Origin: an uncultured Ruminiclostridium sp. | GTDB taxonomy: Bacteria > Bacillota > Clostridia > Oscillospirales > Ruminococcaceae | DNA length: 39,844 nucleotides | Assembly (NCBI GenBank): GCA_949878745.1 | Contig: CATLBH010000025.1 | Coordinates: 1 to 39,844, forward strand | Direction: 5' to 3' | Part shown: positions 1 to 39,844 of the stretch, piece by piece | Numbering within the stretch: position 1 is the first letter of the stretch | How the letters are laid out: each line of letters begins with the position of its first letter | The notes under the pieces: generated by a model | Seen by the model: only the letters and a program-made list of their open reading frames with translations | What the model was told of the DNA's origin: nothing | Database searches by the model: none | Translations under genes and position numbers: made by a program

Positions 1-74
1 TTTCGTCAGATTGTACAAATTCGACGCAGGCGGGCTAGCGCCCGTCAAGGAGAAGTTGTGCAATCTGACGGAAA
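1..74. repeat. Imperfect palindrome at the window edge
   Basis: The first and last roughly 20 bases are near-perfect inverted copies (TTTCGTCAGATTGTACAA at the left; TTGTGCAATCTGACGGAAA at the right), with a smaller GGGC-TAGC-GCCC hairpin between them. It has the look of a small palindromic insertion or a folded RNA end. No second copy was found, and the left flank is cut by the window, so no target duplication can be judged. Confidence 0.45.
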
Positions 75-133
75 ATATGCAAGCAAGATGTGCGCATCCG
101 ATTTAATCAGTGGTTCCTTAGTATAAAATATGC

Positions 134-165
134 CGTATGTCTCCCGTTTTTTATATGGGAGGCAT
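134..165 (+). other. Hairpin upstream of the solute-binding lipoprotein gene
   Basis: GTATGTCTCCC and GGGAGGCATAC form an 11-bp stem with one G-T pair and an AT-rich loop. No T-run follows, so it is a poor intrinsic terminator. It could be the end of an upstream transcript or a leader structure of the gene starting at 231. Confidence 0.35.
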
Positions 166-230
166 ACTTGGTTTAAACTTTAATATTGCCCCTAAAAAAA
201 TAACTTAAATAAAAAAGGAACGGTGAAAAA

Positions 231-1847
231 ATGAAACGCATAAATAAAATTATATCGGTAATTTTAGCGGCCGCTTCGGCGCTGTGTGCAACGGCCTGTC
301 AGAACGGTTCCGAAGCGGAGGGCGCGGGAACCACGGTCGGACAGACCGATAAAAACGGCGACATAAGCTTCACCGAAGCCCAGACCGCCGCGATAGACGA
401 GGAAGCTCCCACCGGAAAGGTGGTGTACCTTTCCTACGAATCCAACTTCGATTCATCGGATATAGTTTCGCTTTTCGAAAAGGAATACGGCGCAACCTTT
501 GAACAGATAATGTGTCAGAGCGGCAACGCGTACTTTGACAAGCTGGGCACGCTTATTTCCACCGGCTCTTCTCCCGATCTTGTGAGATACGAATGGAAAT
601 GCTTCCCTCACGGAATGAGCTACAATATGTATACTCCTTTGGATTCCTACATAGACATTGACAGCGATCTGTGGAAGGATATGAAGGAAGTGGCGGAGCA
701 ATTTATCTATAACGGAAAGCATTACTATTTCCCCCACTCCATCACCACCAGCTACGCGCTTAACTACAACAACCGTATTCTTGAGGAAAACGGAATGGCC
801 GATCCCATGAAGCTGTACAAAGAAAATCAGTGGACCTGGGAGGCCTTTGAGGAAATGCTTAAGCAATGGTGCGATATAGACCCGAAGCATATCGGATACA
901 ACGGGGTTGACGGTATGATCTTCGTTTTGACAACGGGCACCAAAATCATTGACATCAAGGACGGACAGATAATAAACAACCTGAGAAACGAAAATGTTTC
1001 CCGCTGTATGCTGTGGCTGGAAAACATGAGGCGGCAGGGTCTGATAGGCGCGGCCACCGACGAGCAGCAGGTCACCGGAGCAACCAGCGGCTATACCGAT
1101 CCGGGCAACGCGTTTGTGGACGGAAACCTTTTGTTCCTGGGAATGGATCCTTCCTGGACATACAATTCGGCAAAGGAATCCTTGGATACCAAGGGTATAG
1201 AAAACGAGATTAAGTTCATTCCCTTTCCCCGCGACGAATTGGCCGACAAATATTACTGCGGAATCAACACATTCGGTTATCTCATTCCCTCCGGTGCGCC
1301 CAATGTCAAGGGCGCGGTAGACTGGATTAATTTTAATCGCGCGGAAATAGCGGACGAGGATAATATCGCCGAGGAAAAAGAGAAAGCTTTAAGCACCGCC
1401 CCCACTTATTACCCCAAATGTCCCAACGCGGAATGCGGTGATAAATCCGAAAACGCCGACGATAAGGGAAGGCATATTTACACCGAAGAGGAAAACGAGG
1501 CGGGTATAAGCACATGTCCCGTGTGTGGCACTCAGAGGAAGGAAAAGTATAAGGTTATATGGACCGAGGAGCAGTATGAGGTATATGAGGATCTGATAAA
1601 TCCCAGCGGCAAGTTCGGTATGATTTTTGATCACTGTTACGGGTTCAACGATGATATCACGGGGCTTTTCGCCGGAACTGACAGTCTTATGGACGGGCCT
1701 ATGTATCACGATTTAAGCTTTACCAACCTGTTGGAATCCAAATATAACGTTCTCGAAGGGTATTTGGATAATTACAGGGATATTATGAAAAAGAACGCCG
1801 AGGGCGAAACGGTAACTTATCCGATTGAGGAAGGTACTTCCGAATAA
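231..1847 (+). CDS. Extracellular solute-binding lipoprotein (sugar ABC-type)
   Basis: Likely a membrane-anchored binding protein that delivers a sugar or similar solute to an ABC importer. Residues 1-23 form a lipoprotein signal with lipobox LCATAC (Cys23). The mature part has the family-1 solute-binding look: an early VYLSYES strand, a TGSSPDLVRY segment, a WTWEAFEEMLKQW segment, and aromatic residues. About 538 residues is somewhat long for the family. The extra length includes an unusual segment at residues 397-432 with Cys397 and Cys402, then Cys429 and Cys432 in a CPVCG motif, resembling a zinc ribbon. The start is supported by an AAAGGAAC ribosome binding site. No permease or ATPase gene lies next to it, so the transporter partner is unknown. 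The stop codon is followed almost directly by a repeat element. Confidence 0.8.
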   Translation: MKRINKIISVILAAASALCATACQNGSEAEGAGTTVGQTDKNGDISFTEAQTAAIDEEAPTGKVVYLSYESNFDSSDIVSLFEKEYGATFEQIMCQSGNAYFDKLGTLISTGSSPDLVRYEWKCFPHGMSYNMYTPLDSYIDIDSDLWKDMKEVAEQFIYNGKHYYFPHSITTSYALNYNNRILEENGMADPMKLYKENQWTWEAFEEMLKQWCDIDPKHIGYNGVDGMIFVLTTGTKIIDIKDGQIINNLRNENVSRCMLWLENMRRQGLIGAATDEQQVTGATSGYTDPGNAFVDGNLLFLGMDPSWTYNSAKESLDTKGIENEIKFIPFPRDELADKYYCGINTFGYLIPSGAPNVKGAVDWINFNRAEIADEDNIAEEKEKALSTAPTYYPKCPNAECGDKSENADDKGRHIYTEEENEAGISTCPVCGTQRKEKYKVIWTEEQYEVYEDLINPSGKFGMIFDHCYGFNDDITGLFAGTDSLMDGPMYHDLSFTNLLESKYNVLEGYLDNYRDIMKKNAEGETVTYPIEEGTSE

Positions 1848-1851
1848 TATA

Positions 1852-2127
1852 TACTGATTTTTAGAACCTGTCCACATAGGAATGGTGCGTGGATTTTCGA
1901 GCAGATTTTGTCGAGGACAAGGCGAAATTTCTTGACTTGCTGTCGCAAGTCAAGAAATTTTAACGCAATCATCGGCAAAATCTGCCGAAAAGACGCGTGC
2001 CAATTCCTATGTGGACAGGTTCTTAATCAATCTGTTGACAAACAGATTGATTAAAAATTACACCCAAAGCACTATTTGCAAATCATTACAAATTTTATTT
2101 TGTCTATATTATGATTTGCAAATAGTA
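1852..2127 (+). repeat. Two-hairpin TTA element, copy 1 (interrupted by another element)
   Basis: Left hairpin, linker ACACCCAAAGCACT, then right hairpin with arms CTATTTGCAAAT and ATTTGCAAATAG, ending AGTA followed by TTA. The left hairpin arm is split by a 159-bp palindrome at 1864-2022. Without it the arms GATTTTTAATC and GATTAAAAATT pair. The left flank is ATA rather than TTA, so the outer duplication is imperfect in this copy. The same left and right types recur at 10317-10430. Confidence 0.8.
1864..2022. mobile_element. 159-bp palindromic MITE-like insertion
   Basis: The ends are perfect 20-bp inverted repeats (GAACCTGTCCACATAGGAAT). Inside them are partly paired arms around GCAGATTTTG, and the centre is a perfect 16-bp stem (AAATTTCTTGACTTGC) with a TGTC loop. 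It is flanked by TTA at 1861-1863 and 2023-2025, a 3-bp target duplication. It codes for nothing. Such TNA/TWA duplications are known for IS5-type (IS1031 group) and PIF/Harbinger-type elements, but which transposase moves this one is not visible here. Confidence 0.8.
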
Positions 2128-2161
2128 TTACTATTAAAATTGTAATATTATTTAACACAAA

Positions 2162-2196
2162 ACAGCGTATAGGGGATATTCCGATACGCTGTTTTT
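2162..2196. terminator. Intrinsic terminator after the solute-binding gene
   Basis: ACAGCGTAT pairs with ATACGCTGT and is followed by TTTTT on the plus strand. The minus strand has a short T-run too, so it may also serve the minus-strand gene ending at 2214. Confidence 0.7.
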
Positions 2197-2213
2197 ATTT
2201 GCGAAAATATTTT

Positions 2214-2513
2214 TCAGTATAAATGAAAATCGGTATTGTCGTTTTTTTGCTCCCTGTTTTCTTTTCTTACCGTTATCCTCCGAAAGCGCATACCGCGTCC
2301 GTAGCGAATGGCGGCGATCATCAGAACCAGTCCCGATATGGCAAAAAAATCGGTAAGCTTAAAGCCGCACACCGCGTTGACCCCCACCAACAGAGCCGAC
2401 GCCGCCGTTACGCCGCCGACAAACTCGATAACCTCAAGAAATTTAACCTTTTTATCGCTTAACAGCACTGCAACGGCACTCATCGCCAAGAGGGCGGATA
2501 TAACAACAAACAT
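2214..2513 (-). CDS. Small hypothetical membrane protein
   Basis: I do not recognise this 99-residue protein. It has three likely membrane helices (about residues 2-19, 31-49 and 57-70), then a basic and finally polar tail. The start at 2513 is chosen because AAGGAG lies 11 bases upstream. A longer reading from 2591 would begin inside the repeat element at 2561-2651 and is unlikely. There is no operon partner: the transporter gene at 2798 is separated from it by a terminator and that repeat. It could be a small integral membrane protein of no known function. Confidence 0.5.
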   Translation of the reverse strand: MFVVISALLAMSAVAVLLSDKKVKFLEVIEFVGGVTAASALLVGVNAVCGFKLTDFFAISGLVLMIAAIRYGRGMRFRRITVRKENREQKNDNTDFHLY

Positions 2514-2560
2514 TTTACGATCATCTCCTTCAACGGCATTGCGTCGTTTTTTTATTTTAT

Positions 2561-2651
2561 ACCAATCCCTTTTTAAACTGACGAAATACACACAGTTTAA
2601 AAAGGGATTGCACCCAAAGCGCTAATCCAACAGTTTATAAAGGGATTAGTA
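2561..2651 (+). repeat. Two-hairpin TTA element, copy 2
   Basis: The left hairpin has arms CAATCCCTTTTTAAACTG and CAGTTTAAAAAGGGATTG around an ACGAAATACACA loop. It is followed by linker CACCCAAAGCGCT and a short right hairpin (CTAATCC/GGATTAG). TTA flanks both sides (2558-2560 and 2652-2654). Near-identical copies are at 10434, 11397 and 28481. Confidence 0.85.
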
Positions 2652-2731
2652 TTACGACTGTATTGTACCACAAAAAGGCGACGGGGTTCAATAGATATAT
2701 GTACGTTTTATTGGACAGATAATTTTTAGAC

Positions 2732-2780
2732 AAAAAACCGTATGCGGGGAAATTGTAAAAGCTTCGCATACGGTTTTTTT
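2732..2780 (-). terminator. Bidirectional terminator of the FNT transporter gene
   Basis: ACCGTATGCG (2737-2746) pairs with CGCATACGGT (2765-2774), with an A-run on the left and a T-run on the right, so it can end transcripts on either strand. It lies directly after the minus-strand gene ending at 2798. Confidence 0.75.
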
Positions 2781-2797
2781 ATGTTATATTTTATTAT

Positions 2798-3409
2798 TCA
2801 GCCTTCTTTTTTTACGGTAAGCCATCGTACAGTCAAAGCGCCTATGCCGTTAAACACCGACACAACAATCAAAAAAGCCATATAGCTCAAAGCCTCGCTT
2901 ACGCTTTCCACCGCCAGCGCCGCGTAGCACATATCGGCAATGCTGTGCTCGAAGCCGCAAAGGATAAAAACGGATACGCAGAGAAAAAGACCCGTTACCT
3001 TTCCGAAACCGTGAGGATTGGCGCGATAGTTTTCCACCGCCAGATACATAAGTGCTCCGCAAAAAAAAGCCAGAATGGGCACATAGGCATAGCTGAGGCT
3101 CATTTTCGCTTCCATCATCGACCTTGCCGCGGTGTGAAGGGAGGGTTTGGCAATACGCGCCAGAGCCATTCCCCCCGAAGCCCCCAAAAGGTTTCCCAGC
3201 CATATCAAAAGGCAGTTGGGCTTGTTTTTATTGGCGAGGACATAGCCGATTTTTCCGGTAAAAAGATTCATTCCGAAAGCGCAGACGGCAAACAGCCCCA
3301 CCGTAAACAGCAGAGCCCCCACCGTTTTGTTTTCGCAGCTTATGTATATCACCGCGCCGATTCCTATCGCAAATCCCGCCGCTATCGCTTTTTTAAAGGT
3401 TTCCGCCAT
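2798..3409 (-). CDS. Formate/nitrite transporter (FNT) family channel
   Basis: A pentameric-type membrane channel for small monovalent anions such as formate or nitrite. The signature regions are visible: the NLFTGKIGY segment in the first third (family motif LFTGN) and GFEHSIADM late in the protein, whose His is the central pore histidine of the family. Six hydrophobic segments can be counted, so it is complete although short at 203 residues (family usually about 250-285) because the loops are compact. The start at 3409 is chosen over 3421 because GGAG is too close to the latter. It is transcribed alone from the promoter at 3448-3476. No nitrite reductase or formate lyase gene is adjacent, so the substrate is unknown. 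Confidence 0.8.
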   Translation of the reverse strand: MAETFKKAIAAGFAIGIGAVIYISCENKTVGALLFTVGLFAVCAFGMNLFTGKIGYVLANKNKPNCLLIWLGNLLGASGGMALARIAKPSLHTAARSMMEAKMSLSYAYVPILAFFCGALMYLAVENYRANPHGFGKVTGLFLCVSVFILCGFEHSIADMCYAALAVESVSEALSYMAFLIVVSVFNGIGALTVRWLTVKKEG

Positions 3410-3447
3410 ATCAAGACACATCTCCGTTTAAAATTTCAGTATGAATA

Positions 3448-3476
3448 ATTGTAACATTTTTGAAATAAAAAAACAA
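3448..3476 (-). promoter_or_regulatory. Sigma-A-type promoter for the FNT gene
   Basis: On the minus strand TTGTTT is separated by 17 bases from TACAAT, about 40 bases upstream of the chosen start. Confidence 0.55.
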
Positions 3477-3520
3477 TGGCAAAAAGGTTGATTTTTTGTT
3501 GAAAAAAAGCGGATTTTCTA

Positions 3521-3549
3521 TTGAATTTCACTTGCGTTTATGTTAAAAT
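3521..3549 (+). promoter_or_regulatory. Sigma-A-type promoter for the DUF2871 gene
   Basis: TTGAAT and TAAAAT with a 17-base spacer, about 90 bases upstream of the gene start, divergent from the FNT promoter. Confidence 0.6.
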
Positions 3550-3640
3550 GATAACAATATACGGGATAGGTTCTTTTGGAATGACAAACTTAATATATTT
3601 TTTATATATTTTTTGAGCAATCTGTGAGGAGGAGATAATT

Positions 3641-4060
3641 ATGTGTAAGCGTTACGCGAATCTTGCTTTTATCTATGCCATAGCCGCTATGGCGTTCGGC
3701 GTGTTCTACCGTGAGTTCACGAAATTTACGGGTTTTACGGGAGACACAAGGCTTTCTGTAATCCACACGCACTATTTTCTTTTGGGAATGGCGTTTTTTC
3801 TGATACTTATGCTTATAGAAAAAAATTTCGTCTTTTCGGAGGAAAAGAACGTGGGAAGGTTTATTCTTACATATAATGTGGGGCTGAACATTACCACCGT
3901 GGGGTTTTTGATTAGGGGGCTTGTTCAGGTGCTGGTAAATAATCCCGAAAAGGGGCTTGACGCTTCCGTTTCGGGGATTGCGGGGATCGGGCATATTGTT
4001 ATGGGGGTTAGTTTGGGGGTTATTTTGTTTAAAATTAGGAGGGCGGTTAAAGATAAGTGA
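3641..4060 (+). CDS. DUF2871 family membrane protein
   Basis: A 139-residue membrane protein of the uncharacterised DUF2871 family. The family pattern is visible: FGVFYREFTKFTGFTG near residues 19-34 followed by an HTHYFLLGM segment containing two histidines in a membrane context. Four hydrophobic helices can be seen. The arrangement recalls small heme- or quinone-linked four-helix membrane proteins, but this is only a resemblance. GGAGGAG just upstream supports the start. It is divergent from the FNT gene and has its own promoter. The function of the family is not known. Confidence 0.75.
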   Translation: MCKRYANLAFIYAIAAMAFGVFYREFTKFTGFTGDTRLSVIHTHYFLLGMAFFLILMLIEKNFVFSEEKNVGRFILTYNVGLNITTVGFLIRGLVQVLVNNPEKGLDASVSGIAGIGHIVMGVSLGVILFKIRRAVKDK

Positions 4061-4249
4061 GCGTTTCTAAAAAAGTTAAAACATCTTTATGAAAGCGCAT
4101 TGAAGTTTCCGTCCTGAGAACGGCGCTATGCGTTCTTCTCTTACCCTTCTTCAAATGGCGGTGGGTTTCCAAAGGGCAACGCCTTTTGGCCGCCCTACGC
4201 AGAGGGCGAAATTCCCCACGCTTAGCGCCGCTCGGAAAGGGGTGAATTG

Positions 4250-4275
4250 AAAAACAGTCCGCCGGACTGTTTTTT
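4250..4275 (+). terminator. Terminator-like hairpin
   Basis: CAGTCC-GCC-GGACTG preceded by five A and followed by six T, so it can work in both directions. It is about 190 bases downstream of the DUF2871 gene. Confidence 0.65.
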
Positions 4276-4324
4276 AAGATGGGAAGCCCTCTCTTGCAGT
4301 ACTTCCCTTGTTTTGGCAATCACC

Positions 4325-4364
4325 CGTTACCCTTCGGGGTTATCCCCGAAAGGTAACGATTTTT
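4325..4364 (+). terminator. Second strong hairpin
   Basis: CGTTACC and TTCGGGG pair with CCCCGAA and GGTAACG across a four-base loop with one mismatch. ATTTTT follows. Confidence 0.5.
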
Positions 4365-4385
4365 GGCGCTAAAGCTCCAATAAAA

Positions 4386-4418
4386 ACAAAAGCGGCTGCG
4401 AAAAACAGCCGCTTTTGT
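4386..4418 (-). terminator. Terminator of the GGGtGRT/NifU-like operon
   Basis: ACAAAAGCGGCTG pairs with CAGCCGCTTTTGT, 13 bases past the stop codon of the minus-strand gene ending at 4432. On that strand the stem is followed by a TTTTGTTTTTA tract. Confidence 0.8.
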
Positions 4419-4431
4419 AATACGTTATTAT

Positions 4432-5430
4432 TTACTTGTTGGCTTCTTCAACCGCAACCGCGCAGGCTACGGTAGCGCCTACCATAGGATTGTTGCCCAT
4501 TCCGATAAGTCCCATCATCTCAACGTGAGCGGGAACGGAGGAAGAACCGGCAAACTGAGCGTCGCCGTGCATTCTGCCCATGGAGTCGGTCAAACCGTAG
4601 GATGCGGGACCCGCCGCAACGTTATCGGGGTGGAGGGTACGTCCCGTACCGCCGCCCGAAGCCACGGAGAAGTACTTCTTTCCGTTTTCGATAGCCCACT
4701 TCTTATAGGTGCCCGCTACAAGGTGCTGGAATCTGGTGGGGTTGGTGGAGTTACCGGTAATGGAAACCTCAACGCCCTCCATTCTCATAATGGCAACGCC
4801 TTCGGTAACGTCGTTGGCACCGAAGCAGCGTACCTTCGCCTTGTCGCCGTCGGAGAAAGCGACCTCGCGTACAACGGTAAGCTTATCGTTGGAAATATCG
4901 TAATCGGTTTCAACATATGTAAAGCCGTTGATTCTGGAAATAATATAAGCCGCGTCCTTGCCCAGGCCGTTGAGGATAACTCTCAAAGGCTCTTTTCTCG
5001 CTTTGTTGGCGGTTCTCGCAATACCGATTGCGCCTTCGGCGGCGGCAAAGGATTCATGACCCGCAAGGAAGCAGAAGCACTTTGTGTCCTCCTCCAGCAG
5101 CATTTTGCCTAAATTGCCGTGACCTAAGCCAACCTTTCTGTTTTCCGCAACGGAGCCGGGAACACAGAAAGCCTGAAGTCCCTCGCCGATAGCGGCAGCA
5201 GCGTCGGAGGCCTTTGTTATGCCCTTCTTAAGAGCAATGGCGGTACCGAGGGTATAAGCCCAGACGGCGTTTTCAAAAGCGATGGGCTGAACGCCCTTTA
5301 CGATCTCCTCAACGTTGATGCCCTTGGAAAGGCAGAGATCTCTTGCTTCTTCGATCTCCTTCATACCTAAGGACGCAAGACACGCGTTCACTTTGTCGGC
5401 GCGTCTTTCCTGACCTTCATATTTAGCCAT
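4432..5430 (-). CDS. GGGtGRT family protein
   Basis: A 332-residue member of the GGGtGRT family, named for the glycine-rich motif seen here as SGGGTGRTLHPDN around residues 255-267. The C-terminal part is glycine- and methionine-rich (SYGLTDSMGRMHGD, GLIGMGNNPMVG). The family is cytoplasmic and its biochemical role is unknown to me. It is regularly found next to a NifU-like scaffold gene, as here, where the partner ends 20 bases upstream. An AAAGGAG site precedes the start. The pair shares the promoter at 6197-6225 and the terminator at 4386-4418, forming a two-gene operon. A link to iron-sulfur or sulfur metabolism is an inference from the partner only. Confidence 0.85.
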   Translation of the reverse strand: MAKYEGQERRADKVNACLASLGMKEIEEARDLCLSKGINVEEIVKGVQPIAFENAVWAYTLGTAIALKKGITKASDAAAAIGEGLQAFCVPGSVAENRKVGLGHGNLGKMLLEEDTKCFCFLAGHESFAAAEGAIGIARTANKARKEPLRVILNGLGKDAAYIISRINGFTYVETDYDISNDKLTVVREVAFSDGDKAKVRCFGANDVTEGVAIMRMEGVEVSITGNSTNPTRFQHLVAGTYKKWAIENGKKYFSVASGGGTGRTLHPDNVAAGPASYGLTDSMGRMHGDAQFAGSSSVPAHVEMMGLIGMGNNPMVGATVACAVAVEEANK

Positions 5431-5450
5431 ATTCTTTCTCTCCTTTCCTG

Positions 5451-6146
5451 TTATTCTTCACGGGGGTCAATTTTCTTGACCGCTTCGTCGTATCTGCCGT
5501 ACTGTCCCAGATTGGCTTTATATGCCTCGTCGGGAGTCTTTCCGTGGCGAATATCCTCAAGCATCTTTCCGATCTTTACAAACTGATATCCGATAACTTC
5601 GCCGTTGGCGTCAAGGCCCAAAGAGGTTATGTAGCCCTCCGCCATTTCCATATAGCGAACGCCCTTCGCCTTGGTGGAGAAGATGGTGCCCACCTGTGAA
5701 CGGAGACCCTTGCCCAGATCCTCGAGACCCGCGCCGATGGGAAGGCCGTTTTCGGAGAAGGCAGTCTGTGTACGTCCGTAAACGATCTGTAAGAACAGCT
5801 CTCTCATGGCAACGTTAATGGCGTCGCATACCAGGTCGGTGTTGAGCGCCTCCAGCAGCGTTTTTCCGGGAAGAATTTCCGCGGCCATGGCGGCGGAGTG
5901 AGTCATACCGGAGCAGCCGAGGGTTTCCACCAGAGCCTCCTCGATAATACCATCCTTAACGTTGAGGGTGAGCTTACAGGTACCCTGCTGCGGTGCGCAC
6001 CAGCCCACGCCGTGTGTAAGGCCGCTGATGTCGGCGATCTGATAGGGCTTTACCCACTTGCCTTCTTCGGGAATGGGCGCGGGGCCGTGCTTGGGACCCT
6101 TGGCGACAACGCACATTTTCTCAACTTCATGTGAGTAGTTAATCAT
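5451..6146 (-). CDS. NifU-like iron-sulfur scaffold-type protein, partner of GGGtGRT
   Basis: A 231-residue protein related to the NifU/IscU N-terminal scaffold fold. Candidate metal-binding cysteines are Cys50 and Cys57 (GWCAPQQGTC) and Cys78 (LGCSGMTHSAA). The GCSGMTHS segment corresponds to the cysteine-containing turn of U-type scaffolds. It is longer than IscU/SufU (about 130-150 residues), with a distinct C-terminal extension. It is the first gene of the operon with the GGGtGRT protein. AAAGGAG precedes the start. The suf genes of this window (14351-16012) are about 8 kb away and contain no SufU, so this protein could supply a scaffold, but nothing in the sequence proves that. Confidence 0.75.
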   Translation of the reverse strand: MINYSHEVEKMCVVAKGPKHGPAPIPEEGKWVKPYQIADISGLTHGVGWCAPQQGTCKLTLNVKDGIIEEALVETLGCSGMTHSAAMAAEILPGKTLLEALNTDLVCDAINVAMRELFLQIVYGRTQTAFSENGLPIGAGLEDLGKGLRSQVGTIFSTKAKGVRYMEMAEGYITSLGLDANGEVIGYQFVKIGKMLEDIRHGKTPDEAYKANLGQYGRYDEAVKKIDPREE

Positions 6147-6196
6147 GCTTTAAACTCCTTTCGGGTAATTTATGTTAATTTTTTTAACCTTGTATT

Positions 6197-6225
6197 ATTA
6201 TACCAAAATTGGGCGATGATTTCAA
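6197..6225 (-). promoter_or_regulatory. Strong promoter for the NifU-like/GGGtGRT operon
   Basis: On the minus strand TTGAAA, a 17-base spacer and a perfect TATAAT lie about 50 bases upstream of the NifU-like start. Confidence 0.75.
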
Positions 6226-6293
6226 GGGATTTGTTAAAAAAAGAGTTTTTTGGGGGCAGATTTTTGAAAAGTGCGGAAACGTTAGAATTGCTC

Positions 6294-7094
6294 TTATAAA
6301 TTCAGAATTTCAAACAATTTATCCTTGGATTGTTTCGCGCACTCTACCGGTCTGACTTCAAAGTTCATATATGTATTTTCGTTGAAAAACGGTTTAAACA
6401 ATGAAAAATCCACATAGCCCTCGCCGACGTTTTGATGGGAACCGAAGGTACCGTTTTTATCGTGAATATGTATTTCTCTTATGCGGTCGCTGTATTTTTG
6501 ATAAAAGGCAAAATCCTCTTCATTTATTTTTTTGTTTGAAATATACATTTTGGCAGTGTCAAGAGTAAGGTATATTTTTTCATTTTCATTTATTAAACGC
6601 CGGATCACACGTCTCGCAATATCGTCAAGGCTGTCGTTTTCCACGCACACCAATACATCTCCGCTTGACTTTATCAATGTTTTAAGGTTTTCATAAAGAA
6701 CCGTTTCGTAATGCTCGGCATAAAAGGGCTTGGTTTTTTCGCCGCTTTTCTTGAATTTCGAATAAACTCCCGTGTGAAAGGTCATGTGTCTTGCGCCGAT
6801 AATATTGGCTTTTTCAAGCATAAGCTTAAATTCGTCAAGGATTCCTTGGCGAATCAGAGGGTAATCGCTGAAAAGGCTTGTATTGTCTCCCGGAGAGTGA
6901 AAGGTTATTTCAACGGCGTTGTCGGCTGCATATTTTTTTATTTCAAGGAGATTTTCGGTTGTTAATTCGTTCAGAAAATAGGCGGGGACACCTAAATCGA
7001 ACTGCGCGAAATCAAAAGCGTGTTTTTTGGCGTCGGCTATGCCGTTGAAATAGGTTTTGGAATATATTGAGTGGTAGCCTGTTTTTATGTTCAT
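6294..7094 (-). CDS. TIM-barrel sugar phosphate isomerase/epimerase-like protein
   Basis: A 266-residue protein of the xylose-isomerase-like TIM-barrel superfamily (AP endonuclease 2 fold). Its metal- and substrate-binding positions appear in order: FHSPG, MTFHTG, VCVEND, LDTAKMY, IHIHDKNG with a following SHQNVGEG, and NFEVRP near the C-terminus. These supply the His, Glu and Asp residues expected for a divalent-metal site. Members isomerise or epimerise sugars or act on DNA; the GEGYVDF region favours a sugar-type enzyme. It is a single gene with an AAAGGAG site. The substrate cannot be told from the sequence. Confidence 0.7.
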   Translation of the reverse strand: MNIKTGYHSIYSKTYFNGIADAKKHAFDFAQFDLGVPAYFLNELTTENLLEIKKYAADNAVEITFHSPGDNTSLFSDYPLIRQGILDEFKLMLEKANIIGARHMTFHTGVYSKFKKSGEKTKPFYAEHYETVLYENLKTLIKSSGDVLVCVENDSLDDIARRVIRRLINENEKIYLTLDTAKMYISNKKINEEDFAFYQKYSDRIREIHIHDKNGTFGSHQNVGEGYVDFSLFKPFFNENTYMNFEVRPVECAKQSKDKLFEILNL

Positions 7095-7154
7095 AATGGG
7101 GCTCCTTTTTATAATGGGTTGTTTATTGCACCGGGTGTGCGGGGGTGCTACCGT

Positions 7155-7525
7155 AGGGGGTGGTTTGGTGTTAGAGCTGCTTGCCGCAGTGGGGGGTTAT
7201 CTAAAGTTGATTCCTTTATGTGATGTTTTATTTAATGCACGGGTCGTGCAGGGCCGCTCCCGCGGGGGGCTTAAGGTGACACCAAAGGGGGGAGAAGGTG
7301 AACAGACTACGCAGTGTTGGATTTTATTATAATGTCAATTGTTTTTAGTAGAAATGTACCGGTTCGGCGTAGTCTGTCCCCCACTCTCCCCCCCTTAGGT
7401 TTCACCTTAAGAATCCCTTCCTTACCCCCCCTCTGGACGTTTTATTGTCAATATAGGTTTCACTCTCATAAAAGCTGTTCCGATGAGTGCTATTAACGTA
7501 TGTTTGGTTTTGCTATTTAGTTTTT
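7155..7525 (-). repeat. Repeat family S, copy A
   Basis: About 370 bases closely matching 36655-37025 in inverted orientation. It carries a long internal inverted repeat: the arm around CTTAAGGTGACACC (from 7270) faces GGTTTCACCTTAAG (ending near 7407). Inside it AGACTACGC (7304-7312) pairs with GCGTAGTCT (7367-7375). In the other copy the same place holds AGGCTTCGC and GCGAAGCCT. The loop between the arms differs completely between copies. No protein is encoded. Confidence 0.8.
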
Positions 7526-7674
7526 TCCTTTATATAACTGCTCCCATAACTGCTTTTTCGTCCAATAATGTTGATGTCCCATCGGTTATTGCCGATGATT
7601 GCGTACCCGTGAAAAACTTTGTTTTTGTCTTGCGTGTCAAACTCCGCAAACCGTTCCATCAATTAAAACCGTCC

Positions 7675-7812
7675 CTACACCGATAACTGCCCAACAGCGG
7701 GGGGCGCAGCCCAAATTTTCCGTTAGGAAAATTTGGCGACGCTCCGCATTCGCTTCGCGTCGGCTCACTCCGCCTTCGGCTCCGTTCGCGGCTGCGCCGC
7801 CGCCAATTCCCC
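7675..7812 (+). repeat. GC-rich repeat family T, copy 1
   Basis: Contains AAATTTTCC-GTTA-GGAAAATTT and nearby GC-rich blocks (GGGCGCAGCC, CTGCGCCGCC). A related copy lies in inverted orientation at about 11262-11392, on the other side of the methionine synthase genes. Confidence 0.6.
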
Positions 7813-7879
7813 CTACTTTAGTTTCTCCTTAAAAATCCCAATCTCCCCCATTAAATTACCCCTAACCTTTATTCCCCAA

Positions 7880-10267
7880 TCACACATTTCCAATCCCTTC
7901 AAACACCTTCTTGGCAATATCACATGACTCCTTGGCATCCTTCGCGTAAAAATCCGCCCCGATTTTTTCCGCGTACTCCGGCGTAAGCACCGCCCCGCCA
8001 ACCATTATTTTGCAATTAACCTTATTTTCCCGCAAAAGCCTGATAGTCTCCTCCATACTCGCCAAAGTGGTGGTCATCAGCGCGGAAAGTCCCACAAGGC
8101 GAATATTTTCTTTTACGGCGCATTCCAGAACCTTTTCGCAGGGGACGTCTTTTCCCAGATCCAACACCTCGTAGCCGTAATTTTCCAGAAGCACTTTTAC
8201 GATATTTTTTCCGATATCGTGTATATCGCCTTTTACCGTCGCCAGAATTATTTTTCCTTTGGAGACGGTCTTTTCTCCGGTGCGGGCGTAGTGCTCCTTT
8301 ATGGCTTCGAAACAGCTTTGCGCCGCTCCCGCCGTTAAAATGAGCTGGGGAAGGAATATTTTGCCTTTTTCAAATTCGCTTCCTGTTTTGTCCAGTGTGG
8401 GTATCAGAATATCGTTTATTACAGCCATGGGGTCTGTGGTTTTCAAAAGCTCCGCGGTGATTCGCTTACCCTCGCTTCTCAGCCCGTTTTCCAGAGCGTA
8501 GCTTAAGCTGATTTCGCTTTTGGGGGCAGTCTCACCGACGGGAACCCGAGAGTTTGCTCCTTCACCGCCGTATTTTGCTATATATTCCATGGAGTTTTCG
8601 TCGTATCCCTTAAGCACGTTGAACGCCGCCACCGCCGCCGTCATACTTTCGGTGTTGGGGTTTATAATGGGAAGGTCAAGACCTTTGGTTAGCGCCATTG
8701 TAAGAAAATTGGAGCTGATCTTAACTCGGTCGGGAAGTCCGAAGCTTATGTTTGAAACTCCCAATACGGTGCGCAGACCCAGTTCGTTTTTCACTCTTTC
8801 CAGTGCCTCCAAAGTCACCATAGCCGCCTCCTGTTCGGCGGAAACGGTAAGGGTGAGACAGTCTATATAAACATCCTCCCGCCTTATCCCCAGTTCAAGG
8901 GCTCTGTTCAGGATTTTTTCGGCTATTTTAAAGCGGCCCTCCGCGGTTTTGGGGATTCCGTTTTCGTCGAGACAGAGTCCCACCACCGCCGCGCCGTATT
9001 TTTTCACCAGCGGAAGCACCGATTTAAGGGATTTTTCCTCGCCGTTTACCGAATTTACCACGGGCTTGCCGTTGTATACTCTCAGCGCCGCTTCAAGCAC
9101 ATTGGGATCGGTGGAATCAAGCTGCAAGGGCACATCCGAGACGCTTTGTATCGCCTTTACCACCCTTTTCATCATTTCTTTTTCGTCTATTCCGGGAGTA
9201 CCAACGTTTACATCAAGAATATCCGCTCCGCCTTTCACCTGTTCCACTGCCTGCCCTAAAATATAATCGGTATCCCCCGCCAAAAGGGCTTCTTTAAAGC
9301 GCTTTTTCCCGGTGGGGTTTATCCTTTCGCCGATAATTCGGGGGCGGTCGATCACCACGGTTTTGGAGGGAGTGCAGCAGGCGGAAGGGATTAAGGGGGC
9401 GGTTTTAACAAAATTTTTTCCCTTTAACGCGTTTTTGACGGCCGAGATAAAGGAGGGCTTTGTGCCGCAGCAGCCGCCAAACAGCTTTACCCCCAGGGGG
9501 ACAAGCTTTTCGGTAAGCAAAGCGAATTCTTCTTCGGTTATATTATAGGCGTTGGTGACGGGATCGGGAAGCCCCGCGTTGGGCTTTACCGCCACGGGGA
9601 GCTTAGTCATACGGCATAATTCCTCCACTACGGGGTACAGTTCCTTCGGGCCGAGGGAGCAGTTTATCCCTATCGCGTCCGCGCCGAGCCCCTCCAAGGT
9701 CAGAGCCATTGCGCTGACGGAACAGCCGGTAAAGGTACGCTTGTTTTCCTCAAAGGTCATGGTACAGATAACGGGCTTGTCCGAATTTTCCTTTGCGGCA
9801 AGGAGGGCGGCTTTCAGCTCGTAAAGGTCGGTCATTGTCTCAAAAACAATAAGATCGGCCTCGCTTCCCGCAAGCACCTGTTCTTTATAAATGTCGTAGG
9901 CTTCCTCAAAGGACAAGGTTCCCGAAGGCTCCAAAAGTTGTCCGATGGGGCCGATATCCAGAGCGGTGAGGACGTTTGTTCCATCACAGGCCTTTTTAGC
10001 GTTTTTTATTCCCGCCTTTATTATTTCCTCCACGGAACGTCCGCTTTTTTCCAGCTTGTATCTGTTGGCTCCGAAGGTATTGGCGTAGATTATATCCGCG
10101 CCCGCCTTGATGTACTCAGAGTGGATATCCGTAAGAAGTTCTGGGTTTTCGATATTCAGTATTTCGGGCGTCTCGCCGGTTTTAAGCCCCCGCGCCTGAA
10201 GCACGGTGCCCATTGCGCCGTCGAGTATGACAAATTCCTTTTCGTTTAAAAGAGTTTTAAAATCCAT
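7880..10267 (-). CDS. metH: Cobalamin-dependent methionine synthase, without reactivation domain
   Basis: Transfers a methyl group from methyltetrahydrofolate to homocysteine through cobalamin, making methionine. The 796-residue protein has the homocysteine domain (about 1-290) with zinc ligands Cys203 and Cys266-Cys267 (GINCS, GGCCGT), the pterin-binding domain (about 315-570, starting IIGERINPTG), the four-helix cap (about 590-660) and the cobalamin-binding domain with GDIHDIG, whose His683 is the cobalt ligand. The usual C-terminal SAM-dependent reactivation domain is absent and is supplied by the gene at 10526-11206. The start at 10267 is chosen because it gives the normal N-terminus and has GGAAGG upstream; a longer reading enters a repeat. 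metF at 16299 provides its substrate. Confidence 0.93.
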   Translation of the reverse strand: MDFKTLLNEKEFVILDGAMGTVLQARGLKTGETPEILNIENPELLTDIHSEYIKAGADIIYANTFGANRYKLEKSGRSVEEIIKAGIKNAKKACDGTNVLTALDIGPIGQLLEPSGTLSFEEAYDIYKEQVLAGSEADLIVFETMTDLYELKAALLAAKENSDKPVICTMTFEENKRTFTGCSVSAMALTLEGLGADAIGINCSLGPKELYPVVEELCRMTKLPVAVKPNAGLPDPVTNAYNITEEEFALLTEKLVPLGVKLFGGCCGTKPSFISAVKNALKGKNFVKTAPLIPSACCTPSKTVVIDRPRIIGERINPTGKKRFKEALLAGDTDYILGQAVEQVKGGADILDVNVGTPGIDEKEMMKRVVKAIQSVSDVPLQLDSTDPNVLEAALRVYNGKPVVNSVNGEEKSLKSVLPLVKKYGAAVVGLCLDENGIPKTAEGRFKIAEKILNRALELGIRREDVYIDCLTLTVSAEQEAAMVTLEALERVKNELGLRTVLGVSNISFGLPDRVKISSNFLTMALTKGLDLPIINPNTESMTAAVAAFNVLKGYDENSMEYIAKYGGEGANSRVPVGETAPKSEISLSYALENGLRSEGKRITAELLKTTDPMAVINDILIPTLDKTGSEFEKGKIFLPQLILTAGAAQSCFEAIKEHYARTGEKTVSKGKIILATVKGDIHDIGKNIVKVLLENYGYEVLDLGKDVPCEKVLECAVKENIRLVGLSALMTTTLASMEETIRLLRENKVNCKIMVGGAVLTPEYAEKIGADFYAKDAKESCDIAKKVFEGIGNV

Positions 10268-10316
10268 TTTTCGTTTCCTTCCAAGCTTGTAAAGTCGTTT
10301 TTTTGAACAGGTTCTA

Positions 10317-10430
10317 TACTGATTGTTAATCGTTCTGTTGACAAACAGATTGATTAACAATCACACCCAAAGCGCTATTTGCAAATCATTCCAAATTTCA
10401 TTTTGTTTATAGTATGATTTGAAAATAGTA
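10317..10430 (+). repeat. Two-hairpin TTA element, copy 3 (first of a tandem pair)
   Basis: The left hairpin pairs GATTGTTAATC with GATTAACAATC around CTGTTGACAAACAG. Linker CACCCAAAGCGCT follows, then a right hairpin with arms CTATTTGCAAATCAT and ATGATTTGAAAATAG and loop motif TTGTTTATA. It ends AGTA then TTA at 10431-10433. The left flank is CTA. Same type as 1852-2127 without the nested insertion. Confidence 0.8.
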
Positions 10431-10433
10431 TTA

Positions 10434-10525
10434 TACCAATCCCTTTTTAAATTGCCGAAATACACACAGTTTAAAAAGGGATTGCACCCAAAGCACTAAT
10501 CCAACAGTTTTAAAAGGGATTAGTA
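10434..10525 (+). repeat. Two-hairpin TTA element, copy 4 (second of the tandem pair)
   Basis: Same type as 2561-2651. It begins right after the TTA (10431-10433) that ends the previous element, so the two share one TTA. The right TTA (10526-10528) is also the stop codon of the methionine synthase activation gene read on the minus strand. Confidence 0.85.
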
Positions 10526-11206
10526 TTAAACACAGTGTCTGTAATTTTTTCTGTACTTACAGCTGTCCTTCATATTGCAGCTTCCGCAGCCTCTTCTTCC
10601 TTTCGGTATTTCGGTTTCGGAAACTCCAATTACCGCCGTCACCGATTTTCGGGGGATAAGTATCATACTGTCGGTAACGGTTACGCCTATCCTTTTCGGG
10701 GCGTCGATAAGTTTAAGAAGCTCCACCTGTGTATCCAAGGGGAAATCGCCGTATCCGGGGGAAAAGCGCCATGTGAAGTGGTAATTTTTTCCCACCGCCG
10801 CCTGTATTTCCTCTTCCGCAAGCTCGCAGGCCTGTTCCGTTGCCGCGGAAGCGAGGCTGTCCGCTACCAGAGCCTTTTCCATGCCCTCGGTCTCATAGGC
10901 TCGTATCAGCTTATCCACTCCCGCCGACAGGGTGACGCAAAGAAAAACACAGCGGGAGCAGCCCTTCAAATGGGAGTAGACGTCTTTTCCCTTAAGGGTA
11001 AGTGGGGTGTTTAGGATATTTATGCCGTTTTCGGCGGGGATTATATCGAATACTTTGTATACGTAGCGCGGTTCGAGGGTTTTCAGAAGGGCTTGTTCGC
11101 ATTCCTCGGTTATTTTAAGGAGCTCGCCTTTTATTTTGTTCTCGGCGTCGGTTCCCGCGCCCATATAGCGGAACGCTTCGGCGCGGTTCAGATATTCTAT
11201 TCGCAT
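10526..11206 (-). CDS. Methionine synthase reactivation protein (stand-alone activation domain)
   Basis: Corresponds to the SAM-binding activation domain that remethylates cob(II)alamin on MetH. The motif RFSPGYGDFPL (family RxxPGY, which binds SAM) is clear, followed by a strand region with SMILIPRKSVTAVIGV. The C-terminus has a cysteine cluster (CGSC and a further Cys in KDSCKYRK) typical of the clostridial stand-alone version. The start at 11206 (MRIEYLNR) is chosen because the longer reading from 11311 lies in repeat T. It is upstream of metH on the same strand, separated by 258 bases occupied mainly by two repeat elements. Its TAA stop coincides with the flank of the nearer element. Confidence 0.87.
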   Translation of the reverse strand: MRIEYLNRAEAFRYMGAGTDAENKIKGELLKITEECEQALLKTLEPRYVYKVFDIIPAENGINILNTPLTLKGKDVYSHLKGCSRCVFLCVTLSAGVDKLIRAYETEGMEKALVADSLASAATEQACELAEEEIQAAVGKNYHFTWRFSPGYGDFPLDTQVELLKLIDAPKRIGVTVTDSMILIPRKSVTAVIGVSETEIPKGRRGCGSCNMKDSCKYRKNYRHCV

Positions 11207-11261
11207 TTCGGTGTAAGCCTTTCTTTTCTGGGGGAATTTTTTGTGTTTAAGTGTAGGGTTG

Positions 11262-11392
11262 GCGGGGAGGAGCCGGGCGGCGCAGCTGCGGAGTGAGGCG
11301 AAGCGGATCAAGCTCCGCTTCGGGAAATTTTCCGTTAGGAAAATTTCGGCTGCGCCCCGGCTGTGGGGCAGCTATTGGTGTAGGGACTGTTT
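11262..11392 (-). repeat. GC-rich repeat family T, copy 2
   Basis: Inverted relative to the copy at 7675-7812. Shared blocks include AAATTTTCC with GGAAAATTT around a four-base loop, GGGGCGCAGCC on the minus strand and a CTACACCAATAGCTGCCC-like edge. The two copies flank the metH region. Confidence 0.6.
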
Positions 11393-11396
11393 TTTA

Positions 11397-11486
11397 CTAG
11401 TCCCTTTTAAAACTGTTGGATTAGTGCTTTGAGTGCAATCCTTTTTTAAACTGTGTGTATTTCGTCAGTTTAAAAAGGGATTGGTA
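11397..11486 (-). repeat. Two-hairpin TTA element, copy 5
   Basis: Minus-strand copy of the type at 2561-2651, with linker CACTCAAAGCACT on that strand. TTA is present on both sides (11394-11396 and 11487-11489). One terminal base has been lost at the left end. Confidence 0.85.
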
Positions 11487-11518
11487 TTAACTGATGAGGC
11501 GCGTAATCGAACGAGTTA

Positions 11519-11630
11519 TACTAATCTTTAATCATATTGTAGACGAAGTCGGAAATATGATTAAAGATTACACCTAAAACACTAATCTTTGGTCAACATT
11601 TTTTGTCTATAATCTGACCAAAGATTAGCA
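11519..11630 (+). repeat. Two-hairpin TTA element, copy 6
   Basis: The left hairpin has arms AATCTTTAATCATAT and ATATGATTAAAGATT around a loop with GTAGAC. Linker ACACCTAAAACACT follows. The right hairpin has arms CTAATCTTTGGTC and GACCAAAGATTAG with loop motif TTGTCTATA (11603-11611). TTA flanks both sides (11516-11518 and 11631-11633). Confidence 0.85.
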
Positions 11631-11681
11631 TTAAGCGTATAAGCGGAATTGCGGAAAGCTCCTCCGGCTGCACTTGCAGCT

Positions 11682-11724
11682 AAAAAAGCGCTTCAAGCCG
11701 ATCTAAGCCCTGAAGCGCTTTTAA
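11682..11724 (-). terminator. Terminator of the chemoreceptor gene
   Basis: AAAAGCGCTTCA pairs with TGAAGCGCTTTT immediately past the stop codon. On the minus strand the stem ends in TTTTTT. Confidence 0.85.
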
Positions 11725-11728
11725 AACG

Positions 11729-13384
11729 TTATTCGTCCTGAAGCTTGAATCTGTCAAGCTGCTCCTGCAAAAGTCTGGCTTCGGCGAAAAGCTCTTCGCT
11801 GAGCGCCGCCGCCTCTTCGCTGTTGGCGGAGTTGGTTTGTGTTACGGTTGCCACCTGTTCGATTCCTATGGTTACCTGGCTGATAGCGTCCGCTTCTTCG
11901 TCCACGGCGTTTGTAATGGCCACAATGTCGTTGTTGGACTGAAGCACGAGCTTCATTGTTTTCTGGAGAGACTCGGAAACGGCTTCCACTATCTTGATAC
12001 CCTTTTCGGCGGCGTCTATACAGTTGTCGATAAGCTCCTTGGTAGCCTTTGCGGCCTGGTCGGACTGGTTGGCGAGGCTTCGTACCTCATCGGCAACCAC
12101 CGCGAAGCCCTTGCCCGCGTCACCCGCTCTTGCCGCTTCAACGGCGGCGTTAAGCGCAAGTATATTGGTCTGATAGGCGATGTTTTCGATGGTCGCTATA
12201 ATCTGACCGATCTGGGAAGAGGTGTTGCTGACGTTTTCCATGGCGGAAACCATTTCGTTGGCTCTTGTGGTACATACCTCCACCTGTTCCTCGGTCTGCT
12301 GAGCGTGCTCTTTCGCCTTGAGGGAAGTTTTTACGTTCTGAGCCGCGCTCTTTGAAAGAGTGTCCAGAGTCGCGTACATTTCCTGAACGGCGCTGGCCTG
12401 CTCGGTGGTGCCCTGTGCCACGGACTGGGAGTTTTCGGAAAGCTGTTCCGCGTGCCCGGAAATACGGTGTTCCGCCCGGTCGATCTCGCTGAGTACTCCC
12501 GAAATGGTTTTTATAAAGCTTTCAATGGATTCCTGAATGGAAGTGAAGTCACCTATGTAGCGAGCCGATGTGTCAATATTGAAATTGCCTTCGGAAAGAT
12601 TTCCCATTATTGCGTTTATATCGGTTACATAGCTGTTGATAACGGTAAGCGAATATTTGAGCGTATGCGCCAGCTGCCCCAGCTCGTCGTTCGAGTCGTA
12701 GCCGATAACCAAGTTGAGCTGACCCTGCTGAAGAGGCTTTATGTTGTTGGCAATTCTCACTATGGGCTTAACTATCTTGTTGAGAACGAAGAATACCAAG
12801 CTGCCCAAAGAAATAAGCACCAATGAAAGACAGACTATTGAGGTGCCGTGCATTAAACTAATGGTATTGTTAAGTTTCTCCCTGCTTTCGTCGCTCAACA
12901 CGGTGCCCCGCTCAACAACCTGATCCAAAAGCCCTACCAGAACACCCAAATTGCTTTGTATGGTATTCCGGTAATAAGCATGAGCGGAATCCGGATCGGT
13001 CTCCAATGTATTTAGCACGCTTATGGCGGACTTATGTAGTTCCATATGAAGAGGTTCGATCTGCGTGCGCAGGTCGAGTATCTCGGCGTCGTCGGTTCCC
13101 GCTTCTCCGTAAAGCCACTGCCCCAGAACACAGCCGGTATGGTCGGTGCTTCCGGTAAATTCGGTACCCTCATATAACGCGTTGCTCAGATTCACCACCC
13201 ATTTGTAGTGGGCACACTCGGCAACCTGTGCTCTGTCCTGAAGAGCGGTCACATCGTCTGCGTTTTCCCGCGTTCTGTCAAGACGGATAAGATTAAACGT
13301 GATCATAAAACTGAACAGCAGTGTTGCGGAAAGCGCGGCCACTACCCTGATAAGAACTGATATTTTGATGCTTTTCTTTTTCAT
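11729..13384 (-). CDS. Methyl-accepting chemotaxis protein with CZB zinc-binding sensor domain
   Basis: A transmembrane chemoreceptor that signals to CheA/CheW. In order: membrane helix at about 8-31, a CZB (chemoreceptor zinc-binding) domain from residue 57 with AHYKW, CVLGQW and LHMELH supplying the His, Cys, His, His set, second membrane helix at about 178-200, HAMP linker, and a long helical signalling domain with the highly conserved tip [15 protein letters not shown] and ADEVRSLA. The CZB domain lies between the two membrane helices and so is predicted extracellular, whereas many described CZB domains are cytoplasmic. Single gene with a good promoter (13443-13471) and terminator. No other chemotaxis or flagellar gene is in the window. 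Confidence 0.88.
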
Positions 13385-13442
13385 ACAAGTACTTCCTCGC
13401 CATAATTTAATATCACTTTTTTCGGAATATGTAACTTATTTT

Positions 13443-13471
13443 ATTGTAGCATATAAACTTAATTTTGTCAA
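13443..13471 (-). promoter_or_regulatory. Strong promoter for the chemoreceptor gene
   Basis: On the minus strand a perfect TTGACA, 17-base spacer and TACAAT, about 55 bases upstream of the start. Confidence 0.75.
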
Positions 13472-13503
13472 TATGAAAAAAGTTAAAAATTCAGCGGCGC
13501 ATT

Positions 13504-14313
13504 TCAATGGTGCTTATTTTCAAAGTGACATTCCAGAATTTCGCCGTTTACGCATATTTCGTATTCGTACTCCATATTGCCAGATATGAACTCTATTTCG
13601 TATTTACATTCCGTGTTGTGCCGATGACCGTCATTTCCGAAATCGCGGTCATATTCGCAATCCAACTCGATTTCGGTAAAGACGGCTCGATCTTCGGCCA
13701 CCTTGGCGTGATTAAGAGCGATGGCCTTAGCCTCGGTTTCCGAAACAGTCTTAAATGTACCGTCGGGATAAACGGCCGCGGTATCCGAAGCCCATTCCCC
13801 GCTGCCGCCGGAGGAAAAAGTCTCGGGAGAGGCGGTTTCATCGGAGAGGGGCGGGCTTTGTAAAACCTCCGATTCCGTTTTCGCCGATGTAATTTCCGCG
13901 GCACTTTCCCCGCTGCCCTCCGATGCGGTTTCTTTATCGTCCGGGGCTGTCTGTCCGACGTCAACGGAAGGTGCGGTTCCCGCCGACGAAAGAAGCTTAG
14001 TGGAATAGGACAGTATCTCGCCGTTTATACCTATATTGTATTCATACTCGGCGGTATCGGTTACAAACTCCAGCTCATATTCGTAAACGCCGTTCTCACG
14101 GTCAAGCTTAACGGCGGTAAACGTCACCTCGTTTCCGTTAACCCCCGCGTGATTCAATGCGACGGTCTTGGCTTCTTCCTCGGAAAGCCTTTCCGTTTCA
14201 CCGGAGCCGCCGTCCGGTACGGGAGAGCCGCCGTTTAAGGAACAACCCGCCGCTGAAAGACAGATGGCGGCGGAAAGTATTGCTGAAAATATTTTTACGC
14301 TTGCTTTTTTCAT
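13504..14313 (-). CDS. Lipoprotein with two PepSY-type domains
   Basis: A 269-residue secreted protein with lipobox SAAGC (Cys24). After a low-complexity linker come two similar units (about residues 45-110 and 190-265), each with an EEAKTVALNHA or ETEAKAIALNHA helix followed by a YEYELEFVT-like strand pair. This is the PepSY/PepSY-like pattern associated with protease inhibition or cell-envelope regulation. A Ser/Thr/Glu-rich spacer joins them. GGAGGG precedes the start, which lies 37 bases after sufB, so it could be cotranscribed with sufC-sufB; a functional link is not evident. The C-terminal ENKHH is histidine-rich. Confidence 0.75.
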   Translation of the reverse strand: MKKASVKIFSAILSAAICLSAAGCSLNGGSPVPDGGSGETERLSEEEAKTVALNHAGVNGNEVTFTAVKLDRENGVYEYELEFVTDTAEYEYNIGINGEILSYSTKLLSSAGTAPSVDVGQTAPDDKETASEGSGESAAEITSAKTESEVLQSPPLSDETASPETFSSGGSGEWASDTAAVYPDGTFKTVSETEAKAIALNHAKVAEDRAVFTEIELDCEYDRDFGNDGHRHNTECKYEIEFISGNMEYEYEICVNGEILECHFENKHH

Positions 14314-14350
14314 CTTTTTTACCCTCCGATTGAAAATGTAAAACGGGCTT

Positions 14351-15268
14351 TTATCTGAGAAATCCCTCTATGATTTTATTTTCCGCTTCCTCTTCGGTAA
14401 GACCGAGGGTCATCAGCTTCAGTATCTGTTCCCCCGCTATCTTTCCGATAGCCGCTTCATGGATAAGCTGAGCGTCGGGGTTGGCGGCGGTAAGCTCGGG
14501 AGCCGCGTTTACCGTGGCTTTGTCGGCAATTATCGCGTCGCATTCCGAATGTCCCGTACAAGCGGCGTTTCCTATTATTCTGGAACGGTAATTTTGTTTT
14601 GAGTTTCCCTTTGCCACCGATCTTGAAACGATATCCGCGCCCGAATTTTCTCCGTTAAGCTCCACCTCAAACTCGGTGTCGGCCGCCTGTTCTCCGTCGG
14701 TCATAAGGGATTCTCTTATGATAAGCTTCGCGTCTTTTCCCACCGTCGCTTTAGTCTTTCGACGGGTGGAATCCACGCCCTTTATCTGAACCGACTCTAT
14801 TTCCAGTACCGCGCCCTCTTCGAGAAAAGCCTCGGTAACCGGATCGATGGAGCGGGTGCCGTCTCCCGTTCCCGTTCCGATGTGTTTTTCTTTATAAACC
14901 ACGCGAGCGTTTTTGCTTAGGAAAAACCTGTGCACTCCGTTGTGGCGGGCGGTTTCGTGAGAATCGGTGTGAACGCCGCAGCCCGCGACTATCACAATGT
15001 CCGAATTTTCTCCCACATAAAAGTCGTTATACACCAGATCGTCGATATCGCCCTTTGTTACACAGGCGGGAATCGAAACCGTCTCTTTTTTCGTGCCCGG
15101 TTTGACTTTTATATCTATGCCGGGCTTGTCGGTTTTTGTGATTATATCTATATTTTCGGTTACGGCGCGGCCGGCGCACTGTCCGTTTTCTCTTATGTTA
15201 TAAGCTCCCGCGAACGTACCCGTCCAGTCGGACACCACGTTCAGAAGCTTTTCGGTTATAAGTTCCAT
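14351..15268 (-). CDS. sufB: SufB/SufD-type iron-sulfur assembly protein (minimal SufBC system)
   Basis: Scaffold component of the SUF iron-sulfur assembly machine, working in the cytoplasm with the ATPase SufC. At 305 residues it is much shorter than classical SufB (about 470) and matches the compact SufB of minimal two-gene systems in archaea and anaerobic clostridia. The conserved C-terminal region is clear: GHSECDAII, then PELTAANPDAQLIHEAAIG and GLTEEEAENKIIEGF. A very strong AAAGGAGG lies before the start. It follows sufC by 30 bases. No SufD, SufS or SufU is present nearby. Confidence 0.85.
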   Translation of the reverse strand: MELITEKLLNVVSDWTGTFAGAYNIRENGQCAGRAVTENIDIITKTDKPGIDIKVKPGTKKETVSIPACVTKGDIDDLVYNDFYVGENSDIVIVAGCGVHTDSHETARHNGVHRFFLSKNARVVYKEKHIGTGTGDGTRSIDPVTEAFLEEGAVLEIESVQIKGVDSTRRKTKATVGKDAKLIIRESLMTDGEQAADTEFEVELNGENSGADIVSRSVAKGNSKQNYRSRIIGNAACTGHSECDAIIADKATVNAAPELTAANPDAQLIHEAAIGKIAGEQILKLMTLGLTEEEAENKIIEGFLR

Positions 15269-15298
15269 TTATCCGTCCTCCTTTAATATGGTATATTA

Positions 15299-16012
15299 TT
15301 ACATTTTGGGGCAAACCTTGCTCCTTACACCGTCGTTGAGCAAAAGGGGAAGTATTTCTTCCTTATCGCCGCTGTGCTTTACCTCTCCCCCGCTTATTAC
15401 CACGATCTCGTCCGCAACGGAAAGTATTCTCTCCTGATGGGATATGATGACCAGGGTTTTGTCTTTCTTCCTCCTGAGCTCGTCGAACACCGAGATAAGG
15501 CTGGTAAAGCTCCACAGGTCTATACCCGCCTCAGGCTCGTCAAACACGGCCAGCTTTGAGGGTCTTTCCAGAACAGTGGCTATTTCTATCCTCTTTATCT
15601 CACCCCCGGAAAGGGAAGAGCTTACCTCTCTGTCGATATATTCGCGGGCGCAAAGCCCCACTTTTCTCAGAACCTCGCACAGACTTTCGTCGCTGCGTTC
15701 CTCGCCCGAAGAAAGCCTTATAAGGTCGCTGACGGTCAGGCCCTTGAATCTTACGGGCTGTTGAAAAGCGTAGCTTATTCCCTTTCTGGCTCTTTCGGTA
15801 ACGTTCAGTTCCGTTATATCCTCGCCGTCAAGGTATATTTTTCCCGACAAGGGTTTTTCGATTCCCGCTATCAGTTTGGCGATGGTGGTTTTTCCGCCGC
15901 CGTTCGGCCCCGTTACCGCCACCAGACGGTTGTCGGGAACCTTGAACGAAACGCCTTTCAATATCTGCTCCCCGCTCGGGGCGCTCCATGTTATATCCTT
16001 AAGTTCTAACAT
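15299..16012 (-). CDS. sufC: SufC-type ATPase of the minimal SUF system
   Basis: ABC-type ATPase that drives cluster assembly on SufB. It has Walker A (GPNGGGKTT), a Q-loop region (YAFQQPVRF), the signature LSGGEIKRIEIA, Walker B (LAVFDEPEAGIDLW, where SufC typically has DEPxxGID) and a switch histidine (IISHQ). The 238-residue length is normal. The start at 16012 (MLELKDITW) is chosen because GGAAG lies 8 bases upstream; the upstream reading has no support. First gene of the sufC-sufB(-PepSY) unit, driven by the promoter at 16062-16090. Confidence 0.9.
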   Translation of the reverse strand: MLELKDITWSAPSGEQILKGVSFKVPDNRLVAVTGPNGGGKTTIAKLIAGIEKPLSGKIYLDGEDITELNVTERARKGISYAFQQPVRFKGLTVSDLIRLSSGEERSDESLCEVLRKVGLCAREYIDREVSSSLSGGEIKRIEIATVLERPSKLAVFDEPEAGIDLWSFTSLISVFDELRRKKDKTLVIISHQERILSVADEIVVISGGEVKHSGDKEEILPLLLNDGVRSKVCPKM

Positions 16013-16061
16013 TAAGTCACTTCCTTTTTTATTTTTCTTTTCAGAAAATTCCGCAAATAAT

Positions 16062-16090
16062 ATTATATACTGTTTTAGTATAAATTGCAA
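16062..16090 (-). promoter_or_regulatory. Promoter of the suf operon
   Basis: On the minus strand TTGCAA, 17 bases, then a perfect TATAAT about 50 bases before the sufC start. Confidence 0.7.
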
Positions 16091-16151
16091 TACCCTAATA
16101 CATATTTTGAAAACTCTTCTGTGCCAAATTCTCCTGGTGTTTTTTATTTTA

Positions 16152-16202
16152 TACTAATCTTTGGTCAACATTTTTTGTCTATAATCTGACCAAAGATTAG
16201 TA
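16152..16202 (+). repeat. Single-hairpin TTA element
   Basis: A 51-base element with arms TACTAATCTTTGGTC and GACCAAAGATTAGTA, loop motif TTGTCTATA (16175-16183), and TTA on both sides (16149-16151 and 16203-16205). It equals the right-hand hairpin of the element at 11519-11630 standing alone, showing that one hairpin is a complete inserted unit. It lies between the divergent suf and metF promoters. Confidence 0.85.
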
Positions 16203-16227
16203 TTACATAGAGGAAGATAAAAAACAC

Positions 16228-16256
16228 TTGCCATAATCAAAAAAATATGTTATTAT
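16228..16256 (+). promoter_or_regulatory. Promoter of metF
   Basis: TTGCCA, 17 bases, TATTAT, ending about 40 bases before the metF start. Confidence 0.6.
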
Positions 16257-16298
16257 TATTTTCGGAGAAATTAATAAATATAAAGGGAAAATAAAAAA

Positions 16299-17162
16299 AT
16301 GAAAACCACGGATATTTTTAAAAAGAAAAGGGTGTTTTCTTTCGAGGTCTTTCCCCCGAAACGCACAATGCCGATAGAAAAGGTGTATGACACTTTAGAC
16401 GAGCTGGCGGATCTTAAGCCGGATTTTATTTCGGTGACTTACGGGGCGGGCGGCTCGGCCAGCGCTTATACCATTGAAATTGCTTCCAAAATAAAGCGCG
16501 ATCTTAAAATAGAAAGCGTGGCGCATCTCACCTGTCTTTACCTTTCCGAAGACGAGGCGCGGGGAGTGCTTAAGAAAATCGAGGAAAACGGGATAGAAAA
16601 CGTTCTCGCTCTCCGAGGCGACCGCTCTCCCGATTTCGAGCCGAAAAACCGTTTTTGCTACGCCTCCGACCTTGTATCGTTTATAAGAGAAAACAACCCC
16701 GATTTAAACATTTTGGGGGCGTGCTATCCCGAGGGACACGCCGAATCGCCGAGCAAAATAGACGATCTTCGCTTTCTTAAAGAGAAAACCGACGCGGGAG
16801 TAAGCCATCTGGTGTCCCAGCTGTTTTTCGACAACAATTTTTTCTTCGATTTTGTGGAAAAGGCGCGTATAGCGGGGATAGAAGCGCCAATTGAAGCGGG
16901 AATAATGCCGGTGGTGAACAAAAAACAAATTGAGCGTATGGTCAGCCTTTGCGGAGCTTCACTTCCCGAAAAATTTCTTAAGATAATGAATCGGTACGAG
17001 GATAAGCCCGAAGCCATGAGAGACGCGGGAATCGCTTACGCGGTGGATCAGATAGTGGATCTGGCCACAAGAGGGGTAGACGGGATACATCTGTACACCA
17101 TGAATAACGCTTACATAGCGAGAAGGATTTGCGAGGCGGTGAAAACTATTATCGAGGCGTGA
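16299..17162 (+). CDS. metF: 5,10-methylenetetrahydrofolate reductase
   Basis: Reduces methylene- to methyl-tetrahydrofolate, the methyl donor for the methionine synthase at 7880-10267. The 287-residue length is normal for the bacterial enzyme. Family features: FEVFPPK near residue 16 (with the catalytic Glu), SVTYGAGGS, HLTCL, NVLALRGD, LGACYPEGH and LVSQLFFDN, which line the flavin and folate sites in this TIM-barrel enzyme. It is preceded by an AAAGGG site and its own promoter. It is not contiguous with metH, although both lie in this window. Confidence 0.92.
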   Translation: MKTTDIFKKKRVFSFEVFPPKRTMPIEKVYDTLDELADLKPDFISVTYGAGGSASAYTIEIASKIKRDLKIESVAHLTCLYLSEDEARGVLKKIEENGIENVLALRGDRSPDFEPKNRFCYASDLVSFIRENNPDLNILGACYPEGHAESPSKIDDLRFLKEKTDAGVSHLVSQLFFDNNFFFDFVEKARIAGIEAPIEAGIMPVVNKKQIERMVSLCGASLPEKFLKIMNRYEDKPEAMRDAGIAYAVDQIVDLATRGVDGIHLYTMNNAYIARRICEAVKTIIEA

Positions 17163-17280
17163 TTGTTGACGGCAATCCAATAAAAAAGGCGCGAAGCAAC
17201 AAAAGAATCGATTGTTCTTAACGGTTTCGGAAAACGGCGGAGGTTATATTGCTCCCAAAGCAATAAGCAGTTTAAAAAAT

Positions 17281-17319
17281 GACGTTTCTGCCAGAAAATT
17301 GACGTTCCTGCCAAAAGAC
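17281..17319 (+). promoter_or_regulatory. Tandem direct repeat abutting the surface-protein promoter
   Basis: GACGTTTCTGCCAGAAAAT and GACGTTCCTGCCAAAAGAC begin exactly 20 bases apart, and the second ends at the -35 box. Two tandem sites two helical turns apart next to a promoter suggest an activator operator. The regulator is unknown. Confidence 0.5.
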
Positions 17320-17347
17320 TTGAATTTTTTTCAATCCCGTTTATAAT
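17320..17347 (+). promoter_or_regulatory. Promoter of the giant surface protein gene
   Basis: TTGAAT, 16 bases, then a perfect TATAAT, about 55 bases before the start. Confidence 0.6.
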
Positions 17348-17403
17348 TTTAACGGGATTATTTATTATTTTTTAATCGGCATTTACGGAAGGAGATTATG
17401 AAT

Positions 17404-20400
17404 ATGCCAAAGCGAAACACATCAAGTCAAGGAAGGATAAGGCGAAAAACGGCGCAGCGCGCAATGGGGATCATTGCATCGGCGGCGCTGATATCCAATA
17501 TACTGCCTTTCGGAGGGGTCTCGGTACACGCTTCGGAGGAAACGGTCGGAGCGTGCGTTCACCATGCGGAGCATACGGAAGAATGCGGGTACGGGGAGGA
17601 TACGCCCTGCGCGTTCCTGTGCCGTATCTGCCCCATCGAAGAGCTAATCGCCGCTTTGCCCGAGGAAATAACGGAGGACAACTCGGACGTTATACGGGAG
17701 CGGCTTGAAGAGATACTCGGACTGTATGCGGAGCTTAGCGAAGAGGAACAGGAAAGTATCGACCTTTCCCGCTGTACCGAGCTGGAGAACGCACTGAACG
17801 GAGGCGGCGCCCCCTCGCCCGCGGCGAACGGAGACTCCGTACTCACTGTTTTTGGCACGCCGCTTACGAATGGCTATTATACCGTGAGCGAGGATGGCAG
17901 CGCCGTAACGTATTCGGAAAGCATACCTTCGGACGTTCCGTACCTACGCTATGATAAATTCTTTTCCGGCGACGAATGGACCCTGACAATATACGGCGAT
18001 ATATCGCTGATAAGCGGGCAAGTCTCCGCCTTAACCGTAAACGGAAACCTTAAAGTAAATTCGTATAACGGAAGCCTAACTCTGACGGCCGAGAGCGAAG
18101 CTCCCGCGTTGGTAATAAACGGCGGCTCTCTTCTGTTAAACGGTTTTTGGGACTTCGCGGTAAACAGTAAAGCCCCGCTGAACATTAAGCTGTCCGCCAA
18201 AAGCTACTCGGGTAATTTCACCGTTAACTGCGGCGGCGACGTGACCGTTTCGGGAGACGACGTGCTGTTTCATTCGTCGGCCACAATGACCGTAATTTCC
18301 GAGGGGAACGCGTCAATTTCAGGGGGCAGCGCCGAAAAGCAAATACCCGCCTTTATGTTCCCTTCAAATCTTAGGGTCGAAGCGGCGGGAAACATCAACA
18401 TTGAGGACAAATTTCCCGCAGGGGACTATTCCGCCGAAGCCTCTGTCATCTCCACGGGCGGCGGAACGGTCGATCTCCCCGAGCCGCCCGTTAGCAGAAA
18501 AACAACGATCGATCTGACCGACAGCGGTATCAAATCCATTGTTTTTGATAACTTCACTTATACGGTCTCCTACGTTAACGGAGACGAGCCTTTTCAGGGC
18601 GGTATGACCAATCTTGAGCTGACAATAACGGGCAATTCGAAAAATACGGCTATCGACTGGCAACCCGCGCCCGAAAGCGGAAAAGTTATATTAAAGAACC
18701 TTTATATCGACAATTCCGACACAAGTTCGGACTTTGCATTGCATATGTCAGGCTATACGGATCCGTCGCCTACAATAAGGGAAACGGAAATCGGTATAGA
18801 AGGAAATGTGGAGCTGATCCATAACAAATACGCCGTTTGCGTTTACGAAACCAACGCAATTCTGTCGGGAACCGGAAGCTTTACGGCTTCGGTAAAGGGA
18901 AACGGCAGCGGAAATAACAGCACCGTTCTATGTACGAACGGCAACCTCGGCGTGGACGTAAAAGGCGACGTGGAGATACGCATGGAACAAAGCGGCGCAA
19001 CCGACACCGCCAAGCTGTTCGGAATTTCCGGAGGAAACGTTAGCATAAAGGGAAAAAACGTCAAGTTGGCGCAGACCGGAGCGGTTCCGGAATACAAAAA
19101 CGGTGAAACGGTGAACGGCGTGACCGTTATCGCCGAGGAGACGTATACTCCTATAAAGCTGTTTATCAGCCATGGAGATCCGGATTTCACCGACGGTACG
19201 GATAAGGGCGATCTCAATACGGACCGATATCATTGGAACAACGATACCAAAACTCTCTTCCTGAACGAGGTCACAATTGACGGAACGATAACCCTTCCCG
19301 ACGACAATGTGACAATAGAGACGACGGGAAGCTGTTACGTCGGCGGACTCAGCGCGGGCAACAATCCGATAGAAGCTCACCTGATCTTTTCGGGAACGGG
19401 CGACCTGACGGTGGAAGAGCAAATAAACATATGCGGCGGCGACAATATCGCGATAACGGTAAAGAAGGACGCGCACCTTACGGCCAACGGCGGTATCAAC
19501 ACAGGAGCAAGCGGAGGAGTAAGCTCCGTCATAACCGTATACGGCGCCCTCACCTCCAAGGGAAATTCTCAGGATAACGCAATCACCGCGGGTAAGGTAA
19601 TAGTCGGAAGCGGCGGCGTATTGGACATTTCCGGCGAAAACGGATTATCGCTGAGGGGCATGAATCAAGGCGGCTCCACCGACTTCACCGGAGTTTTCAC
19701 CGTGGAAAAGGGCGGCGCTTTCTTCGCGGACTGTGACAATTTTAACGTAGAGGTTCCCGCTCCCGGAAGCGGATTCCCCGCCGGAAGCAATCCGGAAAAC
19801 GCGTTCAACATTCCCGAAAATTATCTTCCCATAGACTGTGAAGTAAGGACGGAAAACGGAGGAATTGACTTTATAAGAAAAAGCACCGGAGAAGTTTACA
19901 CGGGTCCCATGGCCATTCATGAATATCACGATTGGCCGGATCATTGGAACAGAAAGGACGAAACGGGACACTGGGAAGAATGCTTATACGAGGGGTGCGA
20001 CCATACACGAAATTACGAACCGCACAGCTATAACCAAAACACGTGGGAATGCACCGTCTGCGGCGCCGAACTAAACGTTATATTAGAGGGAGCACAGAAT
20101 CTTACATATAACGGAGCGGAGCAAAGACCGAACGTTACCGTCGAAATAGACGGGACGGAAATAGATCCCTCAAGATACGATACCGTTTACGCCAATAACA
20201 TTAACACGGGAGAAGCGTCAGTGACCGTTACCGGCGGAAAAGCCGCCAGAGGAAAAGGAGAGCTGATATTTAACCGAACGGTTACGTTCCAAATCGGAAA
20301 GGCCGCGCCCACAGTGGAGTGGAAAAGCGCTTCACAGAACCTGACATATACGGGCGAAGAAGCTTCGATCACCGCTCCCGCCGTGACTTTGAAAAACAGC

Positions 20401-22593
20401 GAGGCATACGGCGGCACTTTCGTATATTCCTACGCCGAGGAGGGCTCGGCGGAATACAAACCCGGCCTGCCCGTTAACGCGGGAAGCTATACGGTTAAAG
20501 CGGAAATCGGCGAACAGAACAATTACACCGCCGCAAATACCGCGGACGCGCTTAAGCTTGTTATCGGAAAGGCTTCGGCGCCCGAAGCCGTAAACGAAAC
20601 GAAAAAATACTCCAATATAAACGGTTCAAAGGGAGCCGTAACCGAAGACATAGCGGGAAAGCTGCCCAAGGATCGGGGAGACACCGAATATACCGTTGCC
20701 TATGAGGACAATATGGGTATTCTGTCCGAGGTAGCTGTGGACGAAAACGGAAATCTCGTTTATACGGTGCTCGGAAACAAATCGGTAGGCGATACCGCTA
20801 AGATAACGGTAACGGCGGAAATGAGAAATTACGAGAACGCCCTGTATAACGCGGACATCGAGCTGGTGGACAAAAAACTTGTGGAGGTTAAGCCCGGAAC
20901 CTCGGTTTCCGTAATCGGAAGCAATATTCTGACCTACGGTCAGACTCTTTCCTCGCTTAAGTTAGAAAACGCAGTATTCATCGCAAGCGGAACGGAAACG
21001 GAAGTAAAGGGAGTTCTTGAATGGAAAAACCCCTCATACGTTCCGAAGGTCTCTTCAAGAGCGGCCGAATGGGTATTTACCCCCGAAAGGGACGACGAAT
21101 TCGAAACGCTGACCGGGATGGCGGCGATTACGGTTTTAAAGGCAACGCCGATAACCGAGGCCCCCACGGTCGAGCCTCTTGTGTATAATCCCGAAACGAC
21201 TTTGGGCAGCGTGGATTTAAAGGGAGGAAGCGCCGAATGGACGGTAGGCGGTAAGGAAGCAGCCGTTGAGGGCGAATGGAGCTGGAAGGACGCTTCGGAA
21301 GTTCCTTCGGCGGGAAAAAGCGTATATAAGATAATTTTTACGCCCGAGGACAGAGAAAATTACAACACGGCGGAATGCGACGCGGAAGTGTCCACGGCAA
21401 AGGCGGTTCCTTATATCGTAACGCCTCCCGAGGCTAAGGGGATTACCTACGGAGACTCGTTAAAGGACTCTCTTCTCGAAGGCGGAAGGGCAAATTACAG
21501 CGAAACGTCCGAAATTTCGGTACCCGGAAGCTTCTCCTGGAAGGACGGTTCCGTAAAGCCGATTGCGGCTGACAGCGAAAAGACGGAATTCGACGTTGTT
21601 TTTACCCCCGCGGACGGAATAAATTACTCACAAAGGGAAGCAAAGATAACATTGACGGTGAAAAAAGCGGAATATCCCCCCAATATGCCTTCTTCGATTA
21701 TGAACGTAGGAGAGGATAAGGAAAATGTAGACAATGTGGAGCTTCCGGAAAACTGGCAGTGGGAGGAAGAGGATAAGAACAAAACTCTCCCTTACGACAC
21801 GCCCACGGAAGCGGTAGCGGTGTATGTGGGAGAGGACAAGGAAAATTATGAAAACATAACGGTAATCGTGACTATTACCAGATCGGACTGTTATCACGAA
21901 AACACGGAGATAAGGAACGCGGTCGACGCGACTTGTCGGGAAAAAGGCTACAGCGGGGACACCTACTGTTTGGACTGCGGCGCGCTTTTGTCACAGGGGC
22001 ACGAAACGCCCGCCACTGATCACAGCGGAGGAACGGCAAGCTGCGTAAGCGGAAAAATCTGTGAAATCTGCGGCACAGAGTATACCGAAAAGGACGAAGA
22101 AACGCATCTCCATACGGAAATACGCGGACGGAAAAATCCCTTCTGTACGGCCGAAGGTTATACGGGAGAAACTTACTGTACGGACTGCAACACTAAAATA
22201 AGCTCGGGAACGACGATTCCCGCGACGGGTCACAATTGGGCCGTTACCGACGAGAAAGAGGCAACCGCCGTATCGGAGGGAAAGAGGGTCTATACCTGCA
22301 CCGTCTGCGGCGATACTTACACTGAGACGACCGACAGGCTCGCCGCTTCCTCGGAGACGGCGGATATCGGGGAAAACGCAAACCCGATTGACGATAACAA
22401 TTCCGACGGCGGCTCCGAAAAAGAAGAGCCGACAATAACCACAGAAGGAACGGACTCGGAAGAAGCCGGAAACCCGCCGACCGGTCAGGCGCGGGAACGG
22501 TGGTATTTCCTTTCGGCCGCCGCGATGATGATCGTTATTTTGGCGCTCCGGTTGTCCGCGTTAAGGAAGAAAAACGGTGAAAAAGGGAAATAA
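17404..22593 (+). CDS. Giant cell-wall-anchored surface protein with MBG-type and CxxC repeat modules
   Basis: A secreted protein of about 1,729 residues. In order: signal peptide (about 12-43); a Cys/His-rich module (HHAEHTEECGYG...CRICP) followed by a helical segment, common at the N-terminus of clostridial surface proteins; a long beta-rich region (about 130-830) with repeated strand units; an HxWxxHW-type module (about 835-890); MBG-like repeats with LTYNGAEQ and LTYTGEEA then AGSYTVKAEI (about 890-1060); further MBG-like units with LTYGQTL, GVLEWKNPS, VFTPERDD (about 1160-1440); CxxCG repeats with TAEGYTGETYCTDC (about 1495-1645); and a C-terminus with NPPTG, one membrane helix and a basic tail, which fits sortase anchoring. 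The start at 17404 is preferred over 17398 because GGAAGGAG is 9 rather than 3 bases away. Ligand unknown. Confidence 0.82.
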   Translation: MPKRNTSSQGRIRRKTAQRAMGIIASAALISNILPFGGVSVHASEETVGACVHHAEHTEECGYGEDTPCAFLCRICPIEELIAALPEEITEDNSDVIRERLEEILGLYAELSEEEQESIDLSRCTELENALNGGGAPSPAANGDSVLTVFGTPLTNGYYTVSEDGSAVTYSESIPSDVPYLRYDKFFSGDEWTLTIYGDISLISGQVSALTVNGNLKVNSYNGSLTLTAESEAPALVINGGSLLLNGFWDFAVNSKAPLNIKLSAKSYSGNFTVNCGGDVTVSGDDVLFHSSATMTVISEGNASISGGSAEKQIPAFMFPSNLRVEAAGNINIEDKFPAGDYSAEASVISTGGGTVDLPEPPVSRKTTIDLTDSGIKSIVFDNFTYTVSYVNGDEPFQGGMTNLELTITGNSKNTAIDWQPAPESGKVILKNLYIDNSDTSSDFALHMSGYTDPSPTIRETEIGIEGNVELIHNKYAVCVYETNAILSGTGSFTASVKGNGSGNNSTVLCTNGNLGVDVKGDVEIRMEQSGATDTAKLFGISGGNVSIKGKNVKLAQTGAVPEYKNGETVNGVTVIAEETYTPIKLFISHGDPDFTDGTDKGDLNTDRYHWNNDTKTLFLNEVTIDGTITLPDDNVTIETTGSCYVGGLSAGNNPIEAHLIFSGTGDLTVEEQINICGGDNIAITVKKDAHLTANGGINTGASGGVSSVITVYGALTSKGNSQDNAITAGKVIVGSGGVLDISGENGLSLRGMNQGGSTDFTGVFTVEKGGAFFADCDNFNVEVPAPGSGFPAGSNPENAFNIPENYLPIDCEVRTENGGIDFIRKSTGEVYTGPMAIHEYHDWPDHWNRKDETGHWEECLYEGCDHTRNYEPHSYNQNTWECTVCGAELNVILEGAQNLTYNGAEQRPNVTVEIDGTEIDPSRYDTVYANNINTGEASVTVTGGKAARGKGELIFNRTVTFQIGKAAPTVEWKSASQNLTYTGEEASITAPAVTLKNSEAYGGTFVYSYAEEGSAEYKPGLPVNAGSYTVKAEIGEQNNYTAANTADALKLVIGKASAPEAVNETKKYSNINGSKGAVTEDIAGKLPKDRGDTEYTVAYEDNMGILSEVAVDENGNLVYTVLGNKSVGDTAKITVTAEMRNYENALYNADIELVDKKLVEVKPGTSVSVIGSNILTYGQTLSSLKLENAVFIASGTETEVKGVLEWKNPSYVPKVSSRAAEWVFTPERDDEFETLTGMAAITVLKATPITEAPTVEPLVYNPETTLGSVDLKGGSAEWTVGGKEAAVEGEWSWKDASEVPSAGKSVYKIIFTPEDRENYNTAECDAEVSTAKAVPYIVTPPEAKGITYGDSLKDSLLEGGRANYSETSEISVPGSFSWKDGSVKPIAADSEKTEFDVVFTPADGINYSQREAKITLTVKKAEYPPNMPSSIMNVGEDKENVDNVELPENWQWEEEDKNKTLPYDTPTEAVAVYVGEDKENYENITVIVTITRSDCYHENTEIRNAVDATCREKGYSGDTYCLDCGALLSQGHETPATDHSGGTASCVSGKICEICGTEYTEKDEETHLHTEIRGRKNPFCTAEGYTGETYCTDCNTKISSGTTIPATGHNWAVTDEKEATAVSEGKRVYTCTVCGDTYTETTDRLAASSETADIGENANPIDDNNSDGGSEKEEPTITTEGTDSEEAGNPPTGQARERWYFLSAAAMMIVILALRLSALRKKNGEKGK

Positions 22594-22603
22594 CCGATGA
22601 TTA

Positions 22604-22646
22604 TACTATTTGCAAATAGTGCTTTGTGTGTGATTTTTAATCAATA
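22604..22646 (-). repeat. Shortened TTA element
   Basis: A 43-base derivative flanked by TTA on both sides (22601-22603 and 22647-22649). On the minus strand it keeps one arm of the left hairpin (GATTAAAAATC), linker CACACAAAGCACT, and a right hairpin reduced to CTATTTGCAAATAG without a loop. It looks like the 1852 or 10317 type after internal deletions. Confidence 0.7.
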
Positions 22647-22650
22647 TTAG

Positions 22651-22688
22651 AAAAAGGCCGCTCGAAAGGGATTTTGGGCGGCCTTTAA
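22651..22688 (+). terminator. Terminator-like hairpin after the surface-protein gene
   Basis: AAAGGCCG pairs with CGGCCTTT. The T-tract is short, so its strength is uncertain. Confidence 0.5.
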
Positions 22689-22691
22689 TTA

Positions 22692-22817
22692 CAAAGAGGC
22701 AAAATGCAAGGTAATGCAGACAAAAAACGGTTGCTTTTTCTCTTGCCGTGCGGTACCGAAGCGCTATTTTCAAATTATCCACTAAATTATCCAATCTTTT
22801 TAATTTGAAAAATAGTA
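22692..22817 (+). repeat. Divergent two-hairpin TTA element
   Basis: The right part is clear: CGAAGCGCT (linker remnant) followed by arms CTATTTTCAAATTA and TAATTTGAAAAATAG and the end AGTA. A weaker left hairpin (CAAAGAG...CTCTTG) begins directly after a TTA at 22689-22691. The right flank is TAA rather than TTA. The left half is a tentative assignment. Confidence 0.5.
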
Positions 22818-22934
22818 TAAAATATGAGCGATACGGCTTCCGCTTTGACGGAGCCGAACAGGAAACAGCATTGGGCGCGCCTATACGGAATTGAAAATGA
22901 TTTTTGTTAATTCGAGTTAAATTTTCCGGCGGTA

Positions 22935-22963
22935 TTGATTTTTGCCCGAATTTGTGGTACAAT
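22935..22963 (+). promoter_or_regulatory. Promoter of the S41-like gene
   Basis: TTGATT, 17 bases, TACAAT, about 55 bases before the start at 23017. Confidence 0.6.
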
Positions 22964-23016
22964 AAAATGATGATCGGAGCGAGAACCGAAAAAATATTGA
23001 ATTAAAAAGGTATGCA

Positions 23017-24207
23017 ATGAATAAAAAAGTTTCAGTGGGTATGCTTATAAGCCTTGTGGCCATTGCCTGCGCCATAACTTATGTGGTCACCGTGACCGTG
23101 TCCACCAATATGTTCAACAGGCTTATCGGCGGCGTTAACGAGCGCGAGGAAATATATTCGAAGATTCAGGAAATAGACACCTATGTGAGAAGCGCCTCCT
23201 ATTACGATATCGACGAGGAAACGCTTATAAACGGCGTTGTGGGCGGCTATATCGACGGGCTTGAGGACGCGGGGGCAAGATATCTCACTTCCGCTCAGGC
23301 CTATAAGAAAATGCAGGTGGAAAGCGGTACGCTTATTTCCGTGGGCTTTGAGACGGAAAAAGAGGAAAGCGGCTATATCAAGGTGTCCCATATCTACCCC
23401 AATTCCCCCGCCTCGTCCATGAATATACAGTTGGGCGACGTTATCACGGCGGTGGATGGAACAAACGTGCTGGAAATGGGCGCGGAGAACGCGATAAACG
23501 CTCTTGAGGGGGACGAAAGCACCAACGTGCGCCTTTCTCTTCAGAGAAACGGCGAGGGCTTCACCGTCACCGCCACAAGGCGCTCCTTCACCATACGCTC
23601 GGTAAGCTCAAAGGTAGTTTCGGGCTACGGCTACATAAGGGTAGACGCCTTTAACGGAGAGACGGAGGGACAGTTTATTTCCGAGCTTCAGAATTTACAG
23701 GCGGGGGGAGTACTGGGCTATGTTATCGACGTAAGAAGCTGTTCGGGTATATTCGAGCCGGTTTCGGGCATGCTTAACAAGTTCGTTTCGGGTCAGGTGA
23801 TAGCCAACGCAAGATATAAGGACGGATCGGTGGCGAAATTCGCGGAAACCCTCGGCGAAGCGGATATAACCGTTCCCGTAACGGTTATCGTCAACGAGGA
23901 AACAGAGGGGGCGGCGGAGCTTTTCGCCGTCAGCTTAAAGGATTTCGCCGCGGCCAAGATAGTGGGTCGCCAGACCGCCGGAAAAGGCACAGTCACCGAG
24001 ACCAAAAACCTTTCCGACGGCACCGCCATTGTAATAACCACGGCGGAGCTTATCCCAATGGTGTCAAATACCCTTTCGGGAGGAATAAAGGTGGACTTTT
24101 CGGTAGAGCTCAGAGGCGAGCCGGATTATAGCCCCGCCGAGGTATCCTCTACCGACCCTCAGATAAGCAAGGCGTTTGAGGTTCTGGAGGGAATGAAAAG
24201 GGCGTAG
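23017..24207 (+). CDS. S41/C-terminal-processing-protease-like protein lacking the catalytic serine
   Basis: A 396-residue membrane-anchored protein with the S41 (CtpA/CtpB) layout: membrane helix (about 8-28), N-terminal helices, PDZ domain (about 100-190, with ASSMNIQLGDVITAVDG) and the S41 core. In active enzymes the motif is TxSASE, with Ser, Lys 25 residues later and Gln 4 after that. Here the aligned segment is NEETEGAAELF, so the Ser position is Gly298. Lys323 is kept (TAGKGTV), and the Gln position is Thr327. It is therefore probably not a peptidase. A PDZ-based scaffold or inhibitor role is a guess. Own promoter and an AAAAGG site. Frame and length are intact, so it is not a decayed gene. 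Confidence 0.8.
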   Translation: MNKKVSVGMLISLVAIACAITYVVTVTVSTNMFNRLIGGVNEREEIYSKIQEIDTYVRSASYYDIDEETLINGVVGGYIDGLEDAGARYLTSAQAYKKMQVESGTLISVGFETEKEESGYIKVSHIYPNSPASSMNIQLGDVITAVDGTNVLEMGAENAINALEGDESTNVRLSLQRNGEGFTVTATRRSFTIRSVSSKVVSGYGYIRVDAFNGETEGQFISELQNLQAGGVLGYVIDVRSCSGIFEPVSGMLNKFVSGQVIANARYKDGSVAKFAETLGEADITVPVTVIVNEETEGAAELFAVSLKDFAAAKIVGRQTAGKGTVTETKNLSDGTAIVITTAELIPMVSNTLSGGIKVDFSVELRGEPDYSPAEVSSTDPQISKAFEVLEGMKRA

Positions 24208-24479
24208 GCTACGTTTTAGCGCTATACGGCGTTTCGGAAAAAACAACATAATTCGGGCGGCGGTCGGGACGGTTTTAACGGGAGCGGTTTTTTGGGGGCT
24301 TCGCCCCCGCCCTTCGGGCTCCCCTACTTCCCTTTCGGAGTCCGAAAGGGAAGCGGAAAGGACATTGCGTCGCTTCGCTCCTTTTTGGTTGTTTTTTCGG
24401 ATCGCCGCAGTATAGAAACGGCTTCGCGGCAAATACGGGGCAATGCTCCCAAAAAAAGAAATAACGGAGGAACAAAGTT
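24208..24479 (+). repeat. Intergenic GC-rich hairpins (family U-type tail)
   Basis: Contains GGGGGCTTCGCCCCC (24294-24308), CCCTTCGGGC just after it, and a long stem CTTCCCTTTCGGA (24327-24339) with TCCGAAAGGGAAG (24341-24353). The long stem has a counterpart at 27536-27562 with matched changes in both arms. No gene is seen here. Confidence 0.6.
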
Positions 24480-24956
24480 ATGGCAGACAAACAGCATGTT
24501 TTAACCACAGAAGGTCTTAAAAAGCTTCAGGATGAGTTGGAGGAGCTTAAGAGCGTCAAAAGGCGCGAAATAGCGGATAAAATAAAGGTTGCCCTCTCCT
24601 TCGGCGACCTTTCGGAAAACAGCGAGTATGACGAAGCCAAAAACGAGCAGGGTATAATCGAAGCCCGCATATCCGAGATCGAAGCCACGCTTCAGAATGT
24701 CAAGGTGTTGGATTCCAGCGATTTGTCCACCGAACACGTAAGCGTGGGCAACAGGATTATCCTTAAGGATTTGGAAACGGGCGACGAGACGGAATATCAT
24801 ATTGTTGGCTCAAAGGAAGTGGATATGAAGAAAAAGAAGATCTCCGACGAGTCCCCGGTGGGAAAAGCCTGTATAGGAAGAGCCAAGGGGGATATTGTCG
24901 AGGTTGAGGCTCCCGTGGGCATACTGAAATTTGAAATATTGGATATATCAAAATAA
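24480..24956 (+). CDS. greA: Transcription elongation factor GreA
   Basis: Binds RNA polymerase and stimulates cleavage of backtracked RNA. The 158-residue length is typical. The N-terminal coiled coil contains GDLSENSEYDEAK, holding the acidic tip residues (the Asp and Glu in DLSEN), and the C-terminal FKBP-like domain ends with SPVGKACIGRAKGDIVEVEAPVG. GGAGG precedes the start. It is 18 bases before lysS, a common greA-lysS arrangement in Bacillota, so the two are cotranscribed. Confidence 0.95.
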   Translation: MADKQHVLTTEGLKKLQDELEELKSVKRREIADKIKVALSFGDLSENSEYDEAKNEQGIIEARISEIEATLQNVKVLDSSDLSTEHVSVGNRIILKDLETGDETEYHIVGSKEVDMKKKKISDESPVGKACIGRAKGDIVEVEAPVGILKFEILDISK

Positions 24957-24974
24957 CGAAAGGTAAAGGCATCA

Positions 24975-26528
24975 ATGGCAAAGGAACAAAACGAAAAGGA
25001 AAACGCCGCAATCGCTTTCGAAGCGGCCTCGGAAATCACCGAAGAGCAGTATATGGAGCAGCTCAGCGAGCAGCACAGGATAAGGATAGAAAAGCTTAAC
25101 CAGCTTAAGGCGGAGGGGAAAAACCCCTATGAGATCACCAAATTCCCCGTTTCCGCGAAAAACGCGGAAATTCGCGCGGAATTCGACAAATACGAAAACG
25201 AAACGGTTTCAGTGGCGGGAAGGATCACCAGCTGGCGGGATATGGGAAAGGCCAACTTTATCGATATACGCGATTCCTCCGACCGTATGCAGGTTTATGT
25301 GAGAATAGACGACGTGGGCGAGGAGAGCTTTAAGGAGTTCAAGAAGTGGGACTTAGGCGATATCGTGGGGATAACGGGCTTTGTGTTCCGCACCAAGAGA
25401 GGGGAAATCTCCGTTCACGCGAAGGAGATAACCCTTCTTTCAAAATCCCTTCTCCCCCTTCCCGAAAAGTGGCACGGGTTAAAGGACAAGGAGGAGCGCT
25501 ACAGAAAGCGTTATCTTGACCTTATCGCCAATCCGGAGGTGAAGGACACCTTTATTATCCGTTCAAGGATATTAAGGGAGATAAGAAGCTATCTGGACAA
25601 TCTGGGCTATGTGGAAGTGGATACCCCCGTGCTTCACACCCTTGAAATAGGCGCTTCGGCGCGCCCCTTCGTTACTCACCACAACGCTTTGGACATAGAT
25701 ATGTACCTGAGAATCGAGACGGAGCTGTATCTTAAAAGGCTTATAGTGGGCGGCTTCGATAAGGTGTACGAGGTGGGGCGCATTTTCCGGAACGAGGGTA
25801 TGGACGCGACACACAACCCCGAATTTACATCAATCGAAATGTATCAGGCCTATACTGATTACTTCGGAATGATGGATCTTATCGAAAATATGTACCGCAC
25901 CATAGCGGTGAAGATATGCGGCACCGACACCGTTTCCTACCGCGGCACCGACATAGAGATAGGCAAGCCCTGGACTCGTATGAAGATGACCGAGGCGGTT
26001 AAGAAATACGCCGAGGTTGATTATTACGGCTGGGCAACCGACGAGGAAGCGAGAGCGGCGGCCAAGGCGAAAAATCTGGAAATCGGCGAAGCCGCCACAA
26101 AGGGTGACGTGCTTATCGCCTTCTTTGAGGAATTTGTGGAGGACAAGCTGATACAGCCCACCATTATTTACGATTATCCCGTTGAAAACTCGCCTTTGGC
26201 CAAGAGAAAGGCTGACGAGCCGGCGTTTACGGAAAGATTTGAGTATTTCATCTACGCCTCCGAATTTGGAAACGCCTTCTCCGAGCTGAACGATCCCATT
26301 GACCAGAGGGAGCGCTTTGTGAGACAAGTGGAGCAGAGACGGAAGGCGGGCGGCACAAACGCCCAGGTGGACGAGGACTTTGTGACGGCTCTGGAATACG
26401 GACTTCCTCCCACGGGGGGATTGGGAATGGGGCTGGACAGGTTCGTTATGCTGCTGACGGACAGCGCTTCTATAAGGGATGTGCTTTTGTTCCCCACAAT
26501 GAAAACCTTACCTAACGAAAAGGGATAA
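24975..26528 (+). CDS. lysS: Lysyl-tRNA synthetase, class II
   Basis: Charges tRNA-Lys. The 517-residue protein has the N-terminal OB-fold anticodon-binding domain (about 75-185, VSVAGRITSWRDMGKANFIDIRD) and the class II catalytic domain with motif 2 (RIFRNEGMDATHNPEFT, about 270-285), ENSPLAKRK, and motif 3 (GLGMGLDRFVML, near 480). About 25 extra residues at the N-terminus (glutamate- and alanine-rich) precede the usual start. The AAAGG site upstream supports this start. Second gene of the greA-lysS operon. Confidence 0.96.
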   Translation: MAKEQNEKENAAIAFEAASEITEEQYMEQLSEQHRIRIEKLNQLKAEGKNPYEITKFPVSAKNAEIRAEFDKYENETVSVAGRITSWRDMGKANFIDIRDSSDRMQVYVRIDDVGEESFKEFKKWDLGDIVGITGFVFRTKRGEISVHAKEITLLSKSLLPLPEKWHGLKDKEERYRKRYLDLIANPEVKDTFIIRSRILREIRSYLDNLGYVEVDTPVLHTLEIGASARPFVTHHNALDIDMYLRIETELYLKRLIVGGFDKVYEVGRIFRNEGMDATHNPEFTSIEMYQAYTDYFGMMDLIENMYRTIAVKICGTDTVSYRGTDIEIGKPWTRMKMTEAVKKYAEVDYYGWATDEEARAAAKAKNLEIGEAATKGDVLIAFFEEFVEDKLIQPTIIYDYPVENSPLAKRKADEPAFTERFEYFIYASEFGNAFSELNDPIDQRERFVRQVEQRRKAGGTNAQVDEDFVTALEYGLPPTGGLGMGLDRFVMLLTDSASIRDVLLFPTMKTLPNEKG

Positions 26529-26595
26529 TAAGCTTGTATTTACGCGGGTTTGTGAGAAATTATTTTAATTACACGATATACGTTTAGGAGGAATT

Positions 26596-27354
26596 ATGAA
26601 ACCGGCGCCGATTAAAGAAAATATTTCATACACACAAGATGGAAATGTTTTTCATTTTATTTTAGAGGACGAAAGCCGTCCGCAGTGGTCAAAGGCTCTT
26701 GACGGTTTTCTCGCTGGCAATCATATTGATTTGCAAATGAAGCGGAAATATGAGGAGCAGCGGGAAATTATGACTAAGGACGAAAAGCGCAAGCGTTTTG
26801 TCGATTTTGTTTCTGCTGTAAAAGGCGTTAAGGTGGATTTGGCGAGCGGACCGTCGGGATACTTTTCCCCGTTTTTGGATACTCTCACTCCAGATGATAC
26901 TTTTATTATTACCGACGCGTGTCCTACAGTGATAGCGGCACATTCCGCCGCTTGTGACAAAGAAAATATCTTTTTGTTCGATACGGATCTGGATCGGCCT
27001 TTGCCCTTTAAAGACGGTAGCATTGATATCTTTACCGGAAATCTTTTGAATAACGTGGACAATTACGAGGGGTTAATTTCCGAGGTGTACAGGTGCTTAA
27101 AGCCCAATGGGAAATTCGCCGTTATTGAAATGTTCTTTGAGCACGGCTGTAAAACGTACGAGCATTTAAAGTCGGAAGGGAATATATGGGCTTCTTTTGA
27201 AACTTTTTCGTCTTATTGCGAAGGTGTTGGATTTGTTAAGGTGGGGAGTGAGATTTTCAATACCAGAAAGGGAAGGATTTCCGAGGGGGATTTGTATCCG
27301 CTGGACGATAATGATTGCTCCGAGGATAGGACTATTTACTTCGAAAAAAAATAA
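26596..27354 (+). CDS. Class I SAM-dependent methyltransferase
   Basis: A 252-residue cytoplasmic protein with the Rossmann-type methyltransferase core. The SAM-binding motif VDLASGPSGYF is at about 80-90, followed by FIITDACP (motif 2), a PLPFKDGSIDIFTGNLLNNV segment and YRCLKPNGKFAVIEMFF, as in UbiE-like or Methyltransf_11 enzymes. An N-terminal helical extension precedes the core. AGGAGG lies just upstream. It is 67 bases after lysS without a clear terminator, so readthrough is possible. The substrate is unknown. Confidence 0.7.
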   Translation: MKPAPIKENISYTQDGNVFHFILEDESRPQWSKALDGFLAGNHIDLQMKRKYEEQREIMTKDEKRKRFVDFVSAVKGVKVDLASGPSGYFSPFLDTLTPDDTFIITDACPTVIAAHSAACDKENIFLFDTDLDRPLPFKDGSIDIFTGNLLNNVDNYEGLISEVYRCLKPNGKFAVIEMFFEHGCKTYEHLKSEGNIWASFETFSSYCEGVGFVKVGSEIFNTRKGRISEGDLYPLDDNDCSEDRTIYFEKK

Positions 27355-27356
27355 AA

Positions 27357-27498
27357 AGCTTACGGCAAAAACCCGCCAAATCCGTTTCAAAACGAGATTT
27401 GGCGAGCTTTATGCCGTAAGTTTGCTTTTAACTCCGAAGCCCCGCTTTGCGGCTTCTAACGTTTGTTTTACGCGACAAATTATAAAGTTGTTTTCTGC
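27357..27498 (+). repeat. Repeat family U, copy 1
   Basis: A hairpin with nested arms CTTACGGCA (27359-27367) with TGCCGTAAG (27412-27420), and CCGCCAAATC with GATTTGGCG, around a CGTTT-AAAACGA loop. A GAAGCCCCGC-TTTG-CGGCTTC hairpin and a shared tail (GCGACAAATTAT) follow. The same series occurs at 36455-36600. It begins directly after the methyltransferase stop and may act as its 3' end. Confidence 0.75.
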
Positions 27499-27510
27499 TT
27501 TAACCAGTGG

Positions 27511-27562
27511 CAGCGGGACTTTGTCCCACACCCTACTTCCTTTTTGGAACCCAAAAAGGAAG
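27511..27562 (+). repeat. Hairpins with covarying stem (partner of 24294-24353)
   Basis: GGGAC-TTT-GTCCC, then CTTCCTTTTTGG (27536-27547) pairing with CCAAAAAGGAAG (27551-27562). Compared with 24327-24353, two positions differ in each arm and both changes are compensated. Confidence 0.65.
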
Positions 27563-27622
27563 CGAAAAAAGTAATCCGCGGCTTCGCCGCTTTTTTAGTT
27601 TTTTACATACCCATATCAGCGG

Positions 27623-28447
27623 TTATATTATCACCAATCCTCTTTGCTTTCTGTAATCACTCGGCGTAATTCCCTCATACTTTTTAAACACCATTCCGAA
27701 ATAATTCTGGTCGTCATAGCCTACGGCGGCGGACACATAGCCTATGCTTTCTCCAGTATTCAGAAGAAGCGTTTTGGCTTCCGCTATACGCTTTTTCGCC
27801 AGATATTCCATAGGCCGCATTCCCGTTTTGGCCTTAAACACCCTGCAAAAATGTTGAAGCGACACTCCCGATATCCTCGCCAGCAGATTAAGGTTGATAT
27901 TCTCGGTGTAATGCTCGTTCATATGTACTATGGCCGGCTCGATAACGCTCCCCATTCCCGATTTCTCCTTGGTGGAAGCAAGCAGCAGGTCGGCGGCTGT
28001 TAATATGAATTCGTACAGAAGAACGGAGGACTTTTCGCCGCCCTTAAGAGGATCCTTGGCCACGGACAGTATTTTTCGGAAGATGTTTAAGTAAACGGAT
28101 GTGTCCGTATTGGCGCAGTGCTCAAAATCGGAAAAGCCCATTCTCTTTAACAGATCCTCCGCCTTCTCCCCCTTGAAAAGTATCCAATTGGTCACCCAGC
28201 CGCTGCTGTTGGGGCGGTATTCGTGGTGTACTCCCGGAGCAAGATAGAACATATCGCCTTCCTTTTGGAAATACGAATTGCCGCCCACGTTGAGAATCCC
28301 CTGTCCCTCGGTGGTGAAAAGAAACAGATGGGAAATAAGTCCTTTTTCTCTTTTTATGCCGAATTCGGGATTGCAGGTACCTATGCCCGTGAGGTAAAAG
28401 GGAAGAGAGGTCTGTATTCCTATGATCGGGTAAATTACGTCTGACAT
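27623..28447 (-). CDS. AraC-family transcriptional regulator
   Basis: A 274-residue regulator with an N-terminal cupin-type sensing half (LNVGGNSYFQKEGDMFYLAPGVHHEYRP) and a C-terminal AraC double helix-turn-helix (about 170-272). The latter includes NLLARISGVSLQHFCRVFKAKTG and the family signature AVGYDDQNYFGMVFKKYEGITPSDYRK. Such proteins often control carbohydrate-use genes. No obvious sugar operon is adjacent: the nearest genes are a methyltransferase and an aminotransferase, so its target may lie elsewhere. A two-hairpin element sits 33 bases upstream of its start, in the promoter region. Confidence 0.87.
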   Translation of the reverse strand: MSDVIYPIIGIQTSLPFYLTGIGTCNPEFGIKREKGLISHLFLFTTEGQGILNVGGNSYFQKEGDMFYLAPGVHHEYRPNSSGWVTNWILFKGEKAEDLLKRMGFSDFEHCANTDTSVYLNIFRKILSVAKDPLKGGEKSSVLLYEFILTAADLLLASTKEKSGMGSVIEPAIVHMNEHYTENINLNLLARISGVSLQHFCRVFKAKTGMRPMEYLAKKRIAEAKTLLLNTGESIGYVSAAVGYDDQNYFGMVFKKYEGITPSDYRKQRGLVII

Positions 28448-28480
28448 TTTCTCGCTCCTGTCACGCCCGTTGCGGGTTTA

Positions 28481-28572
28481 TACTAATCCCTTTTAAAACT
28501 GTTGGATTAGCGCTTTGGGTGCAATCCCTTTTTAAACTGTGTGTATTTCGTCATTTTAAAAAGGGATTGGTA
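28481..28572 (-). repeat. Two-hairpin TTA element, copy 7
   Basis: Minus-strand copy of the 2561-2651 type, with linker CACCCAAAGCGCT on that strand. TTA flanks both sides (28478-28480 and 28573-28575). It lies in the upstream region of the AraC gene. Confidence 0.85.
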
Positions 28573-28575
28573 TTA

Positions 28576-28880
28576 TACTGTCTCAAATTAAAAAGATTGC
28601 AAAAATTCACGGATAATCCGGGAATAATACACAATTTCATTATACAGCTTAAACCGAATAAAATCAATATTAATGTAAAAAAAAGCGCTTTTTACATCAT
28701 ATTCGGTATAAAATTTTGCATTTTGTCAAAAAAATTAAATTTCGGACAAAATACCTATAATAAGAATTATACCGTTCATAAAATATGCTTTTATAAAGTA
28801 AAAAAGCGTAATAAGTGAAAAAAATCAGACTGTTTAAAATAAAAAAATATAAAAAAATTGGTGAAATACGGAAAAAAAGG
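28576..28880. other. AT-rich gene-free stretch
   Basis: Very AT-rich, with no supported gene, repeat or hairpin. It leads into the promoter of the candidate small RNA. Confidence 0.5.
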
Positions 28881-28909
28881 TTGACTTTTATAAGACAACA
28901 AGGTATAAT
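28881..28909 (+). promoter_or_regulatory. Near-consensus promoter of a candidate small RNA
   Basis: TTGACT, exactly 17 bases, then perfect TATAAT, pointing to a gap that ends in a terminator about 110 bases on. Confidence 0.75.
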
Positions 28910-28915
28910 TCTTAT

Positions 28916-29021
28916 TATATGAAGTTAGAACAAAAATTTTTTACTCAGAAAGCGAAATATATTTTCTGGAATTTTTTTTGACACAAAAAACAGACTGCGC
29001 CGATACGCAGTCTGTTTTTTT
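28916..29021 (+). ncRNA. Candidate small RNA (about 105 nt) or leaderless micro-peptide transcript
   Basis: Defined by the promoter at 28881-28909 and the intrinsic terminator at 28985-29021; no annotated-type gene lies between them. The first bases after the predicted start include ATG at 28919, which opens a 20-codon frame (starting MKLEQKFFTQ) with no ribosome binding site and ending in TGA. If transcribed, it is either a short regulatory RNA or a leaderless mRNA for a tiny peptide. It runs head-on toward the 3' end of the aminotransferase gene but stops in the shared terminator. No family match was recognised. Confidence 0.5.
28985..29021. terminator. Strong bidirectional terminator
   Basis: CAGACTGCG (28991-28999) pairs with CGCAGTCTG (29006-29014), with six A before and seven T after. 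It serves the minus-strand aminotransferase and the plus-strand small-RNA candidate. Confidence 0.9.
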
Positions 29022-29036
29022 ACAGTATAGGGACGA

Positions 29037-30317
29037 TCAATCGGAATTTTCTTCAAGAACCTCTATGGCGGAAAGCTTTACAGCGGTGCAGAAAATCTCG
29101 ATGGCCTTTTTCAGCTCGTCTACCGTGGGGAAGGTAGGGGCGATTCTTATGTTTCTGTCGCGTGGATCCTTTCCGTAAGGGAAGGTGGCTCCCGCGTCGG
29201 TGAGGATTACTCCCGCTTCCTTACAAAGCCGCACCGTTTTCTTAGCCGTGCCGTCAAGGCCGTCAAAGGCAATGAAATAGCCGCCGTTGGGCTTATGCCA
29301 GCTTCCTATTCCCAAAGGCTTGATTTCTCTGTCAAGGGCGTCGAGAACCGCGTTGAATTTCGGCTCTATAATGGCGCGGTGCTTCTTCATATGCTCTTTG
29401 ATACCGTCGAAATCTTTGAAAAAGCGCGCGTGTCTTAACTGGTTCAGTTTGTCGTAGCCGATGGTCTGATAGGCCATCTGGTTCTTTACGAAGTTTATAT
29501 TGTCCTCGCTTGCGGCAAGTACCGCCAGACCGCCGCCGGGGAAGCTTATCTTCGAGGTGGAGGTGAAAATATACACCATATCCTCTTTACCCGTTTTCTT
29601 GCATTCCTCAAGAATGTTCAGAAGATGATCGGGAGTATCGGTCAGATGATGAACGCAGTAGGCGTTGTCCCAGAAGATTCTGAAATCGTCCGCCTTCGGG
29701 GAAAGGTTGGCGAAGCGCCTTACCACCTCGTCGGAATAGGTTATTCCCGTGGGGTTGGAGTACATGGGGACGCACCAGATTCCTTTTATTTCCTCGTCCT
29801 TCGACACCAGTTCCTCTATCATATCCATATCTGGGCCGTCCTCTTTATAAGGAACGGTAATCATTTCAATTCCCATGCTCTCGCAAATCGCGAAATGCCT
29901 GTCATAGCCGGGAGCGGGACAAAGGAACTTTACGTGAGGGTACTTGCTCCAGGGCTTTTTACCGCCCATTACCCCTAAAAGCATAGCTCTCGCTATACTG
30001 TCGTACATCATACAAAGGCTGGAATTTCCGCCTACTATTATCTCATATCTGCCCACACTCAGCATTGACATAAACAAGCGCTTGGATTCGTAAATTCCGT
30101 CCAAAACCCCATAGTTGCGGCAGTCTACGCCCGTTTCGCTTATATGCGCGCCGTCGAGACAGTGAAGAAGCATATCGTCGGTAAGATCAAGCTGTTCCGT
30201 GGCGGGTTTTCCTCTTGACATATCAAGCTTAAGCCCTTCCGCCTTATATTCCTCATATTTTGCCGTTACCGCGGCTTTTTCCGCCTTAAGCTGTTCTTTT
30301 GTCATATCCTTGTACAT
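29037..30317 (-). CDS. PLP-dependent aminotransferase (aspartate aminotransferase-like)
   Basis: A 426-residue fold-type I aminotransferase of the group related to aspartate aminotransferase (PF12897-like). Visible features: SRGKPATEQLDL near the N-terminus, the GGNSSLCMMYD segment, SNPTGITYS, IFWDNAYCVHHL (with the Asp that binds the pyridine ring), and the Schiff-base lysine Lys256 in TSTSKISFPGGG. It transfers amino groups between amino and keto acids in the cytoplasm; the exact substrate is not clear. AAAGGA precedes the start. Single gene between the promoter at 30423-30451 and the terminator at 28985-29021. Confidence 0.88.
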   Translation of the reverse strand: MYKDMTKEQLKAEKAAVTAKYEEYKAEGLKLDMSRGKPATEQLDLTDDMLLHCLDGAHISETGVDCRNYGVLDGIYESKRLFMSMLSVGRYEIIVGGNSSLCMMYDSIARAMLLGVMGGKKPWSKYPHVKFLCPAPGYDRHFAICESMGIEMITVPYKEDGPDMDMIEELVSKDEEIKGIWCVPMYSNPTGITYSDEVVRRFANLSPKADDFRIFWDNAYCVHHLTDTPDHLLNILEECKKTGKEDMVYIFTSTSKISFPGGGLAVLAASEDNINFVKNQMAYQTIGYDKLNQLRHARFFKDFDGIKEHMKKHRAIIEPKFNAVLDALDREIKPLGIGSWHKPNGGYFIAFDGLDGTAKKTVRLCKEAGVILTDAGATFPYGKDPRDRNIRIAPTFPTVDELKKAIEIFCTAVKLSAIEVLEENSD

Positions 30318-30422
30318 TTTTCCGACCGTTCCTTTCTTTTATTATAAATTTTGAACATAAACATTACAAATTATTCAGATACGCCGCCCGTTTTTCGAAC
30401 GTTTTCTTTATTCACTTTATCT

Positions 30423-30451
30423 ATTATATTTCAAATCGCGCAAAAATGCAA
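30423..30451 (-). promoter_or_regulatory. Promoter of the aminotransferase gene
   Basis: On the minus strand TTGCAT, 17 bases, perfect TATAAT, about 105 bases upstream of the start, leaving a leader of roughly 100 bases. Confidence 0.7.
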
Positions 30452-30654
30452 GTTGTTTTTTTAATTCTTGCAAAATCAATTAAGTAATTTGTAGGTAAAT
30501 TCAAAAAAGGACAAAAATTTTTTTCTTTTTTAGCGAAAAACACTATGATTTTTTCGCGGTCATTGCTCCCAAAAAAGAAAAATTTCCCACCCTACGATAG
30601 GAAATTCATACAAATTATGAAATTCCCGTTCGGAGGGCGGGAAATAGAAAATAA
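30452..30654. other. Gene-free spacer with weak inverted repeats
   Basis: AT-rich. A nested pair of small inverted repeats (AATTTCC/GGAAATT, and TTCCCG with CGGGAA) lies at about 30585-30650. No gene is supported. Confidence 0.4.
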
Positions 30655-30657
30655 TTA

Positions 30658-30861
30658 TACCAATCTTTAACCAAGTTGTAGACTTGAACAAAGATTAGGG
30701 CTTATTTGAAAAATCGGAAACGTCGTCTTTTCGCCCCCAAACGGTCATCTTCTGCGTCAAAAAGCCTCGTCAAACGACGGTATGACTGCGTTTTTTCCTT
30801 GAAGCTAACCATTTGGGGTCAAAAATCCGTCATTTTCTCTATTTTCAAACAAGCCTTAGTA
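30658..30861 (+). repeat. Enlarged TTA element with a 160-base palindromic right half
   Basis: The left hairpin has arms AATCTTTAACCAAGT and ACTTGAACAAAGATT with a GTAGAC loop, like 11519 and 36242. The right half is a long imperfect palindrome: GGCTTATTTGAAAAAT faces ATTTTCAAACAAGCC, and inside it CCCCAAACGGT faces ACCATTTGGGG. The usual linker is missing. TTA is at 30655-30657 and 30862-30864; the right one is the stop codon of rmuC. Confidence 0.75.
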
Positions 30862-32250
30862 TTACTCTTCGTCTTCCAGCAGCTTAAGGCTCCCGGTTTC
30901 TCCTAACTCTTCCACGCTGCGAAGCGCTCTGTTAATCTGACGCGTTCTTACTCCCACTATCTTTTCGAGAGTTTCGTCAGCGGTTTGTATTTGCTTATGA
31001 GCAGTGGAGAGCACTTTTTCAAATTCGCCGAACTGCTTCTTTACCGCCCTCAGAATATCCCAGACCTCCTGAGAACGCTGTTCTATGGCAAGGGTTTTGA
31101 ACCCGATTTGTAGGGAGGATAAAAACGCGGACAGAGTGGCCGCCCCCACCGCGGTCACCTTGTATTTGTTCCTGAGCTCCTCAAAGAGCGGTGCGTTTTG
31201 AACCACCTCGGCGTAAAGCCCTTCGGTGGGCAGGAACATCAGGGCGAAATCGGTGGTTTTCGGGGGCAAAATATACTTATCGGAAATCTCCTTGGCGAAG
31301 GAACGTATCTTTGCCGCCAGAGACTTCCGCGCTTCTTCGATGGCGGCTTTGTCCTCCGCGTCAAGAAGACGGTTGTAATCTTCGATGGGAAACTTGCTGT
31401 CTATTGGAAGCAAAAGGGGACTGTCGCCGTTTCCGGGAAGCTTTACGACAAACTCCACCCGCTTTCCTCCCGCTATCTCCGCGTTGGTTTCGTATTGGGA
31501 GGGGGCTAAAATATCCGAAAGAAGCTTTTCAAGCCGCACTTCTCCGTAGGTGCCCCGTTCCTTTACGTTGGTGAGGGCATTTTTAAGGCTTTTGGCATCA
31601 GCGGCCAGGGCTTTCATTTCCCCTAACCCCTGTCCCACGCTTTCAAGCTGTTTGCTCACCAGCTCAAAGGATTGGGCGAGGCGGGTTTCAAGGGTTTTCT
31701 GAAGCTTTTCGTCAACCACTCCCTGCATCTGTTCAAGCCGTTTTTCGTTGCTTTCCTGGAGTGACTTCATTTTGTTTTCGAGAGTGACGTTGATTTTTTC
31801 TATGTTTTCCGCGTTGCCCCTTTGAATGGAGGAAAGACGGCCGTCCAGCTGCTCCTGAAATTCTCTTAGGCGAAGGTTGATCTCGTTTCGGCTTTCCTGA
31901 AGGGTTTTGTTGGTTTCGGTGCGGCTGGATTTAAGCGTTTCGCTCAGCTGCTGTCCGTTGGCGGAAAGGCGGCCGTCCAGCTGTTCGCGGAACTCCCGCA
32001 GACGGAGGTTTACCTCCTCACGATTGCCCTGTAAGGTGGACTGAACGCTTTCCTGTATCACGCCGAAACGCTTAAATTGCTCCGTGGCTCCCTCCGAAAT
32101 CTGTTTGGCAACACTGTCCCGCTGTTCCTCCGCCTGAGTGCGCAGCAAAGAAGAAATACGGCTCGTATCGGAGGTGCGCCTTCCCGTTAGCTGTATGATT
32201 ATGACGGCTAAAAGAAGAACTATTATAACAATGCCCAGTGCGATTTCCAT
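30862..32250 (-). CDS. rmuC: RmuC-family DNA recombination protein
   Basis: A 462-residue protein of the RmuC family, linked in E. coli to limiting recombination at inverted repeats. It has an N-terminal membrane helix (about 3-22), a long coiled coil (about 30-210) with three similar LREFxEQLDGRLS units, and the nuclease-like RmuC domain (about 220-440: RGTYGEVRLEKLL, LPIDSKFPIEDYNRL, FLPTEGLYAEVVQ). AAAGGA precedes the start. Third gene after cdaA and cdaR, 42 bases behind cdaR. Its TAA stop is the TTA flank of a palindromic element, which is notable given the family's link to inverted repeats, although this may be chance. Confidence 0.88.
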   Translation of the reverse strand: MEIALGIVIIVLLLAVIIIQLTGRRTSDTSRISSLLRTQAEEQRDSVAKQISEGATEQFKRFGVIQESVQSTLQGNREEVNLRLREFREQLDGRLSANGQQLSETLKSSRTETNKTLQESRNEINLRLREFQEQLDGRLSSIQRGNAENIEKINVTLENKMKSLQESNEKRLEQMQGVVDEKLQKTLETRLAQSFELVSKQLESVGQGLGEMKALAADAKSLKNALTNVKERGTYGEVRLEKLLSDILAPSQYETNAEIAGGKRVEFVVKLPGNGDSPLLLPIDSKFPIEDYNRLLDAEDKAAIEEARKSLAAKIRSFAKEISDKYILPPKTTDFALMFLPTEGLYAEVVQNAPLFEELRNKYKVTAVGAATLSAFLSSLQIGFKTLAIEQRSQEVWDILRAVKKQFGEFEKVLSTAHKQIQTADETLEKIVGVRTRQINRALRSVEELGETGSLKLLEDEE

Positions 32251-32292
32251 ATTTATTTTGTCCTTTCGGGGATACTTTCGCGGATATTGCGA

Positions 32293-33579
32293 TTATTCCG
32301 TCTCGTTGGGGGGACTTTTTTCGCTGATCCTTATGTCCACCTTATAGTCTCCCGCGATCCACGCCTTTCTGTACTGCCCCGAAACTCTCACGGCGACAGT
32401 GATGTTTCTTACTCCCGGATCCATCTGTATTCCCAAAAGATTAACGGTTCCGAAAATATCGTCCGAGGAAAGGTTTTTGACGATATCCGAGGGGCCAACC
32501 GCCATAACGTCTATCTGACTGGTAACAATGGAATAATCGTAGGCGGGGTCGCCGTTAAGTATTGTGAAGTGGGAGGTGGAAACGGGGAATTCCAGGTTTC
32601 CGTAGCTGTCAATATTCTCGAAGGTCACCTGAGCTATACCTATGCCCGAAAGGTTCTTATAGCCGTCGGTAAGAGAAATGGGAAGCTTGATTCCGCCCAG
32701 ATCCCTGGCGGTGATGTCTGTGAGGTCGATTTCTCCCACGTCTATCCTTTCAAGGTTCTCGATGCTGGCGTCCCCTGCCGGAGCGGCTATGGTTATCTCT
32801 TGGGGGAAGATTTTATATTTTAAGCTGTCTGCGTCAAAGGTCTGAGGATAAATAAAGGAAACGTTGAGGGGGAGAGTTTTCACTCTGTAAACGGGTATGG
32901 TTACGGTATAATTATCCGCCTGATACTCCAGCTCGCCGGTTTGTATCCTTGTGTTTTCGGCGTCGTAAAGGGAAAGAGTTCCGTTAAGCCGCATGGTTTC
33001 CGTCAGAACGCCGTCAAATTCGGGTTCTATCACCGCTTTCGCCACCGAGTTGACCAGCGACTGTTCGCCCGTTATTAAGACGGCAGGGGAGGAAACGCTT
33101 ATATCACTCTCCTGTATCTGAAGCTCGTCGCCCACGTTAAGGGAATCTATGTTTACCTCGGGGACAAACTCCTTTGAAATGATACGTTCCACTTCAATGG
33201 AGGCGGTGAGGTTTTTGGTGGTTATCTCGAAATCGGAATTCGGCTGGAGCATATTGACGTTTACGTTGACTATATGCTTTCCCGGAGAGGTGATTTCCGA
33301 CAGATCCAGGGTGGCGGTGAAGTCGTCGGCGGAAAGGGTGCCTATTACGTAGCGCTTTCCCATTATCTGAACGGAAACCTCCTGCTGAAAATCGATTATG
33401 CGGAGGTTTTCCTGCTGCATATAACCGGTGGGCTCGGCGATAACTTTAATGCCGTCCACATGGTCGTGTTCGTTGGGGAATACCTGTATCGACACGGCGA
33501 ACCAGATAATAACCGCAAAGACTACCGCCAATATCAGCGTTTTTAAATTATTCACAAAGAAATTCGGCATTTTTTTCAT
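32293..33579 (-). CDS. cdaR: CdaR (YbbR-domain) regulator of diadenylate cyclase
   Basis: A membrane-anchored extracellular partner of CdaA that modulates cyclic-di-AMP synthesis. The 428-residue protein has one N-terminal membrane helix (about 12-31, LILAVVFAVIIWFAVSIQ) followed by four YbbR-like beta domains of about 85-95 residues, recognisable from repeated V-x-V-x-G/ID-x-S strands and the VQIMGKRYVIGTLSADDF pattern. An AAGGAA site lies 10 bases upstream. It follows cdaA by 32 bases. In many Bacillota glmM comes next; here rmuC does. Confidence 0.88.
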   Translation of the reverse strand: MKKMPNFFVNNLKTLILAVVFAVIIWFAVSIQVFPNEHDHVDGIKVIAEPTGYMQQENLRIIDFQQEVSVQIMGKRYVIGTLSADDFTATLDLSEITSPGKHIVNVNVNMLQPNSDFEITTKNLTASIEVERIISKEFVPEVNIDSLNVGDELQIQESDISVSSPAVLITGEQSLVNSVAKAVIEPEFDGVLTETMRLNGTLSLYDAENTRIQTGELEYQADNYTVTIPVYRVKTLPLNVSFIYPQTFDADSLKYKIFPQEITIAAPAGDASIENLERIDVGEIDLTDITARDLGGIKLPISLTDGYKNLSGIGIAQVTFENIDSYGNLEFPVSTSHFTILNGDPAYDYSIVTSQIDVMAVGPSDIVKNLSSDDIFGTVNLLGIQMDPGVRNITVAVRVSGQYRKAWIAGDYKVDIRISEKSPPNETE

Positions 33580-33611
33580 TTTATATTTTTCCTTATTGCC
33601 CGTAAAGATGA

Positions 33612-34490
33612 TTAAATCTCGGTGTCAGCTTTGTTTTTATCGCGGTTCTTTTTTCCGCTCTTGCTTTTTTTTGTATTCTCGCCGGTTTCGGGAATAAGTC
33701 TCTCGGTGAGATATTTCCTGAGAGTCACGCCCGAAAAGTTCCTTGTGAGCTTACCGTTTTCCGCGATGGAAATAACGCCCGTTTCCTCGGACACCACCAC
33801 CACAATGGCGTCCGACACCTCGCTCATACCTATGGCGGCGCGGTGCCTGGTGCCCAATTCCTTGGGGACAAGCTCCTCCTTGGCGGGCTTGGGGAGATAA
33901 CAGGCGGCGGCGTGTATAAGGCCGTTTCTGATTATTACCGCCCCGTCGTGAAGCGGCGTGTTGGGAACGAAAATGTTTCCGAAAAGCTCCGCGCTGGGCT
34001 CCGCGTTAATATAGGTGCCTGTTTCTATCTGCTCGCCCAGCTTGGTCTGGCGCTCTATTACGATAAGCGCGCCGGTCATTGTACGGGAGAGGTTTTCACA
34101 AGCTTTCACAATACTGTTGATGGCTTTGTTGTCCTTTTCGATCTCCGCTGAGCCGGCGCCTTCGAGAAAGGGAAGCTTTTTTGACATTCCCGTGGTGCGT
34201 CCCACCTTTTCCAGTATTCGCCGAAGCTCCGGCTGGAACATTATGATTACCGCCAGTATACCTATGTTCACAAAGGTTTCGGCGATAACTCCCATCACCT
34301 TGAACTGCATCTGATCCAGAATAAACAATATCACGCCCAACAGCACAATTCCCTTGATAAGCTGTTCCGCTCTTGTTTCTCTCATCAGTTTTATTCCCAG
34401 AAACAAAATTACCGAGAGAAAAATAATGTCGAATATATCTATTATCGTAATATAGCTTATAACGCTTTTAATATTTTCCAGAATATCCAT
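33612..34490 (-). CDS. cdaA: CdaA diadenylate cyclase
   Basis: Makes cyclic-di-AMP, which controls potassium and osmolyte balance and cell-wall homeostasis. Three N-terminal membrane helices (about 12-90) precede the DAC domain. Its active-site motifs are DGA (Asp182, in HDGAVIIRNG) and RHR (Arg215-Arg217, in GTRHRAAIG), both intact. Length 293 residues, slightly more than B. subtilis CdaA because of a lysine-rich C-terminal tail. The start at 34490 is the ATG giving the usual N-terminus; no good ribosome binding site is seen, and a TTG start at 34505 is an alternative. First gene of cdaA-cdaR-rmuC. Confidence 0.92.
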   Translation of the reverse strand: MDILENIKSVISYITIIDIFDIIFLSVILFLGIKLMRETRAEQLIKGIVLLGVILFILDQMQFKVMGVIAETFVNIGILAVIIMFQPELRRILEKVGRTTGMSKKLPFLEGAGSAEIEKDNKAINSIVKACENLSRTMTGALIVIERQTKLGEQIETGTYINAEPSAELFGNIFVPNTPLHDGAVIIRNGLIHAAACYLPKPAKEELVPKELGTRHRAAIGMSEVSDAIVVVVSEETGVISIAENGKLTRNFSGVTLRKYLTERLIPETGENTKKSKSGKKNRDKNKADTEI

Positions 34491-34567
34491 TAAATAGGCA
34501 ATCAAACCAAAACACCCACTTTATCGTATATGTATTTTCCGAAAACACGGATAATTGTCTGAGTATA

Positions 34568-34596
34568 ATTTTAGCACAATCGGTGAATGTTTGCAA
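34568..34596 (-). promoter_or_regulatory. Promoter of the cdaA-cdaR-rmuC operon
   Basis: On the minus strand TTGCAA, 17 bases, TAAAAT, giving a leader of about 70 bases before cdaA. Confidence 0.65.
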
Positions 34597-34682
34597 TAGC
34601 TTTTAAAATTTTTTTATCAATATTTGAATAATGCGGCCGTAAAAAATCAATTCATTTTTTCGCTTCCTTTAAATAAACCGCC

Positions 34683-34711
34683 TTGCAATAATACCGAAAA
34701 TGTGATATAAT
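34683..34711 (+). promoter_or_regulatory. Promoter of the SGNH lipoprotein gene
   Basis: TTGCAA, 17 bases, perfect TATAAT, about 48 bases before the start at 34760. Confidence 0.7.
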
Positions 34712-34759
34712 ACATTTATTATCGGTTCAATTAACGGTAAACCTTACGGAGGAATGAAA

Positions 34760-36175
34760 ATGAAAAAAAGAAAAATAACGGCACTCCTGTTAGCGTCAGC
34801 GCTTTTAATGACCGCTGCGGGCTGCGCCGGAGACGGCTCAAACTCCAATAACAACGGCGAAACCGCCACCACAACCTCGTCGGAAAACAACTCAGCCGGT
34901 GCCACCAATCAAGAGGAAACCGGAAACGGCGGCGGAGAAAACAAAACTCCCGCCGACATCGGAGTGATTTTCGACAGCGAGACCCCTCCCACCGTGGGAA
35001 GCAACGACGATTTCTCCTACGCCGACGGCGCCGAAGAATCGGAGTATAAATTGGGCGGAGCTTTAACCGACAGAATGGTTGCTCTTTCCGAACTTAACAC
35101 GGGGAATCAAGCGAGACTGGCAGGAGCTATGAAGAAAGCGGCGGCGGGTGAAGCCGTAACCGTAGCTTACATAGGCGGCTCGATAACACAGGGCTCCAGC
35201 GCGGGGGACAGCGGCTGCTACGCAAGGCTTGTGACCGACTGGTTCGAGGAAACTTATCCCGATTCCGCGATAAATTACGTCCGCGCGGGAATAGGGGCCA
35301 CAGGCTCTTATATCGGGGTGCACAGGGTTCAAAGGGACGTGCTTGACAACGACCCCGACATAGTTTTTGTGGAATTTTCCGTTAACGATACCACCGAAGA
35401 CACCATGCGAAACGTCAACAGCTACGACAGCCTTCTGCGGAAAATCTGGAACGCCGAAAGCGCTCCCGCTATAGTTTGCATAGGTATGACCCAGGACAGC
35501 GGAATCTCTTTCCAGAATTATCATTCAGACATAGCCAAGAGCTATGATCTTCCCTTTATTTCTTACAGAAATGCCATTCTTGATGTTATTGACGAGGGTT
35601 ATATAAAGTGGACGGATATTTCCGATGACAATATTCACCCCAATACTCAAGGACACAAGGTGCTGGCTCAAATTGTTACCCATTATTTAGCCTCGGTAAA
35701 TGAAAATAAGGACAATATCACGGGAGCGGAAAGCGATTTCTCAACTCCCTACACCAAGGATAAATTTGCCGACGCGGATCTTATTACCCCCGCCAACAGC
35801 GACGCTTCCGACCCCTCCGGCAAAATCACCGCCAAGGCGGACAACAATTTCGGCAACTTCATGGGCTGCTGGACCGCCAGAGGCTCCAATCTTTTTGACG
35901 GCGAAAACACCTGTCTTGTCTTTGAAAACGTGGAAGCAAAGAACATAGGCCTGCTGTTCGGTAAAGTAACTGGCGGCGGCACGGTGCTGGACATATACAT
36001 TGACGACGTACTTGTGAACAGCGTCGACACCCGTTTCCCCGGAGGCTGGGGCAACTATGCCGAGGCGGCGGAGATAGCTTCTTTTGCCGAAAAGGGCACT
36101 CACACCGTAAGGATCGTTCCTCAGAATATCGAGGGAGCTTCGCTAATTTATATAAGCGGGCTGTTGGTTAGCTGA
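34760..36175 (+). CDS. SGNH/GDSL-type hydrolase lipoprotein
   Basis: A predicted surface-bound esterase, perhaps deacetylating polysaccharide or glycan. The lipobox TAAGC (Cys22) is followed by a Ser/Thr/Asn-rich linker (about 24-80). The SGNH core starts with IGGSITQG (nucleophile Ser141), has a glycine block (RAGIGATGSYIG), the Asn block (FSVNDTTED) and the final HPNTQGH motif with the Asp/His pair, so the catalytic set is complete. A C-terminal beta-sandwich (about 340-471) could bind carbohydrate. The start at 34760 is chosen because GGAGG is 7 bases away; the ATG at 34754 is too close. Single gene. Confidence 0.82.
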   Translation: MKKRKITALLLASALLMTAAGCAGDGSNSNNNGETATTTSSENNSAGATNQEETGNGGGENKTPADIGVIFDSETPPTVGSNDDFSYADGAEESEYKLGGALTDRMVALSELNTGNQARLAGAMKKAAAGEAVTVAYIGGSITQGSSAGDSGCYARLVTDWFEETYPDSAINYVRAGIGATGSYIGVHRVQRDVLDNDPDIVFVEFSVNDTTEDTMRNVNSYDSLLRKIWNAESAPAIVCIGMTQDSGISFQNYHSDIAKSYDLPFISYRNAILDVIDEGYIKWTDISDDNIHPNTQGHKVLAQIVTHYLASVNENKDNITGAESDFSTPYTKDKFADADLITPANSDASDPSGKITAKADNNFGNFMGCWTARGSNLFDGENTCLVFENVEAKNIGLLFGKVTGGGTVLDIYIDDVLVNSVDTRFPGGWGNYAEAAEIASFAEKGTHTVRIVPQNIEGASLIYISGLLVS

Positions 36176-36241
36176 TGTTTTCGGGTTTTGCGGTTTAAAA
36201 TTTCGGGAGCATTGCGAGTGCTGTTCGGGCGGTGTTTTTTA

Positions 36242-36344
36242 TACCAATCTTTAATCAAGTCGTAGACTTGATTAAAGATTGCACCCCAAACACTAATCTT
36301 TGATCCTCCTTTTTACTTGTCTATAATTCGATCAAAGATTAGTA
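36242..36344 (+). repeat. Two-hairpin TTA element, copy 8
   Basis: The left hairpin pairs CAATCTTTAATCAAGT with ACTTGATTAAAGATTG around CGTAG. Linker CACCCCAAACACT follows. The right hairpin has arms CTAATCTTTGATC and GATCAAAGATTAG with loop motif TTGTCTATA (36317-36325). TTA flanks both sides (36239-36241 and 36345-36347). Confidence 0.85.
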
Positions 36345-36454
36345 TTATACTATAGCGGTTCATGAAAATAACGCGGCGGGTTCGGGGGAAAATTTATGAG
36401 GAATGAATAAGTGTTATTACCGGTGATAAAAAAATAATGCCGATACGATAAAAA

Positions 36455-36600
36455 ACTTTATGCGGTAAAAACCCGCCAAATCCGTTTTAAAACGAGATTT
36501 GGCGGGTTTTTACCGTAAGATTGTTTATAACGCCGAAGCCCCGCTTCGCGGCTTCTTACGTTTGTTTTTGCGCGACAAATTATTGACTTGTTTTTTTTGC
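36455..36600 (+). repeat. Repeat family U, copy 2
   Basis: Same order as 27357-27498: stem ACCCGCCAAATC with GATTTGGCGGGT, an outer GCGGTA/TACCGT region, then GAAGCCCCGC-TTCG-CGGCTTC and the GCGACAAATTAT tail. The outer arms differ from copy 1 but still pair. Confidence 0.75.
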
Positions 36601-36654
36601 TCTCGTCTTGCGGTGGTGGGGCTGTAAAATAACTAATAAACTTAAGAATTACCC

Positions 36655-37025
36655 AAACATACGATAATAGCACTCATCGGCACAACATTTTATTCGAGAA
36701 AAAGGTCGATTGACAGCAAAACGCCCAGAGGGGGGGTAAGGAAGGGATTCTTAAGGTGAAACCTAAGGGGGGGAGAGTGGGGGACAGGCTTCGCCGACTA
36801 AGTAGTTTTACAATAAAACCGTAAAATTTTTAAACAAAGCCAACATTGCGAAGCCTGTTCACCATCTCCCCCCCTTTGGTGTCACCTTAAGCCCCCCGCG
36901 GGAGCGGCCCTGCACGGCCCGTGCATTAAATAAAACATCAAATAAAGGAATCGACTTTCGATAAAAACCTTTCTCCCCCCTGCGGCAAAGCAGCTCTAAA
37001 CTTATCCCCACCCTACCGATAAAAA
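36655..37025 (+). repeat. Repeat family S, copy B
   Basis: Inverted partner of 7155-7525, about 29 kb away. It shares edges such as CCAAACATACG and GCAGCTCTAA and the GGGCCGCTCCCGCGGGGGG block on the minus strand. Its inner stem is AGGCTTCGC (36786-36794) with GCGAAGCCT (36848-36856) instead of the AGACTACGC pair of copy A. Confidence 0.8.
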
Positions 37026-37049
37026 CTTTTTTTACAACGCCTTTTTTGT

Positions 37050-37061
37050 TTGAAAATAGTA
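37050..37061 (+). repeat. Right-end remnant of a TTA element
   Basis: TTTGAAAATAGTA followed by TTA (37062-37064) matches the right end of the element at 10317-10430. The rest of the element is missing or replaced by the neighbouring family S repeat. The TTA is the stop codon of the GHKL kinase gene. Confidence 0.6.
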
Positions 37062-37787
37062 TTACACCGGAATCATAATTTCCTCCGCAAACACACCCTC
37101 CTCATTCTGTCGGTTCACATATCCCCCGTACTTTTTCACCACCCTGTCTATCCTGAACAAGCCGTACCCGTGCTCACCCTCCTTGGTGGACAAATACATT
37201 CCCTTTTCCTTTCTTACGGCTCCCGCCGAATTTTGCACCGACAAATAAAGCTGACCCTTAAGCTTGCCTATATATATCCTCATAAACCGCTCTTTTTCCG
37301 GAAGAAGGGCGCAGGCCTCCACCGCGTTGTCGAGAAGGTTTCCCAGAAGCGAACAGAGCTCCACGTCGCTCATACGCGTTTTTTCGGGAATGTTCGCCTT
37401 TACGTTCAACCTTATGTTCATTTTTTCCGCCACGCTCAGCTTACTGTTCAGAATCGCGTCCGCCATTACGTTTCCCGTTTTAATTACCGTATCCACCGTG
37501 TCAAGATCGTCCGCAAGCTGGCTGAGATAATCGGAAAGCTTCCCGTAATCCCCGTTGGAAAGCTGTATCTTCATATTCTGTATGTGATTTCGGTAGTCGT
37601 GCCGCCAGCCCCGTATCTGACGGTACATATTTTGTATTTCACGCACCTGCTTTTCTATAAGCTCGCTCTGAAAGCGTTCGATACGCTTGTCTATCATATT
37701 GTACATCAGGCGGCGGGAAAAAATCAACGCCCAAAATCCTGCCCCCAAAATAAAAAGAACAATTAAAATTACGATTAATATATTCAT
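37062..37787 (-). CDS. GHKL-domain sensor histidine kinase (AgrC-like, minimal)
   Basis: A 241-residue kinase with a single N-terminal membrane helix (about 4-24), a coiled-coil linker, the phospho-acceptor region WRHDYRNHIQ (His63), and a GHKL ATPase domain with NLLDNAVEA (N-box) and GYGLFRIDRVV. AgrC/ComD-type kinases usually carry five to seven membrane helices for peptide sensing; here the sensor part is missing, so the signal is unclear and may be internal or come from a partner protein. It starts directly after the stop of the response regulator, indicating cotranscription. Its TAA stop coincides with a repeat end. Confidence 0.82.
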   Translation of the reverse strand: MNILIVILIVLFILGAGFWALIFSRRLMYNMIDKRIERFQSELIEKQVREIQNMYRQIRGWRHDYRNHIQNMKIQLSNGDYGKLSDYLSQLADDLDTVDTVIKTGNVMADAILNSKLSVAEKMNIRLNVKANIPEKTRMSDVELCSLLGNLLDNAVEACALLPEKERFMRIYIGKLKGQLYLSVQNSAGAVRKEKGMYLSTKEGEHGYGLFRIDRVVKKYGGYVNRQNEEGVFAEEIMIPV

Positions 37788-38495
37788 TCAACGCTCCGTA
37801 TAAAATTCGATAAATTTTTCAATTAGTTCATTGTAAAGACGCCTCGAAACGGGAACCGTTTTCCCCGAATCAAGGGTCAGCTCGGCTTTTCCTATGCTTT
37901 TCACAAAGCGCAGATTTACAATATAGGAGCGGTGGCAAAAGACGAATTCATAGGTAAGGGTCTTTTTAAGCTCGCCGATCCCCAACTCGCACTCCACACA
38001 TTGCCCCCCAAAAATATGAACGAGGGTTCTTTTTCCCATAGCCTCGCAGTAGGAGACAGTATCGGAGGAAACCCGCCTGACCCCTTTTTCGGTTCGCAGC
38101 AGGATTTCGTTTTCGGGAAGGCGCTTTTTCACATACCTGTCAAGGACGTTAAAAAGCTTTTCCTTATCCACTGGCTTTAAAAGATAATGGAGCGCCTCCA
38201 CCTCATAGCCTTGGTTCATATACTCGGAATATCCCGTAATAAACAGTATCGGCAGCATATCCGCTCTTTCCCTCAGCTTTACCGCCAACTCCATACCGTT
38301 GATCCCGCCCATCTCGATGTCAAGCAAAAGCAGGTCGCAGGGCTTCTCGGGATAGGAAAACAAGAAGCTTTCGGCGCTTATATACTCGTCGATAATAAGC
38401 GCAAAGGGCTTATCCGAGGACCATTCGCCCAATAAGCGGCGAAGCTCGGCGGACTGCTGTTCGCTGTCCTCACAGATGGCTAAGGTAAGGGGCAT
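37788..38495 (-). CDS. LytTR-family response regulator
   Basis: A 235-residue regulator with a receiver domain (acidic pair Glu9-Asp10, phospho-acceptor Asp59 in LLLLDIEMGGINGMEL, conserved Lys in LLKPVDKEKL) and a C-terminal LytTR DNA-binding domain (about 135-235, with CHRSYIVNLRFVKSIGK). LytTR proteins bind pairs of direct repeats about two helical turns apart and often control surface or virulence genes. Cotranscribed with the kinase downstream and probably with the sugar-phosphate kinase gene 41 bases upstream. Confidence 0.88.
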   Translation of the reverse strand: MPLTLAICEDSEQQSAELRRLLGEWSSDKPFALIIDEYISAESFLFSYPEKPCDLLLLDIEMGGINGMELAVKLRERADMLPILFITGYSEYMNQGYEVEALHYLLKPVDKEKLFNVLDRYVKKRLPENEILLRTEKGVRRVSSDTVSYCEAMGKRTLVHIFGGQCVECELGIGELKKTLTYEFVFCHRSYIVNLRFVKSIGKAELTLDSGKTVPVSRRLYNELIEKFIEFYTER

Positions 38496-38536
38496 AATCT
38501 GACCTCCGAGTAAATCTTTTTTATCTTTATCTATAT

Positions 38537-39439
38537 TTATAAAATCCGCTCTAAAAGCTCGAATATTTTTTCTTTTTCCGCCAGTCCCTGGGAAAAAGCC
38601 GTTGCGCCGCCCGCGGCGGTTCCCAGCTTCAGGGCGTATTCGTACCCTTCCTTCAGATACCCCGCGATGAATCCCGCCAGCATGGAGTCTCCCGCGCCCA
38701 CTGAATTTTTCACTTCTCCGGAACAGGCGATCTGATCGTGTACCCTTCCGTATTCGTCAATAAGCACCGCGCCCTCCCCCGCCAAGGAAACAAGAACGTT
38801 TTCGGCGCCCATCTCCTTTAGCTTTTTTCCGTACCTGACAACCTCCTCTTTTCCCGAAAGGGAAACGCCGAACATTTCCGAAATTTCGCTTTGGTTTGGC
38901 TTTATCAGAAACGGCTTATATTTCAGCACGTTAAGCAGCAGCTTCCCCGAAGCGTCCACCGCCGTCATTATCCGTTTATGGGACAAACGGGCGAGTATTT
39001 TTTCGTAAATATCGGGAGGAAGAGAAGCGGGAACGCTTCCCGCCAATACCAGTATATCGCCGTCGGCTAAAGCGTCAAGCTTTTGGTAAAGCGCTTGAAT
39101 CGCCTCATCGGGTATATCTGGACCCTGACCGTTCAGTTCGGTTTCGGTATCCGTTTTTATTTTAACGTTAATACGGGAACAGCCCTTTTCCAAGCGTACG
39201 AAATCGGTTTTTATCCCCGCTTCGGAAACGCTCTCCTCTATGGCCTTTCCCGTAAAGCCCGCCGTGAAGCCCAGCGCGGTTGAGGTTACGCCCAGCTGTG
39301 AAAGTACGAAAGAAACGTTTATGCCTTTTCCTCCGAAATAAATTTGCTCGGAACGGGAGCGGTTCACGGAGCCCGTAATTAAGCGGTCGGCTTGTACCAC
39401 GTAGTCTATGGCGGGATTAAAGGTTACTGTGTAAATCAT
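38537..39439 (-). CDS. fruK: 1-phosphofructokinase-type PfkB sugar kinase
   Basis: A 300-residue PfkB/ribokinase-fold enzyme of the FruK/LacC branch. It has FNPAIDY at the N-terminus, FGGKGINVS, GxxGPDI-type substrate loop (NGQGPDIPDEA), LAGSVPASLP, and the C-terminal NSVGAGDSMLAGF, whose Asp is the catalytic base. It likely phosphorylates fructose-1-phosphate or tagatose-6-phosphate. Normally FruK is next to a fructose PTS gene and a DeoR regulator; here it heads a unit with a LytTR/GHKL pair. A GGAG site lies upstream of the start. The promoter is at 39545-39573. Confidence 0.83.
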   Translation of the reverse strand: MIYTVTFNPAIDYVVQADRLITGSVNRSRSEQIYFGGKGINVSFVLSQLGVTSTALGFTAGFTGKAIEESVSEAGIKTDFVRLEKGCSRINVKIKTDTETELNGQGPDIPDEAIQALYQKLDALADGDILVLAGSVPASLPPDIYEKILARLSHKRIMTAVDASGKLLLNVLKYKPFLIKPNQSEISEMFGVSLSGKEEVVRYGKKLKEMGAENVLVSLAGEGAVLIDEYGRVHDQIACSGEVKNSVGAGDSMLAGFIAGYLKEGYEYALKLGTAAGGATAFSQGLAEKEKIFELLERIL

Positions 39440-39544
39440 TTGATTGTCTCCGTTTTGAAATTTTTTAAAACAATAAAATGCGGCTGTTGGCGGACTTGTT
39501 TATCAGTACTTTGAGTAAATCGGTATCGTAACTTATACTTTTTT

Positions 39545-39573
39545 ATTTTACCATATAAGGGTATTTTTTTCAA
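39545..39573 (-). promoter_or_regulatory. Promoter of the fruK-LytTR-GHKL unit
   Basis: On the minus strand TTGAAA, 17 bases, TAAAAT. The -35 box ends exactly where the transposase fragment begins. Confidence 0.65.
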
Positions 39574-39844
39574 GTGGCGCGTTACGACGCAATCCTTGCT
39601 CTTTACTCCTGTGGAATGAGCCAACGGGATATTTCGGAGCAAATAAAAAATCTGTATAACGTGGAAATTTCTGACGGATTGGTCAGCAAAATAGTTGAGA
39701 AAATAACTCCCGAAATTACCGCATGGCAGAACCGCCCCTTGGACGCGGTTTATCCCTTTGTTTTCATGGACGCCATTCATTACAAGGTTAAGGAAAATCA
39801 CCAATATATTACCAAAGCTGCATATGTAGTGCTTGGCATTCAGA
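39574..39844 (+). pseudogene. 5'-truncated IS256-family transposase (continues past the window)
   Basis: Ninety codons from 39574 match the middle of IS256-type Mutator transposases: ALYSCGMSQRDI, then LVSKIVEKITPEI, WQNRPLD, VYPFVFMDAIHYKV with the first catalytic Asp, and TKAAYVVLGI. The first hundred or so residues of a normal transposase are absent: an in-frame TAA lies at 39556 and unrelated sequence precedes it. No ribosome binding site is seen. It is an inactive remnant unless an unseen frame upstream rejoins it. The 3' part is outside the window. Confidence 0.8.

Follow-up and report, generated by a model that had tools for sequence, protein, structure and literature searches.

Tourist-like MITEs belong with the PIF/Harbinger and IS5-related transposons, and a TNA target duplication is known from the IS1031 subgroup of IS5. 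BIMEs and REP elements are built from two palindromic units with a linker, are mosaic, and lie between genes; as far as we are aware, neither they nor IS200/IS605-type elements make a target duplication. Prokaryotic MITEs are characterized, in the available part of the source, as short, non-coding, AT-rich, and intergenic sequences with terminal inverted repeats and direct repeats, which occur in many copies and can fold (PMC10969869), and target duplications are given as TWA for PIF/Harbinger, TNA for the eukaryotic NuwaII, and ANT for bacterial IS5 in the accessible text of PMC4482050.

The repeat family described here, examined in a window of 39,844 nt (the whole stretch of DNA that was analyzed) and in the 2.67-Mb genome to which it belongs, is mobile, non-autonomous, MITE-like, and high-copy. 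Like the prokaryotic MITEs of the text available to us (PMC10969869), its members are short, non-coding, AT-rich, intergenic, multicopy, and foldable, with inverted-repeat ends and direct repeats, and they differ from prokaryotic MITEs in general, so far as that text describes them, in that each end is a full hairpin, the two are joined by a nearly constant 13-nt linker, and the stems differ by subfamily. A 3-bp AT-rich duplication is common to this family and the PIF/Harbinger and IS5-related elements, although the accessible part of PMC4482050 gives ANT for bacterial IS5 and describes no double-hairpin arrangement, the triplet is TNA here, and the IS5-type transposases encoded in the host genome have ends other than those of the family. 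A TNA target is consistent with the PIF/Harbinger-IS5 kind, but we do not claim membership. With BIMEs and REP elements the family shares a pair of palindromes with a linker and a mosaic, intergenic character, and it departs from them in having precise outer ends and an evident TNA duplication. We know of no named family with a two-hairpin and linker layout; the initial annotation knew of none either, and no two-hairpin, constant-linker family was found in the literature within our partial coverage of it.

Copies within the window

Seven uninterrupted two-hairpin copies lie in the window, together with one split two-hairpin copy, two single-hairpin forms, and three remnants. Four of the uninterrupted copies are A-type and match the covariance model: at 2560 to 2651 (+ strand, TTA flanks), 10434 to 10525 (+, TTA flanks, also supported by DNA folding), 11395 to 11486 (− strand), and 28481 to 28572 (− strand, TAA flanks as read on its own strand). 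The copy at 11395 to 11486 has unequal flanks, TAA on the left and AAA on the right, and its duplication is lost or decayed. The copy at 10434 adjoins a D-type copy at 10317 to 10430 (+), which has CTA on the left and TTA on the right; this copy, a C-type copy at 11519 to 11630 (+), and a B-type copy at 36242 to 36344 (+) are all marked by both the model and DNA folding. The C-type and B-type copies have TTA flanks and the linkers CACCTAAAACACT and CACCCCAAACACT, respectively, and the right tip of the C-type copy is GCA in place of GTA.

The remaining sites are interrupted or reduced. A D-type copy at 1852 to 2127 (+) was read in two segments, 1852 to 1863 and 2026 to 2127 (model match, 2014 to 2127), interrupted by an unrelated 159-bp repeat at 1864 to 2022 with TTA on either side. 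A 51-bp single hairpin at 16152 to 16202 (no strand assigned), found by the model search, is a b right hairpin with both tips complete and TTA flanks. The second single-hairpin form, a B left hairpin at 30658 to 30861 (+) identified by sequence reading, is split by an unrelated repeat at 30699 to 30855, the insertion of which duplicated TTAG. The three remnants, likewise identified by reading, are a D-type form with shortened hairpins and the linker CACACAAAGCACT at 22604 to 22650 (−), an E-type right hairpin at about 22754 to 22817 (+), and a right-end fragment, GTTTGAAAATAGTA followed by TTA, at 37048 to 37061 (+).

The copy list in the initial annotation was largely right, including the single hairpin at 16152 and an end fragment placed at 37050. 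Its entry at 1852 is a split copy, that at 30658 is a split single hairpin and not a two-hairpin copy, that at 22604(−) is a remnant, and the form listed at 22692 is replaced by the right-hairpin remnant at about 22754 to 22817. Covariance model R1 marks nine of the 13 listed sites at an E value of 0.001 or less, with seven of the nine rows coming from copies and four of those also in the R1 training alignment. Folding of six DNA strands from four copies gives z scores of −5.75 to −11.22, and no shuffle folds equally well. The family proposed in the initial annotation is real, as judged from the 13 places read and from linker and tip counts far above those of reversed controls.

Copy number and distribution

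The linker CACCCAAAGCRCT occurs 52 times in the host genome and its reversed pattern not at all; the pattern TTATACYAATC(N8)A is found 99 times, again with 0 for the reversed control, and TNA-flanked tips number 523 versus 135, which suggests about 190 elements, single hairpins included. The initial annotation had looked to a covariance model for many copies in the host and its relatives, and these are present: with no more than 150 candidates scored in each of nine genomes, and with weak reverse-strand matches of one copy possibly counted, there are at least 150 matches in the host genome (150 of 150 candidates), at least 143 in G297, 136 in G298, 72 in G299, and 12 in G300, and, within the host genus, at least four in G015 and 0 among the candidates scored in three further members. 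The family is spread over well over a hundred places in the host bacterium and also occurs in some relatives.

Farther afield, a strict-filter model scan of a family sample gives matches in at least three of 396 genomes (nine candidates per genome), and the exact core pattern is present in one of 297 genomes of a family sample, the host itself. A scan of species genomes yields at least 58 stretches, 55 of them within four MAGs (JAAVIF and JAAVIG, titled Oscillospiraceae bacterium, and CANDLP and CANEHP, titled uncultured Clostridia bacterium) and three being chance matches. Linker-pattern matches in Bacillus, Pseudalkalibacillus, and Cytophagaceae records (L132, L141, and L143) are without element ends and were rejected. 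The core pattern has 0 matches in viral contigs, a plasmid search with one A-type copy and a phage search with one C-type copy gave no match, and 11 matches of the end pattern in viral contigs are taken as chance, none having a fitting partner end and one having an unrelated end 1363 bases on. The patchy distribution among genomes fits a mobile element.

Target duplication and empty sites

Copies came from the window, from 96 fetched stretches of the host genome, and from loci in other genomes; 284 linker-like places gave 177 that passed the stem test, 174 without N, and 121 with both ends delimited, identical cores being merged. The two-hairpin copies are mostly 91 to 125 bp long and have no coding capacity. 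Identical 3-bp flanks border 101 of the 121 delimited full-length copies, and all are TNA (TTA in 61, TAA in 33, TCA in six, and TGA in one). The target duplication described in the initial annotation is therefore upheld, although its triplet is the wider TNA and not TTA.

Empty sites agree with this. Joined flanks minus one triplet match uninterrupted repeats elsewhere, as when L039 is compared with window positions 30738 to 30808 (71 nt, 97% identical) or L034 with numerous sibling copies. In addition to these paralogous sites there is one clean orthologous case, in which a copy in L116 (JAAVIG) is absent from L119 (JAAVIF), the MAG of another species, with 86% identity over 527 bp and a single TAA, such that the single-triplet empty sites sought in the initial annotation are found in both forms. 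Two other pairs were set aside: the "empty" side of L084/L180 still has ATCAGTATTA and so is probably a deleted copy, and L075/L112 is too diverged. The exact ends TAC...GTA, the TNA duplication, and the empty sites are all established for the element. We consider it highly improbable that the family is of the REP/BIME or IS200/IS605 kind, with an HUH enzyme moving single strands; it is indeed hairpin-rich, mosaic, intergenic, and present in many copies, but it has a 3-bp duplication, the middle base of which agrees in 101 of the 109 copies having TNA at both sides, and its empty sites retain one triplet.

Two-hairpin fold and covariation

In an alignment of 60 copies of the main stem types (A2), 95.4% of 1679 cells are paired as two hairpins, and 21 of 30 pairs show two-sided changes. 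Two-sided changes occur in 358 cells, whereas shuffles give 121.6 and slid partners no more than 120; further pair types (39) are not in excess of shuffles (40.5). An alternative fold with an outer stem and an inner hairpin pairs 83.0% of cells and was rejected; the outer stem itself pairs in 86.3%, and terminal inverted repeats are present. Within the A type alone, there are 22 compensated cells of 11 kinds, numbers that none of 2000 permutations reached (at most 7 cells and 6 kinds), as well as 41 one-sided stem changes. RNAalifold, run on 66 A-type copies, reports two-sided changes in five of 18 pairs and a small covariation term (−0.28 kcal/mol), from which we take the strong covariation signal to stem from comparison between types. 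That the stems stay self-complementary, as stated in the initial annotation, is thus borne out, with controls far lower.

Covariation and a constant single-stranded linker are what would be expected of transcribed repeats whose two hairpins and linker function as RNA and whose pairing is selected there. We regard such a structured RNA as very unlikely. Copies are codirectional with genes in opposite senses in 33 versus 32 cases, with 18 convergent and 15 divergent, in a count that excludes 22 of the 121 copies lacking a neighbor on one side of the stretch; one of 121 lies inside an open reading frame of at least 90 codons. Among 97 non-Watson-Crick cells of 2088 (174 copies), 24 are G-T and 16 A-C, which is no significant excess, and a strand-specific RNA role is unlikely because gene-strand preference and a significant G-T excess are both absent. 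No Rfam family reaches the gathering score in the window, matches below that score are at chance level in the 1361-base part searched, and the 3-bp duplication is precise at all kinds of site. Selection on a folded form, the explanation offered in the initial annotation, survives as one reading, with the strand and G-T counts speaking against its RNA version, and template switching can also yield matched arms.

Stem types and the linker

What is unusual in the family is that linker and register are constant against a turnover of stems. Strict clustering sorts 44 distinct left arms into at least seven clearly different types, all with one linker, under a criterion (at most 7 of 11 positions identical) by which D, B/C, L231, and L142, which are long, bulged, or related, are merged or missed; about a dozen left stem types are discerned by eye. 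A left type is mostly inherited together with its own right type (A-a in 113 copies, B/C-b in 24, D-d in 12, and E-e in eight). The crossed pairings in the host genome, L095 and L166, are both incomplete copies, and clean-looking crosses (L142, L214, and L256) occur only in other genomes. The different pairings reported in the initial annotation hold only weakly, the window showing A-a, B-b, C-b, and D-d, and free exchange of stems is contradicted.

The 13-nt linker between the hairpins is nearly constant, as the initial annotation had it: among TNA-flanked elements of at least 85 bp, 90 of 92 have it with no more than two mismatches and 67 with none, in a set gathered by linker and by tip patterns that is only partly free of ascertainment. 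The two linker-less elements are nested insertions. Single hairpins without the linker are likewise TNA-flanked. Unless all of them arose by deletion, this weakens the proposition that movement depends on the linker; should it prove to be such a cis site, a MITE with an internal requirement of this kind would be unusual. The family, in which matched replacement of stem letters leaves tips, linker, and register unchanged, forms a natural data set that can help to separate template switching from fold selection as causes of compensatory change in palindromes.

Bipartite ends

TACYAAT tips predominate at both ends of 217 distinct flanked elements, and comparison of stem types suggests that TAGACAAA, some 22 nt farther in than the tips, is also constant. 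Of the 94 occurrences of TAGACA in these elements, 74 begin at position 22 and 18 at position 21. Sought as a prediction in six genomes, the bipartite end (TACYAAT plus TAGACAAA from nucleotide 21 or 22) has 118 matches, in four of the six genomes, versus 0 for the reversed control. In an order sample of 394 genomes, there are 84 in the host, 47 in G002, four in G449, and four singles; the singles (G094, G446, G580, and G751) are background, since the reversed control itself matches once in each of 13 genomes of that sample. A slightly wider pattern gives 83 versus 0 in G002, and one with spacing a base longer and two mismatches allowed is at background (60 versus 86 in the control). The inner motif is absent from the E type and from A, the commonest type; the bipartite end, with variable letters between tip and motif, is shown in some stem types only, as well as in related families from other genera. 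These relatives differ in form, with long inverted repeats in G002 and G300 (imperfect in G002, and not two separate hairpins) and a 164-bp element with hairpins close to both ends in G449. The rule of tip, fixed spacing, and inner motif thereby finds sequence-dissimilar relatives in other genera, and we take the motif spacing to mean that a protein probably touches the end some two helical turns inward of the tip.

Mobilization and arm pairing

Examination of PF01609, PF13340, and end-motif loci revealed no autonomous element bearing the family's ends in the genomes covered, which include MAGs, assemblies that lose multi-copy elements. Four candidate partners were rejected: L183 has TACTAAT on one side only; the transposase in L260 follows GGCATTGTTTG inserted at TTAG next to a copy; the element in L178 has the ends AGAACCTGTACCAATA; and L233 has a lone end ahead of a gene that we take from its sequence to encode a YchF-like GTPase.

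We think it probable that this is a trans-mobilized, MITE-like family with a TNA target, arms matched mainly by template switching, perhaps with fold selection, and a linker acting as a cis site. A DDE transposase, likely IS5/PIF-Harbinger-like in view of the TNA target, would be provided in trans and would contact the tip and the inner motif about two helical turns apart, leaving the spacer, which is most of the stem, free to drift. Each end would be doubled into a palindrome, the arms of which may be held matched mainly by template switching between them during replication, perhaps with added selection for an extruded hairpin, and the linker would be a further cis site required for copies to spread. 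In the available text of the sources, template switching between the arms of short inverted repeats homogenizes the arms and inverts the spacers (PMC8604942), and in RNA genes it gives rise to compensatory changes and to loop inversions (PMC8794818).

The same mobile element could instead keep its pairing mainly through selection on an extruded DNA hairpin, as a cruciform or single strand, that is recognized by the enzyme. Clearly different stems remain paired, tips and linker persist, and loop orientation is kept save in two real cases, yet we hold this to be rather unlikely, since template switching is known to homogenize arms and invert spacers (in the accessible parts of PMC8604942 and PMC8794818) and one inversion lineage is present here, the G002 relatives lack the two hairpins, and the 41 unpaired A-type changes persist. 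It is unlikelier still that the machinery reads shape more than stem sequence, with two extruded DNA hairpins and the constant linker as the substrate of a DDE-type reaction making the 3-bp duplication, in which stems would be replaceable while fold, tips, linker, and in part a loop motif stay.

Under the favored model of template switching in a trans-mobilized element, single hairpins may arise at least partly from internal deletion between the four similar arms. Inverted loops are found in two real copies, at one site, among 106 classified A loops (a third, L034, is a neighboring copy and is excluded) and in 0 of 73 other loops. Loop inversions are rare, fewer than frequent template switching might produce. 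The two copies, L032 and L090, have exactly inverted loops and a common site inside another repeat and represent one lineage. Other A-type copies at this site are 73, 64, and 54 bp long, a size series that suggests remodeling in place as one source of single hairpins. Five of the six copies in this shared-site cluster are A-type, and the sixth, L095, is a b-type single hairpin, from which it follows that second insertion at the site also occurs and that in-place remodeling is itself inferred.

Other repeats inserted in and around the double-hairpin elements

The double-hairpin copy at 1852 is interrupted by a second repeat family (1864-2022, with ends GAACCTGTCC), and reading the window sequence places TTA on either side of this insertion. 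The partner of this family may be an IS5-type element at L178 (contig C4 of the same genome, about 1145-1990), which has Pfam DDE_Tnp_1 and DUF4096 matches and ends AGAACCTGTACCAATA. A third repeat family (30699-30855), starting with GGCTTRTTTGAAAA, duplicates TTAG. In another genome (L260, G297:C31, from about 1430), a similar end, GGCATTGTTTGAAAA, is followed by part of a transposase where the contig ends. A fourth family, with ends GGAACCRCTGATTAAA, is present at about 117 (minus strand) and elsewhere in the window's own genome (L185, G000:C4:20434-21400), and inserts at CTAA or TTAG. The ends of double-hairpin copies are a frequent place for its insertion, and in one instance it lies directly behind the double-hairpin linker, with CTAA duplicated.

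Variation and relatives of the double-hairpin family

Copies at six loci (L032, L053, L066, L087, L090, and L095) share one insertion site within another repeat family, aacacacgatgtgTTA|TTAgtcatttgccc. Their lengths are 92, 91, 73, 64, and 54 bp, together with a 52-bp form that is a single hairpin of a type unlike the other copies there, and they may form a natural series of rearrangements. In G298, many 112-bp copies with equal scores are at the very start of contigs among the matches listed, pointing to a recent burst of a single subfamily that breaks the assembly. The related elements of G002 (loci L274-L346), which is from a different genus of the same family, fall into two or more classes and are about 100 to 290 bp long, some of them nested; these elements have the same terminal TACYAAT and inner motif but lack the two-hairpin layout.

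We note a lone end, TACTAAT...TATAGACAAA, in L233 (G300:C1, 231 onward), about 150 bases upstream of a gene that, from its sequence, we take to code for a YchF-like GTPase. A promoter-like TATAAT lies between them, and the lone end is possibly an element remnant serving as a promoter region.
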